The notes under the pieces: model-generated | Told to the model about the DNA's origin: nothing | What the model saw: only the letters and a program-made list of their open reading frames with translations | The model's database searches: none | Position numbers and translations under genes: made by a program | DNA from: Aureimonas sp. SA4125 | GTDB lineage: Bacteria > Pseudomonadota > Alphaproteobacteria > Rhizobiales > Rhizobiaceae | Reading direction: 5' to 3' | Assembly: GCF_019973775.1 (NCBI RefSeq) | Contig: NZ_AP025032.1 | Location: 4,904,067-4,968,066 of the forward strand | DNA: 64,000 nucleotides | In this document: one piece after another, positions 1 to 64,000 of the stretch | How positions within the stretch are numbered: position 1 is the first letter of the stretch | Layout: the number at the start of each line of letters is the position of its first letter

Positions 1-980
1 TTCCTCCCTATTCGGTCGGCGAGACCGGCCGCATGGGTTCGCCCGGCCGCCGCGAAATCGGCCATGGCAAGCTCGCCTGGCGCGCCATTCGCCCGATGCT
101 GCCCGGCAAGGAAGCCTTCCCCTACACGATCCGCGCCGTCTCCGAGGTGACCGAGTCCAACGGCTCGTCCTCGATGGCGACCGTCTGCGGCACGTCGCTG
201 GCGCTGATGGACGCGGGCGTGCCGCTCGGCCGTCCGGTCGCGGGCATCGCCATGGGCCTGATCAAGGAAGACGAGCGCTTCGCCGTCCTCTCGGACATCC
301 TCGGTGACGAGGATCATCTCGGCGACATGGACTTCAAGGTCGCCGGTACCTCCGAAGGCATCACCTCGCTGCAGATGGACATCAAGATCCAGGGCATCAC
401 CGAGGAGATCATGAAGGTCGCCCTCAACCAGGCCAAGGGCGGTCGCCTGACCATCCTCGACGAGATGGCCAAGGCCCTGTCGACCAACCGCGCCGAGCTC
501 GGCGAGTTCGCGCCGCGCATCGAGGTGATGATGGTGCCGACCGACAAGATCCGCGACGTCATCGGCTCGGGCGGCAAGGTCATCCGCGAGATCGTCGAGA
601 AGACGGGCGCCAAGATCAACATCGAGGACGACGGCACCGTCAAGATCGCCTCGTCCTCGGCCAAGGAGATCGAAGCGGCGCGGAAGTGGATCCACTCCAT
701 CGTCGCCGAGCCGGAAGTCGGCGTGATCTACGAGGGCACGGTGGTGAAGACCGTCGAGTTCGGCGCCTTCGTCAACTTCTTCGGCTCGCGCGACGGTCTC
801 GTGCACATCTCGCAGCTGGGCGCCGAGCGCGTCTCCAAGACGACCGACGTCGTCAAGGAAGGCCAGAAGGTCTGGGTCAAGCTGATGGGCTTCGACGAGC
901 GCGGCAAGGTCCGCCTGTCGATGAAGGTCGTCGACCAGGCCACCGGCGAAGAGATCAAGGGCGGCGAAGAGGCCGCGTAA
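1..980 (+). CDS. pnp: Polyribonucleotide nucleotidyltransferase, C-terminal part (partial)
   Basis: PNPase degrades RNA 3'-5' by phosphorolysis and is part of the RNA degradosome. The reading frame is open from the left edge (first full codon at 3), so the 5' part lies outside the window. Visible are the end of the second RNase PH domain (about 21-410, with [10 protein letters not shown]), the KH domain (about 520-690; the GxxG loop GSGG is encoded near 564-575) and the S1 RNA-binding domain (about 715-930, with GAFVNFF and DGLVHISQL). The domain order and the short acidic tail are normal for the family. A strong intrinsic terminator follows 28 bp after the stop, so pnp ends its transcript here. 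Identification is secure. Confidence 0.97.
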
Positions 981-1007
981 GCGTCCTTTCTCCCGCATGT
1001 TCGATCG

Positions 1008-1038
1008 AGGCGCGCTCCGCAAGGGGCGCGCCTTTTTT
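1008..1038 (+). terminator. Intrinsic terminator of pnp
   Basis: Arms AGGCGCGC (1008-1015) and GCGCGCCT (1026-1033) pair perfectly around a 10-nt loop and are followed by a T-run to 1038. Confidence 0.9.
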
Positions 1039-1122
1039 CATGCGCCCGCTGGACGCGGGGCCCCCGGGCACGGCATGAAGGGCACGCGCTGCGGAAGCTT
1101 CGGGCGCAAGGGGAGGAACACA

Positions 1123-1419
1123 TTGATTTACTTGATCGCGACACTGAAGATCCGGCCCGGCTCGCAGGCGGCCGTCGTCGCCGCGGCGACGCCATGCATT
1201 CACGCCACCCGGCTGGAACCGGGATGCCTGCGCTACGATCTTCTCGCCAGCGTGCTGGACCCGGAGACCCTCGTCTTCGTCGAGCAATGGGAGACGCGCG
1301 AAGCGCTGGCGAAGCACTTCACCATGCCGCATCTGCTCGCCTGGCGCGAAGGCCTTGCCCCACACAAGCTGGAGGGGCGGATCGAGGTCGTCCATCCCGA
1401 GCGCGTGGAGCAGCTCTGA
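1123..1419 (+). CDS. Antibiotic biosynthesis monooxygenase (ABM) domain protein
   Basis: Small single-domain protein (98 aa) of the dimeric alpha+beta barrel ABM/YgiN type, a family of quinol or polyketide mono-oxygenases and of uncharacterised stress proteins. Visible signatures are the opening beta strand LIYLIATLKIRPG, the central VFVEQWETREAL segment and the HFTMPHLLAW helix. The start chosen is TTG at 1123, because AGGGGAGGA (about 1110-1118) is a well-placed ribosome binding site and the family begins at this strand. An upstream in-frame start at 997 would add an unrelated tail overlapping the pnp terminator. The substrate cannot be inferred. Confidence 0.8.
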   Translation: MIYLIATLKIRPGSQAAVVAAATPCIHATRLEPGCLRYDLLASVLDPETLVFVEQWETREALAKHFTMPHLLAWREGLAPHKLEGRIEVVHPERVEQL

Positions 1420-1510
1420 AGCCCCTGGGGAGCGATATCGATGGCGGCGGCCGTCCGGCGGTGAGCGTTATCGCACGGGGCCACCGCCTTTCTTCCGTCC
1501 CGTCGACATG

Positions 1511-1538
1511 CCAGGCTGACGGGGCCAGGCTGACGGGG
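1511..1538. repeat. 14-bp perfect tandem duplication
   Basis: CCAGGCTGACGGGG occurs twice in direct succession (1511-1524, 1525-1538) in the spacer before the DUF2937 gene. It looks like a replication-slippage product. No function seen. Confidence 0.85.
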
Positions 1539-1629
1539 ATCGAGAAGGACGGGGCATGATGATCCCGGATGAAACCGTGCGCCTCCGCGAGAAGACGACC
1601 TTCTGCCCTAAACCGACACCGTCGCAAGC

Positions 1630-2157
1630 ATGGACACGGCCGGCATGAGCGCGCTGCTGATCCGCGTCGTCGCGGCACTTTTCTTCGGCGGTCTGGTGAG
1701 CCAGGCCAGCGAACTGACCCAGCAATATCTGCAGCGCCTGGGTGGGGCCGTGGATGCCCTGGCGAGCGTCGTCGAGCGTTTCGATGCGAGCGCGGCGACG
1801 GCGGGACTGTCGCGGGAGTCGGCCGTGGCCCGTTTGCGCGAGGCTTCAGACAGCTTCGTCGCGCGCCAGGGAGAGGATGCTGCGACGACCATCGCTCGGT
1901 ATGCACAGTTGCGGCAGCGCTACGACATCCTGACGCGCAATCCGCCGCTGCTGCGGCCGTTCCTGGCGCTCGGCGACCCGGACGGGGCTCTGCTGCGCCG
2001 GACTCTCGGTGATTTTCGCCCGGCACTGCCGGTGACGGGCGACGGTCTGTTCCTCACCATTGCCGGCTTTGCCGGTGGCTGGGCGGCCGGTGCCGGAATC
2101 GCCGGGGCTATCGGCATGCGCCGCCGCCGCGCCGCACGCCGGGGGCCTTCGGCCTAG
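1630..2157 (+). CDS. DUF2937 family membrane protein
   Basis: 175-aa protein with an N-terminal hydrophobic segment (about residues 7-24), then the motif ELTQQYLQRLGGAVD that marks DUF2937, a helical middle region and a C-terminal glycine-rich transmembrane segment (about 143-163) followed by an arginine-rich cytoplasmic tail. The family has no known function; members are small two-TM inner-membrane proteins of proteobacteria. The start may instead be the ATG at 1645 (MSALL), which lies closer to the hydrophobic segment. It is apparently monocistronic, preceded by a 210-bp spacer. Confidence 0.75.
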   Translation: MDTAGMSALLIRVVAALFFGGLVSQASELTQQYLQRLGGAVDALASVVERFDASAATAGLSRESAVARLREASDSFVARQGEDAATTIARYAQLRQRYDILTRNPPLLRPFLALGDPDGALLRRTLGDFRPALPVTGDGLFLTIAGFAGGWAAGAGIAGAIGMRRRRAARRGPSA

Positions 2158-2162
2158 GGCGC

Positions 2163-2178
2163 CCGGCTAAAAAGCCGG
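2163..2178 (+). terminator. Hairpin after the DUF2937 gene
   Basis: CCGGCT - AAAA - AGCCGG, six perfect pairs, 5 bp after the stop codon. The following bases (ACCCGGTTTT) give only a weak T-run, so termination efficiency is doubtful. Confidence 0.4.
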
Positions 2179-2271
2179 ACCCGGTTTTCGCACTATCCGG
2201 CGCGGCAGACTGAATCCCAGCCTCTCGGGTGATCTCGGCAATCGCCCGAACTCTCGCGGCAGTGATTATCC

Positions 2272-2323
2272 AGCGATATGCGGGGCATGACTGCCCAAGC
2301 GATATGCGGGGCATGACTGCCCC
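2272..2323. repeat. 26-bp tandem duplication downstream of fabI
   Basis: A 26-bp unit starting AGCGATATGCGGGGCATGAC is present at 2272-2297 and again at 2298-2323, with 25 of 26 bases equal. It lies in the spacer between convergent DUF2937 and fabI genes. Confidence 0.9.
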
Positions 2324-2359
2324 ACGGGCACAGGAAGGCCGGCGGCGCGGCGCTGCCCG

Positions 2360-3208
2360 CTATTTCGCCGCCTGCGCTGCCGTCTCGTCGTCGACGATCG
2401 CGGCGCGGCGCTCCTGGATCTTCAACTCGTCGAGCGAGGGCATCGACATGATGCTGTAGCCGGAATCGACGTAGTGGATCTCGCCGGTGACGCCATTGGC
2501 GAGGTCCGACAGGAGATAGAGGATCGAGCCGCCGACCTCGTCGACCGAGACGCTGCGTCGGAGCGGCGCGTTCTTGCGCTGGTAGTTCAGCATCAGCCGC
2601 GCATCCGAGACGCCGGCGCCGGCAAGCGTCCTCACCGGGCCCGCCGAGACGGCATTGACGCGGATGTTGCGCGGGCCGTAGTCGGCGGCGAGATAGCGCA
2701 CCGAGGCCTCCAGCGCCGCCTTGGCGACGCCCATGACGTTATAGTTCGGCATGACGCGGGTGGCGCCGCCATAGGTCAGCGTCAAAAGCGAGCCGCCCGA
2801 GGTCATAATGTCGGTGGCCCGCCGGGTGATCTCGGTAAAGGAGAAGCAGGAGATCAGCATGGTGCGGGCGAAGTTGTCGCGGCTCGTGTCGGCGTAGAGG
2901 CCCTTCAGCTCGTTCTTGTCGGAGAAAGCGAGGGCGTGGACGAGGAAGTCGATCGTGCCCCATTCGGCCTTCAGCGTCTCGAACACCCTGTCGACCGAGG
3001 CGATGTCCTCGACGTCGCAGTCGAGGAGGATCGTCGAGCCGATCTCCGCGGCGAGCGGTCTCACCCGCTTGCCGAACGCCTCGCCCTGATAGGTCAGCGC
3101 GATTTCCGCGCCTTGGGCGGACAGCGCCTTGGCGGCGCCCCAGGCGATGGAATTGTGGTTGGCGACACCCATAACGAGGCCGCGCTTGCCCTTCATCAGA
3201 TCGCCCAT
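2360..3208 (-). CDS. fabI: Enoyl-[acyl-carrier-protein] reductase (NADH)
   Basis: FabI carries out the last, NADH-dependent reduction of each fatty acid elongation cycle and is the target of triclosan-type inhibitors. The 282-aa protein has the FabI-type cofactor loop GVANHNSIAWG (residues 14-24) rather than the classic SDR GxxxGxG. The catalytic set Y146, Y156, K163 (TYGGATRVMPNYNVMGVAK) numbers exactly as in E. coli FabI. The C-terminus (GEIHYVDSGYSIMSMPS) is typical. The start ATG at 3208 follows AAGGGAATG. It lies downstream of fabB on the same strand with a 120-bp gap, in the conserved rhizobial order fabA-fabB-fabI. Confidence 0.96.
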   Translation of the reverse strand: MGDLMKGKRGLVMGVANHNSIAWGAAKALSAQGAEIALTYQGEAFGKRVRPLAAEIGSTILLDCDVEDIASVDRVFETLKAEWGTIDFLVHALAFSDKNELKGLYADTSRDNFARTMLISCFSFTEITRRATDIMTSGGSLLTLTYGGATRVMPNYNVMGVAKAALEASVRYLAADYGPRNIRVNAVSAGPVRTLAGAGVSDARLMLNYQRKNAPLRRSVSVDEVGGSILYLLSDLANGVTGEIHYVDSGYSIMSMPSLDELKIQERRAAIVDDETAAQAAK

Positions 3209-3328
3209 CGAGCATTCCCTTCGCTAGTCTCGTCCGTCACATCGCCGTGTCTTGGCGACAGGCGATAGCATATCGGGCAAGCTGCTGATGACACGTGATG
3301 TTTCGCCCTATTACAGTCAGGGACGCGA

Positions 3329-4546
3329 TCAGTCGTCCACTTTGCGGAAAACCAGCGTTGCATTCGTGCCGCCGAATCCGAACGAATTGGAGAGGACGGT
3401 CCGAAGACCGGCCTTGTCGACGCGCTCCCTGACGATCGGAAGGTCGGCAAATTCCGGATCGATCTCGTCGATATGCGCCGACTTCACGATGAAGTCGTTC
3501 TGCATCATCAGGATCGAGTAGATCGCCTCCTGCACGCCGGTGGCCCCGAGCGAATGGCCGGTCAGGGATTTTGTCGCCGAGATCTTTGGGATCTTGGCCC
3601 CGAAAACCTCGCGGATGGCCTGGATCTCCATCTTGTCGCCGACCGGCGTCGAGGTGGCGTGCGGGTTGATGTAGTCGATCTCGGTGTCGACGGTCTCGAG
3701 CGCCATGCGCATGCAGCGCGCCGCGCCCTCGCCGGACGGGGCGACCATGTCGTGGCCGTCCGAGGTCGCGCCGTAGCCGACGATCTCGGCGAGGATCTTG
3801 GCGCCGCGCGCCTTGGCGTGCTCGTATTCCTCGAGCACCAGGACGCCCGCACCGCCGGCGATGACGAAGCCGTCGCGGTCCTTGTCATAGGCGCGGCTGG
3901 CCTCGCTCGGCTTGTCGTTGAAGTCCGACGACATGGCACCCATCGCGTCGAAGAGGTTCGACATGGTCCAGTCGAGATCCTCCGACCCGCCGGCGAAGAT
4001 GATGTCCTGCTTGCCGATCTGGATCGTCTCGTAGGCATTGCCGATGCAGTGGTTCGACGTCGCGCAGGCCGAAGAGATCGAGTAGTTGACGCCCTTGATC
4101 TTGAACTGGGTGGCGAGCACGGCCGAGGCGGTCGAGCTCATCGCCTTCGGCACGGCTGTCGGACCGATGCGCCGGGGGCCACTTTTCTCGGTGATCGCGG
4201 CAGCCTCGACGATCATGCGGGTCGACGGTCCGCCCGAGCCCATGATGATGCCGGTGCGCGGATTGACGATGTCGGACTCTTCGAGGCCGGAATCCTTGAT
4301 CGCCTGCTCCATGGCGATGTAGTTCCAGGCCGTGCCCTTGCTCATGAAGCGCGCGGTGCGCCGGTCGAGCACGGCGAAGGGATCGAGCTTCGGCTCGCCC
4401 TGCACCTGGCATTTGAAGCCATGGCTGGCATAGTCCTCGGCGAAGGAGACGCCGGAGCGGGCCTCCATCAGCGACTCCAGGACCTCTTCGATATCGTTGC
4501 CGATCGACGACACGATCCCCATTCCGGTGACCACGACACGTCTCAT
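3329..4546 (-). CDS. fabB: 3-oxoacyl-[acyl-carrier-protein] synthase I
   Basis: KAS I elongates acyl-ACP, including the unsaturated intermediates produced by FabA, so the FabA/FabB pair makes unsaturated fatty acids anaerobically. The 405-aa thiolase-fold protein carries the Cys-His-His triad: C161 (SSACATSNH), H296 ([11 protein letters not shown]) and H331 ([12 protein letters not shown]). The C-terminal [11 protein letters not shown] loop is intact. The start ATG at 4546 is preceded by a strong TTTGGAGGAAATGCG ribosome binding site. It is 64 bp downstream of fabA and probably co-transcribed with it. Confidence 0.96.
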
Positions 4547-4610
4547 CGCATTTCCTCCAAACTTGTCCTGCCCCGCATCCGCCGCCGGCGGGGCTCGGCA
4601 CGCCAGAAGC

Positions 4611-5141
4611 CTATTCGCTGACGGGCTCTTCGTCCGAGAACAGCCCGACGCGCAGGCTGCTGGCGGTGTAGATGACCTCGCCGTCGGCCTTCATCCAGCC
4701 CTCGGCGATGCCGAGCTTCAGGCGCGAGCGCATGACGCGCTTGAACTCGACGCCGTATTCCACGAGCTTGACCTTCGGTGTCACCTGGCCGGTGAACTTC
4801 ACCTCGCCGACGCCGAGTGCCCGGCCGCGGCCGGGCTCGCCGAGCCAGCCGAGATAGAAGCCGGTGAGCTGCCAGAGCGCGTCGAGCCCGAGACAGCCCG
4901 GCATCACCGGATCGCCCTCGAAATGGCATTTGAAGAACCAGAGATCGGGATCGACGTCGAACTCGGCCTTGATCGACCCCTTGCCGAACTGGCCGCCATC
5001 GGTGGTCACTTCGGTGATGCGGTCGAACATCAGCATCGGCGGCAGCGGAAGCTGCGCGTTGCCGGGGCCGAACAGCTGGCCGTGGCCGCAACTGATCAGT
5101 TCGTCGTAATCGTAATGCGCTTTGCCAGGTGCCATGATCAT
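4611..5141 (-). CDS. fabA: 3-hydroxydecanoyl-ACP dehydratase/isomerase
   Basis: FabA dehydrates 3-hydroxydecanoyl-ACP and isomerises the product to cis-3-decenoyl-ACP, the branch point to unsaturated fatty acids. The hot-dog-fold protein has the catalytic His in [12 protein letters not shown] (about H73) and the Asp in LGLDALWQ (about D87), plus the family opening YDYDEL...[20 protein letters not shown] at 5141 or 5135 (MIM) are both possible starts; each gives the usual length near 175 aa. The frame stays open much further upstream, but that extension is not FabA-like and overlaps a divergent gene region. Confidence 0.95.
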
Positions 5142-5322
5142 CCCAACCCGTCCGGTCCCCGCCGGTTTCGGCGTCGCCCTTAGCACGGGTCGAGCCCGAG
5201 ACAAACCCGTGCCATGCCGATCGTCCGCCGTCGCTTGTCGCCCATTCCTGGCCAAGCTAAGGATTTTGCGGCAGGATTGTAAGCGCCCGGCAGCCGGGAC
5301 GCGAATTTGCCGGGGAGCGCGA

Positions 5323-5787
5323 ATGCCGATCAGCCGCCGCTTCGCACCGATCCTGGCACTCTGCCTCGCCGGTCCCGTCGTCCAGCCCGCCATGGCGGCG
5401 GAGGGGTGGACGGGCCAGGCCGTCGGCGGCTCCGGCCGTTCGGCCGGCTATCTCCTCGGCGACGCGACGCCGGCCCTCCTGTTTCGCTGTGCGGGGGCCG
5501 GGCGTCTGGCACTTGTCGTCTCGGGCGGAGCGGGACTGCCGCGCGATGCCGACTACACCGTCGTCGTCTCGGTCGACGGCGTCGCCTTCATCGCGGCGGC
5601 GCGATCCGGCGCCACGGCGTCGGGCGAGCTTGTCCGGATCGCTCCTTTCGAGGCGTTCTCGCCTCTCATCGCGGCGCTGAAGGCCGGCAAGGCAGCGGAG
5701 GTGTCGACCCCCCGCGGGCGTTACGTCTTGCCGCTGCGCGGCTCGGGCAAGGCGCTTGCCGTCCTTGGCGACGGATGCGACGTGTAG
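5323..5787 (+). CDS. Uncharacterised exported protein
   Basis: A 154-aa protein starting at ATG 5323 behind GGGGAG. Residues 1-25 form a signal peptide ([20 protein letters not shown], then AMAAEG as a likely cleavage site). The mature part is a small beta-rich domain with two cysteines (RCAGAG near residue 55 and GDGC at the end) that could form a disulfide. I do not recognise a named family; the strand pattern and the late Gly-Xaa-Cys are loosely reminiscent of invasion-associated-locus-B-type proteins. It sits between divergent fabA and co-directional irr. Confidence 0.6.
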
Positions 5788-5820
5788 CCGCCGCCATCGG
5801 TTGCCGTCGCTGCCGACAAT

Positions 5821-5844
5821 CACCAGGTCTTGCACCAGGTCTTG
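5821..5844. repeat. 12-bp perfect tandem duplication upstream of irr
   Basis: CACCAGGTCTTG occurs twice in direct succession (5821-5832, 5833-5844), about 70 bp upstream of the irr start codon. Confidence 0.85.
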
Positions 5845-5911
5845 CATGGACCTTCGTCCTTCCGTTAAAGAAGGAGCGACAAGCTTTGATATCGAAAGCG
5901 TGGGAATATCG

Positions 5912-6352
5912 ATGGAAAGTCGGGCCCGGATGAATTCATTTTGTGTGTTCGAGCGTCTTCGCGCCGCCGGCCTGCGGCCGACACGCCAGCGCGTGGCGCT
6001 CTGCAACCTGATTTTCGGATCCGGCGACCGCCATCTGTCGGCCGAGGAGCTCTACGCCGAAGCGCACAAGGCCGGTGAACCCGTATCGCTGGCGACCGTC
6101 TACAATACGCTGCACCAGTTCACCGACGTCGGCATCATCCGGCCGCTGACCGGCGAGGGCCAGCGGACCTATTTCGACACCAATACCTCCGATCACCATC
6201 ACTTCTTCCTCGAGGAAGAAAATCAGATGATCGACATTCCCGGTGAAGGCCTCAGGCTCGATCGCCTGCCGGAGCCGCCGGAGGGGATGGAGATCGTCAA
6301 TGTCGACGTCGTCGTCCGCCTGCGCCGCAAGGCTGCCGCGCCGGCGACCTGA
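5912..6352 (+). CDS. irr: Iron response regulator Irr (Fur superfamily)
   Basis: Irr is the haem- and iron-status regulator of Rhizobiales, acting under iron limitation on haem synthesis and iron uptake genes. The 146-aa protein has the N-terminal winged-helix domain (LRAAGLRPTRQRVAL, then VSLATVYNTLHQF as recognition helix) and the histidine cluster HHH (residues 95-97 of TSDHHHFF), the secondary haem site described for Irr. It has no C-terminal CxxC pairs of zinc-type Fur. The start was set at ATG 5912 (GTGGGA upstream); ATG 5930 is an alternative. Adjacency to fabA-fabB-fabI is the conserved rhizobial arrangement. A strong terminator follows. Confidence 0.93.
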   Translation: MESRARMNSFCVFERLRAAGLRPTRQRVALCNLIFGSGDRHLSAEELYAEAHKAGEPVSLATVYNTLHQFTDVGIIRPLTGEGQRTYFDTNTSDHHHFFLEEENQMIDIPGEGLRLDRLPEPPEGMEIVNVDVVVRLRRKAAAPAT

Positions 6353-6685
6353 TCGCACCGACGGCCGGACCGGTATCCTCGGCCTTGCTTCTAGAAGCCA
6401 GGGCGCTGGGAGACGGGGGTGGGGGCAGGGCGCTGGAAGACACTCTTTAAGACAAGACGACACGCTGGAAGACAAAAGGACGAGAGGCATTCAGCCTCTT
6501 CGTCCTTTTTCGTTGCCCGATGAGCCGAAGTGCTGTTCGGGCGTCGCGGGGCGCCGGAAGAGCCTCGTCCGGCGGCGCCGCCGCTAGAGCATGATCCCGA
6601 AAGGTGGCTTCCGGCTTTCGGAAAGAGATCATGCGGAAACAAAGGACGAAAGCGGGACGGCGATTCGAAGAAAAGCCATTCCGCT
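6353..6685. other. Noncoding 333-bp spacer between irr and SH3 gene
   Basis: No credible gene. It holds three degenerate copies of GCGCTGGRAGACA (6403, 6430 and 6462 onwards), the irr terminator (6474-6510) and a dispersed palindromic repeat element (6585-6689). Confidence 0.7.
6474..6510 (+). terminator. Intrinsic terminator of irr
   Basis: The arm AAAAGGACGAGAGGC pairs with GCCTCTTCGTCCTTTT across the loop ATTCA, with a single bulged base, and ends in a T5 run. The A-run on the 5' side could let it act in both directions. Confidence 0.93.
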
Positions 6686-6689
6686 TTAG
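6585..6689 (-). repeat. Dispersed palindromic intergenic repeat, long copy
   Basis: The element contains GCATGATC (6589-6596) and its inverse GATCATGC (6627-6634) around CCGAAAGGTGG...TTTCGG. It ends in a 29-bp segment (6661-6689) that recurs on the opposite strand at 16529-16557 with 28 of 29 bases equal. This pattern is a well-known family of intergenic repeats in Rhizobiales. Here it abuts and partly forms the stop codon region of the SH3 gene. Confidence 0.8.
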
Positions 6690-7222
6690 AAGCGCTCGTC
6701 CGGATAGACGCCCCAGATCTCGCGCTGGCGCAGGTAGCCCTTGCGGCCGGACACCTCGACCGCGCACCAGCCGAGGCCGCATTCGTCGACCTTGGTGACG
6801 ACGCCGGGCTCGAGCTGGGCGACGAGGGCGGCGTCTTCGGTCGCCGACCTGTGCATGTCGATCGTCGTGCTCTTGCCTTTCAGCCAGGGAGCGGCGATCG
6901 CCGTGCGGTCGCCTGACAGGAGCGAGTGATAGACCCAGCCCTCGGTGCCCTCGCTATCGCGCACGCGGCGCCACAGCTCGTATTCCTGCACGACTTCCAC
7001 CGGCAGGCCGGGCTTCAGATACAGCCACGTCACCGCGTAGTCGCGGCCGGGTCCCACGCGCAGATTGACCCGCGCGGACTTCAGCGAGACGAAGCGCGGC
7101 AGCGCAAGCTTGGAATAGGCGCCGGTGATCGAGCCGGTTTCCTGCGCCACGGCCGGCACGGACAGGCTGGCGAAGATCGATGCGATGCCGGCAAGGGCGA
7201 GGCCACGGAATGCACGACGCAC
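6686..7222 (-). CDS. Exported bacterial SH3 domain protein
   Basis: 178-aa protein with an N-terminal signal peptide (residues 1-26, LSVPAVAQE as cleavage region) and two SH3b-like repeats: one beginning at SARVNLRVGPGRDY (about 49) and one at STTIDMHRSATED (about 118). SH3b domains usually bind peptidoglycan stem peptides, and rhizobial proteins of this layout are periplasmic and uncharacterised. The start codon is GTG at 7222, with CTGGAG seven bases upstream. The extreme 3' end overlaps the dispersed repeat described at 6585-6689. Monocistronic. Confidence 0.85.
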   Translation of the reverse strand: MRRAFRGLALAGIASIFASLSVPAVAQETGSITGAYSKLALPRFVSLKSARVNLRVGPGRDYAVTWLYLKPGLPVEVVQEYELWRRVRDSEGTEGWVYHSLLSGDRTAIAAPWLKGKSTTIDMHRSATEDAALVAQLEPGVVTKVDECGLGWCAVEVSGRKGYLRQREIWGVYPDERF

Positions 7223-7412
7223 GGGTTACTCCAGACTAAGATTCCAGGGCCGAGGCCAGGATTGCAAGGGGCGAGCGTCGGTACGGCGCCGGCCGTGACC
7301 GGGACGCTTTGTTTTTCGGATCGCTGCTTGCTATGGACGGGCTTCTCGATGCGCCGATCATCGCGCGTTGAGGTTAACAAGCCCTTGAGGCCGGGGTCGG
7401 GGAGACGGAAGC

Positions 7413-8414
7413 GTGACCGAGAGGAAAATGCCTGTCGTCGCCATCACGCGCCGGTTGCCCGAGCCGATCGAGCAGCGCATGGGCGAGCTTTTCGACGTCA
7501 GCTTCAACGCCACCGACGCGCCGATGAGCCAGCCCGAGCTGGTGGCGGCGATGCGGCGCGTCGACGTTCTGGTGCCGACCGTGACGGATCGCATCGACCG
7601 CTCGATGATCGCCCAGGCCGGCGAGCGGCTGAAGCTCATCGCCAACTACGGCAACGGTGTCGACAACATCGACGTCGAGGCGGCGCACGCCCGCGGCATC
7701 TTCGTCACCAACACGCCGAACGTCCTCAACGAGGACACCGCCGACATGACCATGGCGCTGATCCTCGCCGTGCCCCGTCGTCTCGTCGAGGGCGGCAGCC
7801 GCCTCATCTCCGGCGAGCGCTGGGCCGGCTGGTCGCCGACCTGGATGCTCGGCCGCCGCATCACCGGCAAGAAGCTCGGCATCGTCGGCATGGGCCGCAT
7901 CGGCACCGCCGTCGCCCGGCGGGCAAGAGCCTTCGGGCTCGAGATCCACTATCACAACCGGCACCGCGTCAGCCCCAAGACGGAGACCGAGCTCGGCGCG
8001 ACCTACTGGGAGAGCCTCGACCAGATGCTCGCCCGCATGGACATCGTCTCGGTCAATTGTCCCTCGACGCCGGCGACCTTCCATCTCCTGTCGGCGCGTC
8101 GGCTGGCGCTGATGCCGGCGCACGCCTTCATCGTCAACATCGCCCGCGGCGAGATCATCGACCAGCAGGCGCTGGTCAAGCTGATCGAGGAGGGGCGCAT
8201 CGCCGGCGCCGGCCTCGACGTCTTCGAGGGCGAGCCGGCCATCGACAAGCGCCTGATGAAGCTCGCCGAGGAGCACCGCGTCGTCCTCCTGCCGCATATG
8301 GGCTCGGCGACGATCGAGGCGCGGATCGACATGGGCGAGAAGGTCATCATCAACATCCGCACCCTGATGGACGGGCACCGTCCGCCGGACCGGATCTTGC
8401 CGGGGCAGGGATAG
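7413..8414 (+). CDS. D-2-hydroxyacid dehydrogenase (glyoxylate/hydroxypyruvate reductase type)
   Basis: NAD(P)H-dependent reductase of 2-keto acids, most like GyaR-type glyoxylate reductases and related D-isomer-specific dehydrogenases. The 333-aa protein shows the substrate motif NYGNGVDNID (residues 78-87), the Rossmann loop GMGRIG (159-164) with a following basic stretch RHR that favours NADP(H), the catalytic Arg in NIARGEIID, the Glu in LDVFEGEP and the His in LLPHMGSAT. The start is GTG at 7413. It stands alone between divergent and co-directional neighbours, so the exact keto acid is not fixed by context. Confidence 0.88.
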   Translation: MTERKMPVVAITRRLPEPIEQRMGELFDVSFNATDAPMSQPELVAAMRRVDVLVPTVTDRIDRSMIAQAGERLKLIANYGNGVDNIDVEAAHARGIFVTNTPNVLNEDTADMTMALILAVPRRLVEGGSRLISGERWAGWSPTWMLGRRITGKKLGIVGMGRIGTAVARRARAFGLEIHYHNRHRVSPKTETELGATYWESLDQMLARMDIVSVNCPSTPATFHLLSARRLALMPAHAFIVNIARGEIIDQQALVKLIEEGRIAGAGLDVFEGEPAIDKRLMKLAEEHRVVLLPHMGSATIEARIDMGEKVIINIRTLMDGHRPPDRILPGQG

Positions 8415-8635
8415 GCGGCGGCGCCGCTGTTTGCAAACAGCGCGCGGTGTTCCTTCCGGACCCGGAAGCGGCCGGGACAAACCGCATCGGGAATGCGTCC
8501 CGCCGCAGCCCGGGGCTGGCCCAAAATGCGCCTCCGCCGCTGCCCATGCTGCATCCGCGTTTCGCACCTGCATGATGGACAAGCCGCCGTCGCCCGGCAA
8601 TCCTTCTCCCGGCACCGACCTCGGGGAGACACGGG

Positions 8636-10450
8636 ATGAGCGAGACGCTGGAACGACCGCCGACCACGGACCGGGGCACGGTGGAGACCTGGCTGAGACG
8701 CTTCGAGGCGGTGCTTGCCGCCGGCGAGGCGGGCGCGGCGGCGGCCCTGTTCGGCGAGGAGAGTTTCTGGCGCGACCTCGTCAGCTTCACCTGGAACATC
8801 AAGACGCTGGAGGGGCCCGACGAGATCCGCGCCATGCTGCAGACGGTGCTCACCAGCGTCCGGCCGCACAATTTTCGCATCGAGGAAGAGCCGTCGGAAG
8901 CCGGCGGCGTCACCGAGAGCTGGTTCACCTTCGAGACCGAGGTCGCGCGCGGCCGCGGGCATCTCAGGCTGAAGGACGGCAAGGCCTGGACCTTTCTCAC
9001 CACCATGACCGAGCTGAAGGGTTTCGAGGAGCCCATGGCCGAGCGCCGGCCGATGGGCGCCGAGCACGGCGCGGCGAAGGACAGGCTGAGCTGGCTGGAA
9101 AAACGGCAGAAGGAGGCCGAGGAGCTCGGCCATACCACACAGCCCGAGGTGGTCATCATCGGCGGCGGCCAGGGCGGCATCGCGCTTGGCGCGCGGCTGC
9201 GCCAGCTTGGCGTGCCGACCATCATCGTCGAGAAGAACGAGCGGGCCGGCGACAGCTGGCGCAAGCGCTACAAGTCGCTCTGCCTGCACGACCCCGTCTG
9301 GTACGACCATCTCCCCTATCTCGATTTCCCGAAGAACTGGCCGGTCTTCGCCCCGAAGGACAAGATCGGCGACTGGCTGGAAATGTACACCAAGGTGATG
9401 GAGCTCAACTACTGGAGCTCGACCACGGCCAAAAGCGCCAAATTCGACGAGGGCACGAAGACCTGGGCCGTCACCGTCGAGAAGGACGGCCGGGAGATCG
9501 TCTTGCAACCGAGGCAGCTGGTCTTCGCCACCGGCATGTCGGCCAAGGCGAACTGGCCGTCATTCCCCGGCATGGAGCGGTTCAAGGGCGAGCAGCATCA
9601 TTCCTCGCAGCATCCCGGCCCCGACGCCTGGAAGGACAAGCGCGCGGTGGTCGTCGGCTCCAACAATTCCGCCCACGACATCTGTGCGGCGCTCTGGGAG
9701 GCCGGGGCCGACGTCACCATGGTGCAGCGCTCCTCGACCCACATCGTCAAATCGGACTCGCTGATGGAGCTCGGCCTCGGCTCGCTCTATTCGGAAGAGG
9801 CTGTCGCCAACGGCGTGACGACCGCCAAGGCCGACCTCGTCTTCGCCTCGCTCCCCTACCGCATCCTCCACACCTTCCAGATCCCGGTCTACGAGGCCAT
9901 CCGCGAGCGTGACGCGAAATTCTACGAGGACCTGGAAAAGGCCGGCTTCATGCTCGACTGGGGCGCTGACGGCTCCGGCCTGTTCATGAAGTATCTCCGG
10001 CGGGGCTCGGGCTACTACATCGACGTCGGCGCGAGCCAGCTGATCATCGACGGCAAGATCAAGCTGAAGAGCGGCAGCGACATCGCGGAGATCACCGAGG
10101 ACGGCGTCCTCCTGAAGGACGGAACGCATCTTCCCGCCGACCTCATCGTCTATGCCACCGGCTATGGCTCGATGAACGGCTGGGTCGCCGACCTCGTCGA
10201 CCGCGAGACCGCCGACAGGGTCGGGAAATGCTGGGGCCTCGGCTCGGATACGCCCAAGGATCCCGGTCCCTGGGAGGGCGAGCAGCGCAATATGTGGAAG
10301 CCGACGCAGGTGGAGAACCTCTGGTTCCACGGCGGCAATCTCCACCAGTCCCGCCACTACTCGCAGTTCCTGGCCCTGCAGCTGAAGGCACGCCACGAGG
10401 GGATTCCGACGCCCGTCTACGGGCTGCAGGAGAGCTTTCACAAGAGCTGA
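8636..10450 (+). CDS. Flavin-containing monooxygenase with N-terminal NTF2-like domain
   Basis: 604-aa two-part protein. Residues 1-130 resemble a SnoaL/NTF2-like cone (FEAVLAAGEAGAAAALF, then SFWRDLVSFTWNIKTLEG). Residues 170-600 form a class B flavoprotein monooxygenase: FAD loop GGGQGG (176-181), a second nucleotide-binding loop GSNNSAHDI (near 340), FATGM before it, and a late YATGYGS. Such enzymes use NADPH and O2 to oxygenate soft nucleophiles (S, N) or carbonyls. The start ATG 8636 follows GGGGAGACACGG. The fused architecture is found in several proteobacterial and fungal putative monooxygenases; the substrate is unknown. Confidence 0.87.
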   Translation: MSETLERPPTTDRGTVETWLRRFEAVLAAGEAGAAAALFGEESFWRDLVSFTWNIKTLEGPDEIRAMLQTVLTSVRPHNFRIEEEPSEAGGVTESWFTFETEVARGRGHLRLKDGKAWTFLTTMTELKGFEEPMAERRPMGAEHGAAKDRLSWLEKRQKEAEELGHTTQPEVVIIGGGQGGIALGARLRQLGVPTIIVEKNERAGDSWRKRYKSLCLHDPVWYDHLPYLDFPKNWPVFAPKDKIGDWLEMYTKVMELNYWSSTTAKSAKFDEGTKTWAVTVEKDGREIVLQPRQLVFATGMSAKANWPSFPGMERFKGEQHHSSQHPGPDAWKDKRAVVVGSNNSAHDICAALWEAGADVTMVQRSSTHIVKSDSLMELGLGSLYSEEAVANGVTTAKADLVFASLPYRILHTFQIPVYEAIRERDAKFYEDLEKAGFMLDWGADGSGLFMKYLRRGSGYYIDVGASQLIIDGKIKLKSGSDIAEITEDGVLLKDGTHLPADLIVYATGYGSMNGWVADLVDRETADRVGKCWGLGSDTPKDPGPWEGEQRNMWKPTQVENLWFHGGNLHQSRHYSQFLALQLKARHEGIPTPVYGLQESFHKS

Positions 10451-10581
10451 GATCGGGGCGCCGTCGGTATCGCGGCGGAGCCGATCGGGCTATTGCAACG
10501 CCCGCCCGGCGGCGGCGAGGGATGGGGCGGGTCCTTGGCCGCAGCGCCACGGCGAAGCTGATCGGCCTCAGGCGGGCAGTC

Positions 10582-10908
10582 CTATCGTCCGGACTTCGTC
10601 GCGGAGTGGAAGTCGGCGGGCTTGCCCGCGACCCATCTCACGAAGCGGGCGACCGTCTCGTTGTCGGTGAGGGGCGTTCCGCTTTCGGCATGGCGAACGA
10701 GTTCGCTTGCCGAGAAATTGGCGTCGATGGTCTCGCGGCAGATCGGATGGACCGGCACGGTGTCGCGGCCGCCCCGGCTTTTGGGAACAGGGTGAAACCG
10801 GTCGACCGTCTTTCCCAAGTCACGCCCGCACAGCCAGCAGGGAACGGCCGGCGCGCTCTCGGCCGCCTCGTCCACCAGCCAGGACGCGTCCCTGATCTTG
10901 CGTGCCAT
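10582..10908 (-). CDS. Small HNH endonuclease-like protein
   Basis: A 108-aa protein with a zinc-knuckle HNH core: the first Cys pair in PCWLCGR (about residues 23-29), then DRFHPVPKSRGG containing the first catalytic-type His, and VHPICRETID giving the second His and a further Cys. The order and spacing match stand-alone HNH proteins of proteobacteria. It is convergent with the upstream monooxygenase, alone on its strand, and not next to phage or restriction genes. Nuclease activity is inferred from the fold only. Confidence 0.75.
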   Translation of the reverse strand: MARKIRDASWLVDEAAESAPAVPCWLCGRDLGKTVDRFHPVPKSRGGRDTVPVHPICRETIDANFSASELVRHAESGTPLTDNETVARFVRWVAGKPADFHSATKSGR

Positions 10909-11586
10909 GTCTCAACTCCCACTCCGCCGGCACGGCATGCCAGAGGCCATCCGACATGCGCCGGCTTTCGAACGCATCTTCTAAGACGAGCAATTTCAGA
11001 TTTTTGCAAGAATGTCAGCGGCTGCGCCAAAGCCGGAAGCGCAGGGAGCGCAGAACGAGGGGGCAAAAGTGATGGCGGGCATCCACGCAAGACAGCCTCG
11101 GCAACTCACAAGCCAGGTCATGACGAGCGCCCGGTTTTCGCAACCCGTGCAAGGTGAAGGCGGCAGTTCAAATCTGCTCGCCCTTGTTGAACGCGCGCAC
11201 CGTCCTGCGAAGGAAAGGACCTCCGATACCGCCGCCAGGCTCGCACCCGGATGCCGCCGCGCACGCTTCAGCGGCGCCCTGCATCCTGGCCGCAACCGCA
11301 AGCCGGGGCGCCGTTTGGGGCCCTTGTGGAAGAGGTGGCCAAAGGCATGCGCCGCCGCCGGGTTCCACCGCACGATTGTCTCTTGCCGGCTTTGCGAAAC
11401 TCATATCCTAGTTAGCGATCTGCGTGCTTTCGCAAGGTTGCTGGGAGGCTGCCGCGAAGCCGGATCCGGGATCTGCGACAGGCCGCGCCCGACGGGCGTG
11501 ACCCGGCCGCAGCCTCTCGGCAGAGGACTGACGCTGTCCCTCAGACGGGGGCTGCGCAGATGATCGTATCCTGGGGAGGAAACAGC
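10909..11586. other. Noncoding 678-bp spacer upstream of CUT2 operon
   Basis: No credible gene on either strand: open frames here have arginine/proline-rich, non-protein-like composition. A tRNA T-arm-like sequence occurs at 11162-11178 but lacks the rest of a tRNA. The promoter of the sugar ABC operon must lie here; I cannot point to a convincing -35/-10 pair. Confidence 0.6.
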
Positions 11587-12747
11587 ATGACATTCCAGCC
11601 GACATCACCGAAGCGGCGTCGCGGCCCTTTCATTGCCGGGCTTGCCGTGACGGCCGCCGTGCTCGCCATGACGGCCGGCGCGAAGGCTGCGGGACCGGAG
11701 ATCGTTTCCGGTCCGAGCGCCGATCCCGAATGCTACAAGCCGCTGACCGCCGAGACGAAGTTCTTCCAGTATCCGAAGAAGGAAGGTCCCTACCGCGTCG
11801 CGCTGGCCAACGGCTTCATCGGCAACACCTGGCGAATCCAGATGGTGCAGACGGCAAAGGCCTATGCCGAGCAGCCCGAGGTGAAGGCGAAGCTGAAGGA
11901 ATTCAAGGTGGTCTCGACGGGCGACGACGTCGCGGCGCAGATCGCCGCCGTCGATAACTTCATCAACTCCGGTTACGACGCGGTCATCGTCAACGCGCAG
12001 AACCCGACCGCCTTCAAGCCGGTGATCAAGCGCGCCAGGGCCGCGGGCGTCGTGCTCGTGGCATTCGACAATACGCTGGACACCGACGAGGCGATCAATG
12101 TCAACGTCGACCAGAAGGGCCTCGGCAAGCTCTGGGGCGAGTGGCTCGTCAAGAACGTTCCCGGCGGCAAGGGCAAGCTCCTGGAAGTACGCGGTGTCAC
12201 CGGCACCTCGGTCGATCGCGACCGCCATGACGGCATCCAGGAAGTTCTGGCCGCCTCTCCGGGCCCCTGGGAGACGGTCGAGGTCGTCGGGCGCTGGGAT
12301 GACGGCACCGCGCAGAAGGTCGTGGCCGATGCCATTGCGGTGCACAAGGCGTTCGACGGCGTCTCCGTGCAGGGCGGCTCGACCGGAACGGTGCGCGCCA
12401 TGATCGACGCCGGGCACCCCTTCGTTCCCGTCGGTGGCGAGACGGAAAACGGCTTCCGCAAGCTTTGCTCCGAGCATTCCAAGGATGGGCTGAAATGCAC
12501 CTCGGCGGGCAGCGGTCCGGCGCAGGTGGCCGTCGCCATGAAGACGGCGCTGGCCGCCCTGGAGGGCGAGGTGGTGCCGCAGTCGATCGCGCTGCCGCTC
12601 TCGATCGTGTCCGATCCCGACTTCAAGGACGGCGAGAGCTTCTACGCCAAGGAGACCGACAACTTCTTCGTCGGCAATTCCTTCCCGACCTGCGGAATCA
12701 ACTTCACCGCGCAGGAAATCATGGGCCAGACCGAGGTCAACCAGTAG
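11587..12747 (+). CDS. Periplasmic sugar-binding protein (CUT2/RbsB type)
   Basis: Periplasmic receptor of a ribose-type ABC importer. The 386-aa precursor starts at ATG 11587 behind GGGGAGGAAACAGC and has a basic n-region (KRRR) plus hydrophobic signal (about 15-33, ending GAKAAG). The mature protein has the type I binding fold: ANGFIGNTWRIQMVQTAKAYA, DAVIVNAQNPTAF, VVLVAFDNTLD and the C-terminal lobe region VQGGSTGTVRAMIDAG. It is the first gene of an operon with one ATPase and two permeases. A stem-loop follows the stop codon, as is common after highly expressed binding-protein genes. The ligand is unknown. Confidence 0.88.
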   Translation: MTFQPTSPKRRRGPFIAGLAVTAAVLAMTAGAKAAGPEIVSGPSADPECYKPLTAETKFFQYPKKEGPYRVALANGFIGNTWRIQMVQTAKAYAEQPEVKAKLKEFKVVSTGDDVAAQIAAVDNFINSGYDAVIVNAQNPTAFKPVIKRARAAGVVLVAFDNTLDTDEAINVNVDQKGLGKLWGEWLVKNVPGGKGKLLEVRGVTGTSVDRDRHDGIQEVLAASPGPWETVEVVGRWDDGTAQKVVADAIAVHKAFDGVSVQGGSTGTVRAMIDAGHPFVPVGGETENGFRKLCSEHSKDGLKCTSAGSGPAQVAVAMKTALAALEGEVVPQSIALPLSIVSDPDFKDGESFYAKETDNFFVGNSFPTCGINFTAQEIMGQTEVNQ

Positions 12748-12763
12748 ACCGCGATCTCTTCAT

Positions 12764-12804
12764 TCCGGCCCGGGGACGGCACGTCGCCGCCTCCGGGCCC
12801 CGGA
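12764..12804 (+). other. Stem-loop between binding-protein and ATPase genes
   Basis: TCCGGCCCGG (from 12764) pairs with CCGGGCCCCGGA (to 12804), about ten pairs with a two-base bulge, without a T-run. It probably protects the 3' end of the binding-protein mRNA and lowers expression of the distal genes. Confidence 0.5.
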
Positions 12805-12839
12805 TCCCATGGCCTTTGCCGGAAAGGGCGTTCTGACCC

Positions 12840-14441
12840 GTGCGCGATTTCTCTTCCCCGTCGAGGCCATTGCCCGGCCAGGCGTCGAACCCGTCCGTGA
12901 CGCGGCAGATCTCCGGCGTGGACGGCGGCCTCGCGCCGGTCCTCGAGCTTCGCGGCGTTTCCAAGCGCTATGGCGGCGTCGCGGCGCTGACGGATGTCGA
13001 TTTCGCCGCCCGGCCCGGCACGATTCACGCCGTGCTCGGCGAAAACGGGGCCGGAAAGTCGACGCTGATCAAGATCGCATCGGGCGTCACGGATCCCAGC
13101 GACGGCGACGTCTATGTCGACGGCCACAAGGTCGTCTTCCGCAACCCGGTCCAGGCGATGGCCGCCGGCGTCGTCTGCGTCTTCCAGGAACTGTCGCTGA
13201 TCCCGGACATGACGGTGGCCGACAACCTGTCCATCGTCGATCCGCCCCGTCGTTTCGGCCTGATCGACGGTCGGGCGCAGCGGCGCCGGGCGAGCGAGCT
13301 CCTCGCCCTCGTCGGTTGCGAGGACGTGCATCCGAGCGAACTGGTGAAGAACCTGCCGCTCTCGCGGCGCCAGATGGTGGAGATCGCCAAGGCGCTCGCC
13401 AAGAAGCCGAAGGTGCTGATCCTCGACGAGGCGACGTCGGCCCTGACCGCCGAGGACGTGAAGCGTGTCTACGCGATCATCCGTCGCCTGCGCGGCGAAG
13501 GGGTGGCGATTCTCTACGTGTCGCATCGCATGCAGGAGATCGAGGACCTTGCCGATGTCGCGAGCGTCTTTCGCAACGGCCGGCACATCGAGACTTTCCG
13601 CAAAGGCGCCCGCTCGGTCGACGAGATCGTGCAGATGATGATCGGACGGGAGGTGACCCATCCCTATCCCGAAAAGCCGGCGCCATCGCCGGACGCGCCG
13701 GTCGCTCTCTCGGCCCGCGATCTGACCTGGGGGCGCGAACTTCGCGGCATATCGCTGGAGGTGAGGAAGGGCGAGATCGTCGGGCTTGGCGGGCTCGACG
13801 GCCAGGGTCAGCGCGAACTTCTCCTGGCGCTCTTCGGCGTCCTGAAGAACGTGTCGGGGACGATCGACGTCGGCGGCCGGCCGGTCAAGATCGACGGTCC
13901 GCGCGCGGCCATGCGCTGCGACCTGCCGCTCGCGCTAATCCCCGAGGACCGCAAGACCGAGGGGCTGATGCTGGCGATGAGCGTCGAGGACAATATGAGC
14001 CTTGCCGCCCTGTCGCGCTTCAAGTCCGGCCTGTCGATCGACCGAAGCCGCGAGGCGGCCGCGATCGGGGACATGGTACAGAGCCTGAAGGTGAAGGCGG
14101 GGGACCTCTCGGCGCCGGTCTCGAACCTGTCCGGCGGCAACCAGCAGAAGGTCGTGCTGGCCAAATGGCTGATGACCCGCCCTGGGATCATTCTCTTGAA
14201 CGATCCGACCCGGGGAATCGACGTCGGCACGAAGCAGGAGATCTACCGCCTGCTGCGCGACCTGGCCGGGCAGGGTCTGGCCGTCCTCTATTACTCCACC
14301 GACTATGCCGAACTGATCGGCTGCTGCGACCGCGTCCTCGTGATGTACGGCGGGAAGGTCGCGCGCGAACTCGCCGGCGAGACGCTGAACGAGACGACCA
14401 TGATCGAGACCGCCTTCAACGTCGGGGAGCATGCTGCGTGA
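12840..14441 (+). CDS. Sugar ABC transporter ATP-binding protein (RbsA type)
   Basis: Fused double-ATPase subunit (533 aa) that energises a CUT2 importer. The N-half has a canonical Walker A GENGAGKST (67-75) and Walker B VLILDEATS, but its signature is degenerate (LPLSRRQ where LSGGQ-like sequence is expected). The C-half has the usual degenerate Walker A (GLGGLDGQGQREL) and a good signature LSGGNQQK, then LLNDPTRGID. This mixed arrangement is normal for RbsA-like proteins. The start is GTG 12840. Its stop overlaps the next gene by four bases (GTGA). Confidence 0.92.
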   Translation: MRDFSSPSRPLPGQASNPSVTRQISGVDGGLAPVLELRGVSKRYGGVAALTDVDFAARPGTIHAVLGENGAGKSTLIKIASGVTDPSDGDVYVDGHKVVFRNPVQAMAAGVVCVFQELSLIPDMTVADNLSIVDPPRRFGLIDGRAQRRRASELLALVGCEDVHPSELVKNLPLSRRQMVEIAKALAKKPKVLILDEATSALTAEDVKRVYAIIRRLRGEGVAILYVSHRMQEIEDLADVASVFRNGRHIETFRKGARSVDEIVQMMIGREVTHPYPEKPAPSPDAPVALSARDLTWGRELRGISLEVRKGEIVGLGGLDGQGQRELLLALFGVLKNVSGTIDVGGRPVKIDGPRAAMRCDLPLALIPEDRKTEGLMLAMSVEDNMSLAALSRFKSGLSIDRSREAAAIGDMVQSLKVKAGDLSAPVSNLSGGNQQKVVLAKWLMTRPGIILLNDPTRGIDVGTKQEIYRLLRDLAGQGLAVLYYSTDYAELIGCCDRVLVMYGGKVARELAGETLNETTMIETAFNVGEHAA

Positions 14442-15418
14442 GAGATCTCGGCTTCTTCGTCCGCCATCACCGCGGCCTTCTCGGCGCCATCTTGCTCTTC
14501 GCCGCCATGTTCGCCCTCTACATCTCCAACCACTCCGCAGGTCTGACGCCGGCGGTGGCGACGACGGCCACGAACAAGGCGGTTCTCCTGGCGCTGGTGG
14601 CGATGGCTCAGACCTTGCCCGTCCTGACGCGCGGTCTCGACCTGTCGGTCGGCATGGTCTTCGTCCTGGCCAATTGCGTCGCCTCGTCCATCGTCGTCGG
14701 GACGCCGGGCGAGGGGGCGCTCGGCATCGTCGTGGTGCTCGGCATCGGCGCACTCGCCGGGTTCCTCAATGGCGCCATCGTCGTCTGGGGACGGCTGCAG
14801 CCGATCATCACGACGCTGGCGACGGGCGCGATCTTCTACGGTCTAGCGCTCATCGTGCGGCCGGGCCCCGGCGGAGACGTCCAGTCCGACATCGCCGACA
14901 TGCTGACGGGTCAGATGTTCGGGACGGTTCCGGCCGCCCTCGCGGTGCTCCTCGCCGTCGTCGTCTTCGTCTGGGTCCCGTTCCGCCGTTCGGTCCTCGG
15001 GCGCGCGGCCTATGCGACGGGCTCGAACGAGCAGGCCGCCTACATGTCGGGAGTGCCGGTCCAGCGGGCAAAACTCCTGGCCTACACGCTGTCGGGCTTT
15101 CTCGCCTCGATCGGCGGCCTGATGCTGACCTTCAACACCTATTCGGGCGAAGCCTCCGCGCCGATCGCCGGCACCTACACGCTGAATTCGATCGCCGCCG
15201 TCGTCATTGGCGGAACCTCGCTCTTCGGCGGCTGGGGCTCGGCCATCGGCTCGATCTTCGGCGCTTTCGTGCTGCGGACGATCGAGGATCTCCTCTTCGT
15301 CTTCGATTTCGATCCGCTCTGGCAGCCGCTGTTCCAGGGCGTCGTGCTCCTGGCCGCGGTCTCGCTCGGCGCCATTCGCATGCTGCGCATCCGCAACCGG
15401 CTGGAAGTCCTGGCGTGA
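14438..15418 (+). CDS. Sugar ABC transporter permease 1 (RbsC type)
   Basis: 326-aa inner-membrane subunit with about eight to ten hydrophobic helices. Family marks are MAQTLPVLTRGLDLSVG (near 50-66), LNGAIVVWGRLQPIITTLATG and the late IAAVVIGGTSLFGGWGS loop that contacts the ATPase. The GTG start at 14438 overlaps the ATPase stop codon and the stop overlaps the next GTG, so the three genes are translationally coupled. With two different permeases in the operon, the channel is probably a heterodimer. Confidence 0.9.
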   Translation: MRDLGFFVRHHRGLLGAILLFAAMFALYISNHSAGLTPAVATTATNKAVLLALVAMAQTLPVLTRGLDLSVGMVFVLANCVASSIVVGTPGEGALGIVVVLGIGALAGFLNGAIVVWGRLQPIITTLATGAIFYGLALIVRPGPGGDVQSDIADMLTGQMFGTVPAALAVLLAVVVFVWVPFRRSVLGRAAYATGSNEQAAYMSGVPVQRAKLLAYTLSGFLASIGGLMLTFNTYSGEASAPIAGTYTLNSIAAVVIGGTSLFGGWGSAIGSIFGAFVLRTIEDLLFVFDFDPLWQPLFQGVVLLAAVSLGAIRMLRIRNRLEVLA

Positions 15419-16404
15419 CCGATCTTCTCTCCCCTCCCGTCTCGCCGGCGCGGCTTGCCCGCTTCGGTCTCGATCGCTCCGTCATGATCGCCTTTGGCTG
15501 CATCGCCGTTCTTCTGGCCGGCGGCGCGATGTATTCACGCGAGTTCCTGTCGCCGGAATATCTTCTCCAACAGCTGCAGATCAGCGCCTTCCTCGGTGTC
15601 ATCGCCTCGGGCGCGATGCTGGTGATCCTGATCGGGCATATCGATCTCTCGATCCCCTGGACGGTGACGCTCGGCGCGATGATGGCGACGGCGGTGGCGG
15701 GCTGGTACGGCACCCCCGGCGAGATCCTCGCCATTCCGGCCGGCATACTCTGCGGCGCGCTGGTCGGTCTCGTGAACGGGCTCGGCGTCGCCTATCTCCG
15801 GCTGCCGTCGATGATCTTCACCCTCGGGATGAACGCGGTGGTGCAGGGATTGATGGTGCTTCACACGGGCGGCTCGGCCCCGCAGGATCATGCGACCGAC
15901 GCCATGCACTTTCTGGCGGTCGCCCGGCCGATCCTCGGCATTCCGAATGCGCTCTTCATGTGGATCATCGTCGGCGCGGCGGTGATCTTCCTCCTCAACC
16001 GGACCGCCTTCGGCCGGCGGGTCTATGCGGTCGGCAACCGGGAACAGGCGGCTTATCTTTCCGGCGTCAACACCAATGCCGTCATCATCGGCTGCTTCGT
16101 TCTCTCCGGGGCCGCGGCGGCTTTCGCCGGGGTGCTCCTGGCGGGCTATTCGACCAAGGCCTACCAGGCCATGGGCGACAGCTATCTCCTGCCAGCCATC
16201 GCGGCCGTTGTTCTCGGCGGCACGAACGTCCTCGGCGGCCGCGGCAATTATCTCGGCACGATCGCCGGCGTCATCCTGATCACCCTCCTGCAATCGATCC
16301 TCGCCGTGATGCAGATGGAGGAAGCCGGCCGTCAGATCATCTACGGAACCGTCATCATCGTGATGCTGCTCGCCTACGGCCGCGGTGATGTCGCGAGGCG
16401 GTAG
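15415..16404 (+). CDS. Sugar ABC transporter permease 2 (RbsC type)
   Basis: 329-aa partner permease of the same operon. Marks are VIASGAMLVILIGHIDLSI (near 62-80), LVNGLGVAYLRLPSMIFTLG and AIAAVVLGGTNVLGGRGN. The start is GTG 15415 in a four-base overlap with the preceding stop. It is the last gene of the transport operon. No regulator, kinase or catabolic enzyme is attached, so the sugar cannot be predicted from neighbours. Confidence 0.9.
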   Translation: MTDLLSPPVSPARLARFGLDRSVMIAFGCIAVLLAGGAMYSREFLSPEYLLQQLQISAFLGVIASGAMLVILIGHIDLSIPWTVTLGAMMATAVAGWYGTPGEILAIPAGILCGALVGLVNGLGVAYLRLPSMIFTLGMNAVVQGLMVLHTGGSAPQDHATDAMHFLAVARPILGIPNALFMWIIVGAAVIFLLNRTAFGRRVYAVGNREQAAYLSGVNTNAVIIGCFVLSGAAAAFAGVLLAGYSTKAYQAMGDSYLLPAIAAVVLGGTNVLGGRGNYLGTIAGVILITLLQSILAVMQMEEAGRQIIYGTVIIVMLLAYGRGDVARR

Positions 16405-16528
16405 TTCCGACCGCCCACCGGCGGCCCCCGCTGCCATGAGCCGGCGGCCCCGGCAGTTCCTCATTCCCGAGCGGTCCTGCCGCTCCCAGCGCACAAAGCA
16501 GCAAAAGCAGCCGTTCACTTTCCTCAGA

Positions 16529-16557
16529 CTAAAGCGGGATGGCTTTTCTTCGAATCG
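16529..16557 (+). repeat. Dispersed 29-bp repeat, short copy
   Basis: The 29 bases beginning CTAAAGCGGGATGGCTTTTC match the reverse strand of 6661-6689 with one difference. It lies in the spacer between convergent transport genes. It is the partial form of the Rhizobiales intergenic repeat seen at 6585-6689. Confidence 0.85.
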
Positions 16558-16581
16558 AACCCTCGGCCTATCGAAGCGGTC

Positions 16582-17661
16582 TCAGTTGATGCGACGGCCA
16601 TCACTCGAATTGAAGAGATGAACCCGTTCTCCCCGCCCCGCCACCGAAATGCGCTCGCCGACGTGGACCGTGCTGGTCCGAGGGAACTCCACCGTCATCA
16701 TCCGGTCTCGGCCGATGTCGATATAGCCAAAGATCTGGCTGCCCAGCCGCTCGACGACCGACAACTCGCCTGTGAACCACGCCGCCTCGGAAGAGCAGAC
16801 TTCGAGATCTTCCGAGCGAATGCCGAGCGTGACGCGCTCGAGGGCGCGAGGGGCATCGGGAAGCGGCACATCGACCTCGCCGATGGGCAAACGGAGCCGA
16901 AGGTGGCCGTCCCCACCAGCCACGACATCGCAATCGAGCGTGTTCATTGTCGGACTGCCGATGAACTTCGCCACGAAGAGTGTCTGAGGTCGGTGATAGA
17001 GGTCGAGCGGCGCTCCGACCTGCTCCATGTTTCCCCCGTTCATCACCACGATCCGATCTGCCAGGGTCATGGCCTCGACCTGATCATGCGTGACGTAGAC
17101 GGTCGTCGCCTTGATGCGCCGATGAAGCTTGGCAATCTCCAATCGCATCTCGACACGCAGCGCCGCGTCGAGATTGGACAGAGGCTCGTCGAAGAGGAAG
17201 GCATCGGGATCGCGCACGATGGCGCGCCCCATGGCGACGCGCTGGCGCTGGCCACCAGAGAGTTGCGCGGGAAGTCGAGCAAGAAACGGATCCAGCTTCA
17301 GGATGGCGGAAGCCGCCTTGACCTTCTCGGCGATGGCGGAGGGATCGGCGTTTCGCATCTTCAGGCCGAAGGCCATGTTGTCCTCGACGCTCATGTGCGG
17401 ATAGAGCGCGTAATCCTGGAACACCATCGCGATGTTGCGCTCGGCCGGGGGCAGGTGCCCGACGGAGCGTCCGCCGATCACGAGATCGCCGGCGGTAATT
17501 TCCTCCAGTCCCGCAATCATCCTCAGGAGCGTGGACTTGCCGCAGCCGGACGGGCCGACGAGGACGACGAACTCGCCGCTCGCGATCTCGAGGTCGATCC
17601 GCTTGATCACATTCACTGAGCCGTAGTCCTTGCGGATGGCCTTCAAGGCGATGGCTGACAT
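16582..17661 (-). CDS. Sugar ABC transporter ATPase (UgpC/MsmK type, CUT1)
   Basis: 359-aa single ATPase plus regulatory OB-fold domain, the CUT1 energy subunit. The nucleotide domain (1-235) shows Walker A GPSGCGKST (36-44), Q-loop MVFQDYALYPHM, signature LSGGQRQRVAMGRA, Walker B FLFDEPLSNLD and the switch VTHDQ. Residues 240-359 form the TOBE/MOI domain (IRSEDLEV, GERVHLFN). It is divergent from the GntR gene, and its partner binding protein and permeases lie at 19433-22457, so it most likely serves that importer. Confidence 0.92.
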   Translation of the reverse strand: MSAIALKAIRKDYGSVNVIKRIDLEIASGEFVVLVGPSGCGKSTLLRMIAGLEEITAGDLVIGGRSVGHLPPAERNIAMVFQDYALYPHMSVEDNMAFGLKMRNADPSAIAEKVKAASAILKLDPFLARLPAQLSGGQRQRVAMGRAIVRDPDAFLFDEPLSNLDAALRVEMRLEIAKLHRRIKATTVYVTHDQVEAMTLADRIVVMNGGNMEQVGAPLDLYHRPQTLFVAKFIGSPTMNTLDCDVVAGGDGHLRLRLPIGEVDVPLPDAPRALERVTLGIRSEDLEVCSSEAAWFTGELSVVERLGSQIFGYIDIGRDRMMTVEFPRTSTVHVGERISVAGRGERVHLFNSSDGRRIN

Positions 17662-17693
17662 GGGTCTCCTTCCGACCGCTTGATCTTTCGTCT

Positions 17694-17717
17694 ATTATCA
17701 ATAATGATATCGATAAT
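17694..17717. promoter_or_regulatory. Candidate GntR operator in divergent promoter
   Basis: ATTATC (17694-17699) and its inverse GATAAT (17712-17717) flank a 12-bp A/T-rich core in the 76-bp gap between the divergent ATPase and gntR genes. The centre of the gap is far more A/T-rich than its surroundings. This placement fits autoregulation and control of both transcripts by the adjacent GntR protein; binding is inferred. Confidence 0.55.
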
Positions 17718-17737
17718 GACTGGCAAGGGAGGTCGGA

Positions 17738-18436
17738 TTGAACGAGCCGCATGGTCTGATCGGGCGCCGCAACGGAGCGGGAAAGCGCGTCGCGACGGGC
17801 AAGTCCGCCGCAGCCTTCACCTCCCTGAAGCGCGAGATCATGCTCGGCGAGCTCGCCGCGGGGCACGCCCTGGTCGAGCTGGACCTTGCGATGCGCTTCG
17901 GCTGCAGCCAGGGCACGGTGCGCGAAGCGCTGCTCCAGCTTCAGGACGAAGGCCTCGTCCAGCGCAACGGGTATCGTGGCACCCAGGTCTCCGATTGTAC
18001 GCTGGAGGAGGCGGTCGAGCTCTTCCGCATCCGCCAGTCCATCGAATGCCGGGGCATTGTCCATGTCCTGCGCCATCCCAGCCGCACGCTGACGGCGGAC
18101 TTGAAGGCCCTCCAGGAAGCCATGGTGGAGGCTGCCAAGGCGGGTGACGAGCTGGAACTCGCCTCCATCGACCGGGAGTTCCACAGTCGAATCTTTGCCG
18201 ATGCCAAGCTCGGCGCACTCGACCCGATCCTGCGGCGCTGCCTCCTTCACAATCACCGCTTCAAGATCTCGCGCTCGGCGGAGGCGCGCGATCTCGTGCA
18301 GACGGCCCAGCGTCACGAACCCATCGTCGCCGCGATCGAAGCCCGGGACCTCGCCGCCGCTTCGGCCGCGCTTTTTCACCATATCGCGACGATCGTGGAT
18401 TTCGGCCCGAACGTCTTTCCGGACCAGATCCAATGA
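17738..18436 (+). CDS. GntR family transcriptional regulator (FadR/FCD subfamily)
   Basis: 232-aa one-component regulator. It has an N-terminal winged helix (about 25-95; LAMRFGCSQGTVREALLQLQDEGLV) and a C-terminal all-helical FCD ligand domain with metal-binding-type residues (DREFHSRIF and later HEPIVAAIEARD). The start is TTG 17738, chosen because AAGGGAGG lies at 17725-17732. It probably represses the locus from the palindrome at 17694-17717 and responds to a carboxylated sugar derivative or intermediate. Its stop overlaps the hydrolase start (ATGA), so it is the first gene of the catabolic operon. Confidence 0.88.
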   Translation: MNEPHGLIGRRNGAGKRVATGKSAAAFTSLKREIMLGELAAGHALVELDLAMRFGCSQGTVREALLQLQDEGLVQRNGYRGTQVSDCTLEEAVELFRIRQSIECRGIVHVLRHPSRTLTADLKALQEAMVEAAKAGDELELASIDREFHSRIFADAKLGALDPILRRCLLHNHRFKISRSAEARDLVQTAQRHEPIVAAIEARDLAAASAALFHHIATIVDFGPNVFPDQIQ

Positions 18437-19410
18437 GCACCGTCGAAGCTCCCCCGGCCTTCGCGACCGAGCTTGCGCCCGAGATGGCTGCGTTGATGGC
18501 TCGGATGGCTGCGGAAGACGGACCGCAGCCGGATCCGACGCTCCTGCAGCCGGCGGAAGGAAGGCGCGTCGCGGAAGAGGGAAACAGGCGCTGGAACGTC
18601 GACCTGCCGCCGATGGAGCGCGTGGGGACGGCCGTCGTGTCCGCGGATGCCGTCCTCGGCTCGGCCGATACCCGTCTCCTGGCGATCGTTCCCCCGAACG
18701 CCGGAGCGGGTGCGATTCTCTTCGTCCATGGCGGCGGTTTCGCCTTCTGCAGCCCGGAAAGTCACGAGCGCTGCGCGCGGGTTCTCGCCACCGAAGCCGG
18801 CTTGCCTGTGATCCTGCCGGATTACCGACTGGCGCCCGAGCATCCCTATCCCGCGGGGCTGCTCGACGTCGTCGCCGCCTGGCGCTCGGCGTTTGCGGCA
18901 ACGGCACGCTTCGGCGTTCGTCCCGGGCCGCTGGTGCTGGCGGGCGACAGCGCCGGCGCCGGCCTTTGCGTCTCGGCGATGCTCCACGAGGCCGGGCGGC
19001 TTCGGGCCGATGCAGCCCTTCTCTTCTACGGCGTCTATGCCGCCGATTTCGAGACGCCGTCCTATCGGATCTTCGCGGACGGGCCGGGCCTCACGCGCGC
19101 GAAGATGCAGCGCTACTGGGCCTACTACCTCGCGGACGAAACGGCGCGTCGGTCGCCGCTCGTATCGCCGCTTCTGGCCGAAGATTCGGCGCTCGCCGCC
19201 CTTCCGCCGCTGCATCTGATGGCGGCCGGCATCGACCCGCTTCTCAGCGACACGCTGGGTCTGGAGGCGCGGCTTGCCGCTTGCGGCCGGACGGAGCGCA
19301 CGACGATCGTACCGGGAGTCGTGCACGGCTTCCTGCAGATGAGCAACGAACTACCCCAGGCGCGGGAGGCGCTGGGGCGGGCGGCGGATTTTGTCCGCGG
19401 CCTTTCCTGA
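18433..19410 (+). CDS. Alpha/beta hydrolase (hormone-sensitive lipase family esterase)
   Basis: 325-aa cytoplasmic esterase. It has the oxyanion-hole motif HGGG (LFVHGGGFAF, near 95-104), the nucleophile in GDSAGA (near 173-178), the acid in AGIDPLLSD and the His in VVHGFLQM, so the HSL-family triad is complete. Placed between a regulator and a sugar uptake operon, it may remove an acyl or lactone group from the imported carbohydrate; this role is inference. The start ATG 18433 overlaps the regulator stop. Confidence 0.85.
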   Translation: MSTVEAPPAFATELAPEMAALMARMAAEDGPQPDPTLLQPAEGRRVAEEGNRRWNVDLPPMERVGTAVVSADAVLGSADTRLLAIVPPNAGAGAILFVHGGGFAFCSPESHERCARVLATEAGLPVILPDYRLAPEHPYPAGLLDVVAAWRSAFAATARFGVRPGPLVLAGDSAGAGLCVSAMLHEAGRLRADAALLFYGVYAADFETPSYRIFADGPGLTRAKMQRYWAYYLADETARRSPLVSPLLAEDSALAALPPLHLMAAGIDPLLSDTLGLEARLAACGRTERTTIVPGVVHGFLQMSNELPQAREALGRAADFVRGLS

Positions 19411-19432
19411 AAAACGAATGGGAGGAATGATT

Positions 19433-20632
19433 ATGAAAAGTCTGAAACTTCTTGCCGGGGCGCTTGCCCTCTTCACATCGCTCGGCGCCTCGATGGCGCA
19501 AGCGGAGACGGTGCGCTTCTGGTACCATTTCGACAATCCCGAGAACCCGATGTCGGCTCTCGTCACGAAGTTCCAGACGGCCAACCCCGATATCCAGATC
19601 GAGGCCGAGAACGTCCCCTGGAACAGCTATTACGACAATCTCTACACCGCGCTCGTCGGCGGCAACGCCCCGGACGCGGCGATGGTGAAGCTCTTTGCCC
19701 AGCCGCGCCTGATCGAGATGGGCGCGCTGGAGCCTCTGGGCGGGCGCATCGACGCCTGGCCCGGCAAGGCCGAGCTTCTCGACAATCTGTTGCCCCTCAA
19801 CGCCGGACCGGACGGCAGCGCCTACTATCTCCCCATCCAGTACGTCGTCCTTTACCTCTACTACCGCACCGACCTCTTCGAGGCAGCCGGCCTGCAGCCC
19901 CCGAAAACCTGCGAGGAGTTCCGTACCGCCGCCAGGACCCTGACCAAGGCGCCCGACACTTACGGCTTCGGCTTTCGCGGCGGAAAGGGCGGCTGGGATC
20001 AGTGGGGCTCGTTCGTCCTTTCGCGGGGCGCCGAGCTGAAGCCAGGCGGGCTCGACAATCCTCAGGCGATCGCCGCCAACGAGTGGCTGGTCGACATGTT
20101 CACCAAGGACAAGTCGATCCCGCCCTCCTCGCCGAACGACGGCTTCCAGGAGATCATCGGCGCCTTCAAGTCCGGCAAGACGGCCATGACGATCCACCAT
20201 ATCGGCTCGTCCAAGGATCTCGTCGCGGCGCTCGGCGACAAGGTATCGGCGGTGCCGGTACCCCAGTGCGACGGGAAGGCCTGGACATCCTATGGCGACG
20301 AGTCGCTGGCAATCTTCGCCGATTCGCAAGTGAAGGACGCGGCCTGGAAGTGGATCTCTTTCCTGGCCGAGCCGGAGAACAACGTTGAGTTCGTCAAGGC
20401 GACCAACCAGCTGCCGGTGACGAAGACGGGTTCTGCCGGCTGGGCCGGACACGAGAAGCGCTTCGTGGATGCCACGCTCGCCTCGCTGCCCTTCGCGGCG
20501 GTCCTGCCGCAGTCTTCCGCGACGGCCGATTTCGTCAACACCGAATGGCAGGCCTCGATGCAGCAGGCGATGACCGGCCAGATCACCCCGGCCGAGATGA
20601 TGAAGAAGCTGCAGGCGCTCTTCGCCGAATAG
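19433..20632 (+). CDS. Extracellular sugar-binding protein (CUT1, family 1)
   Basis: 399-aa precursor, start ATG 19433 six bases after GGGAGGA. The signal peptide covers residues 1-25 (KSLKLLAGALALFTSLG, cleavage after AQA). The mature protein is a MalE/UgpB-type receptor: TVRFWYHFDNPENP, NAPDAAMVKLFAQPRLIE, LPIQYVVLYLYYRTDLFEAA and a late QASMQQAMTGQITPAEMMKK. It initiates the transport part of the operon. A 10-bp stem-loop follows the stop codon. The nature of the glycoside or sugar is unknown. Confidence 0.9.
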   Translation: MKSLKLLAGALALFTSLGASMAQAETVRFWYHFDNPENPMSALVTKFQTANPDIQIEAENVPWNSYYDNLYTALVGGNAPDAAMVKLFAQPRLIEMGALEPLGGRIDAWPGKAELLDNLLPLNAGPDGSAYYLPIQYVVLYLYYRTDLFEAAGLQPPKTCEEFRTAARTLTKAPDTYGFGFRGGKGGWDQWGSFVLSRGAELKPGGLDNPQAIAANEWLVDMFTKDKSIPPSSPNDGFQEIIGAFKSGKTAMTIHHIGSSKDLVAALGDKVSAVPVPQCDGKAWTSYGDESLAIFADSQVKDAAWKWISFLAEPENNVEFVKATNQLPVTKTGSAGWAGHEKRFVDATLASLPFAAVLPQSSATADFVNTEWQASMQQAMTGQITPAEMMKKLQALFAE

Positions 20633-20646
20633 CCGCTTCCCAACCT

Positions 20647-20669
20647 GGGCGCCGGAGCCTCCGGTGCCC
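20647..20669 (+). other. Stem-loop after CUT1 binding-protein gene
   Basis: GGGCGCCGGA (20647-20656) and TCCGGTGCCC (20660-20669) form ten consecutive pairs with one G-T around a three-base loop. There is no T-run; likely an mRNA-stabilising or partial read-through structure. Confidence 0.65.
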
Positions 20670-20700
20670 ATCCTCTCGGTCGATCCGAAGGCGCATCTCC

Positions 20701-21623
20701 ATGTCCACGCTTCAAGACATATCCGCGTTGGAAGGCGCGCCGCGACGGCGCTTCTCGCGCGAGGGGCTGACGCCCTACGCGCTTCTGGCGCCGGCGGTCC
20801 TCGTCGTTCTCGTCGTCGTCTTCCTGCCGATGGCGGAAGCGGTGATGACGAGCTTCTACGAACTGATCCTGTTTCGCCCCAATGCGAGCCACTTCGTCGG
20901 GCTCGCCAATTACCTCAAGCTCTATGCCGATCCCGTCTTCTGGGAAGCGCTCGGCAACACCGCGCTTTGGATCGGCCTCACCGTGCCGCTGCAGATGGGG
21001 CTGGGGCTCCTCGCGGCCATTCTCCTGAATCGCGAGTTCGCCTGGCGGGGTCTCGCCCGCGCGCTCGTCATCATTCCCTGGGCGCTGCCGAGCGTGGTGA
21101 TCGCGTTGATGTGGCGCTGGATCTACGATCCCAATATCGGCGTCCTCAACGATCTTCTCCTCTATCTCTCCGTCATCACCGCGGCCGTGCCATGGCTCGC
21201 CGATCCCGACATCGCGATCTATGCCATCATCGCCACGCTGACCTGGCAGGGCTTTCCGTTCTTCGCCGTGATGATCCTTGCGGCCCTCCAGGGCATCCCG
21301 AAGAGCCAGTACGAAGCCGCCTCGATCGACGGCGCCAGCGCCTGGCGTCAGTTCCGCCACATCACCTTGCCCGGCATCGCCCCCGTACTCGCCACCGCCG
21401 GACTGCTCCGGGTCATCTGGGTGGCGAACTCGATGGACGTCATCTTTGTCATGACCGGCGGCGGCCCCGGCTACGCTACGACGACGCTGCCGCTCTACGC
21501 CTTCGTGAAGGCGCGCCAGAACCTCGACTTCGGCTACGGCTCCGCGATCGCAGTGACCTTCACGCTCATTCTTGGCTCCGTCGTCGCGATCTACATCGCC
21601 CGCACGATGCGGGAGGTCGAACG

Positions 21624-21627
<4 letters not shown>
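20701..21627 (+). CDS. Sugar ABC transporter permease (CUT1, MalF-like)
   Basis: 308-aa inner-membrane protein with six expected helices. The first is at residues 25-45 (YALLAPAVLVVLVVVFLP), and the EAA loop EAASIDGASAWRQFRHITLPGI (about 213-234) docks on the ATPase. The start ATG at 20701 lies after the intergenic stem-loop. The gene overlaps the next permease by four bases. It pairs with the permease at 21624 and probably uses the divergently encoded ATPase at 16582-17661. Confidence 0.92.
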
Positions 21628-22458
<831 letters not shown>

Positions 22459-22509
22459 CGCACGCCGCCATCCGAACTTCCCGTCCCTCCGCCAAGGAAA
22501 GATTGCCTC

Positions 22510-23391
22510 ATGAACCCGGTCGGGTTGATCTCCATGCAATATGCGAGGCCTTTCACGGCCGAGCATTTCCCGCTTTTTGTCAGGATGAAGAAGCTCGGCT
22601 TCGATTTCGTCGAACTGCTCGTTCCCGAGCCCGGCGAACTCGACACGCGCGAGACGGCCAAGGCGCTTTCCGATGCCGGCCTCGGCGTCGTGCTCGCCGC
22701 GCGCGTCAATCTCCAGCGCAACCTTTCCTCGGCCGAGCCGGACGCCCATCGGGGCGGTGTCGACTATCTGCGCTACACCGTCGACTGCGCCATCGAGCTC
22801 GGCGCCACGATCGTCGGCGGGCCGCTCACGGGGAATCCCCTCGTCTTTGCCGGACGCCCGCCCGCACCGGTGACGGAAGAGGAGCGGCTGGCCCGCAAGG
22901 CCCGCTGCGTCGAAGGCCTGAAAGCCGCCGGCGCCCATGCGGCCGGAACGGGCGTGACGCTTGCCGTCGAGCCGCTGAACCGCTTCGAAAGCGATGTCCT
23001 CTGCACGACGCAGCAGGCGATCGAGTTGCTCGACGCCGTCGATCACCCGTCCGTCCAGCTGATGCTCGACACCTTCCACATGGCGATGGAGGAAGCGTCC
23101 ATCGCCGAGGCGATTCTCCTTGGCGGGGCGCGCATCCGGCACTTCCAGGCCAACGAGAACCATCGCGGCTTTCCCGGAACCGGCTCGGTCGACTGGGTGT
23201 CTGTCTTCCGCGCTCTCCACGAGGTCGGCTATCGCGGTCCCATCTCGCTGGAACCGTTCCGCCGGAACGACGACCGCTTCGGCGTGCCGTTCGCGCAGTG
23301 GCGCCCGCCGCACGAAGACGAAAGCGAGCGGCTCGCCGCCAGCGCGGCGTTCATAAAGTCTCACCTCGCACTGACGGAATTCAGACGATGA
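22510..23391 (+). CDS. Sugar phosphate isomerase/epimerase (AP endonuclease 2-like TIM barrel)
   Basis: 293-aa TIM-barrel protein of the xylose-isomerase-like / ketose 3-epimerase group. Four metal ligands can be assigned in the expected strands: Glu in AVEPLNRFE, Asp in MLDTFHM, a His near IRHFQANENH and Glu in ISLEPFR. D-tagatose/D-psicose 3-epimerases and inosose isomerases have this pattern. It follows the transport genes and precedes, with a four-base overlap, an oxidoreductase. The pair probably epimerises and oxidises the imported sugar. Substrate unknown. Confidence 0.83.
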   Translation: MNPVGLISMQYARPFTAEHFPLFVRMKKLGFDFVELLVPEPGELDTRETAKALSDAGLGVVLAARVNLQRNLSSAEPDAHRGGVDYLRYTVDCAIELGATIVGGPLTGNPLVFAGRPPAPVTEEERLARKARCVEGLKAAGAHAAGTGVTLAVEPLNRFESDVLCTTQQAIELLDAVDHPSVQLMLDTFHMAMEEASIAEAILLGGARIRHFQANENHRGFPGTGSVDWVSVFRALHEVGYRGPISLEPFRRNDDRFGVPFAQWRPPHEDESERLAASAAFIKSHLALTEFRR

Positions 23392-24383
23392 CACTTCGGA
23401 TCGGTTGGATCGGCTGCGGCCTTCATGCAACGCAGATGCTGCTGCCGCAGCTCCTGCGTCACGACGTGGAGATCGCCGCGCTCTGCGATATCGACGCCGA
23501 TCGCCTGAAGGTGGCGGGGCGTCAGTTCGGCGTCTCCACGTTGACCTCGGATGCGCATGCGCTCATCGCCACGAGCGGCCTCGACGCGATCGGAATGGCC
23601 GTCGGCCCGGACCAGCATCTCACCTTCGGCAAGGCGGCACTGCAGAAGGGCCTTCCCGTCTTCATGGAAAAGCCGCCCTCCGGCTCGGCCGCGGGGGCGC
23701 GCGAGCTCGCGGAGGCTTCGCGGCGCTCGGGCAAGCCGCTCCTGGTCGGCTTCATGAAACGCTATTCTGTCGGCAACAAGATTGCCCACAACGTATTGAA
23801 GTCCGGCCGCTTCGGCGATGTGCTCGGCCTGACCGGCTACTACATGACAGCGCCCGGCTACTTCACCGGCAACGTCGACTATACCGGGTTCCTGTTGCAC
23901 CATTGCGTCCACTACATGGACCTGGTCTCGCATCTCGTTTCGCCGGTCACGAAGATCACGGCCCGCAAGGTCGAGAAAACCCCTGGCCACATCCTCTTCC
24001 ATGTCGGCTTTGACTTCGAATGCGGGGCGATTGGCACGGTCGTCATGGGCACGGTCCAGTCTCGCGGCACACCCGTCGAGCGCATCGAGATCATGGGAGA
24101 CCATCAGCGCCTCGAGATCGATGACGTGGTCGAGGTGCGCTGGCACCGCAATCCGCCCTTCAAGGTGTCCGATCCCGCCGCGACGCTTCTCGACGCGGAA
24201 GACTCGCTCACATGGAAGCCGAACTTCACCGCCGCCGCCAACGAGGATTACAAGGGCTATCATGCTCTCCTGGCGGACGTGGTCCCCGGCCTCCTGGGCG
24301 AGGCGACACCGGCGCCGACGATTCATGACGGTGTCATTGCCATGGAACGTCTGGAGGAAATGCGGCGCCAGCTTGCAATCTAG
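23388..24383 (+). CDS. Gfo/Idh/MocA family oxidoreductase
   Basis: 331-aa NAD(P)-dependent sugar or cyclitol dehydrogenase. The Rossmann loop is IGWIGCGLHAT (residues 4-14), the family motif EKP occurs in VFMEKPPSGS, and the catalytic region contains HHCVHYMDL, with His residues in the usual place. The C-terminal half is the beta-sheet dimer domain. It ends the CUT1 operon and is translationally coupled to the isomerase gene. It acts in the cytoplasm; the sugar is not predictable. Confidence 0.87.
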   Translation: MTLRIGWIGCGLHATQMLLPQLLRHDVEIAALCDIDADRLKVAGRQFGVSTLTSDAHALIATSGLDAIGMAVGPDQHLTFGKAALQKGLPVFMEKPPSGSAAGARELAEASRRSGKPLLVGFMKRYSVGNKIAHNVLKSGRFGDVLGLTGYYMTAPGYFTGNVDYTGFLLHHCVHYMDLVSHLVSPVTKITARKVEKTPGHILFHVGFDFECGAIGTVVMGTVQSRGTPVERIEIMGDHQRLEIDDVVEVRWHRNPPFKVSDPAATLLDAEDSLTWKPNFTAAANEDYKGYHALLADVVPGLLGEATPAPTIHDGVIAMERLEEMRRQLAI

Positions 24384-24390
24384 GTCCAAA

Positions 24391-24726
24391 AGCACAGGGG
24401 AAGCCATCGCTGGACCAGCATTTCGCTGAAGGCCTCGACGCTCATCCGGGCGCGCATGCTCTCGCGGCGCAGCCGGGCGATCTCGTCGGATACCTTCTCG
24501 GAGGTGACGATCTGCACCACCTCAGAAGCGCTTCGGCAGCGTCGGCATAGGCTGGAAGCAGGCCCGCGGGATCGCGGTGTACCGGTTCCAGCGTAATGCC
24601 GAGCGCCGGATCCGCCGACAGTTCGCGACAGGCGAGCAGGGCACCGTTCAGCATTGACTGACCGAGCGCCCCGTAGGAGCCGGCCGTCGACAGGATCAAG
24701 CCGATCTGGTGCGTGCGCCTTGTCAT
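24391..24726 (-). pseudogene. Decayed fragment of an AmiC/FmdD-type ABC substrate-binding protein
   Basis: From ATG 24726 the minus strand reads 69 residues that match the N-terminus of amide/urea-type binding proteins (AmiC, FmdD, UrtA class): IGLILSTAGSYGALGQSMLN, then GALLACRELSADPALGI and LEPVHRDPAG. Homology stops at 24520. In another frame the coding-like sequence VVQIVTSEKVSDEIARLRRE continues to about 24391; I do not recognise it. No signal peptide, C-terminal lobe, ATPase or permease follows. It reads as a deletion scar that removed an amide-uptake system and joined two gene ends. The assignment of the first part is fairly confident, that of the second part open. Confidence 0.6.
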
Positions 24727-25016
24727 CGTCGTCCAAACCCAAAAAGCCCCCTCAGCTTGGATGCTGGGTGGCGACGGTGCCGATGTGAGTGAAAGCTTGT
24801 CGAATTCCGTGGCGCGATGTGGCAGCTCTGCCCGACGCCTAGGATTTAAGCCGACGCGCGTTGCCGGGGGTGTCAATCGCCCATTCGGATGCCCGGCGCC
24901 GTTTTTCGCAAGGTGGATCCTTCCCGATGTTCTGCCGCTTGCCAAGCTGGCGCAAATGCGAAAACTTGTGCTGGCTTGCTGCCTCGATCATCTGAAGCGG
25001 GCGAAGATCGCACGCC

Positions 25017-25064
25017 CCCACCCGCGCCACGTCCCGCCCGCGCCACGTCCCACCCGCGCCACGT
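25017..25064. repeat. Three 16-bp tandem repeats before the SDR start
   Basis: CCCACCCGCGCCACGT occurs at 25017-25032, as CCCGCCCGCGCCACGT at 25033-25048, and again exactly at 25049-25064, 12 bp before the ATG. Copy-number change here would alter the leader of the SDR gene. Confidence 0.9.
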
Positions 25065-25076
25065 AAGGTATCTGCC

Positions 25077-25838
25077 ATGGATCTCGGCTTGAAGGGCCTC
25101 AAAGCACTCGTCACCGGCGGCACCAAAGGGATTGGCTGGGCCATTGCCGAAACGCTTGCCCGGGAAGGCTGCGACGTCGCAATCTGCGCGCGCAATGCCG
25201 GGGAGGTGGCGGCCGCGGCCGACAGGCTGGGAGCTTTCGGCGGCCGGGCCACCGGCGCCGTGGTGGACGTGTCCGACGGGCCGGCTCTGAAGGCGTGGGT
25301 CGCCGAGGTTGGTGCGGACTTCGGCGGCGTCGACATTGTCGTCGCAAATGTCAGCGCTCTTTCCATCGGGGCTGAAGAAGAGAGCTGGAACAAGGAATTC
25401 CAGACCGATCTGATGGGCACCGTTCGCCTCGTCGAAGCCGCGATGCCCTTTCTAGAGAAGAGCGGGAAGGGGTCGATCGTCACAGTTTCCAGCGTGTCCG
25501 GCCGCGAGATCGACTTCACCGCCGGGCCATACGGCACGATGAAGGCGGCCATAATCCATTACACCCAAGGGTTGGCCTACCAGCTTGCCGCCAAGGGTAT
25601 CCGCGCGAATACGGCCTCGCCCGGCAATACCAAATTTCCCGGCGGCATCTGGGATCAGATCGAGACGGGCAACCCGAAACTCTTCGCAGAGTCGCTCGCC
25701 CTCAACCCCACGGGACGGATGGCGACGCCGCAGGAAATCGCCAACGGCGTCGTGTTTCTCGCTTCGCCTGCGGCCAGCTTCGTCAGCGGCACGAACCTCG
25801 TCATCGACGGCGCGCTGACGCGTGGGGTCCAGTTCTGA
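25077..25838 (+). CDS. Short-chain dehydrogenase/reductase
   Basis: 253-aa classical SDR. The cofactor loop is GGTKGIG (residues 14-20), the structural NVSALS replaces NNAG, the catalytic triad is Ser in VSSVSG, Tyr and Lys in GPYGTMK, and the end GTNLVIDGALTRGVQF is typical. Arg in ICARN after strand 2 suggests NADP(H). The start is ATG 25077, although the ribosome binding site (AAGG, 25065-25068) is modest and lies just after a tandem repeat. Context gives no substrate. Confidence 0.88.
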   Translation: MDLGLKGLKALVTGGTKGIGWAIAETLAREGCDVAICARNAGEVAAAADRLGAFGGRATGAVVDVSDGPALKAWVAEVGADFGGVDIVVANVSALSIGAEEESWNKEFQTDLMGTVRLVEAAMPFLEKSGKGSIVTVSSVSGREIDFTAGPYGTMKAAIIHYTQGLAYQLAAKGIRANTASPGNTKFPGGIWDQIETGNPKLFAESLALNPTGRMATPQEIANGVVFLASPAASFVSGTNLVIDGALTRGVQF

Positions 25839-26087
25839 AGTGCGCCTTTGCCGGGGCCGATTCCGGTGCGACAGAACGTCTCCGAGCGACCCAGAAGAGC
25901 CAAGGCGGGCACTCTGCGATCGGCTGTGACGAATGTCAGCGATGAGGTGTGAGCCCACTCACGTCGAGCGCCCGAAATGGGCGCAGCGCGGTCCCTTGTT
26001 TCTGTTTCCTGCACTGGAGTTCGGGGCCGGCGATCAAGTTTTGAGACCCACCCGGTTGGGGACGCCAGCCGAGCCCACGGTTGGAGT

Positions 26088-26753
26088 CTACGGCCCGTTC
26101 CCCAGAATTCCAGCAAGCTCGAAAAACTTCACGGCGTCGTTGATGTCGGCCTGGATGGCGGTATCGGCCGCGTCGCCGTCCCCCTCCTCGATCGCCCGCA
26201 GGATGTCGTAGTGGTGACGGATCATCGCCTCCCCGCCGAGTTCGTAGACTGACGCGATCAGGGGACCCATGCGAAGCCAGAGGCTCTGGATCATGCCACG
26301 CAGCACCGGCAGGCCGGCGGCTTCGCAGATGCTGAAGTGGAATTCGCGGTTCAGGCGCACCGCCGCGGCAATATTTCCGGCCGATCGTGCCCGCTCGTTG
26401 TCTGCAACGACCCCGGCAAGGGCGAGGAGGCCCGGCCGATCGATGTTCTGGGCCGCCAGCCGCGCTGCCAGCCCTTCGAGCCGCAACCGGATCAATCGGA
26501 CCTCGTCCAGCTGCCGCGCCGTCATTCGCGGCACCCGGATATCTTTCGGGCCACGCCACTCCAGCGCATGTGCCTCGACCAGGCGCAGGATCGCGTCCCG
26601 TACCGGTGTGACGCTGACGCCGAACTGGTCCGACAGCGTCCGGATGCGCAGCTTGTCGTCCGGTTTCAGCGCCCCCTCGGTCAGCGCGAGCGCAAGCCTG
26701 GCGTAGACGCCTTCGTACAGGCTGCTGCGGTCGATTGGCTGAAAGTCACTCAT
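26088..26753 (-). CDS. GntR family transcriptional regulator (FCD type)
   Basis: 221-aa regulator with N-terminal winged helix (about 5-75; LSDQFGVSVTPVRDAILRLVEA as recognition region) and C-terminal FCD helical ligand domain with metal-type residues (LNREFHFSICEA, RHHYDILRAIEEGD). The start was placed at ATG 26753 (MSDFQPIDRSSLYEGV), where family homology begins; the frame extends upstream without similarity. It is divergent from the kinase/phospholyase pair, and a 19-bp palindrome at 26831-26849 lies between them, so it most likely controls that pair. Confidence 0.87.
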   Translation of the reverse strand: MSDFQPIDRSSLYEGVYARLALALTEGALKPDDKLRIRTLSDQFGVSVTPVRDAILRLVEAHALEWRGPKDIRVPRMTARQLDEVRLIRLRLEGLAARLAAQNIDRPGLLALAGVVADNERARSAGNIAAAVRLNREFHFSICEAAGLPVLRGMIQSLWLRMGPLIASVYELGGEAMIRHHYDILRAIEEGDGDAADTAIQADINDAVKFFELAGILGNGP

Positions 26754-26830
26754 TGCTCGGCTCCACGACCATCCCTGCCCACATCGTCGACAAATGGGAA
26801 GCCTGCCCCATCGTCCGTTCGCTGCCGTTC

Positions 26831-26849
26831 TTGACGCATCATGCATCAA
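26831..26849. promoter_or_regulatory. 19-bp palindromic operator candidate for the GntR regulator
   Basis: TTGACGCATCATGCATCAA is an inverted repeat of form TTGA-N-GCAT-N-ATGC-N-TCAA: all paired positions match except one symmetric pair. It is centred between divergent gntR and the kinase gene. It overlaps an alternative ATG at 26841, which argues for the later kinase start. Confidence 0.65.
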
Positions 26850-26909
26850 AAGACTATCGTCGTCATGGTCTCGCATGGCGCACGCAGTCGCTTGTTTTCT
26901 GGAATCCCT

Positions 26910-27953
26910 ATGGCTCAGCCGCCTCATGCCCCCGAGAATGATGTTCTCAACGCACATTGGGAGCCTTGCGCGATTGCGCAGGTCGAGGAGCTGGCCCTGA
27001 CGGTGTTCGGCAAGGTCGGCGTCGCGAAACGCCTGTCGAGCGAGCGCGACGAGACGTTCCAGCTGGCGACCGACGACGGGAATTTCACCCTCAAGATCGC
27101 GAACCCGGTCGAGGACGTACTATCCCTGGCGTTTCAGGCGGACGTGCTCCTGCATCTGGCAAAGACAACCCTCCTCGTTCCCGTGCCGCGCCTGGTGCCG
27201 ACCCTCGACGGTCAGGCGAGCTTTGCGCTTCCGGTGCCGGATGGCAGCCGGGTGGTGCAGCTCCTGACCTATCTCGAGGGAGAGCTGATGGGGGCGACCC
27301 CGGCCAGTGCGAAGCAGTGCCACGCGCTGGGTCTGGCGCTTGGCAGCCTGTCGGCCGGACTGGCCGGCGCCACGGCGCGACCGCCCGCGGGCAAGCTCCT
27401 GTGGGACCTGTCGCATTTCGCGGATCTCGCCTCGCTGCTCGGCTTCGTCGATGCCGCGCGACGGCCGGTCATCCAGCGGGTCCTCGACGACTTTTCCGGC
27501 CGCGTCCTGCCCGGCCTCGGCGATCTGCCGGCGCAGGTGATCCACAACGACTTCAATCCCTACAACATCCTCGTCGACCCCCAGCGGCCGGACGCGGTCG
27601 TCGGCATCATCGACTTCGGCGACATGGTTCACGGCCCGAGGGTGAACGATCTGGCGGTGGCGGCCGCCTACCATCTCAGCGGCGAGGATTGGGCGGAAAA
27701 GCTGTCCGCCCTGCTGCGCGGCTTCGGCGCCGTGGTGCCGCTGACGCCTGCCGAGACCGAGGTTCTGCCGACGCTCATCGCCGCGCGGCTGGCGATGACC
27801 ATGATCATCACCGAATGGCGCGCCTCGCTGCGGCCGGACGAGAGCGCTTACATCCTGCGCAACCACCGGTCCGCCTGTCTCGGCCTCGCGCACCTGTCCG
27901 AGGCGCCCGAAGCCGATCTCCGCCAGCTCATTCACGACAGTTGCAAGGCCTGA
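26910..27953 (+). CDS. Aminoglycoside-phosphotransferase-fold kinase (hydroxylysine/amino-alcohol kinase type)
   Basis: 347-aa kinase of the APH/choline-kinase superfamily. It has the ATP lobe (ETFQLATDDGNFTLKI with the phosphate-contacting Lys), the catalytic loop HNDFNPYNILVDP (HxDxxxxN) and the metal-binding IIDFGD. Adjacency (4 bp) to a class III PLP enzyme matches the eukaryotic and bacterial pairing of hydroxylysine kinase with 5-phosphohydroxylysine phospholyase, or ethanolamine-phosphate phospholyase. The start ATG 26910 is preferred over 26841, which lies in the operator palindrome. The exact amino-alcohol is not resolved. Confidence 0.8.
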   Translation: MAQPPHAPENDVLNAHWEPCAIAQVEELALTVFGKVGVAKRLSSERDETFQLATDDGNFTLKIANPVEDVLSLAFQADVLLHLAKTTLLVPVPRLVPTLDGQASFALPVPDGSRVVQLLTYLEGELMGATPASAKQCHALGLALGSLSAGLAGATARPPAGKLLWDLSHFADLASLLGFVDAARRPVIQRVLDDFSGRVLPGLGDLPAQVIHNDFNPYNILVDPQRPDAVVGIIDFGDMVHGPRVNDLAVAAAYHLSGEDWAEKLSALLRGFGAVVPLTPAETEVLPTLIAARLAMTMIITEWRASLRPDESAYILRNHRSACLGLAHLSEAPEADLRQLIHDSCKA

Positions 27954-27957
27954 ACCC

Positions 27958-29274
27958 ATGACCATGGTCAACGCTTTCGGCGCCGACGACTTCGCCCGAC
28001 TCAGCCCGGCCGAGCAGGCGCTCATCGCGCGGCGGGAGAAGGTCATGGGTCCAGCCTACCGGCTCTTCTACGAGCGCCCCATCCACATCGTCCGGGGCGA
28101 CGGCGTCTGGCTGTACGACCATGACGGCAAGGCCTATCTCGACGCCTACAACAACGTCGCCTCGCTCGGCCATTGCCATCCCGCCGTCGTCGAGGCGATC
28201 ACCCGGCAGACCGCCATCCTCAACACCCACACCCGCTATCTCCACGAGAGCGTCATCGACTACGCCGAGCAGCTGACGGCGACGTTTCCCACCGCTCTCA
28301 GCCAGGCGATGCTGACCTGCACCGGCAGCGAGGCGAACGACCTCGCGGTCCGGGTGGCGCGCTCCGTCACCGGCGGCACCGGCATCATCGTCACCAGCCT
28401 CGCCTATCACGGCGTCACCGCGACAGTGTCCGAGTTCTCCCCCTCGCTTGGCGAGTCCGTCGCTCTCGGGCCGCATGTGCGCACGGTCGCGCCGCCCGAC
28501 CCCTACCGCCAGTCGCCGGAAGAGGCGCGCGACCGGTTTGGCCGCGACGTCCGCGGAGCGATCGACGATCTCCGGCGGCACGGCATCAAGCCGGCCCTGC
28601 TCATCGTCGACACGATCTTCTCCAGCGATGGCGTCGTTCCCGAGCCCCGAGGCTTCCTCAAGCCGGCGGTCGAGGCGATCCACCATGCGGGCGGCCTGTT
28701 CGTCGCCGACGAGGTGCAGCCGGGCTTCGGGCGCACCGGCGACACGATGTGGGGTTTCGAGCGCCACGGCGTCGAGCCGGACATGGTCACGCTCGGCAAG
28801 CCGATGGGCAACGGATATCCGATGGCCGGCGTCGTCGTGAAGCCGGAGGTGATCGCCGAGTTCGGCCGCCGCAGCCGTTACTTCAATACTTTCGGCGGCA
28901 ATCCGGTCGCGGCGGCCGCCGGCATCGCCGTGCTCCACGCGCTCTCGTCCGAGCGGTTGCAGGAAAATGCCCTGAACGTCGGCGCCTATATCCGCGCCGG
29001 CCTGTCCAGGCTCGCCGAGGCGTTTCCCTGCATCGGCGACGTGCGCGGGGTGGGCCTGTTCATCGGCGTCGAGATGGTAAGCGATGCCCGGGCGAAGACG
29101 CCCGACGCCGCGATCACGACGCGCCTCGTCAACGGTCTGCGGGAACGACGGGTGCTGATCAGCGCCTCGGGCCCGCACGCCAACGTCCTGAAGATCCGCC
29201 CGCCCATGGTATTCTCGCGCGACAATGCCGACACGCTGATCGAGGCCATGCGGGACACGCTCGCGGCCCTGTAA
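27958..29274 (+). CDS. Class III PLP enzyme (aminotransferase / phospholyase type)
   Basis: 438-aa fold type I PLP protein. The Schiff-base Lys is K281 in TLGKPMGNGYP, the PLP-stacking region is CTGSEANDLAVR, the ring-nitrogen Asp is in LFVADEVQPGFGRTG (about 247-261), and FNTFGGNPVAAAA follows. Family members include omega-aminotransferases and the O-phosphoethanolamine and 5-phosphohydroxylysine phospholyases. The preceding kinase gene favours the phospholyase reading: elimination of phosphate and ammonia from a phosphorylated amino alcohol to give an aldehyde. It is convergent with the molybdenum hydroxylase operon, separated by a terminator. Confidence 0.85.
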   Translation: MTMVNAFGADDFARLSPAEQALIARREKVMGPAYRLFYERPIHIVRGDGVWLYDHDGKAYLDAYNNVASLGHCHPAVVEAITRQTAILNTHTRYLHESVIDYAEQLTATFPTALSQAMLTCTGSEANDLAVRVARSVTGGTGIIVTSLAYHGVTATVSEFSPSLGESVALGPHVRTVAPPDPYRQSPEEARDRFGRDVRGAIDDLRRHGIKPALLIVDTIFSSDGVVPEPRGFLKPAVEAIHHAGGLFVADEVQPGFGRTGDTMWGFERHGVEPDMVTLGKPMGNGYPMAGVVVKPEVIAEFGRRSRYFNTFGGNPVAAAAGIAVLHALSSERLQENALNVGAYIRAGLSRLAEAFPCIGDVRGVGLFIGVEMVSDARAKTPDAAITTRLVNGLRERRVLISASGPHANVLKIRPPMVFSRDNADTLIEAMRDTLAAL

Positions 29275-29291
29275 CCCGGCGGCATCGCGTC

Positions 29292-29312
29292 AAAAGCCCG
29301 GCGCCGCCGGGC
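29292..29312 (-). terminator. Intrinsic terminator of the minus-strand catabolic operon
   Basis: On the minus strand, GCCCGGC - GGC - GCCGGGC forms seven perfect pairs and is followed by TTTTG (29295-29291). It lies between the ends of the convergent molybdopterin-subunit and PLP-enzyme genes. Confidence 0.75.
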
Positions 29313-29327
29313 CGCCCGTCCCAGATC

Positions 29328-31694
29328 TCAGTCGGGCCGCCCATGCGGGCGCAGGAGGTTGTCGCTCCAGCGCGGCGCGATGTGCGGGAAGGCGAGCGCC
29401 GGCTTGCGGTCGAGGAGCATTTCCAGCACCCGCGGCGGCGTCAGCGGCAGTTCCTCGACGCGCCGGCCAGTGGCGTTGGCCACGGCGCAGGCGATCGTCG
29501 CCCCGACATTGAGAATCGGTACTTCGCCCGCGCCCTTGGTGCCGAGCGGGCCCATCGAGGGCGCCCCCTCGTGCAGCGCGATCGTGACCGGCACCACGTC
29601 CTCGGCGAGCGGCAGGCGGTAGGTCTCGAAGCCGCCCTGGCAGATCCGGCCGCCGGCATCGATGGAGGCTTCCTCGTGCAGCGCGTAGCCGAGGCCCTGC
29701 ACGACGCCGCCCTGGATCTGGCCATGGATGGCGCTCGGGTTCAGCGCCCGGCCCACATCCTGGACGACGCGATAGGCCAGCACCTCGACATGGCCGGTCT
29801 CGGGGTCGACGGCGACGTCGCAGTCATGCACGGCGAAGACCGGGATATCGAGCGCCTCGATGAAATGCCCGGCGGCGCAGCCCGACATCGCCGGCGTTCC
29901 CCGTCCGGTGAAGGCGCCGGTACCGGCGACGGGTCCGTGCTTGGCCTGCGCCCGCGCCGCGACCTCGGCAATCGTGTAACCGAACCCGTTCGCCCCGGCG
30001 ATCTCGATCCGGCCCTCCGTCATCACGAGATCCTCAGGGTCGGCCTCCAGCATCTCGCCCGCCATCCTCAGAAGCGTCGTGCGCACCGCCTCGGCCGCCG
30101 AAAGGCTGGCGGCCCCGAGCGAGACCGTGGTGCGGCCGCCGCCGACGCCGACGTCGAAGCCGGCCGCATCGGTATCGGCGGTGCGCACGATCACCTGGTC
30201 GGGCCTCAGGCCGAGCGCGCCGGCGACGATCTGCGGCAGCGCCTGCATCATCGAGCCCGACCCGATCTCGACGCCGGAGGTGACCAGCGTCGCGCTGCCG
30301 TCGGCATTCATGTTGACGGTGGCCGCGGAGGGGCCGGTGAAGACGAACCAGGTGCCGACAGTCGTCGCATGCCCGTAGAGGCGCCCATCGTTCGGCACGG
30401 CGACCGGGCTCTGCGCGCGCAGGGCCTGCATCTTGTCCAGCATCGGACGCAGCACCGCACCCTCGAAGACCTGGCCGGTGGCGCCGAGATCGCCGTCGCC
30501 GAGCACGTTGCGGCGCCGGAATTCCAGCCGGTCCATGCCGATCGCCGCTGCGATCTCGTCGGTATGCCGCTCCAGCGCGAAGGTGTTGTAGACGCCGTTG
30601 CAGGCGCGAAAGGCGCCATTCGGCGGCGAGTGCGTATAGACGGCGCGCGAAACGAGGCGCGCCGCGCCGAGCCGGTAGTTTCCGCCGAGCGTATGGGCGG
30701 TCATGGTGGTGAGAAAGATCTGCTCCCCGCCATAGGCGCCGCAGTCCATCAGCACCACGGCCTCGCGCCCGGCGATCTCGCCGTCCGCCGTCACCGCCGA
30801 GCGGATGAGAATCTCGGCGTTTTCGCGAAACAGGCAGGTCAGCATCTCCTCCTGCCGCGTGTTGACGAGGCGCACCGGGCGCCTTGCCTTGCGTGCGAGC
30901 AGCGCGGCGAAGGGCTCCATCGCCCAGTCGAACTTCAGGCCGAAGGCGCCGCCGACGGCCGGGACCGTCACCCGCACGTCCGAGGCCGGCACCCCGATCA
31001 GCCGTGCCGTGGTATTGCGGACCGTCCACGGCACCTGCGTCGACGTCTCGATGTGGAACCGCCCATCCTCGAAGTGCGCCAGCACCGCACGCGGCTCGAA
31101 CGAGACGTGGTTCTGGCGACCGACGCGAAAAGAGCTCTCGACCACGGTGACGTCGTCGCGCGCGAAGGCTGCATCGACGTCGCCGCGCACCGAGCTCGCC
31201 TCCCAGGCGATGTTGCCGCCATGCGCGCCGCCCTCGAACAGAACATCGTAGTCCGCCCAGTCCGGGTGGACGAGCGGCGCGCCCGGCGCGAGCGCGGCTT
31301 CCATGTCGACGACCGCAGGAAGCGGCGCGATCTCCACCTCGATCGCCCGCATCGCCGCCTCGGCCTCGGCCAGCGTCTCGGCGGCGACGGCGGCGAGCGG
31401 CTCGCCGTCGTAGCGCACGACGTCGCGGGCAAACAGCGGGTGGTCGGCAATGCCGATGCCCGCCTGTCCCGGCGCATCCGCCGCCGTGACGATCGCCCTG
31501 ACACCCGGCATCGCCTCCGCCTTCGCGGTATCGAGGCTGAGGATGCGGCCGGACGGAACGGCGGCGCGCAGCACCACGGCGTGCAGCATGCCGGCGCTTT
31601 TGCGGTCGATCGTATAGCGCGTGAGGCCCATCAGCTTGTCCAGGGCATCGCGCCGGCGGAAATCCATGACCGAGGCGTCGGGCGAGGTGTCCAT
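29328..31694 (-). CDS. Molybdopterin-binding subunit of a xanthine-dehydrogenase-type hydroxylase
   Basis: 788-aa catalytic large subunit. The enzyme family hydroxylates carbon next to nitrogen in heterocycles, or aldehydes, with water as oxygen donor. Visible are the N-terminal hammerhead domain (about 12-115), the cofactor regions VGGAFGLKFDW (near 250) and PPNGAFRACNG (near 360), and the C-terminal GTKGAGE holding the catalytic Glu. The CO-dehydrogenase motif (AYxCSFR) is absent, so it is not form I CoxL. It is the last gene of an operon with its FAD and 2Fe-2S subunits. No XdhC-like maturation factor is present in the window. The substrate is inferred to be an N-heterocycle from the neighbouring ring-opening enzymes. 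Confidence 0.9.
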   Translation of the reverse strand: MDTSPDASVMDFRRRDALDKLMGLTRYTIDRKSAGMLHAVVLRAAVPSGRILSLDTAKAEAMPGVRAIVTAADAPGQAGIGIADHPLFARDVVRYDGEPLAAVAAETLAEAEAAMRAIEVEIAPLPAVVDMEAALAPGAPLVHPDWADYDVLFEGGAHGGNIAWEASSVRGDVDAAFARDDVTVVESSFRVGRQNHVSFEPRAVLAHFEDGRFHIETSTQVPWTVRNTTARLIGVPASDVRVTVPAVGGAFGLKFDWAMEPFAALLARKARRPVRLVNTRQEEMLTCLFRENAEILIRSAVTADGEIAGREAVVLMDCGAYGGEQIFLTTMTAHTLGGNYRLGAARLVSRAVYTHSPPNGAFRACNGVYNTFALERHTDEIAAAIGMDRLEFRRRNVLGDGDLGATGQVFEGAVLRPMLDKMQALRAQSPVAVPNDGRLYGHATTVGTWFVFTGPSAATVNMNADGSATLVTSGVEIGSGSMMQALPQIVAGALGLRPDQVIVRTADTDAAGFDVGVGGGRTTVSLGAASLSAAEAVRTTLLRMAGEMLEADPEDLVMTEGRIEIAGANGFGYTIAEVAARAQAKHGPVAGTGAFTGRGTPAMSGCAAGHFIEALDIPVFAVHDCDVAVDPETGHVEVLAYRVVQDVGRALNPSAIHGQIQGGVVQGLGYALHEEASIDAGGRICQGGFETYRLPLAEDVVPVTIALHEGAPSMGPLGTKGAGEVPILNVGATIACAVANATGRRVEELPLTPPRVLEMLLDRKPALAFPHIAPRWSDNLLRPHGRPD

Positions 31695-31703
31695 GCCGTG
31701 CTC

Positions 31704-32162
31704 CTATCGACCGGTGGCGACGGACAGAGCGGCATCGACGATGCGCTCATAGCCCGTGCAGCGACAGATGTTGCCGGACAGCGCGGCACGCACCGCCTCG
31801 CGGCTCGGCTGCTGGGTGCGCGCCAGGAAATCCGTCAGCGCGACGACCATGCCGGGAAAGCACATGCCGCACTGGACGGCGTCGTGCGCCTCGAAGGCGG
31901 CCTGCAGCGGTGAGGGAACGCCGCCGGCGGACAGTCCCTCGACGGTGACGATGTCGGTTCCTTCGGCGAGCGCTGCGGGCGTCAGGCAGGACAGGACCGG
32001 CGTGCCGTCGACGAGCACCATGCAGGCGCCGCAGAAACCTTCGCGGCAGACGGGCTTGGCGCCGGTGAGGTGGAACTCGTCGCGCAGCACGTCGACGAGC
32101 GGCACCAGGGCAGCGGCGGTGGAAGAGCGTCTTTCTCCGTTGATCGTCATCTCGATCGGCAT
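31704..32162 (-). CDS. 2Fe-2S subunit of a xanthine-dehydrogenase-type hydroxylase
   Basis: 152-aa electron-transfer subunit with two iron-sulfur clusters. The ferredoxin-like N-domain carries the Cys set VCREGFCGAC plus a later Cys in VLSCLTP, and the helical C-domain carries CGMCFPGM and NICRCTG. The first Cys context (VCREGFCGAC) is slightly unlike the commoner GCxxGxCGAC but keeps all ligands. It lies 9 bp upstream of the molybdopterin subunit and 14 bp downstream of the FAD subunit. Confidence 0.93.
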   Translation of the reverse strand: MPIEMTINGERRSSTAAALVPLVDVLRDEFHLTGAKPVCREGFCGACMVLVDGTPVLSCLTPAALAEGTDIVTVEGLSAGGVPSPLQAAFEAHDAVQCGMCFPGMVVALTDFLARTQQPSREAVRAALSGNICRCTGYERIVDAALSVATGR

Positions 32163-32176
32163 GGTATGTCCTCCAG

Positions 32177-33025
32177 TCAGGCGGCGGCGAGAAGCAAAGT
32201 GGCGGCGCGCCGCACCAGCGCCGGCAGGACCCTGACGCGGTACCAGCCGGGTGCCTCGACGCCGTCGCGGCCGGTGAAGTCGGCACTGTGCGTCTCGGCG
32301 AGCCGCGCGAGGGTGTCGGGGTCGAGCGCCTGTCCGGCCAGCGCGGCTTCGAGCGATGTCCAGCGGCGGGCGACCGCCTCGACCGAGCCGACGGCGATGT
32401 CGGCGATCGCGATCCGCCCCGCCCCATCCAGGGTCACGGCAAGGCTCACCACCGCCACCGGATAGTCGCCGGCCTTGCGCAGCGGCAACCGCGCATGCGC
32501 GGACCGCGCCGCGGAGCGCGGCAGGACGATTTTTGTCAGAAGCCGCCCCGGGCCGAGCGCGGTGCGCCGGTGCAGGAAAGTCTCGATCGCCATCCGCTCC
32601 TCGCCGCGGCGGCCGGCGATCTCCACCTCGGCGCCGAGCGCCAGCAGCGCCGGGACGAGATCGGCGGCGGCAAAATCATGCGCCGCGAGATTGCCGCCGA
32701 CCGTCGCCATGTGGCGCACCGCCGGATTGGCGGATTTGCCGGCAGCCGTCGCCAGGGCTTCGAGGCCGGACAGACCGTCGAGAGCCTTCGCCAGTGCCGC
32801 ATGGGTGGCGCCGGCGCCAATCTCGATGCGTGCCTCGCCGACCGCGATCGTCTTCAGCGCTGCGATCCGCGAGAGAGCGACATAAGCGGGCTTGAACGCC
32901 GCGCCGCGCAAGGGCGCGCGCATGATCCAGGTGCCGCCCGCCAGCGGTGCGCCGGCCTCGCCACGCTCGTCGAGCGCATCGACCGCGGCGGGCAGCGACG
33001 GGGCGAGGTAGATATCGGGGGGCAT
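32177..33025 (-). CDS. FAD-binding subunit of a xanthine-dehydrogenase-type hydroxylase
   Basis: 282-aa medium subunit (CoxM/CutM type). The FAD phosphate loops are APLAGGTWIM (near 26-35) and ATVGGNLAAHDFAAADL (near 106-122), both recognisable though the first lacks the usual GGTD/GGQS ending. It transfers electrons from the 2Fe-2S clusters to NAD+ or another acceptor. It is the first of the three hydroxylase genes, directly after the ABC permease genes on the same strand. Confidence 0.9.
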   Translation of the reverse strand: MPPDIYLAPSLPAAVDALDERGEAGAPLAGGTWIMRAPLRGAAFKPAYVALSRIAALKTIAVGEARIEIGAGATHAALAKALDGLSGLEALATAAGKSANPAVRHMATVGGNLAAHDFAAADLVPALLALGAEVEIAGRRGEERMAIETFLHRRTALGPGRLLTKIVLPRSAARSAHARLPLRKAGDYPVAVVSLAVTLDGAGRIAIADIAVGSVEAVARRWTSLEAALAGQALDPDTLARLAETHSADFTGRDGVEAPGWYRVRVLPALVRRAATLLLAAA

Positions 33026-33107
33026 GGCGGCGATCTCCGGATTGGCTTTCGCGTGGCCGCCGATATGTCAGCCGCGCCGTCGTTGAGATCCAGCGAAGGG
33101 CTGGCCT

Positions 33108-34115
33108 TCAGCGCGTCTTCAGGCGGGCCCGGTCGAGGACCACGCCGATGATGACGATCGCCCCCAGCACGACCATCTGCACGTAGCCGTCGATGCGCGT
33201 CAGGTTCATGCCGTTGGACAGGATGGTGATGAACAGCGCGCCGAGGACGGCCGTGCCGACGCCGCCGCGCCCGCCGGCGAGGCTCGTGCCGCCGACGACG
33301 GCCGCGGCGATCGCCTGGAGGGACAGCGAGCCGCCGAGATTGGGCTCGCCCGAGCCGGTGCGGGCCGTCAGCATCAGGGCGCCGAGTGCGGCGAGACAGG
33401 AGCAGAGCACATAGGCGGAGACGAGGACGCGCCTCACCGGGATGCCGGCAACCGCCGCCGCGCGCGGATTGGTGCCGACGAGGTAGAGCGAGCGGCCGAA
33501 CACGGTGCGGGTCAGGGCGAAATGCAGGACCAGGCCGGCGAGGACGGCGATGACGATCGCCGCCGGGACGCCGAACACGTCGCCGCGATAGAGCAGCGTC
33601 GAGAACAGGTCCGGCATGCCCTGCACCGGCTTGCCGGCCGACAGCGTCGTGGCGATGCCGATGGCGATGTTGTAGCTGCCGAGCGTGGCGACGAAGGGGC
33701 TGACGCCGAGCAGCGCGATCACCACGCCGTTGAACAGGCCCGTGGCGGCACCGAGGCCTATGCCCGCGACGAGGCCGATCAGCAACACCGTGACGGGATC
33801 GCTGCCACCACCGACGGCCGCCGTCATCGCCACGGCCGCACCGACGCTGACCATCGATACCGCCGGTCCGAGCGAGAGGTCGAAGCCGCGGGTGATGATG
33901 ACCACGGCCTGCGCCATGGCGAACAGCGCGATGTAGCTCGTCTGCTGGGCGATGTTGACGAGGTTGGCGGCGGAGAGAACGCGGCTGTCGGCGATCGAGA
34001 AGGCGAGAAAGAGGACGACGAGGGCGATCGGCAGCGCCCACTGCCAGAGCTGCGCGCTCCAGGACGGGGAGGAAGCCGTGTCGGCGACGGCGAGCGGGGG
34101 AGACAGGTCAGACAC
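33108..34115 (-). CDS. ABC transporter permease 2 (RbsC type)
   Basis: 335-aa CUT2-type permease with about eight to ten helices. Marks are MAQAVVIITRGFDLSLGPAV (near 64-83), LFNGVVIALLGVSPFVATLG and AIAAAVVGGTSLAGGRGG. The start is GTG 34115 behind GCAGGAGGAAGACTC. It overlaps the end of the first permease by eight bases. It works with the permease at 34108-35118, the ATPase at 35115-36665 and the TorT-like binding protein. Confidence 0.9.
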   Translation of the reverse strand: MSDLSPPLAVADTASSPSWSAQLWQWALPIALVVLFLAFSIADSRVLSAANLVNIAQQTSYIALFAMAQAVVIITRGFDLSLGPAVSMVSVGAAVAMTAAVGGGSDPVTVLLIGLVAGIGLGAATGLFNGVVIALLGVSPFVATLGSYNIAIGIATTLSAGKPVQGMPDLFSTLLYRGDVFGVPAAIVIAVLAGLVLHFALTRTVFGRSLYLVGTNPRAAAVAGIPVRRVLVSAYVLCSCLAALGALMLTARTGSGEPNLGGSLSLQAIAAAVVGGTSLAGGRGGVGTAVLGALFITILSNGMNLTRIDGYVQMVVLGAIVIIGVVLDRARLKTR

Positions 34116-35118
34116 GAGTCTTCCTCCTGCGGCCCTGTTCCTCGGCCGCCACCGCCGCCACCATGATGACGCCGAGGAAGACCGGCTGCAGCCGCGAGTC
34201 GATCTGCAGAAGGTTGAGGGCATTGCTGAGAATGGTCAGGAACAGCGCGCTGACGGTGACGATCTCGATCCGGCCGATGCCGCCGCGAAGGCTGACGCCG
34301 CCAATCACCGCTGCGGCGATCGACTGCAGCATCATCCGGTCGCCGCCGAAACTCGCCTGGCCGGAGCCGACCTGGGCGGTCAGGAGAATGCCGGTGGCCG
34401 CTGCCAAAACGCCGGACAGGGCGTAGGTGCCGACAAGGTGGCGGTTGACCGATACGCCGGAAATCGTCGCCGCCTCGGCATTGCCGCCGATGGCGAAGAC
34501 ATAGCGCCCGAACAGCGTCCGCCGCTGCACGAAGATCATCACCAGCACGACCGCGATGGCGACGTAGATCGCCGTCGGCAGGCCGAGGAACTGGGCCCGG
34601 CCAAATTCCTTCACGAAGCTTTCCGGCATGCCGTAGACAGGGATGCCGCTGGTGATCATCAGGCCGACGCCGGCCGCAGCCGACATGGTGCCGAGCGTCA
34701 CCACGAAGCCCGAGACCTTCAGCCGGGCGACGCAGATGCCGTTGACCAGCCCGATCGCGAGGCCCGAGCCGAGGCCGGCGAGCACGCCGCAGGCGATGAT
34801 CGCCGCGTCGTTGCCGGGAAAGGCGAGAGCGGCCATGCCCATCACCTTGGCGGTGACGACGCTGGCCAGTGCGATCACCGCGCCGACGGAGAGGTCGAAG
34901 CCGCCGGCGATGATGACGATCGCCTGGCCGCAGGCGACGATGGTGAGCAGGGATGCGTTGCGCAGAATGTTGATGATGTTGATCGGGCCGTAGAACTGCG
35001 GCGAGACCAGCGACATGCCGATGACGACGACGATAAGGAGAACGGGCAGGAAACCGAGCCGGAGCGCAAAGCCCGATCGCGCGGGGGCGCCCGATTGGCG
35101 CGCGGCGGCGGCGCTCAT
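34108..35118 (-). CDS. ABC transporter permease 1 (RbsC type)
   Basis: 336-aa CUT2-type permease. Marks are ACGQAIVIIAGGFDLSVGAV (near 62-81), LVNGICVARLKVSGFVVTLG and SIAAAVIGGVSLRGGIGR. The start ATG 35118 overlaps the ATPase stop by four bases (ATGA). The C-terminus is arginine-rich (EEQGRRRKTRV). Confidence 0.9.
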   Translation of the reverse strand: MSAAAARQSGAPARSGFALRLGFLPVLLIVVVIGMSLVSPQFYGPINIINILRNASLLTIVACGQAIVIIAGGFDLSVGAVIALASVVTAKVMGMAALAFPGNDAAIIACGVLAGLGSGLAIGLVNGICVARLKVSGFVVTLGTMSAAAGVGLMITSGIPVYGMPESFVKEFGRAQFLGLPTAIYVAIAVVLVMIFVQRRTLFGRYVFAIGGNAEAATISGVSVNRHLVGTYALSGVLAAATGILLTAQVGSGQASFGGDRMMLQSIAAAVIGGVSLRGGIGRIEIVTVSALFLTILSNALNLLQIDSRLQPVFLGVIMVAAVAAEEQGRRRKTRV

Positions 35119-36665
35119 GCCGCGGCCTCGGCGAGATGGTCCTTGAAGAAGCTCGACAGGACGTTCTGCTCCGTCTTCGCCGCGCCTTCGAGCTCGGCGG
35201 CGATGCGGCCGTGGTGCATCACGTAGAGACGGTTCGACAAGGCCAGCACCTCCGGGAGTTCAGACGAGACGACGATCACCGCCGCGCCCGCCTCGACGAG
35301 CCGCTTCATGAATTCGTAGACCTCGACCTTGGCGCCGACGTCGATCCCGACGCTCGGCTCGTCGAACAGGAAGATCGAGAGGTCGCGCGTCAGCGCCCGC
35401 CCGAGCATCACCTTCTGGCGGTTGCCGCCGGAGAGGTTGCCGACGGCGCGCTCGATGTTGGGCGGGCGCAGATTCAGCTGTTCCATGATCGGGTTGATCA
35501 GCAGCTTCTCGGCACCCTGGCGCAGCATGCCGAAGGTGACGAACCGCTTGAGGTCGAGCGCCGTCATCGAGGCGTTCTCGCGGATCGGCCGCGACAGCGC
35601 GAGCCCTTCGGCGACGCGGTTGGCCGGAAAATACGCCACGCCCTTGCGCAGGCTGGCGCGCGGATCGGCCGATTCATAGGGCATGCCGTGCAGGCGGACG
35701 GTGCCGCCTGTCACCGGCTCGAGCCCGTAGATGGCACGCACCAGCTCGGACTTGCCGCAGCCGACCAGACCGGCAATGCCGGTGATCTCCCCGGTGCGGG
35801 CGTAGAAATTGACATCCGAGACGATGCCGCCGGCGACGGAGAGATTTTCGACGTCGACGGCCACCGTACCGGGCACGTGGGCGATGGCTGGAAACAGCAC
35901 GTCGATCTTGCGGCCGGTCATCAATTCGACCAGTTCACCGTCGGTGACGGCAGCGGCGTCGAGCGTGCGGATCAGCTTTCCATCGCGCAGCACGGTGACG
36001 CGGTCGGCGAGCGCCCGGATTTCCCGCATGCGGTGCGAGACGTAGATGATGCCGACGCCTTGGGCCTTCAGCTTGGCGATCAGTTCGAACAGCCGGCCGG
36101 TCTCCCTTTCGGTGAGCGAGGCCGTCGGCTCGTCGAGGATCAGAAGGCGCGCTCTGCCGAGCAGGGCCTTGGCGATTTCGACCATCTGCTGGTGCGCCCG
36201 TGACAGGTCGTCGACGCGGGCGGCGGGATCGAGATCGAAACCAAGCTCGTCGATCAGCGCCCGCGCTTGCTTGCGCATGTCGCCGGCGCGCAGCACGCCG
36301 CCGGCGGACAGCTCGCGGCCGAGGAAGAGGTTCTCCTCGACGGTCATGGTCGGCACCAGCGAGAATTCCTGGAAGACCGGGCTGATGCCGATGGCGCGGG
36401 CACGCTGCGGCGTGAGGTGGCGGATCTCCTCGCCGCCGAAGCGAAACTCGCCACCATCGGGCGGGAAGGTGCCGGCGATGACGTTGATCAGCGTCGACTT
36501 CCCCGCCCCGTTTTCGCCGAAGAGCACATGAAGCTCGCCGGCGCGCACGTCGAAATCGACCCGGTCGAGGGCCAGAACGCCCGTGAACCGCTTCGAGATG
36601 CCCGCCAGGTGGAGCAGAGGCTCCGTCTCCCGGCAGTGCGTTCCGACTTCGCCGGTCTGCCCCAT
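35115..36665 (-). CDS. ABC transporter ATP-binding protein (RbsA type)
   Basis: 516-aa double ATPase. The N-half has Walker A GENGAGKST (about 50-58), a divergent signature DLSRAHQQMVEIAKAL and Walker B LLILDEPTAS. The C-half has a degenerate Walker A (GLVGCGKSELVRA, closer to canonical than most C-halves), signature LSGGNRQKVMLGRAL and LFDEPSVGID. It is 33 bp downstream of the binding-protein gene and coupled to both permeases. Although the ATPase is annotated as sugar-type by homology, the binding protein points to a nitrogenous ligand. Confidence 0.9.
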   Translation of the reverse strand: MGQTGEVGTHCRETEPLLHLAGISKRFTGVLALDRVDFDVRAGELHVLFGENGAGKSTLINVIAGTFPPDGGEFRFGGEEIRHLTPQRARAIGISPVFQEFSLVPTMTVEENLFLGRELSAGGVLRAGDMRKQARALIDELGFDLDPAARVDDLSRAHQQMVEIAKALLGRARLLILDEPTASLTERETGRLFELIAKLKAQGVGIIYVSHRMREIRALADRVTVLRDGKLIRTLDAAAVTDGELVELMTGRKIDVLFPAIAHVPGTVAVDVENLSVAGGIVSDVNFYARTGEITGIAGLVGCGKSELVRAIYGLEPVTGGTVRLHGMPYESADPRASLRKGVAYFPANRVAEGLALSRPIRENASMTALDLKRFVTFGMLRQGAEKLLINPIMEQLNLRPPNIERAVGNLSGGNRQKVMLGRALTRDLSIFLFDEPSVGIDVGAKVEVYEFMKRLVEAGAAVIVVSSELPEVLALSNRLYVMHHGRIAAELEGAAKTEQNVLSSFFKDHLAEAAA

Positions 36666-36698
36666 GTCGTCTCCTTCGCTTCGGGTTTCCGCCGGGGA

Positions 36699-37781
36699 CT
36701 ACTTGGCCTTGACGCTGTAGACCGGCGTCCAGTCGCCCGGTGCCAGGATCAGGTCCATCTGCAGGTTCGGCACGGTGGTCTTGTCGACCACCGCCGCCAC
36801 CGGCTGGACGAGGCTCATCACCGGCTTCTTCTCGAGCAGCCGGACCGCCTGGTCGATGGCGATGGCGCCCTCGCCAACCGGATACTGCGTCGCGAAGGCC
36901 AGGATGTCACCGCGGTTCAGCGCGTCGAGCATGGCCTGGTTCTCGTAGGACGACATGATCTTGATGTCGGTGCGCCCGGCTTCGGCCACGGCACCGATCG
37001 CCGCTTCCGCCGTCGGGGCCGATCCCCAGATCACGTTCATCTCGGGATGCGCCTGCAGCGCATCCTGGATGAGCTGCAGCTGCACGGCGACGCCGCTGTC
37101 GCCGAACTTCTCGTCGAGGATCGTCACGTCCGGGTTCTTGGAAACCGCCGTCTTGAATCCTTCGTTGAAGGATTCGGCCCAGCCCGAGCCTGCCGGGCCC
37201 GGGAAGGTCACGACATTGGCCTTTTCGCCGGCCGGCAGCTGCGCGAGCAGGCCCTCGCCGGTCACCGCGCCCATGGCGACGAAGTCGACGGCATTGGCGG
37301 CGGGCGTCGCATTGGCCGGAATGGGGTTGGTGACGCCGACGACCGGAATGTTCTTGGCCGCGGCTTCCTTGAATTTCTGCTCGAGGCCCGCGCCCGAGAT
37401 CGCGCCGACGATGATCGCGTCCGAACCGCTCGCCAGGCAGTCGTCGAACTGCGAGAGCTGCTTGGGCAGGTTCTCGTAGCCGCCGGCCTCGTAGAGCGTC
37501 ATGTTGACGTTCATCGCCTCGGCCTGCTTGACGATGCCGTAGGCGACCGCGACCCAGAAGCTGTCCTTCATGTGCGGGAACAGAACGCACAGATTGTAGG
37601 GCTTCTCTGCCTTTTCCAGCGGCGTGTACTCGGCATCCACCGGCGTGCCGGAGGAGGAGTCGTAGATCTTCATCGGCCACCAGGCGGCGTCGGCGGCGAG
37701 ACTGGGCGACACCGCACCGGCGACCATGCCGAGACAGGTGGCGGCAGCGAGGCTGTGGCGGAGGCGAGAGCGAAGAAACAT
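36699..37781 (-). CDS. TorT-like periplasmic binding protein of an ABC transporter
   Basis: 360-aa precursor, start ATG 37781 behind AAGAAGGATTG, with a signal peptide (1-31, ending PSLAADA). The mature N-terminus WWPMKIYDSSSGTPVDAEY, then LCVLFPHMKDSFWVAVAYG, LYEAGGYENLPKQLSQ and DAIIVGAISGAGL, is the pattern of TorT, the periplasmic trimethylamine-N-oxide receptor that in enterobacteria partners the TorS sensor kinase. Here no sensor kinase is present; ATPase and permease genes follow at once, so the TorT fold serves as a transport receptor. The ligand is plausibly a small N-containing compound. Confidence 0.85.
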   Translation of the reverse strand: MFLRSRLRHSLAAATCLGMVAGAVSPSLAADAAWWPMKIYDSSSGTPVDAEYTPLEKAEKPYNLCVLFPHMKDSFWVAVAYGIVKQAEAMNVNMTLYEAGGYENLPKQLSQFDDCLASGSDAIIVGAISGAGLEQKFKEAAAKNIPVVGVTNPIPANATPAANAVDFVAMGAVTGEGLLAQLPAGEKANVVTFPGPAGSGWAESFNEGFKTAVSKNPDVTILDEKFGDSGVAVQLQLIQDALQAHPEMNVIWGSAPTAEAAIGAVAEAGRTDIKIMSSYENQAMLDALNRGDILAFATQYPVGEGAIAIDQAVRLLEKKPVMSLVQPVAAVVDKTTVPNLQMDLILAPGDWTPVYSVKAK

Positions 37782-37863
37782 GGCTGCAATCCTTCTTGCT
37801 TGAGGGGGAAGCGGACGGGAGGCGCGGGTTTGCGCCCCGTCCGACGGCACTGCTTCGCGCTGC

Positions 37864-39825
37864 CTACACGGCAGCCCAGTTGGCGACGGATCGCCGCTCG
37901 AAGGTCTCGCGGAACTGCCGCGTGGATTCGGGAAGAAGCTCGCCCGTGCCCCAGTCGAGGATCACCGCATGCTGGCGGATCGCGTCGAGCGCATCGATCT
38001 CGCCACGTCGGAATTGCGCCGCGACGCCTTCCGGATCGGTGCGGGCCCAGGCGACCCGCTTTTGGCGGATCTCGGCGCGCAGGGCCTCGGTCGCAGCCGA
38101 GTCGAGCGCGTAATCGCAGAGCTCGGGGTCGATGGCGCGGATGACGACGCCGTAGTCCTTGGCGGCGCGCTCGATCGAGACATAGTCGTCGATGACGTCT
38201 TCCAGGACATGCGCGGGATCGCGGTCGAGCGGGTCGCCGAATCCGCCGCCGCCGGCCGTCGGCCGCGAGAACACGTCGCCCTCGCCGATCTTGACGTCGG
38301 AGAAGATGGTGCCGAGCCGTTCCGTGTGCTCGGCGCCGGCCCGCTTCAGCGTCAGGCCGTGCGGGCTGGAGGGAAGCCCGCCTTCGATGCCCCAGACGAT
38401 CGCGCATTCGCGGTCGCAGATGTAGGAGATCACGGTGTCCTCGGCCGCGAGCATCAGCGATGTCTTGCGCACGCCGACGCCGCCACGCCATTTGCCGGGA
38501 CCGGCCGTATCGCGCAGGATCTCGCATTCGGTGGTGAGGATCGGGTTGGCGCGCTCCTGCCCCTCGACCGGCTGGGCCATCATGCCGGTGCCGAAGCAGG
38601 CGGTGGTGACGTTGGCGCCGTCCTTGCCGTTGCGCCCGCCCCAGCCGCCCGGCAGCCAGTCGTAGAACATGAAGATGGGCTTGTCGTCGCTGCGGGCGTC
38701 GCGCCCGCCGGTCAGGAGATATTCGAGGTTGAAGGCGCAGGCCAGCGCCCGTTCCGGCATCAGCTGCGACCACATCTCGTAGATCGAGTTCATGATCTTC
38801 TCGAACGGCATCAGGAAGCCGGTCACCGCCACCGGCCACTTCGCATCGACGATCGAGCCTTCCGGCGCGATGATCTCGAAGGCCCGGTAGAAGCCGGAAT
38901 TCAGCGGCAGGTCGGGGAAGAAGGTCTTCATCCCGGCGGCGACGGCCGAAAACGTGGTGCCGAAGGCGGAGTTGTAGATCGTGCCGATCACCGGATGGCT
39001 GCCGGTGAAATCGTAGATCGCCTTGTCGCCCTTGATCGTCATCTTGATGCGGATCGGGATCATGCCTTCGCCGCCCGACGGGTCGCGGTCGATGAAGTCG
39101 ACCGTCTCCCACTCGCCGTCCGGCAGCGCGGCGATGCGCTGGCGCACGGCGCGCTCGACATAGTCCTGCACCTCGGAAAGGCCGGTCTCGACCGTATCGC
39201 GGCCATACTTGCCGACGAGGCGCAGGATCTCGCGCTCGCAGACGGCCGTCGCCTCGGCCTGGGACTGGATGTCGCCGATGATCGACGCGGGATCGCGGGT
39301 GTTGGACGCGATCAGATTGGCCACGTCCTTGCGGAATACGCCCTTGTCGAACAGCCGAACCGGCGTGATGCGCAGGCCCTCGCGGAACATGTCCTTGGCC
39401 GAGACGTCGAAGGAGCCGGGCACGCTGCCGCCGACATCCGACCAGTGGCCGTTCGACTGGGAAAAGGCGATGATCTTGCCCTCGGAGAAGATCGGCCTGA
39501 CCAGGCGCACGTCGGAGAAGTGGGTGCCGCCGGCATAGGGGTCGTTGATGGCGAAGACGTCGCCCTCGTGCATGTCGCCCTCGAAGGCGCGCATCACGTC
39601 CTTGCAGGTGAAATGCAGCGTGCCGACGTGGACGGCGATGTCCTGATTGCCTTGCGCGGCGCATTCTCCGTTGGCGTCATGCAGGCCGCTGGAGAAGTCG
39701 TGGTTGTAGATCACGAAGGAGTAGCAGGTCCGAAGGATCTGCTCGCCCATCTGGTCGACGCTGGTGATGAAGGAGTTCTTCAGGACCTCGAAGGTCACGG
39801 GATCGAGAGTCTGTTCGCTGGCCAT
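37864..39825 (-). CDS. hyuB: Hydantoinase B / oxoprolinase family protein
   Basis: 653-aa beta subunit of the ATP-dependent HyuAB family, which includes N-methylhydantoinase, 5-oxoprolinase C-halves, caprolactamase and acetone/acetophenone carboxylase subunits. Characteristic stretches are DPVTFEVLKNSF at the N-terminus, GIQNIAVH-like GNQDIAVHVGTLHF, FAINDPYAGGTHFSDV and the late PTAGGGGFGDPLDRD. The start is ATG 39825; upstream open frame belongs to hyuA antiparallel readings. It lies 5 bp after hyuA and forms its heteromeric complex in the cytoplasm. Confidence 0.92.
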   Translation of the reverse strand: MASEQTLDPVTFEVLKNSFITSVDQMGEQILRTCYSFVIYNHDFSSGLHDANGECAAQGNQDIAVHVGTLHFTCKDVMRAFEGDMHEGDVFAINDPYAGGTHFSDVRLVRPIFSEGKIIAFSQSNGHWSDVGGSVPGSFDVSAKDMFREGLRITPVRLFDKGVFRKDVANLIASNTRDPASIIGDIQSQAEATAVCEREILRLVGKYGRDTVETGLSEVQDYVERAVRQRIAALPDGEWETVDFIDRDPSGGEGMIPIRIKMTIKGDKAIYDFTGSHPVIGTIYNSAFGTTFSAVAAGMKTFFPDLPLNSGFYRAFEIIAPEGSIVDAKWPVAVTGFLMPFEKIMNSIYEMWSQLMPERALACAFNLEYLLTGGRDARSDDKPIFMFYDWLPGGWGGRNGKDGANVTTACFGTGMMAQPVEGQERANPILTTECEILRDTAGPGKWRGGVGVRKTSLMLAAEDTVISYICDRECAIVWGIEGGLPSSPHGLTLKRAGAEHTERLGTIFSDVKIGEGDVFSRPTAGGGGFGDPLDRDPAHVLEDVIDDYVSIERAAKDYGVVIRAIDPELCDYALDSAATEALRAEIRQKRVAWARTDPEGVAAQFRRGEIDALDAIRQHAVILDWGTGELLPESTRQFRETFERRSVANWAAV

Positions 39826-39830
39826 GGGTG

Positions 39831-41855
39831 TCAGCCCTTCACGCGGATGATGAGGTTCAGATACTTGTCGACCTCGGCCCGGGCGCCGGGCGGCACGACC
39901 GTGGTGCTGTCGACCTGGTCGACGATCGCGGGACCCGCCAAGACGAAGCCGCAGGGAAGATCGTCGCGCTGGTAGACGGGCGTGTCGTGCGCCTGATTCT
40001 CGAACCAGACTTCCCGTCGACCGACCGGATCGGGAACCACCCCGGTCGGAGCGTGCACCGCCAGTTCCGCCTTCGGCACGACGCCGATCGCCTTGACGTT
40101 GACGCGGAAGAAGCTGACCGGCGCATCGTCGCGGCGGAAATTGTATTCGCGGTGGTGCTCGCGGTGGAAGTCGGCGACGAGGTCGGCGATCGAGCCGATC
40201 GGGCTCGGCGTCGAGACGGCGAGCGAGCGCCACTGGCCGCGATACATCATGTCGATCGTCCGCTGCAGCACGATGTCGCCCTCGGCGACGCCCTCGTGGA
40301 TCAGCCGGTCCAGCGCCTCGCGCTCGATGCGGGCGAACTGCGCCTCGATGGTGGCGGGATCGGCCGCCTCGGCATCGACCATGCAGTTTTCGGAGAAATC
40401 GTGCTGCATGTCGACGAGGAGGCAGCCCAGCGCCGAGGTGACGCCGGGGTTCGGCGGCACGATCACCACCGGGATCGACAGTTCGCGGGCGACGTCGACG
40501 CCGTGCAGGGCGCCTGCCCCGCCGAAGGCAACGAGGGCGAAATCACGCGGATCATAGCCGCGGCTGATCGAGATCAGCCGCACGGCGTCGGACATGTTGG
40601 CATTGGCGACGCGCAGGATCGCATCGGCCGCCGCCTCGGTGGAGAGGGAGAAGCCCTTGGCGACGCCCTCCTCGACGGCGGTGCGGGCGAGCACCGGGTC
40701 GAGCGTCACCTTGCCGCCGGCAAGGCTGGTGCCGAGACGGCCGAGCGTGACATTGGCGTCGGTATTGGTCGGCTGCGCATTGCCGTTGCCGTAGCAGGCC
40801 GGCCCCGGGAACGCGCCGGCCGACTGCGGGCCATTGCGCAGCGAGCCTGCATCGTCCGTCCAGGCGAGCGAGCCACCGCCGGCGCCGATCGTCAGCACCT
40901 CGATCGACGAGAAGCGGATGGGATAGCCGAACTCGATGTACCAGTCCTTGGTCACCCGCGACTGGCCCTCATAGGCGAGCGAGACGTCGGTCGAGGTGCC
41001 GCCCATGTCGAGGCCGATCGAATTGGGATAGCCGCACAGACCGGCGATATGGCGGCTGGCGATGGCGCCGGCGGCAATGCCCGAGCCGGCGAGACGGGCG
41101 GCGAAATCCTTGACGCTCGCCGGTGTCATCACGCCGCCGCCGGTGTGCAGGAGGAGAAGATCGCGGGTGTAGCCCTCGGCGGCGAGACGGTCGCCAAGTC
41201 TTGTGGTGTAGCTGACGACGACCGGGCTCAGCGCGGCGTTGACGACGGTGGTCGAGAAGCGCTCGTGCTCGAAGATTTCCGGCAGCACCTGCGAGGAGAT
41301 CGACACCGGCACGTCCGGCATCGCTTCGAGGAGGATCTCGCGCATGCGGCGCTCGTTCTCGCCGTTCAGATAGGCGTTCATGAAGCAGACGGCGATCGCC
41401 GCGACGCCGCGCTTCTTCAGGATGCGGGCGACGTCCCGTGCCTTCTCCTCGTCCAGCGCCTCGACCACATTGCCGGCGCTGTCGATGCGCTCGGGCACGG
41501 TCAGCCGGTCGCGGCGCGGAATGTAGGGTTTGACGACGTCCTTGTAGACGTCCCAGAGGTCTTCCTTGTTGGCGCGGCGGATCTCGATCACGTCGCGAAA
41601 GCCTTCCGTCGAGACCATGGCGGTGCGCGGCAGGCGGCGGGTGATCAGCGCGTTGGTCGCCACCGTCGTGCCGTGCGAGAACAGCGCCACCCTGGCCAGG
41701 TCGATGCCGGCCTTGGCCACGCCACCCATGATCCCGTCGATCGGATCGGGTGTGGAGGAGGTCTTCTCGATCCGGATGAAACCGGTGTCCTCGTCCATGA
41801 TGCAGATGTCGGTGAAGGTGCCCCCGACATCGACGGCTACGCGAAGATTCTGCAC
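39831..41855 (-). CDS. hyuA: Hydantoinase A / oxoprolinase family protein
   Basis: 674-aa alpha subunit with the ASKHA (actin-like) ATPase fold. The N-terminal phosphate loop is AVDVGGTFTDICIMDEDTG, the second LDMGGTSTDVSL (near 290) and the adenosine region GGAGALHGVDVA. Family members couple ATP hydrolysis to opening of cyclic amides, or to carboxylation. The start is set at GTG 41855 (QNLRVAVDVGG), where homology begins and AGGGAA precedes it; the open frame extends 21 codons further. It is the first structural gene of the operon, after araC. Confidence 0.92.
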   Translation of the reverse strand: MQNLRVAVDVGGTFTDICIMDEDTGFIRIEKTSSTPDPIDGIMGGVAKAGIDLARVALFSHGTTVATNALITRRLPRTAMVSTEGFRDVIEIRRANKEDLWDVYKDVVKPYIPRRDRLTVPERIDSAGNVVEALDEEKARDVARILKKRGVAAIAVCFMNAYLNGENERRMREILLEAMPDVPVSISSQVLPEIFEHERFSTTVVNAALSPVVVSYTTRLGDRLAAEGYTRDLLLLHTGGGVMTPASVKDFAARLAGSGIAAGAIASRHIAGLCGYPNSIGLDMGGTSTDVSLAYEGQSRVTKDWYIEFGYPIRFSSIEVLTIGAGGGSLAWTDDAGSLRNGPQSAGAFPGPACYGNGNAQPTNTDANVTLGRLGTSLAGGKVTLDPVLARTAVEEGVAKGFSLSTEAAADAILRVANANMSDAVRLISISRGYDPRDFALVAFGGAGALHGVDVARELSIPVVIVPPNPGVTSALGCLLVDMQHDFSENCMVDAEAADPATIEAQFARIEREALDRLIHEGVAEGDIVLQRTIDMMYRGQWRSLAVSTPSPIGSIADLVADFHREHHREYNFRRDDAPVSFFRVNVKAIGVVPKAELAVHAPTGVVPDPVGRREVWFENQAHDTPVYQRDDLPCGFVLAGPAIVDQVDSTTVVPPGARAEVDKYLNLIIRVKG

Positions 41856-42136
41856 GGTGAGCGTTTCCCTTTCCGGTCTCCTGGCGGTTGCGCGGGGTCT
41901 CCCGCCGCCCGGTCGCACGATGACGATCGCGTCCGGCCTCTGGCGGCAGCAGGATGGTGCCCGCGCTCTCGGGAGGGATTAAACGGCCTTTTCCGCTGCT
42001 TCTCTTGGTCCCCAGCGCATCAAACTTTGATCCTCTGTGCACTTCGGCACAAATTTTGGGCCGCGGTCCGTTCTGCCCGTTTACCAACCATGCAGTGCAG
42101 CATCGCGCGGCGTTGCCCTGTGCAGCGCAGGCACGC
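41856..42136. promoter_or_regulatory. Regulatory spacer upstream of hyuA with an inverted repeat
   Basis: 281 bp between the araC stop and hyuA. It contains TGTGC (42036-42040) facing GCACA (42047-42051) across six bases, and A/T-rich sequence (AAATTTT) beside it. It is the likely promoter/operator region of the hyu operon; which regulator binds is not shown. Confidence 0.4.
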
Positions 42137-43102
42137 TCAGACGGGCTGGCTCGCCTCACGCGCGGCGGCGCGGACCTCGCTCGGCGTGCAGCCAAACCGC
42201 GCCCGGTAGCTGCGGCTGAACTGCGCCTGGTCGCCGAACCCCCAGTCATAGGCGATCTCAGCGATCGCCTTGCGGCAGTGCGGGTCCTTCAGCGCCGCGT
42301 CGCACATCAACAGCCGCCGGTTCCGGACATGCGCCGAAACCGTCGTTCCCTCGGCCTCGAACAGCTGGTGCAGATAGCGCAGCGAGATGCCGCAGCCGTC
42401 GGCGATGGCCTGCGGTGCCAAGTGCGGATCGCGCAGGTGGCTGCCAATGAAGTGCTCGGCGCGGTGAAGATGGGCGTTGCGCACCGAGGACGAGCGGCCG
42501 ACGAGAACCCTCTGGTCGGCCTCGATCGCCATGGCCAGGAGATCGACGAGATGGCGTCCCATCCGCGCGCGCTCATCTGCCTCCATCTCGTCGAGCCGTG
42601 GCGCCGTGAGGCGCAGCATGTCGACGAACAGCGCGCCGACGCTGCGGCTGGCGTCGAACTGCAGCGTCGCCAGGCGCTCCGGTCGGGCGATGCGGGCGCG
42701 CAGAACGTCGCTCGGGATCTTCAGCACCCAGAGTGCGGCGCGCTCGCGGTGGCTGAAATCATAGGGCAGATGGCTGCGCTCTATCAGGAACTGGCCGGGA
42801 CGGCACTGCACCTCCTTGCCGTCCTGGGCGAAGCGGATCTCCGCCACCTCCGGCACCGTGATGAGAAAGCTCTCTTCCCGTTCGTTCAGAAGGTGGCGCT
42901 CATGACGCCGGTAGAGGAGCCCATCGCATCGGTTGCGCGAGAGCGCGATCGACCCGAGCGTCCAGGCGTCGAGCGTGCCGTCGAACGCGCCGACCGACTG
43001 GAAGCGCAGATCGAGCGGGAAATAGGTCTGTGAGACGGCCTGCTGCCAAAACGCCTTGCTGCCGCCCTTGGGACTGCTGCTGGTCGAGAAGGTGGCTCGC
43101 AT
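42137..43102 (-). CDS. AraC family transcriptional regulator
   Basis: 321-aa activator. The N-terminal part matches the AraC-binding-like domain of NdpR/FeaR-type regulators (SVGAFDGTLDAWTLGSIAL, then RPGQFLIERSHLPYDFSH). The C-terminal 100 residues hold two helix-turn-helices (QAIADGCGISLRYLHQLF, and IAEIAYDWGFGDQAQFSRSY). The start ATG 43102 is preferred, nine bases after GGAG; a TTG three codons upstream overlaps that site. Its place between pxpA and hyuA suggests it activates the hyu/transport/hydroxylase operon in response to the substrate. Confidence 0.9.
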   Translation of the reverse strand: MRATFSTSSSPKGGSKAFWQQAVSQTYFPLDLRFQSVGAFDGTLDAWTLGSIALSRNRCDGLLYRRHERHLLNEREESFLITVPEVAEIRFAQDGKEVQCRPGQFLIERSHLPYDFSHRERAALWVLKIPSDVLRARIARPERLATLQFDASRSVGALFVDMLRLTAPRLDEMEADERARMGRHLVDLLAMAIEADQRVLVGRSSSVRNAHLHRAEHFIGSHLRDPHLAPQAIADGCGISLRYLHQLFEAEGTTVSAHVRNRRLLMCDAALKDPHCRKAIAEIAYDWGFGDQAQFSRSYRARFGCTPSEVRAAAREASQPV

Positions 43103-43230
43103 CGCACGCAACTCCTATCCCTGTGAACGGCCCTGCGGGCGGAACACCCCCAAGCGTTTTGTCCGAGCGAGGGGCGGGCCCTCGCCTTGTACGGCAACGC
43201 GCGTCAGCCAATTGCTTCCGACGCTGGCGG

Positions 43231-43956
43231 TCAACCGAACCAGGGGCGCAGGGCCGCGTTGACGGCGCGTGCCAGCTGATCGGCCCCCGGCGTATCGGAA
43301 TGGATGCAGACCGTGTCGGCGCGCATCGGCAGGTCGCCGCCCTCGATGGTCGTCGCCAGGCCCTCACTCATCACCCGCACGGCCCGGCGCGCCGCTTCCG
43401 CGGCGTCCTTGGCGGCGTGCTGGCGGGTGATGATGAGCTTGCCCTCGGCGTCGTAGTCGAGGTCGGCATAGTATTCGGCGATGAAGGGGATCGTACGCCT
43501 GGTGTAGACGGTTTCCTGGAGCGTACCGGCCATGCCGAGCAGCGGCACGCCAAAAATCTCGGCGGCGTCGGCAATGGCTTCCGCCACCTCCTCGCTGCGG
43601 ATGGCGGCGCCGTAGAGCGCCCCATGCGGCTTGATGTGGTTGAGCGGCATTCCCGCCTCGTCGAGAAAGGCCTTCAGCGCGCCGACCTGATAGACGATGC
43701 AGGCCGAGAGTTCGTCGCGGCCCATCTTCATCTCGCGCCGGCCAAAACCCTGCAGGTCGGGAAAGGACGGATGCGCCCCGACGGCGACGCCGTGCTCGCC
43801 GGCCAGCTTCACCGCGGCGCGCATGATCGAGGGGTCGGAGGCATGGAAGCCGCAGGCGACGTTGGCGATGTGGATATGCGGCATGATGGCGGCATCGTCG
43901 CCGCAACGGTAGAGGCTGAACCCCTCTCCCATGTCGCAATTGATGGTGACACCCAT
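43231..43956 (-). CDS. pxpA: 5-oxoprolinase subunit A (LamB/YcsF family)
   Basis: 241-aa TIM-barrel-like protein. PxpA with PxpB and PxpC forms a widespread ATP-dependent 5-oxoprolinase that opens pyroglutamate to glutamate. Family motifs are INCDMGEGFS at the N-terminus, NVACGFHASDPSIM, GAHPSFPDLQGFGRREM and HIKPHGALY. It stands alone, 128 bp before araC and downstream of lysR, separated from pxpB/pxpC, which are on the other strand. A 27-codon relic of another pxpA lies after pxpC at 48681. In this setting the substrate may be another lactam. Confidence 0.9.
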   Translation of the reverse strand: MGVTINCDMGEGFSLYRCGDDAAIMPHIHIANVACGFHASDPSIMRAAVKLAGEHGVAVGAHPSFPDLQGFGRREMKMGRDELSACIVYQVGALKAFLDEAGMPLNHIKPHGALYGAAIRSEEVAEAIADAAEIFGVPLLGMAGTLQETVYTRRTIPFIAEYYADLDYDAEGKLIITRQHAAKDAAEAARRAVRVMSEGLATTIEGGDLPMRADTVCIHSDTPGADQLARAVNAALRPWFG

Positions 43957-44035
43957 TCAGCACCTCGCTTCGCCGGTCCGGGATCGGCCGTTGGTGTCAA
44001 ACGTGGATAACAGCGGGCCCGCCCGTCAAATCGTA

Positions 44036-45019
44036 TTAAGCGGGCGACGACATCTGAAAATCCGATGGCCTTCGGACGAGCCCTTCGCTTTCCCCGGCCG
44101 CAACAGTGCGACTGACGCCGACGCCGGTCACGGCGAAGCGCATGAAGTTGCGGAACGCCTCGGTGGCGCTGCCTAGATCGGCCTCGCGGCTCCAGGCGAG
44201 GCCGACGTCCATGCTCGGCACCTCGTCCTCGATGATGCGCGTCTCGATCCGCTGGCCCTCCAAGGACCATGGCCGGTAAATCAGTTCCGACAGGACGGTG
44301 ATCCCCATTCCGCCGGCCACCATCGACCGCACGGCCTCCACCGAGGAGGTGCGGAAGATGGTGCGCGGCTCGAGATCCGCGGCGCTCCAGTAGCGCATCG
44401 CCGTGTGTTTCGCCTCGTCGACCGTCAGCATGACATAGGGGTGCTGCGCGATGTCGGCGAGCCGCACCCGCTCGGCCGCGGTCAGGGGATGGCCCGGCGC
44501 GAGCCAGAGCCGGCGCGGCGACCGGGTGAGGATTTCGCTGGCGATCCGGGCCTCGTCGCGCAGGTTGGAGACCAGCAGCACCGCGATGTCGAGCACCCCG
44601 TCGGCCAGCGCCTGCTCCAGAACGTCGCGCGGCGCCTCGAACAGTTCCAGCGTGACGCCGGGAAAATTGGACTGGAACCGCATCTGGTGGCGCGGCAGGA
44701 AATAACCCGCAACGGTGTAGGTGACGCCGACGCGGACCTTGCCGGTGATGGCGCCGCCCGAGACATGCGGGCTGTGCACGGCCTCGGCGACCGCCGCCAG
44801 AATCTGCCGTCCCTGCGACAGGAAGCGGCTGCCCTCGAGCGTGACGGTGACGCCGGAGGGCGTGCGCTCCAGAAGCTTCGTGCCGAGCAGCGCCTCGAGC
44901 TGCTGGATGGCGGCGGTGACCGCCGACTGCGAAACATTCAGCGCGACCGCCGCCTGGCCGATCCGCCCGGCCTCGGCGGCGGCGACGAAATAGCGGATCT
45001 GCTTGAGCGAAACGGACAT
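44036..45019 (-). CDS. LysR family transcriptional regulator
   Basis: 327-aa regulator. The N-terminal winged helix is residues 1-60 (LKQIRYFVAAAEAGRIGQAA, LNVSQSAVTAAIQQLEALLG), followed by the linker and a two-lobe effector domain (GKVRVGVTYTVAGYFLP). It is divergent from the biotin-carrier gene and 79 bp upstream of pxpA on the same strand, so it is placed to control both pxp transcripts. T-N11-A boxes are found at 45056-45070 and 44052-44066. The start ATG 45019 was chosen by homology. Confidence 0.92.
   Translation of the reverse strand: MSVSLKQIRYFVAAAEAGRIGQAAVALNVSQSAVTAAIQQLEALLGTKLLERTPSGVTVTLEGSRFLSQGRQILAAVAEAVHSPHVSGGAITGKVRVGVTYTVAGYFLPRHQMRFQSNFPGVTLELFEAPRDVLEQALADGVLDIAVLLVSNLRDEARIASEILTRSPRRLWLAPGHPLTAAERVRLADIAQHPYVMLTVDEAKHTAMRYWSAADLEPRTIFRTSSVEAVRSMVAGGMGITVLSELIYRPWSLEGQRIETRIIEDEVPSMDVGLAWSREADLGSATEAFRNFMRFAVTGVGVSRTVAAGESEGLVRRPSDFQMSSPA
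44052..44066. promoter_or_regulatory. Second candidate LysR box upstream of pxpA
   Basis: ATCTGAAAATCCGAT has ATC...GAT symmetry with T-N11-A. It shares the run TCCGATGGCCT, in the same orientation, with the box in the lysR-accB gap. It lies inside the 3' end of lysR, about 90 bp before the pxpA start. Confidence 0.45.
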
Positions 45020-45055
45020 GGTGCGTCTCCCTGGCGAAGGGTCTGACCGCACCAT

Positions 45056-45070
45056 ATCGAATTTTCCGAT
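45056..45070. promoter_or_regulatory. Candidate LysR box in the lysR/biotin-carrier divergent gap
   Basis: ATCGAATTTTCCGAT is an ATCG-N7-CGAT inverted repeat containing T-N11-A, in the 138-bp gap between divergent lysR and the biotin-carrier gene, followed by GGCCT as in the second box. Confidence 0.55.
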
Positions 45071-45157
45071 GGCCTGGATTTTAATTTGCGATTTTACCGC
45101 CTGCCCGAGTTTTGCAAGTCTCTTCGGAGTGTCGACGCAACCAGGATCCGGCCCAGC

Positions 45158-45400
45158 ATGACCGTCAAGACCATTCAGGCCCCCCTCCCGGGCACCTTCT
45201 ACCGCTCGGCTTCGCCCGGCGAGCCCGTGTTCAAGACCGAGGGCGACGCCGTCGCGGTCGGCGACACGATCGGGCTGATCGAGGTGATGAAGTCCTTCAC
45301 CCCGGTCGTCGCCGAAGAGGCCGGCACGCTGAAGGCCTTCCATGTCGACAACGAGGACGCGGTGATGGCGGGCCAGCCGCTCTACGACCTCGACGCCTGA
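45158..45400 (+). CDS. Biotin carboxyl carrier protein (AccB-like, urea-carboxylase-type system)
   Basis: 80-aa stand-alone biotinyl domain. The biotin attachment Lys is K45 in IEVMKSF (canonical E/A-M-K-M becomes V-M-K-S), flanked by beta strands TIQAPLPGTFYRS and EAGTLKAFHVDNEDAV. It is about half the size of fatty-acid AccB and lacks the proline/alanine linker, and it is followed 5 bp later by a biotin carboxylase and then by pxpB/pxpC, so it is not the housekeeping acetyl-CoA carboxylase carrier. It probably shuttles carboxybiotin to the AHS1/AHS2 proteins encoded downstream. Confidence 0.87.
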   Translation: MTVKTIQAPLPGTFYRSASPGEPVFKTEGDAVAVGDTIGLIEVMKSFTPVVAEEAGTLKAFHVDNEDAVMAGQPLYDLDA

Positions 45401-45404
45401 GACG

Positions 45405-46796
45405 ATGGCGATCTCCAAGGTCTTCGTCGCCAATCGCGGCGAGATCGCCGTCCGCATCATCCGCGCCGCCCGCGAGCTCGGCCTTGCCACCGTCCAGGCG
45501 GTGAGCGCGGTGGACGGCGCGATGCTGGCCGCCCGGCTCGCCGACGAGACGATGCCGGTCGGCCCGGCGCATGCGACGAAATCCTATCTGAACAAGGCGG
45601 TCATGGTGCAGGCTGCGATCGACAGCGGCTGCGATGCGGTGCATCCCGGCTACGGCTTTCTGTCGGAGAATGCCGAGTTCGCCGAGATGGTGGAGGCGGC
45701 CGGCCTCGTCTTCATCGGCCCGCGGCCGGAGACGATCCGCAAGATGGGCGACAAGGCCCGCGCCCGGCAGGAAGCGATGGAAGCCGGCGTGCCGACGGTA
45801 CCGGGCAGCGACGGCGTGGTGGAGAGCGTCGAGGTGGCGATCCTCGCCGCCCGCGACATCGGCTACCCCGTGATGATCAAGGCTTCGGCCGGCGGCGGCG
45901 GGCGCGGCATCCGTGTCGCCCGCGACGAGACCGAGCTCGCGGCCCTGATCCCGCAGGCGAGCGGCGAGGCGAAGGCCGCCTTCGGCAACGGCGGGCTCTA
46001 TCTCGAGCGCTTCATCGCCAAGGCGCGGCATGTCGAGGTGCAGATTCTGGGCGACGGCACCCGCGCCATCCACCTGTTCGAGCGCGAATGCTCGCTGCAG
46101 CGCCGCCGCCAGAAGGTCTGGGAGGAGGCTCCCGCCGCCTGCCTCAGGCCCGACCAGCGCGACGCGCTGTGCACATCGGCTGTGCGCCTCGCCGAGCGGG
46201 TCGGCTATCGCGGCGCCGGGACGCTCGAATATCTTTTCGACGAGACCACCGGCGAGTTCTTCTTCATCGAGATGAACACCCGCATCCAGGTCGAGCATCC
46301 CGTCACCGAGATGGTCACCGGCATCGACCTTGTTCGCTGGATGATCCGCATCGCCCATGGCGAGGCGCTGACGATCCGGCAGGAGGACGTGCACCTGCGC
46401 GGTCATGCCGTGGAGGCGCGGATCTGCGCCGAGGATCCGGCGCTCGACTTCCGCCCGGCCCCCGGCACCGTCATCGCGCTGGAAATTCCCGGCGGCATGG
46501 GCGTGCGCTTCGACACCCTCCTCTATCCCGGCTATGCCGTGCCGCCCTTCTACGATTCCCTCCTCGGCAAGCTCGTCGTCCATGACGAGACGCGCGACGC
46601 CGCCATCACCCGGATGGCCCGGGCCCTGACGGAGCTGCGCGTCGAGGGTCTGCCGACCACGACGCCGCTGCACGTGGCGCTGGCCGCCGATCCGCAGGTG
46701 CGGGCCGGGAATTTCCACACCCGCTGGCTGGAGGATTGGCTCACCGCCCATCCCCTCGGCTCTCCCTCATCTCCCGAAGCGGAAACCAGCCGATGA
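45405..46796 (+). CDS. Biotin carboxylase (AccC-like) of a dedicated carboxylase
   Basis: 463-aa ATP-grasp enzyme that carboxylates biotin with bicarbonate. Visible are the N-terminal VFVANRGEIAVRIIRAA, VHPGYGFLSENAEFAE, the glycine-rich ATP loop SAGGGGRGIR (near 166), the HVEVQILGDG strand and the catalytic EMNTRIQVEHPVTE. It lies in an operon with a biotin carrier, pxpB and pxpC. These four proteins together equal the domains of urea carboxylase. The start ATG 45405 is 5 bp after the carrier stop, and its own stop overlaps pxpB (ATGA). Confidence 0.92.
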   Translation: MAISKVFVANRGEIAVRIIRAARELGLATVQAVSAVDGAMLAARLADETMPVGPAHATKSYLNKAVMVQAAIDSGCDAVHPGYGFLSENAEFAEMVEAAGLVFIGPRPETIRKMGDKARARQEAMEAGVPTVPGSDGVVESVEVAILAARDIGYPVMIKASAGGGGRGIRVARDETELAALIPQASGEAKAAFGNGGLYLERFIAKARHVEVQILGDGTRAIHLFERECSLQRRRQKVWEEAPAACLRPDQRDALCTSAVRLAERVGYRGAGTLEYLFDETTGEFFFIEMNTRIQVEHPVTEMVTGIDLVRWMIRIAHGEALTIRQEDVHLRGHAVEARICAEDPALDFRPAPGTVIALEIPGGMGVRFDTLLYPGYAVPPFYDSLLGKLVVHDETRDAAITRMARALTELRVEGLPTTTPLHVALAADPQVRAGNFHTRWLEDWLTAHPLGSPSSPEAETSR

Positions 46797-47662
46797 CGAC
46801 ACGCTATTCCTTCGGCGGCGACGAGCACATCTTCGTCGAGGTGGACGAGGAAATGTCGCTCGAGGCCTTCTTCAAGAGCCTCTCGATGACCAATGCCGTG
46901 CGCGACAGCGGCATTGCCGGCATCACCGAGATCTGCCCGGCCAACGCCTCGTTCCAGATCAAGTTCGATCCCGACGTGATCGCGCCGGAGGCGCTGATGG
47001 AGAGGCTGAAGGACTTCGAAGCGGCGGCGGAGAGCGCGGACAAGACGATCGAGACCCGGATCATCGAGATCCCCGTCCTCTACAACGACCCCTGGACGCA
47101 CGAGACCCTGATGCGGTTTCGCGAGCGGCATCAGGACCCGGACTCGACCGATCTTGAATATGGCGCCCGGATCAATGGCTACGACAGCGTCGAGGCATTC
47201 ATATCGGCGCATGCGGGCGCGCCGTGGTTCGTCTCGATGGTCGGCTTCGTCGCCGGCCTGCCGTTCATCTACCAGCTGGTGGAGCGCTCGAAGCAGATCG
47301 AGGTGCCGAAATACCTGCGTCCCCGCACCGACACGCCAAAACTGACGGTCGGTCATGGCGGCTGCTTCGGCTGTATCTATTCGGTGCGCGGCGCCGGCGG
47401 CTACCAGATGTTCGGGGTGACGCCGATGCCGATCTACGATCCGAAGGGGGAGATCAGCTATCTCAAGGAGCTGATGATCTTCCGACCCGGCGACATCATC
47501 AAGTTCAAGCCGATCGACCGCGCCGCCTACGATGCCGCGGTGGAAGCCGTGGAGGCCGGCCGCTTCGAACCAAGGATCGTCCCCGTCCGCTTCTCCCTCG
47601 ACGCCTTCACCGCCGATCCCGAAGGCACCAACGCCAAGCTCCTGGAGGCCCTGGATGGCTGA
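46793..47662 (+). CDS. pxpB: 5-oxoprolinase subunit B / carboxyltransferase AHS1 domain protein (KipI family)
   Basis: 289-aa cyclophilin-like AHS1 protein. Family marks are the N-terminal SFGGDEHIFVEVDEEMS, IPVLYNDPWTHETL and the late RGAGGYQMFGVTPMPIYD with the GDIIKFKPI strand. It is about 60-70 residues longer than enterobacterial PxpB, and closer in length to the AHS1-type part of urea carboxylase. Besides forming 5-oxoprolinase with PxpA and PxpC, AHS1/AHS2 domains form the carboxyltransferase site of urea carboxylase, which suits the biotin genes upstream. Eight-base overlap with pxpC. Confidence 0.88.
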   Translation: MTTRYSFGGDEHIFVEVDEEMSLEAFFKSLSMTNAVRDSGIAGITEICPANASFQIKFDPDVIAPEALMERLKDFEAAAESADKTIETRIIEIPVLYNDPWTHETLMRFRERHQDPDSTDLEYGARINGYDSVEAFISAHAGAPWFVSMVGFVAGLPFIYQLVERSKQIEVPKYLRPRTDTPKLTVGHGGCFGCIYSVRGAGGYQMFGVTPMPIYDPKGEISYLKELMIFRPGDIIKFKPIDRAAYDAAVEAVEAGRFEPRIVPVRFSLDAFTADPEGTNAKLLEALDG

Positions 47663-48647
47663 TGTCAGCATGTTCGATGTCGTCAAGCCGGGCCTCGCCA
47701 CGACGGTGCAGGACCTCGGCCGTCCCGGCTACTACCATCTCGGCCTGCCGATCTCCGGCGCGATGGACCGCTTCGCGCTGATCGCCGCCAACCGCCTCGT
47801 CGGCAACGAGGACGGGGCCGCCGGGCTCGAGGCGGTGTTCCTCGGGCCGGAGCTGCGTTTTGCCAGCGACGCGCTCGTCGCGGTCACCGGCGCCGACCTG
47901 CCGCCCAAGGTCGACGGCGTCGAGCAGCCCGGCTGGACAGCGTTCAAGGTCGCAGCGGGCCAGGTTCTGTCCTTCGGTTTCCTGAAGGGCGGCGCCCGCG
48001 CCTACATCGCCGTCGCCGGCGGCATCGACGTGCCGGCGGTGCTCGGATCGCGCTCGACCTACGCGCTCGGCGCGCTTGGCGGCTTCGAGGGACGTGCCCT
48101 GAAGGCGGGTGATCAGGTCAAGCTCGGCACGCCGACCGGACCGGGCCGCGAAGGCATTGCTCTCGCAGCGGACATCCGCCGCGCTGTCAGCGCGACGGGA
48201 ACCACCGTGCGCGTCCTGCCAGGGCTCTACTGGCACCGCCTCACCGAGGGCGCGCAGGCGACCTTCTTCGAGGACAGCTGGAAGGTCGCGCCCGAGGCCG
48301 ACCGCATCGGCTACCGCTTCCGCGGCGGCCAGAAGCTCGACTTCGTGCCGCGCGAGCAGCCCTTCGGCGCCGGCTCCGATCCCTCCAACATCGTCGACAG
48401 CTGCTATCCCTACGGCTCCATCCAGGTGCCGGGCGGCACCGAGCCGATCATCCTCCACCGCGACGCCGTCTCCGGCGGCGGATATTTCATGCTCGGCACG
48501 GTGATCTCGGCCGACATGGACCTGATCGGTCAGCTGCAGCCGCACCAGAGCGTGCGATTCGAATCCGTCGACATGGCGCAGGCGCTGGCGGCCCGCCAGG
48601 AAGAGAAGGCCCGGCTTTCCCGTCTCGAAACGGCGCTGGCGGACTGA
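47655..48647 (+). CDS. pxpC: 5-oxoprolinase subunit C / carboxyltransferase AHS2 domain protein (KipA family)
   Basis: 330-aa AHS2 protein. The family pattern is VVKPGLATTVQDLGRPGYYH at the N-terminus, AMDRFALIAANRLVGN, RAYIAVAGGIDVPAVLGSRST and the ATP-site-like region DRIGYRFRGG with GSIQVPGG. It is the partner of PxpB. The start ATG 47655 lies inside the end of pxpB. It is the last intact gene of the operon; 33 bp after the stop begins a pxpA relic, showing that pxpA once followed here. Confidence 0.9.
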   Translation: MADVSMFDVVKPGLATTVQDLGRPGYYHLGLPISGAMDRFALIAANRLVGNEDGAAGLEAVFLGPELRFASDALVAVTGADLPPKVDGVEQPGWTAFKVAAGQVLSFGFLKGGARAYIAVAGGIDVPAVLGSRSTYALGALGGFEGRALKAGDQVKLGTPTGPGREGIALAADIRRAVSATGTTVRVLPGLYWHRLTEGAQATFFEDSWKVAPEADRIGYRFRGGQKLDFVPREQPFGAGSDPSNIVDSCYPYGSIQVPGGTEPIILHRDAVSGGGYFMLGTVISADMDLIGQLQPHQSVRFESVDMAQALAARQEEKARLSRLETALAD

Positions 48648-48680
48648 GGCAGGGACGGGAGAGGCTCCAAAGGGAGGCCG

Positions 48681-48764
48681 ACCATCCGCTTCGACATGGG
48701 CGAGGGTTTCAGCCTCCAAAACTTCGGCGACGACGAAAGAGCCATGCCTTTCGTGCCGCCATGA
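48681..48764 (+). pseudogene. N-terminal relic of a second pxpA (LamB/YcsF) gene
   Basis: The 27 codons before TGA read TIRFDMGEGFSLQNFGDDER then AMPFVPP. They align without gaps to residues 4-30 of the intact PxpA at 43231-43956 (TINCDMGEGFSLYRCGDD, then a Met-Pro pair), sharing the DMGEGFSL and GDD blocks. AAGGGAGG lies just upstream, but there is no ATG at the expected place. Nothing recognisable follows until gyrB. The ancestral order was therefore carrier - carboxylase - pxpB - pxpC - pxpA, and this copy was lost by deletion. Confidence 0.75.
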
Positions 48765-48807
48765 TCCGGACTTGCGCCACCGTCCGCCCACACCGCCACA
48801 GCAGGTA

Positions 48808-51381
<2,574 letters not shown>

Positions 51382-51453
51382 TCAGCGATCCCGGCGGAAC
51401 CGCCGGTTCGGCGTCTGGTTGCTGTGTCAGTTCACAGTCTCCGGGAGATCGTC

Positions 51454-51753
51454 ATGCATCGCCTTGCTCCACTTCTCGTCCTGTCCCTTCTCGCTGGCTG
51501 TACCAGCGGCGGCACCGACGGCACGCGCTATCCCTCTGCCTCGCCGATCTACGGGGCGCGTGTTTCCGCCAATCCCGAGGCGCGCGGCAGCGAAGCCTTC
51601 TGCCGCACCTATGCCCGCCAGACCGCGGGGAACCAGTATGAAGGGAGCCGCGATTCGGGCGAAGGCTTCAGTTCGAACGCTGCGGCACGTCGCCAGGCGG
51701 AGCTGGCCGGCGAACGCGCCTACCGCCGCTGCCTTTCCGGTCGCCGCAACTGA
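51454..51753 (+). CDS. Small putative lipoprotein
   Basis: 99-aa protein with a lipoprotein signal peptide: hydrophobic LAPLLVLSLLAGC with the lipobox Cys at about residue 16. The mature part is short, polar and has two further Cys (EAFCRTYARQTAGNQ and AYRRCLSGRRN at the C-terminus). The ribosome binding site is GGGAG at 51443-51447. Similar small exported proteins in Rhizobiales are uncharacterised. It is in the same direction as the P450 gene, with an 80-bp gap. Confidence 0.7.
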   Translation: MHRLAPLLVLSLLAGCTSGGTDGTRYPSASPIYGARVSANPEARGSEAFCRTYARQTAGNQYEGSRDSGEGFSSNAAARRQAELAGERAYRRCLSGRRN

Positions 51754-51832
51754 ATCGGCATTGTGTGCCGGCGCGGGGGGCAATGGGCGTGGTCCTGCCC
51801 ATATCGGGGTGAGTTGAGAGGAAAACCCGCTT

Positions 51833-53200
51833 ATGGATACCCGCCCCCTGCCGTTTCGTGCCCCGGCACCGATACCTCCGGAAAAGACGCTGAGCTTTGC
51901 CCGCTTCGTCTACACCGCCGCGCGCAACCCGCTGCGGATCTGGGCAGAGCGCGCCTATCGCGAGCCGCATGTCCGTTCCGACTGGCTGAAAACGCCGACC
52001 ATCATCGTCAACGATCCCGCCGCGATCCGCTACCTCATGGTGGAGAATGCCGGCAACTACGTCATGCAGCCGCTGCGCCAGCGCATCCTGAGGCCCATGC
52101 TGCGCGACGGGTTGCTCACCGCCGAGGGCGAACTCTGGCGCCGGACCCGCCGGGCGCTCGCGCCGGTGTTCACGCCCAGGAACATCCAGGGGTTCGCGCC
52201 GATCATGCAGCGCCGGACGGCGCTCTTCGCCGAGAGGCTGGCGGCCTTGCCCGATGGACGCGCCGAGATCGCCCACCAGATGACGCTCCTCACCTACGAC
52301 ATCCTGCAGGCGACGCTTTTCACGGACGACATCGCCAGCCCACCGGAGGAGTTTGCCCGCTCCATGGAGGGCTTTCTCGGCCGGATGGGGCGGGTCGATC
52401 CGCTCGATCTCCTCGACGCGCCGGCCTTCCTGCCGCGCATCGCCCGGATCATGGCCGGACGCTCCCAGGCCTATTTCCGCAAGCTGATCGGGGCGACCAT
52501 CGACCGCCGCCAGGCACTCGTCGCCAGCGACCCCGGCGCTGCCCCGCGCGATTTCCTGACGCTTCTGCTGGAGGCCGAGGGGCTCTCGCGGTCGGAGATC
52601 GAGGACAACATCATCACCTTCATCGGGGCCGGCCACGAGACCACGGCGCGGGCGCTCGGCTGGACGCTCTATCTCCTCAGCCAGGCGCCGGAGGAGCGGG
52701 CAAAGGTCGAGGCCGAGCTCGACGCGCTGCTGCCGGGGCTGGAGGGCGAACCCGCCGGCTGGGTCGACCGGCTGGTCTATACAAGGGCCGCCTTCGAGGA
52801 GGCGATGCGCCTCTATCCGCCGGCTCCCTCTCTGAACCGCACGGCGGTCGCAGACGACCGCTTCGGCGACCTCGAAATTCCCGCCGGCGCCTCGGTGCTG
52901 GTCCTGCCCTGGCTGGTCCACCGGCATGAGAGCCTGTGGAAGAACCCCGCCTGCTTCCTGCCGGAGCGCTTCCTGCCGGAGAGCCGGGCATCGATCGACC
53001 GCTACCAGTACCTGCCCTTCGGCATCGGCCCGCGCGTCTGCATCGGCCAGAGCTTTGCCATGCAGGAGGGCGTGATCCTGCTCGCCGAACTGATGCGGCA
53101 CCTGCGTTTCGACTTCGTCGGGACGCGGCATCCTGTTCCGGTGCAGAAGATCACCGTCCAACCCGATCGGGGATTTCCGATGCGGGTATCCCGCAGATAG
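51833..53200 (+). CDS. Cytochrome P450
   Basis: 455-aa soluble P450 without an N-terminal membrane anchor. Diagnostic motifs are the I-helix FIGAGHETTARAL (oxygen activation), the K-helix ExxR in FEEAMRLYPP, and the haem loop FGIGPRVCIG with Cys 403 as proximal ligand. The overall sequence style (EGELWRRTRRALAPVF, LLTYDILQATLF) recalls bacterial CYP relatives of the eukaryotic-like fatty-acid hydroxylase clans. No ferredoxin or reductase gene is adjacent. The substrate is unknown. Confidence 0.93.
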   Translation: MDTRPLPFRAPAPIPPEKTLSFARFVYTAARNPLRIWAERAYREPHVRSDWLKTPTIIVNDPAAIRYLMVENAGNYVMQPLRQRILRPMLRDGLLTAEGELWRRTRRALAPVFTPRNIQGFAPIMQRRTALFAERLAALPDGRAEIAHQMTLLTYDILQATLFTDDIASPPEEFARSMEGFLGRMGRVDPLDLLDAPAFLPRIARIMAGRSQAYFRKLIGATIDRRQALVASDPGAAPRDFLTLLLEAEGLSRSEIEDNIITFIGAGHETTARALGWTLYLLSQAPEERAKVEAELDALLPGLEGEPAGWVDRLVYTRAAFEEAMRLYPPAPSLNRTAVADDRFGDLEIPAGASVLVLPWLVHRHESLWKNPACFLPERFLPESRASIDRYQYLPFGIGPRVCIGQSFAMQEGVILLAELMRHLRFDFVGTRHPVPVQKITVQPDRGFPMRVSRR

Positions 53201-53294
53201 CCGCGTTTCTGCTGTGGCGCCCGCACAAGACCATCGCCGGCGTGGCGGGTGGGGCTGCGGGCACCCGGCTTCGGCAAGAAGCGCTCGCAGCGCG

Positions 53295-54320
53295 TCAGAT
53301 CGACGGCGCGCCTTTGGGGGGCTCCACCGGCTCGTCGTCGACAAGGCCCTCGAACAGCGCCGTCGACAGGTAGCGTTCGGCAAAGGAGGGGATGATGACG
53401 ACGATGTTCTTGCCCTCGTTCTCCGGCCGAAGACCGACCTTGATGGCGGCGGCGAGCGCGGCGCCGGACGAGATCCCGACCGGCACGCCCTCGAGCCGGG
53501 CGACGAGACGGGCATAGTCGAAGGCCGTGTCGTTGCCGACCGTCACCACTTCGTCGTAGATGCCGCGGTCGAGGATGGCGGGCGCAAAGCCTGCACCGAT
53601 GCCCTGGATCTTGTGCGGTCCCGGCGTGCCGCCCGACAGGATGGGCGAGGCCTCCGGCTCGACGGCGATGATCTGGAGCTGGGGGTTGCGGGCCTTCAGG
53701 ACCTGGCCGGCCCCGGTGATCGTGCCGCCGGTGCCGATGCCGGAAACGAAGATGTCGACCTTGCCGTCCGTATCGTTCCAGATTTCCTCGGCGGTCGTCA
53801 CGCGGTGGATCTCGGGATTGGCGGCGTTCTCGAACTGCTGCGGGATGACGGCGTTCGGAATGCTCTTCTGGAGCTCTTCGGCCTTGGCGATGGCGCCCTT
53901 CATGCCCTTGGCACCCTCGGTGAGCACGAGTTCCGCACCCAGCAGGCGCAGCATCTTGCGCCGCTCGACCGACATCGTCTCGGGCATCGTCAGGATCAGC
54001 TGATAGCCTTTGGAGGCGGCGGCAAACGCCAGGCCGATGCCGGTATTGCCCGAAGTCGGCTCGATCAGCGTGGTCTTGCCCGGAGTGATCGTGCCCGAGG
54101 CCTCCAGCGCCTCGATCATCGCCACGCCGATCCGGTCCTTGACGCTCGACGTCGGGTTGAAGAATTCGAGCTTGGCAAGGAGGTTCGCCTTGACGCCCTT
54201 TTCGCGGGCCAGCTTGTCGAGCCGGACGATCGGCGTGTCACCGATCGTGTCGACGATGGAGTCGTAGATCCTGCCGCGACCGTGCGTGCGGGCCTTGCCC
54301 TCGTTCACTGCCTTGTCCAT
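53295..54320 (-). CDS. cysK: Cysteine synthase A (O-acetylserine sulfhydrylase)
   Basis: 341-aa PLP enzyme that makes cysteine from O-acetylserine and sulfide. The PLP Lys is K61 in [11 protein letters not shown], the substrate loop is [12 protein letters not shown], the phosphate cup is [12 protein letters not shown] and the late [11 protein letters not shown] is conserved. The start ATG 54320 follows CAGGAGCG. An 18-residue basic N-terminal extension precedes the conserved core. It is convergent with the P450 gene and divergent from the GGDEF gene, hence a single-gene unit. Confidence 0.95.
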
Positions 54321-54640
54321 CGATATCGCTCCTGTTGGAATGGACGGAAGGAATCTCGGGCCGATGCGACCCGGTACGCCAAACTCCCGCTTCGACCCGA
54401 TACAATAGGCTAAACCAGGCCATTCGCGAGAGCCAAGCCGTCCGCCTGCACGCGAAAAGGCGAAAGTTCTTTTCCTGGAACGGCCAGATGGCGGCATTGC
54501 GGTTCGCTGAAGGGCGCAATGCCGCCGGTGTTCCTGTCTGGAAAACGCGGCGCATCTGGCGAGAATACAGCCTTTCCGACGACGCCGCGGTCGAAGGGCG
54601 CAGAGGCTGAACGCCCCCCGCGCCCTGCCGCGGACACCTA
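54321..54640. other. 320-bp divergent spacer with a perfect 12-bp inverted repeat
   Basis: Between cysK and the GGDEF gene. It holds GGCGGCATTGCG (54490-54501) and CGCAATGCCGCC (54515-54526), an exact inverted repeat around a 13-base loop, without a T-run. No gene is seen. It could be an operator, or an RNA structure in one of the leaders. Confidence 0.6.
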
Positions 54641-55633
54641 ATGCGCCGACGTGCAAAACTTGCCCACTCCCCTTCACACTTCGGCAAGGCCGCACCGCCA
54701 CAGTCAGCCACTCCGACCCATGAGGCGAAGTCCTTGCAGCAGCAACTCGATTCGATAAAGCGCATCTGCCTGGAGACGTTCGGGCTGACGGTGGTGATGG
54801 GCGTCGTGACGGTCATCGCCGCCTACCACTATTTCGATGGTTTCGGTTTCGAGTCCGCCCGGTCGGCGGCCTTCTTCTCGCTCGGCGCGATTTTCGTCAG
54901 CGCCGTGCCGATCCAGATCTACATCATCGCCCGCATCTCGGCCCTGCGCGCCGACAATACGCAGCTTTTCGACAGGGCGACACGGGACGGCCTGACGCGG
55001 GTCCTGAACAAGACGACCTTCCAGGCGAAGGTGGAAAGCGAACTTCGCCATTTGGGCCGCCGCCAGGGAGACGGCCAGTTCTTCACGCTGCTGATCCTCG
55101 ACGCCGACCACTTCAAACGCATCAACGACCGGCTCGGCCATGCCACCGGCGACCAGGCCTTGATCGCGATCGCCGCGACGTTGCGGCGTTCGCTGCGCCA
55201 GGACGATATTGTCGGTCGCATCGGCGGCGAGGAGTTCGCCATCCTCCTGCGCAATGCCGGATATGAGGAGGCGCGTCTCGTCGCCGAGCGGCTGCGGCTG
55301 GCGATCCACGGCCTGACGGTCGGCCCCAGTGCCCAGCCGACACGTCTGTCCGTCAGCCTCGGCGGCGTGACGTTCCAGAACGCCTTGCCCTACGACATGC
55401 TCTACCGCGCCGCCGACGCCAATCTCTACAAGGCCAAGAAGAATGGCCGCAACCGCGTCGACATCGCCAACCTCGTCCGGCTGGTCCGCCAGACCGGCGA
55501 TAACCGCGGCGCCACCGGCGCGCTGACGCGGGAGACCAGTGGGATCGTCGTGCGCGACGGGGGACGGCAAAGGCTGGACGCCGCCCCCACCGCTTCCGAG
55601 ATCAGGATGGTCGCCGCAGGCCGGGATCGCTGA
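54641..55633 (+). CDS. Membrane-anchored diguanylate cyclase (GGDEF)
   Basis: 330-aa protein. Residues about 45-65 and 75-100 form two transmembrane helices ([35 protein letters not shown]), a short linker follows, then the GGDEF domain (about 108-275) with active-site GGEEF (195-199) and an inhibitory I-site RQDD (186-189) five residues before it. It should synthesise c-di-GMP from two GTP and be product-inhibited. No periplasmic sensor domain is present. The C-terminal 50 residues look disordered. The start at ATG 54641 has no strong ribosome binding site. Confidence 0.9.
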
Positions 55634-55702
55634 CACCGCAGCGGAGCCGTCCTCGCCAGAAGTACGAGGCCGCCGTCTGCTAAGCCCAGGCGACAACGTG
55701 CT

Positions 55703-56152
55703 TCAACGGCCCGTCGAGCCGAAACCGGCAGCGCCGCGGTCGGTCTCGTCGAGGTCGCCGACCTCCTCGAACGCCGCCGCCGTCACCGGCGCGATGACGA
55801 TCTGCGCGATGCGGTCGCCGTGCCGGATCGTGAAGGCGGCATCGCCGTGGTTGACGAGGATCGCCATGACCTCGCCGCGATAGTCGCTGTCGACGGTGCC
55901 GGGCGCGTTGAGAACCGTCACCCCGTGCTTGGCGGCAAGCCCCGAGCGCGGCCGCACCTGCATCTCGAAACCGGCGGGCACGGCTACCATGAAGCCGGAG
56001 GGCACCAGCGCCCGGGTGCCCGGCGCCATCACCAGTGGTGTGTCCAGCGCCGCCATCAGGTCGGCCCCGGCTGCGCCGGGGCTCTGATAGGCGGGCAGCG
56101 GCAGGTCGCCCGCATGGGAGAGGCGCACGAATCGGACGATGGGGCGGGTCAC
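55703..56152 (-). CDS. dut: Deoxyuridine 5'-triphosphate nucleotidohydrolase (dUTPase)
   Basis: 149-aa trimeric dUTPase that removes dUTP and supplies dUMP. The five family motifs are visible: [43 protein letters not shown] and the C-terminal [10 protein letters not shown] arm. The start is GTG 56152, overlapping the coaBC stop (GTGA). The dut-coaBC pairing is common in alphaproteobacteria. Confidence 0.95.
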
Positions 56153-57384
56153 GGGGCGGTCTCCTTCATGTCGGCCTCCAGCATGTCGGCAAGGCGGTCG
56201 GCCAGACGCTCGGCGACCGCCTCCTTCGTCATCTGCGGCCAGGCTTCGCTGCCGGCCCGGGTGACGAGGTGGACGGTGTTCGTCGCCCCGCCCATGACGC
56301 CCTGGTCGGCGCCGCCCTTGGAGACGTCATTGGCGAGGATGAGGTCGGCGCCCTTGCGGTCGAGCTTGGCGACGGCGTTGGCGAGGAGGTCGTTGGTCTC
56401 GGCGGCAAAGCCGACGACGAGCCGCGGCCGCTGGCGATGATGGCCGGTGGCGGCGAGGATGTCCGGATTTTCGACCAGCGCCAGCGCCGGCGGACCGTCC
56501 GGCCCCTTCTTGATCTTGGCATCCGCGGCGTCCGCGGTCCGCCAGTCCGCGACGGCGGCGACGAAGACGGCGATGTCCGCGGGCAGAGCGTTTTCCACCG
56601 CCGCCAACATGTCGCGCGCCGTCTCGACCGCGACGACATCGACGCCGGCCGGCGCCGGGATCGTGACGGGCCCGCAGACGAGGGTCACCCGCGCACCGCG
56701 CCGGGCGAGCGCGGCGGCGATGGCATGGCCCTGGCGGCCGGATGAGCGGTTGGCGATGTAGCGCACGGGATCGATCGGCTCGTGCGTCGGCCCCGACGTG
56801 ACCACCGCGTGCCGTCCCCTGAGGCTCTGCGTGACGGGCGCGAGAAGCGCCGCCAGCGCGGCGACGATCTCGAGCGGCTCGGCCATGCGGCCAAGGCCGG
56901 ACTCGTTCGTCTCCGCCATCTCGCCGGCGTTCGGCCCGACGACGTGGACGCCGTCGGCCTTGAGCTGCGCGAGATTTCGGCGCGTCGCCGGATGGTCCCA
57001 CATCGCCGGGTTCATCGCCGGGGCGAGAAGCACCGGCACGCGGGCGGCGAGCAGCACGGCACCGGCGAGATCGTCCGCCCGTCCGGTCGCCAGCATCGCC
57101 ATGCGGTCCGCCGTCGCCGGCGCAACGACGATCGCGTCACACTCGCGCGCCAGCCGGATATGGCCGACATCCTGCTCGTCCTCGCGGTCGAACAGGTCGC
57201 CATACACGCGGCCCCCGGCCAGCGCGCCGACCGACAGTGCCGTCACGAACTCGCCCGCCGCCCGCGTCATCACCGGGATCACCGTCGCGCCGCGCTCGCG
57301 CAGCCGCCGGATGAGATCGAGCGCCTTGTAGGCCGCGATGCCGCCGCCGACGATGAGGAGGATGCGCTTGGAAGAGAGCGTCAT
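56149..57384 (-). CDS. coaBC: Bifunctional phosphopantothenoylcysteine decarboxylase / phosphopantothenate-cysteine ligase
   Basis: 411-aa enzyme catalysing two consecutive steps of coenzyme A synthesis. The N-terminal CoaC flavoprotein domain (1-185) shows [14 protein letters not shown], the active-site His in GHIRLAR and APAMNPAMW. The C-terminal CoaB domain (190-400) shows [21 protein letters not shown] and the active-site Lys region DAKIKK. Its ATG overlaps the vapC stop codon (ATGA), and its stop overlaps dut, so translation of vapC, coaBC and dut appears coupled. Confidence 0.96.
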
Positions 57385-57785
57385 GCGCGGTCAAGCGCCG
57401 ACACGAGGTCCGTGTGCACGAAATCGTCTCCCACAAAAAGCAGCGGCAGACCGCGCGCCTTGGCCAAGGCATAGGCAAAGCAGTCGCCGAAATTCAGACG
57501 GGCAGGACTACCGGTCCCGCGGCCATATGTCGAATAGGCCGCGACGGCGATCCGCGCTTCTTCGGCAGTAAGGTCCACGGTATCGATCTGCAGTCGCCGC
57601 ACGATGAGATCGAGGCGCTGCAGGCCGCTCGGGCCCCATTTGGAGAAGACGACGATGCCAAGTTCGACTGCCGTGCCGCTGGAGAGGAAGATCCGCTCGG
57701 CATCCAGTGCCCGGCGGACAACGCGCTCGGCCGACGGCTCTTCGTTCAGTACCGCGACGAGGGCCGAGGTGTCGACGACGATCAC
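57381..57785 (-). CDS. vapC: VapC-type PIN-domain ribonuclease toxin
   Basis: 134-aa PIN-domain protein. The acidic active-site residues are D5 (VVDTSALVAVL), E41 (TAVELGIV), D101 (LNFGDCFAYALAK) and D120/D121 (FVGDDF). VapC toxins cleave tRNA or rRNA and are neutralised by the upstream-encoded antitoxin. The GTG start at 57785 overlaps the antitoxin stop (GTGA), and the stop overlaps the coaBC start. The LNFGDC form marks the subgroup common in alphaproteobacterial VapBC. Confidence 0.92.
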   Translation of the reverse strand: MIVVDTSALVAVLNEEPSAERVVRRALDAERIFLSSGTAVELGIVVFSKWGPSGLQRLDLIVRRLQIDTVDLTAEEARIAVAAYSTYGRGTGSPARLNFGDCFAYALAKARGLPLLFVGDDFVHTDLVSALDRA

Positions 57786-58048
57786 CCGACTCCGTCCGAC
57801 AATTCGTCGCTGAACTGCTTGAGGTCGAAATCCTTGGGGAGTCGCTGACCCAGAGCGAGAATGTCCCGGACGTCATTCTCGACCGCTAGACGATCACGTT
57901 TTAACGCGCGCCCTTTTTTTCCCGGTGCTAGCGCCAGGCCGAGGATGCTCTCCGCCTCGCGCTCGACGCTGCGTCCGGTACGCTGCGCGCGAAGCTCGAG
58001 CAGACGCTCGATCTCTGGGTCAAGCTGATCAAGGATCATGCGGGCCAT
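57782..58048 (-). CDS. vapB: VapB-type antitoxin
   Basis: 88-aa antitoxin with an N-terminal ribbon-helix-helix-like DNA-binding segment (ILDQLDPEIERLLELRAQRT, then SVEREAESILGLAL) and a C-terminal toxin-wrapping tail (ILALGQRLPKDFDLKQFSDE). It probably autoregulates the module by binding the short spacer before ATG 58048, and that spacer then also controls coaBC and dut. Confidence 0.85.
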   Translation of the reverse strand: MARMILDQLDPEIERLLELRAQRTGRSVEREAESILGLALAPGKKGRALKRDRLAVENDVRDILALGQRLPKDFDLKQFSDELSDGVG

Positions 58049-58105
58049 CGGCTAAACCTTCCCTGAGGAAGATATCAGCCGTCCCTGAGGGCTACAACAC
58101 CGTCC

Positions 58106-59689
58106 TCACGTCAACAGCCCCACCGCGATCCCGACCAGCGCCAGGGCCGTCACCCACTGCGCGATATGCCCGGAGATGATGCCGACTTTGGTGTCCTGGG
58201 CGAGTTCCACCAGCGTGTCGTCGTTGATCCTGATGCCGTTCTCGATCAGCTCGGGCAACTGATGGGCGAGGATTTCGATGCCGTCGGCGAACTGCGGCAG
58301 GCGCTTGGCGATGCGCATCAGCGCTTCGAGGCCGTCGCGGGCGTCGCGCAGTTTTGCCGCGGGGCCGAGCTCGGACAGGATGTATTCCGACACGACCGGC
58401 TCGGCCGCAACCCACATGTTGAATTTCGGATCGAAGGAGCGGGCGACACCCTCGACGACGACCATGGTCTTCTGCAGAAGGATCAGTTCGGGGCGCGTGC
58501 GCATCTCGAACAGTTCGGTCACCTCGAACAGGAGGGTCAGCAGATGGCCCATCGAGATCGTCTCGGCCGGCTGGCCGTGGATCGGCTCGCCGATCGCCCG
58601 CAGCGCCTGCGCAAACGACAGGACGTCCTGGTGGCGCGGCACGTAGCCCGCCTCGAAATGCACTTCGGCGACGCGTTTGTAGTCGCGGCGGATGAAGCCG
58701 TAGAGGATTTCGGCCAGAAACCGCCGGGAATCGGCGCTGAGCCGGCCGACGATGCCGAGATCGACGGCGACGATGGTGCCGTCCGGCGCGACGAAGAGAT
58801 TGCCGGGGTGCATGTCGGCGTGGAAGAAGCCGTCGCGCATCGAATGGCGGAGAAAGGACTGCACGACGTTGACGCCGAGCGCCGGCAGGTCGTGACCGGC
58901 CGCCGTCACCGCGGCGACGTCGTTCATCTTGATGCCGTCGATCCATTCCATCGTCAGCACGTCGCGGCCGGTGCGCTCCCAGTCGATCGTCGGGACCCGG
59001 AATTTCGGATCGTTCGCGACGTTCTCGGCCATTTCCGACGAGGCGGCGGCCTCGAGCCTCAGATCCATCTCGATCCGGGTCGACTGTGCCAGCGTCTCCA
59101 CCACGGCAACCGGCCGCAGCCGACGCGACGATTTGACGAAGCGCTCGAGAAAGCGGGCGATGAAGCTGAAGGCCTCGAGCTCGCGCAGGAATCGCAGGCG
59201 AACGCCCGGACGGATGACCTTGACGGCCACGTCATGTTCGCGCCCCTCGCGGTCGCGCACCCGCGCCCGATGGACCTGGGCGATCGAGGCGGCGCCGACG
59301 ACATCGCCGAATTCCAGGAAGAGATCGTCGATGCGCCGGCCGAGCGAGACCTCGATCTCCGCGATCGCCTCGGCCCGCGGAAAGGGCGGCACGCTGTCCT
59401 GAAGGCTTGCCAGCTCGCCGGCGATCTTCACCCCGACGATGTCCGGCCGCGTCGCCAGGAACTGGCCGAGCTTGACATAAGAGGGCCCGAGCCGGTTCAG
59501 CGCCCGCGACAGCTTGATCGACCGCTCCGCCTCGTCGGCGGATTTTCGCGCCATCAGGCCGGCAAGGCGATAGGCCAAGAGCGGGCCGGCCGTCAGGCCG
59601 TCGGCGGGCAGCGACGTGACAACGCCTTCGCGCGCCAGAACATAGGCAGCGCGCAGCAGCGCCAGGATGCCGAGGACGGGATTGGCCAC
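58106..59689 (-). CDS. ubiB: UbiB family protein (ubiquinone biosynthesis ATPase/kinase-like)
   Basis: 527-aa ADCK/COQ8-like atypical kinase needed for ubiquinone synthesis. The KxGQ motif appears as KLGQFLATRPD (about 77), the atypical nucleotide loop as AAASIAQVHRA with the Lys in DVAVKVIRPG, then catalytic-loop-like FHADMHPGNLF and VDLGIVG. One or two C-terminal hydrophobic segments (HIAQWVTALALVGIAVGLL) anchor it to the membrane. The start is GTG 59689, 6 bp after ubiE on the same strand. Confidence 0.94.
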   Translation of the reverse strand: MANPVLGILALLRAAYVLAREGVVTSLPADGLTAGPLLAYRLAGLMARKSADEAERSIKLSRALNRLGPSYVKLGQFLATRPDIVGVKIAGELASLQDSVPPFPRAEAIAEIEVSLGRRIDDLFLEFGDVVGAASIAQVHRARVRDREGREHDVAVKVIRPGVRLRFLRELEAFSFIARFLERFVKSSRRLRPVAVVETLAQSTRIEMDLRLEAAASSEMAENVANDPKFRVPTIDWERTGRDVLTMEWIDGIKMNDVAAVTAAGHDLPALGVNVVQSFLRHSMRDGFFHADMHPGNLFVAPDGTIVAVDLGIVGRLSADSRRFLAEILYGFIRRDYKRVAEVHFEAGYVPRHQDVLSFAQALRAIGEPIHGQPAETISMGHLLTLLFEVTELFEMRTRPELILLQKTMVVVEGVARSFDPKFNMWVAAEPVVSEYILSELGPAAKLRDARDGLEALMRIAKRLPQFADGIEILAHQLPELIENGIRINDDTLVELAQDTKVGIISGHIAQWVTALALVGIAVGLLT

Positions 59690-59695
59690 CTCGAG

Positions 59696-60475
59696 CTACA
59701 GCTTCCAGCCGGAATGCATCGCCGCAATGCCGCCCGACAGGTTGCGGTGCGTGACGCGCTCGAAGCCCGCCTGCCGGATCGCCGTCTCGAAATTTGCCTG
59801 GTTGGGGAAACGGCGGATCGATTCCACGAGATACTCGTAGGACTCCCGGTCGCCGGCGACGACCTTGCCGATCGCCGGAATCGCCTTGAACGACCAGGCC
59901 TCGTAGAGCTTGTCGAGCACCGGCAGGTCGACCTCGGAAAACTCCAGGCACAGGAACCGCCCGCCCGGCTTCAGCACGCGAAACGCCTCGGCGAGCGCGA
60001 GGTCGATGCGCGGCACGTTGCGGATGCCGAAGGCGATCGTATAGGCGTCGAAGACCCCGTCCGGCAGGTCGAGCTTTTCCGCATTGCCCTCGACGAAGGT
60101 CAGATTGTCCGAGAGCTTGCGCTTTTCCGCGCGTTCGGCACCGACGGCGAGCATGGAGCCGTTGATGTCGAGCACCGTGCCCGTCGCCGCGCCGCCCGAG
60201 GCCTCGACGATGCGAAAGGCGATGTCGCCCGTGCCGCCGGCGACGTCGACAAAGCGCCAGCCGGGACGCTTGGAGGGCGCGAGCCAGGACACCATGGCCG
60301 ACTTCCAGATCCGGTGCAGGCCGCCCGACATCAGATCGTTCATCAGGTCGTAACGCTCGGCGACGCGGTGGAACACCTCGTTCACGCGCGCCTGCTTCTC
60401 GCTCGCTCCACCGACGGACTCAAAGCCGTAGGTCGTTTCCATCCCCTCGGCACCGGTAACGCGGCTTCGCGACAT
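59696..60475 (-). CDS. ubiE: Ubiquinone/menaquinone biosynthesis C-methyltransferase
   Basis: 259-aa SAM-dependent methyltransferase of the ubiquinone pathway. Class I motifs are [14 protein letters not shown] (SAM loop), [10 protein letters not shown] and [19 protein letters not shown]; the UbiE-specific [17 protein letters not shown] and [10 protein letters not shown] are present. The start ATG 60475 (MSRSRVTG) was chosen because family homology begins shortly after; the frame is open far upstream, antisense to mutM. It leads the ubiE-ubiB unit. Confidence 0.95.
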
Positions 60476-60664
60476 CTGAGCTGGACCTTCTGACAAGCTT
60501 TCGGGCCCTCGGCCCGGGAATGGATCGGCGCCCGGCAGCCTCTGCCTCGCCCGGCGAATGCTTCCTCTAGCGGAACGAACGTGGACAGGCCATGTCTGGA
60601 TTCCACAACACCGTGATGGCGACAGCGATTGCGGCACGCGCTTTTCCCAGGGACTTAAGCTGCC

Positions 60665-61567
60665 ATGCCCGAATTGCCAGAGGTGGAGACGGTTCGCCGC
60701 GGCCTGCAGCCCTTCATGGAAGGCGCGCTGATCCGCCGCGTCGAGTTGAAGCGCCCGGATCTGCGCTTTCCCCTCCCGGCGGGCTTTGCTTCGCGACTGG
60801 AGGGCAGGCGCATCGAAAGCCTCGGGCGGCGAGCCAAATATCTCCTTGCGCATGTCGCGGACGACCGGGCAGGGCTGATGCTCGCCATGCATCTCGGCAT
60901 GTCCGGCTCGTTCCGGATGGAATCGCCGGAGGCCTCGATCCTGCCCGGCGCCTTCCACCATCCGCGCTCGCAGGCGCGCACCCACGACCACGTGCTGTTC
61001 CATCTCGATTCGCCGGAATGGGGGGACCTCACCGTCGTCTTCAACGATCCCCGCCGCTTCGGCTACATGACGCTGCATGATGCCGGCGACATGGAAAACC
61101 ACCCCCATCTCGGCGCCCTCGGCATCGAGCCGACCGGCAACGCCCTCGACGGCGGCGCGCTGGCGCCGCTCTTTGCCGGCAAGACCGCGCCGCTGAAGGC
61201 CGCGCTCCTCGACCAGAAACTCATCGCCGGTCTCGGCAACATCTACGTCTGCGAGGCGCTGTGGCGGGCAAAACTGTCGCCGCGCCGCGCCGCCGGCAGC
61301 CTGGTGCGCAAGGACGGCAAGCCGACGGCGCGTCTCGGCGTCCTGGCGACCGAAATCCGCCAGACCATCGCCGACGCGATCGAGGCCGGCGGCTCTTCGT
61401 TGCGCGATTACCGCCAGGCCGACGGCTCCCTCGGCTACTTCCAGCACTCCTTCGCCGTCTACGACCGCGAGGACGCGCCCTGCCGCCATCCCGGCTGCCG
61501 CGGCATCGTCGCGCGCATCGTCCAGTCCGGCCGCTCGACCTTCTTCTGCCCGGCCTGCCAGCGCTGA
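60665..61567 (+). CDS. mutM: Formamidopyrimidine-DNA glycosylase
   Basis: 300-aa base-excision repair enzyme removing 8-oxoguanine and Fapy lesions, with AP-lyase activity. The catalytic N-terminal proline and glutamate are P2 and E3 ([13 protein letters not shown]), the H2TH region includes [20 protein letters not shown], and the C-terminal zinc finger ends CRHPGC...FFCPACQR. It is divergent from ubiE with a 189-bp gap, and co-directional with the hydratase gene. Confidence 0.97.
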
Positions 61568-61646
61568 GCCCGTCGCGGTCGCCTTGCCCTCCTTCGGCTC
61601 CTGCCTATTCTACGCTCCGGCAGACACCCGGCGGGAGGCGACACTC

Positions 61647-62420
61647 ATGACCTACGAGACGATCAGGCTGGAGACGCGGGGCCGTGTCGCGCTGGTGACG
61701 CTCGACCGACCGAAGGCGTTGAATGCCCTCAACATGGCGCTGCTCGCCGAACTCTCGGACGCGCTGTCCACCATCTCCCGCGACGAGGGCATCGGCGCCA
61801 TCGTCATCACCGGATCCGAAAAGGCCTTCGCCGCCGGCGCCGACATCAAGGAGATGCAGGCGCTCGGCTTTGCCGAGGCGTTTCTCGGCGACTTCGCCGG
61901 TGGCTGGGACGCGGTGGCGGCGACGCGCAAGCCGATGATCGCCGCCGTCGCGGGCTTTGCGCTCGGCGGCGGCTGTGAGCTCGCCATGATGTGCGACTTC
62001 ATCATCGCCGCCGACACGGCCAGGTTCGGCCAGCCGGAGATCACACTCGGCGTTCTGCCCGGCATGGGCGGCACGCAGCGCATGGCACGCTCGATCGGCA
62101 AGGCCAAGACCATGGATCTCTGTCTCACCGGCCGGATGATGGATGCCGAGGAGGCCGAGAGAGCAGGTCTCGTCGCGCGGGTCGTCCCGGCGGCGGAGCT
62201 TATCGAGACGGCGATGGCCGCAGCCGGGAAGATCGCCGGCTTTTCCCTGCCGGCGACGATGATGGTGAAGGAGGCGGTGAACCGCGCCTTCGAGACGGGC
62301 CTTTCCGAAGGGCTGAGGTTCGAGCGGCGGCAGTTCCACTCGACCTTCGCCTTGGACGACCAGAGTGAGGGAATGGGGGCTTTCGTCGAAAAGCGGCCGG
62401 CGAACTTCCGCCACCGCTGA
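61647..62420 (+). CDS. Enoyl-CoA hydratase
   Basis: 257-aa crotonase-fold enzyme of fatty acid beta-oxidation or short-chain acyl-CoA metabolism. The oxyanion hole is built by AAGADIKEM and [14 protein letters not shown], and the catalytic glutamates are in GCELAM (E) and [13 protein letters not shown] (E), so true hydratase activity is likely. The start ATG 61647 follows GGGAGG. It lies between mutM and rpsT, the usual place in Rhizobiales. Confidence 0.93.
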
Positions 62421-62468
62421 ACCGTCCCGAGGCGGCGAAGTCTGTTTCGATCCGACACGGCTTCCAGG

Positions 62469-62497
62469 TTGACGGCGGCGAGGGGCGGGCCTATAAG
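62469..62497 (+). promoter_or_regulatory. Sigma-70-type promoter upstream of rpsT
   Basis: TTGACG (62469-62474) and TATAAG (62492-62497) are separated by exactly 17 bp, close to consensus. The start site would fall near 62504, giving a leader of about 105 nt before the rpsT ATG. Confidence 0.7.
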
Positions 62498-62513
62498 CAC
62501 CTTCGATATTCGG

Positions 62514-62538
62514 CGGCGTCAGGGCGACGTCGTTTTTT
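62514..62538 (+). terminator. Attenuator-like hairpin in the rpsT leader
   Basis: CGGCGTC (62514-62520) pairs with GACGTCG (62526-62532), with one G-T pair and loop AGGGC, followed at once by six T (62533-62538). It lies between the rpsT promoter and start codon. It could be a regulated terminator, or simply the terminator of the upstream hydratase gene if the promoter is not used. Confidence 0.65.
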
Positions 62539-62608
62539 GTCGTGGCCTCGGGCGCTTGTTTGCGTTCGTCAGGCCCGACACGATCACCAACGACGAGAGA
62601 GACCCCGC

Positions 62609-62887
62609 ATGGCCAATACGCCGTCGGCCAAGAAGGCCACCCGCAAGATCGAGACCCGCACCGCGGTGAACAAGAACCGGCGCTCGCGCGTCCGGGGGTT
62701 TCTGCGCAAAGTCGAGGAAGCGATCCTGACCGGCGACAAGGATGCCGCCCAGCTCGCCTTCAAGGCGGCCGAGCCCGAACTGATGCGCGCTGTCTCCCGC
62801 GGCGTGTGGCACAAGAACACTGCCTCTCGCAAGGTTTCGCGGCTTTCGAGCCGGGTCAAGGCTGTCGGCGCCGCTGCCGCCGTCTGA
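62609..62887 (+). CDS. rpsT: 30S ribosomal protein S20
   Basis: 92-aa basic primary 16S rRNA-binding protein. The family opening [20 protein letters not shown] and [17 protein letters not shown], and the C-terminal [20 protein letters not shown], are diagnostic. The start is ATG 62609, shortly after GAGAGAGACC. An intrinsic terminator follows 28 bp after the stop. In many Rhizobiales dnaA comes next; here a long spacer and a rhodanese gene follow. Confidence 0.97.
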
Positions 62888-62915
62888 TCGAAAGTCTTCA
62901 TATATATACTGTCAA

Positions 62916-62938
62916 GGCCCGGCATTGCCGGGCTTTTT
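62916..62938 (+). terminator. Intrinsic terminator of rpsT
   Basis: GCCCGGC (62917-62923) pairs with GCCGGGC (62927-62933) across a three-base loop and is followed by TTTTT. Confidence 0.93.
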
Positions 62939-62940
62939 GA

Positions 62941-63561
62941 TTCCTGGCTCAAGGAATTCTGTGCGCGTCCGCGGCAATAAATGCCCGATTCTGGGGCATG
63001 TCACTGTCCTGTCACAGTGCATTGCGCATTCCTTGGTCCGATATTCGGCGTAGCAGATTAAGGCTATGATTTTCAATGACTTGCGGAAGGTCGCGAGAAT
63101 CTGCTGTTCTGCCGGCTAAGCAAATTTTGGTAAACCCTTGAGTCAAGCGGACCGCCACGAAAATTTCCAAATTTAAAGGTAGGCTTTATCCAGTTCAGTG
63201 GATGCTTGCCGAATTTATAGCCTTTTCAATGCGTTGTAAGGCGTACGCTGCATTCCGGCATGGCGAGTCAGCCACAGGTGGCGGCTGCCGCTGCTGATTC
63301 AGCCTGGAGTCCGCTTGCTCCCACCCCGCGCCTTGCGTATTTTCAAAACTGAGACAAGAGAACGAGAAGATTAAGTGTGGGGATAAGGCGTTCTATCCAA
63401 GTGTTTTTGGGCAGGCTGCATGTTTCGACGGCAAAATCTTTTGATCGCATTGTCAGAGTTTAGGTTCTCGGCAACTATTTCCAGGGCTTAGACGCTTCAT
63501 AAATGAATATGGCATTTGACCGCGCGGGCTCCCTCGGGACCGGGCGAGGTGAGGATTTATC
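62941..63561. other. AT-richer noncoding spacer of 621 bp after rpsT
   Basis: No credible gene on either strand. Its base composition is visibly more A/T-rich than any other long stretch in the window, especially 63120-63240. It holds CACTGT/ACAGTG inverted arms (about 63002-63019), a DnaA-box-like TTATCCCCA on the minus strand (63378-63386) and a weaker TTATCCAGT (63186-63194). A regulatory, small-RNA or replication-related role is possible but not shown. Confidence 0.5.
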
Positions 63562-63993
63562 ATGGCCGATGCCTATGCGGGGGATGTCACCGTCGCGACA
63601 TGCTGGGACGTCCTCAGTCAGGATGCCGGAGCCTATCTCGTCGATGTCCGGACCCGGGCAGAGTGGACCTATGTCGGTTTCCCGCTGCTGCCGGACGGAC
63701 GTCCACCCCTGTTCCAGGAATGGCAGACCTTTCCCTCGATGAGCGTCGATGCGGATTTCGCCGTGACACTCGCCGCGCACCTTGCCGAAGCCGGGGCGAC
63801 CAAGGAGTCGAAGGTCTACTTCCTGTGCCGCTCGGGCGTGCGCAGCATCGCCAGCGCCACGGCCCTCACGGCAGCCGGTTTCACCCAGTGTTTCAATGTC
63901 CTCGACGGCTTCGAGGGGCCACCCGATGGCGAGGGCCATCGCGGGACGGCAGCGGGCTGGAAGGCCGAAGGCCTGCCCTGGACGCAGCGATGA
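63562..63993 (+). CDS. Rhodanese-like domain protein
   Basis: 143-aa single-domain sulfurtransferase-like protein. Marks are the N-terminal YLVDVRTRAEW and the active-site loop FLCRSGVRS with Cys 89, an arginine-rich CRSGVRS loop as in small rhodaneses that carry persulfide. The start ATG 63562 follows GGTGAGGATTTATC. The stop codon overlaps an ATG at 63990 (ATGA), so a further co-transcribed gene, of which only MSV is visible, begins at the window edge. In Rhizobiales such genes often accompany O-succinylhomoserine sulfhydrylase (metZ), but that gene is outside this window. Confidence 0.9.
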   Translation: MADAYAGDVTVATCWDVLSQDAGAYLVDVRTRAEWTYVGFPLLPDGRPPLFQEWQTFPSMSVDADFAVTLAAHLAEAGATKESKVYFLCRSGVRSIASATALTAAGFTQCFNVLDGFEGPPDGEGHRGTAAGWKAEGLPWTQR

Positions 63994-64000
63994 GCGTCAC

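Follow-up and report, generated by a model that had tools for sequence, protein, structure and literature searches.

Gene content and layout

The window analyzed here is a 64,000-nt stretch of Aureimonas sp. SA4125 DNA, and the cluster occupies 29.3-48.6 kb of it. A nine-gene operon on the minus strand reads, in order, hyuA, hyuB, TorT-like receptor, ABC transporter and molybdenum hydroxylase, with gaps of no more than 82 nt between genes when the start codons are those that we chose. It adjoins minus-strand genes for an AraC-family regulator (42137..43102; Pfam PF14525, PF12833), the LamB/YcsF hydrolase PxpA (43231..43956) and a LysR-family regulator (44036..45019; PF00126, PF03466), the last divergent from the plus-strand operon bccp-bc-pxpB-pxpC. 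The earlier note had named this gene set in one region, and every gene was present with Pfam or NCBIfam support. It had also placed pxpA within the biotin/pxp operon and the right edge at 48764; pxpA actually lies on the opposite (minus) strand, beside the LysR gene, and the cluster ends with pxpC at 48647. The next gene is gyrB (48808-51375, minus), which was absent from all 80 named loci described below.

In the minus-strand operon, HyuA (39831..41855) and HyuB (37864..39825) scored above cut-off for domains of the hydantoinase/oxoprolinase superfamily (PF01968, PF05378 and PF19278 in HyuA; PF02538 in HyuB, 519.6 bits). Next come the periplasmic receptor (36699..37850), an ATPase with two ATPase domains (35115..36665; PF00005, two stretches) and CUT2-type permeases 1 (34108..35118; NCBIfam sugar-permease models, below their cut-offs) and 2 (33108..34115; PF02653). 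The hydroxylase consists of an FAD subunit (xdhM, 32177..33025; PF00941, PF03450), a 2Fe-2S subunit (xdhS, 31704..32162; PF01799, PF00111) and a Mo subunit (xdhL, 29328..31694; PF02738, PF20256, PF01315). The plus-strand operon encodes a biotin carrier protein with the motif EVMKS (bccp, 45158..45400), a biotin carboxylase (bc, 45405..46796) and two putative halves of a urea-carboxylase-type carboxyltransferase, PxpB/AHS1-like (46793..47662) and PxpC/AHS2-like (47655..48647).

Three possible accessory genes adjoin the left edge and recur by the cluster in some relatives: a GntR/FCD regulator of the neighboring module (26088..26957, minus; PF07729, PF00392), an APH-type small-molecule kinase (26841..27953, plus; PF01636) and a class III PLP enzyme of the phospholyase type (27958..29274, plus). 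The closest solved relatives of the last are the phospholyase 5g4i and the ethanolamine-phosphate phospho-lyase 6tor. The kinase was found in 10 of 60 relatives (E 1e-20, own genome included), and 8 of the 80 loci had an enzyme of the phospholyase type at 50% identity or more; the GntR regulator stands beside the kinase and phospholyase genes again in Aurantimonadaceae loci.

Family assignment of the encoded proteins

PxpA, the sole match of its kind in the genome, scored above its curated model (PRK05406.1-3, 260.2 bits, cut-off 226; PF03746, 291.9 bits). PxpB and PxpC fell below the curated 5-oxoprolinase models (TIGR00370, 72.3 against 145.55; NF045499, 211.4 against 500). The label "PxpABC" used in the earlier note is therefore a weak one, its PxpA part being upheld. 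Both carboxyltransferase halves scored higher with the urea carboxylase model TIGR02712 (106.6 for PxpB, 241.9 for PxpC), although these values and the 509.2 of the biotin carboxylase are short of a cut-off of 1303.85 that was set for the fused enzyme. PF02682 (CT_C_D) in PxpB and TIGR00724 in PxpC (271.5, cut-off 230.2) were above cut-off as urea-type carboxyltransferase domains, but the 5-oxoprolinase family shares these models, so they cannot separate the two types. Among solved structures, PxpC was closest to YbgK (161.5 bits), slightly ahead of urea amidolyase (156.6), while for PxpB a KipI and urea amidolyases were tied. The biotin carboxylase exceeded PRK12833 (770.7 bits, cut-off 686) and the carrier PRK07051 (112.9, cut-off 87), with PF00364 also matched; the genome has other biotin carboxylases, the closest being 52% identical. 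Judged by these scores, the carboxylase, carrier and PxpB/PxpC resemble a split biotin enzyme of the urea-carboxylase type that would serve the LamB/PxpA hydrolase.

HyuA (489 bits) and HyuB (304.7 bits) did not reach the caprolactamase CapAB models (cut-off 1000 each), and the closest solved relative of HyuA by score is N-methylhydantoinase. We set aside 5-oxoproline as the main HyuAB substrate because a fused HyuAB-type protein (1250 aa) is encoded elsewhere in the genome.

The molybdenum hydroxylase belongs to the xanthine oxidase family, as indicated by its three-subunit set and by Glu724, which aligns with what we take to be the position of the catalytic Glu. Every one of the 36 rows longer than 700 aa, with the window sequence counted, had Arg363 and Glu724 of the Mo subunit. 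All 36 also had Phe255 at the position aligned with what is presumably the purine-type Glu, Glu802 in bovine xanthine oxidase numbering. The closest solved proteins were 4-hydroxybenzoyl-CoA reductase and then 6-hydroxypseudooxynicotine dehydrogenase. None of the named NCBIfam equivalogs was reached, the top score among the 13 models listed being 426.6 against a cut-off of 994.55. The structure model of this subunit (mean pLDDT 52.6) was too poor for use. The receptor was below the TorT equivalog of the TMAO system (TIGR02955, 223.5, cut-off 310) and above PRK10936, which carries the same name (295.8, cut-off 200); its structure model had a sugar-type receptor fold and gave no indication of the ligand.

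Association of the blocks in other genomes

Gene content aside, what we observed directly was a repeated association of the blocks and a compact version without hyuAB. In three genomes (G052, G126 and G165) from two families other than that of the host, G052 and G165 being of the same genus, pxpA-bccp-bc-pxpB-pxpC-TorT-ATPase-permease-xdhM-xdhS-xdhL form a single gene run with a divergent LysR gene. A comparative search covered 199 genomes of the order, sampled regardless of the cluster. An xdhL orthologue was present in 8 and pxpB in 24, and all 8 genomes with xdhL also held pxpB (p 1.4e-8); the two genes lay no more than 16 kb apart in 6 of the 8. Among 60 relatives (own genome included), hyuA orthologues (at least 70% identity; next match 42%) occurred in 9, and pxpB in 9 of 9 of these compared to 17 of 60 overall (Fisher p 1.6e-6, shared ancestry left in). 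In 7 of the 9 genomes with both, no more than 30 kb separated hyuA from pxpB. When hyuA was counted down to 58% identity, pxpB was found in just 9 of 15.

The 80 named loci contained xdhL in 62, pxpA in 61, bc with pxpB or pxpC in 43, a TorT-like receptor in 40 and AraC in 73, and fell into 30 layouts (partial loci included). Eighteen had no xdhL; seven lacked xdhL, bc and pxpA alike, five of these being loci of less than 20 kb. In 16 loci pxpA lay between xdhL and a transaminase.

Closely related hyuA genes adjoin differing pxp modules. The pxp tree rejected a single clade of hyuA-linked modules (30 rows, p 1.4e-5), as it did within the near-HyuA group (20 rows, p 6e-7) and when L132, an Ensifer plasmid with hyuA about 16 kb from the pxp module, was counted as linked (31 rows, p 6e-25). 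With 31 of 46 rows linked, 11 changes were needed, 6 of them forced by starred branches. Since 72 of 500 shuffles were as low, the linked label is not clustered on the tree.

The earlier note held that independent conservation of each block would speak against a common route. This was found in part: 15 of the 46 rows have a pxp module with no hyuA neighbor, and the annotation of about the next 20 kb shows none for Shinella, Rhizobium ACO-34A or Thioclava. Modules without hyuAB accompany either TorT ABC genes or an ABC transporter with two short-chain dehydrogenases and an amidase or asparaginase. The functional link between blocks claimed in that note fared better. Because a single-run version exists in other families, the blocks co-occur in the order and a single pxp origin is rejected, the data support the view that the uptake, molybdenum-hydroxylase, HyuAB and pxp/biotin blocks belong together and are probably linked in function, the 30 layouts adding to this.

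Regulation

A 30-nt AraC-type site upstream of hyuA is shared by Aureimonas and Jiella (both Aurantimonadaceae), Ancylobacter and Bradyrhizobium. The site model was seeded from the last two, and with Aureimonas left out its top match in the window was the candidate operator of the hyuA operon (42004..42033, minus). The score alone is not significant; as the best match reached it in 56 of 100 simulated windows, the candidate rests on position and conservation. In two loci (L079, L126) the site precedes AraC instead. A search of the whole window yielded no second good site before or near the biotin operon, and a regular-expression search for the AraC-type site gave no match.

Transaminases and the likely product

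A related omega-transaminase occurs in 27 of the 80 loci, and its solved kin include the 6g4b series, which we take to be the Pseudomonas jessenii enzyme. L099 carries a GabT above its cut-off, and two distant relative clusters have gabT with an aldehyde dehydrogenase (Rhodococcus) or a semialdehyde dehydrogenase with an aminotransferase (Halomonas). The recurrent transaminase is not near the window; a 66% homologue is encoded elsewhere in the genome. An omega-amino-acid or GABA transaminase is part of many related clusters, which makes an omega-amino acid the likely product and a lactam, or the ring compound that precedes it, the likely substrate. The amino acid predicted by the earlier note can thus be narrowed to the omega type.

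Proposed pathway and alternatives

The cluster probably encodes a conserved pathway built from known enzyme families, and we found no description of its gene set in the open-licence literature (titles and abstract openings). On balance we favor a single route that breaks down a small lactam, or an N-heterocycle or cyclic imine from which that lactam is formed; we infer its reactions, their order and the substrate from sequence comparison. The CUT2-type transporter with its TorT-like receptor would import the substrate, and the molybdenum hydroxylase would probably oxidize the carbon next to the ring nitrogen. Amide bonds would be opened by two ATP-using systems, HyuAB and the LamB/PxpA hydrolase with its biotin-dependent partner, in which the BC-BCCP-PxpB/PxpC-like carboxyltransferase may activate the amide nitrogen through carboxylation. 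The probable omega-amino acid would then be transaminated by class III enzymes, whose genes lie in the clusters of many relatives.

More tentatively, BC and BCCP might load PxpB/PxpC for carboxylation of the lactam nitrogen supplied by the molybdenum hydroxylase, with PxpA hydrolyzing the ring and HyuAB serving as an interchangeable second opener. If so, LysR | pxpA-bccp-bc-pxpB-pxpC-TorT-ABC-xdhMSL would be the minimal complete biotin-lactamase pathway, and the compact operon suits a direct test of biotin-dependent ring opening. The recurrent annotation "acetyl-CoA carboxylase / 5-oxoprolinase", probably misleading, would gain a testable function, and in many alphaproteobacteria the biotin/pxp module is linked with a transporter and molybdenum hydroxylases.

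The molybdenum enzyme may instead act last, as an aldehyde oxidoreductase on the semialdehyde left after import, opening (by HyuAB or biotin/LamB) and transamination, like the aldehyde dehydrogenases of caprolactam and GABA breakdown. The uniform Phe255 in place of the purine-type Glu suits this order, as do the dehydrogenases beside transaminases in the Rhodococcus and Halomonas clusters, which have no xdh, and the union of lactamase, omega-transaminase and 6-oxohexanoate dehydrogenase in the P. jessenii cluster (excerpted text of PMC6061476). However, no clean swap was seen in 118 loci: aldehyde dehydrogenases (E 1e-30) accompany xdh in two (L097, L121), and several xdh-less loci have none. 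The three single-run clusters carry xdh and no transaminase inside the run, and the closest solved relatives and the scores under all curated cut-offs among the models listed do not favor an aldehyde oxidoreductase. We regard this order as rather unlikely.

Two or three separate operons, neighbors only through the gathering of catabolic genes in variable rhizobial genome regions, would account for pxp modules with other partners and for distinct AraC and LysR regulators with no shared site found in the window. Linked rows are spread over the pxp tree, so losses may explain the linkage as well as gains. This is nevertheless improbable given the single run in two families, co-occurrence in genomes sampled regardless of the cluster, differing pxp modules beside close hyuA genes and the 16 loci with pxpA between xdhL and a transaminase. 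We give similarly little credence to a ureide route, in which the hydroxylase would form a cyclic ureide such as hydantoin, HyuAB would open it and the urea-carboxylase-like enzyme would attack the ureido group. N-methylhydantoinase as the top solved relative of HyuA, the urea carboxylase resemblance of PxpB and PxpC and a cytosine-permease-family transporter in two distant clusters fit such a route, but the transaminase partners are of the omega-amino-acid and GABA type and none of the genes identified for the cluster in the window encodes a carbamoylase. Moreover, LamB/YcsF proteins are tied to lactams. In C. glutamicum, PxpA takes part in the use of 5-oxoproline (excerpted text of PMC13274462).

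Comparison with known systems

The oxidation-then-opening logic of our preferred route matches the anaerobic indoleacetate route of Aromatoleum, where a molybdenum hydroxylase oxidizes next to the ring nitrogen before ATP-dependent lactam opening by the hydantoinase-like IaaCE. To our knowledge, the later steps there are CoA-dependent and include no pxp/biotin module; because the cluster lacks CoA genes, we set that route aside for Aureimonas. IaaCE is named in the excerpted text of PMC8453981. The prokaryotic 5-oxoprolinase PxpABC likewise combines a LamB/YcsF hydrolase with AHS1/AHS2 proteins, whereas Aureimonas has PxpB and PxpC below the curated cut-offs, a dedicated biotin carboxylase and carrier in the cluster and, additionally, the fused HyuAB-type open frame. 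Urea carboxylase and urea amidolyase share the biotin carboxylase, carrier and a carboxyltransferase of the same two domain families; in Aureimonas the enzyme is split over four genes with a LamB hydrolase adjoining, and the carboxylase, PxpB and PxpC score under the fused-enzyme cut-off. A biotin carboxylase subunit (AccA3) is found with "allophanate hydrolase" subunits 1 and 2, the AHS1 and AHS2 chains, in one solved entry, 9yx5, presumably mycobacterial, although the carboxylase there is an acyl-CoA carboxylase subunit. The P. jessenii caprolactam route (CapAB, omega-transaminase, 6-oxohexanoate dehydrogenase) differs in that HyuA and HyuB (489 and 305 bits) are below the CapA and CapB cut-offs of 1000 and in that no molybdenum hydroxylase or biotin/LamB module is named in the excerpted text of PMC6061476, yet it shares with the Aureimonas cluster a HyuAB-type ATP-dependent lactamase and, with many of the cluster's relatives, an omega-transaminase.

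Gene content of the cluster

All of the genes named in the earlier note, which proposed an island for breakdown of N-heterocycles or cyclic amides, are present at 29.3-48.6 kb of the window, which lies in a genome of 5.1 Mb; the nearest named HyuA relatives are those of Aureimonas. A nine-gene operon on the minus strand encodes HyuA, HyuB, a TorT-like receptor, an ATPase, two permeases and the FAD, 2Fe-2S and Mo subunits of a molybdenum hydroxylase (xdhM, xdhS and xdhL). Genes for AraC, PxpA and LysR lie beyond it on the same strand; pxpA had been assigned to the biotin operon and must be removed from it. That operon, bccp-bc-pxpB-pxpC (bccp, biotin carrier; bc, biotin carboxylase), is on the plus strand and its 3' end adjoins gyrB, which was found in none of 80 named loci (the best 80 of 98 relatives in a scan of genome contigs).

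Genes for GntR, an APH-type kinase and a phospholyase-type class III enzyme (26088-29274) adjoin the cluster. In loci of Aureimonas, Jiella, Fulvimarina and Aurantimonas they recur at varying positions beside hyuA or pxpC; this family's version may include a step on a phosphorylated amino alcohol. Elsewhere in the genome, an open frame of 1250 aa (G000:C1:172078-175695) encodes a fused HyuA-HyuB protein, probably an ordinary 5-oxoprolinase.

Linkage of the blocks

Co-occurrence was scored in 199 genomes of the order, own genome included, chosen without selection for the cluster. With orthologues of hyuA defined by at least 70% identity (our own line) and no more than five candidates scored per genome for hyuA and the Mo subunit, hyuA was found in 8, the Mo subunit in 8 and pxpB in 24. 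By Fisher tests that ignore shared ancestry, pxpB accompanied hyuA in 7/8 genomes (p 1.2e-6) and the Mo subunit in 8/8 (p 1.4e-8); counting hyuA down to 58% identity gave pxpB in 9 of 15 (p 3.7e-6). Among 60 nearer relatives (own included), hyuA occurred in 9, pxpB in 17, the Mo subunit in 8 and the receptor in 9, with pairings of 9/9 for hyuA and pxpB, 8/8 for Mo and pxpB, 7/8 for Mo and hyuA, and 7/9 for receptor and pxpB.

Layouts point the same way. Three genomes spanning two families (G052 and G165, of one genus, and G126) carry pxpA-bccp-bc-pxpB-pxpC-receptor-ATPase-permease-xdhM-xdhS-xdhL on one strand with a divergent LysR and no hyuAB, so that the two operons of the earlier note, minus hyuAB, are there a single run. 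Among the best 80 of 98 loci, AraC was counted in 73, xdhL in 62, pxpA in 61, the receptor in 40, bc with pxpB or pxpC in 43, and xdhL together with bc in 35; seven lacked xdhL, bc and pxpA. These loci, 10 of them shorter than 20 kb, gave 30 layouts, part of which come from loci being cut.

Against the reading as one route, G089 has hyuAB without pxpB, and the pxp module often stands without hyuAB, beside other partners. The history of the modules speaks for linkage. A tree built on joined BC, PxpB and PxpC sequences of 46 loci (hyuA near in 31, not near in 15) requires 11 changes of the linked state, at least 6 of them forced by starred branches, gains and losses not being distinguished. A single clade was rejected for the 20 modules beside Aurantimonadaceae-Ancylobacter-Bradyrhizobium hyuA (p 6e-7) and for all hyuA-linked rows (p 1.4e-5 with 30 rows, 6e-25 with 31), values that serve as guides since the groups were chosen once the identities were known. 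In the HyuA tree these genera form one starred group (98), so the hyuA of Bradyrhizobium probably gained its pxp neighbour, or swapped it for another, in a separate event. Taking co-occurrence, the single-run layout and this tree together, the blocks do belong together as the note had supposed, and the uptake, hydroxylase, HyuAB and pxp blocks are likely linked in function.

A second stable pxp/biotin partnership was seen in Shinella, Rhizobium, Ensifer and Thioclava (L132, L135, L137, L133, L176-L178), with GntR, an ABC transporter, two short-chain dehydrogenases, a polysaccharide-deacetylase-like protein, a GTP-binding protein and a member annotated as amidase, asparaginase or unnamed protein; in Ensifer hyuAB follows it. 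L042, on a contig labelled as a Rhodospirillales MAG, carries the cluster at 84-94% identity to the window, with no xdh within its stretch, and seems to be an Aureimonas contig placed in the wrong bin. Some individual relatives have broken or split frames (xdhL in L054 and G022, hyuA in G089), which may reflect decay or errors of assembly.

Aureimonas, Jiella, Ancylobacter and Bradyrhizobium have a 30-nt site in common upstream of hyuA. The copy at 42004-42033 is the window's top match to an Aureimonas-free model, with a score ordinary for a window maximum; the biotin operon, which has a LysR of its own, gave no copy in the same scan.

Substrate and product

Residues that we align with Arg880 and Glu1261 of bovine xanthine oxidase are kept in all 36 Mo-subunit rows considered (those above 700 aa out of 70, window included). 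The position of Glu802 is Phe, and the subunit scores below cut-off with all 13 curated models listed. In the route it may act either first or last.

A class III PLP enzyme occurs in 33 of the best 80 of 98 loci (omega-transaminase type 27, phospholyase type 8, both 2); the 27 share 52% identity or more with the enzyme of L088 (Mesorhizobium), whose best relatives of solved structure are class III aminotransferases, 6g4b included. A 4-aminobutyrate transaminase scores above cut-off in L099, and distant hyuAB clusters carry gabT and an aldehyde dehydrogenase (Rhodococcus) or succinate-semialdehyde dehydrogenase and an aminotransferase (Halomonas). These partners suggest an omega-amino acid product (4-aminobutyrate or 5-aminovalerate, for example) and, from that, a lactam substrate, a reading in which we have fair confidence. 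The class III enzyme found near the window's own cluster belongs to the phospholyase type and lies beside a kinase; a 66% homologue of the recurrent omega-transaminase is encoded elsewhere in the genome.

In L088 (17855-20064) and 15 similar loci of Mesorhizobium type, pxpA without pxpBC lies between xdhL and the omega-transaminase; the full module is several kb off in G016 and on a separate contig in G033. A cupin/SnoaL-like protein follows the transaminase (L088:20061-20729) and has relatives in 19 further loci.

Putative ring-opening enzymes

HyuA and HyuB are members of the hydantoinase/oxoprolinase superfamily that score below caprolactamase cut-offs; PxpA is above the cut-off of its curated model. 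PxpB and PxpC fall below the cut-offs of 5-oxoprolinase models and both score higher with urea carboxylase. Solved structures give a less clear picture than the profile scores, with YbgK best for PxpC by a narrow margin and KipI tied with urea amidolyases for PxpB. They are accompanied by a biotin carboxylase of their own and a carrier of 80 residues (motif EVMKS); the best of the genome's other biotin carboxylases is 52% identical.

Lombard and Moreira described two prokaryotic genes, often adjacent, that match the two halves of urea carboxyltransferase, and reported functional data to be nonexistent (PMC3199775). A complex of this sort seems already to have been solved: PDB 9yx5 contains AccA3 along with chains that bear the names allophanate hydrolase subunit 1 and subunit 2. 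In the standard 5-oxoprolinase, PxpB and PxpC are assumed to phosphorylate the substrate (PMC13274462). We therefore propose, tentatively, that the window's biotin/pxp system is a biotin-dependent variant; biotin-dependent opening of a lactam is possible.
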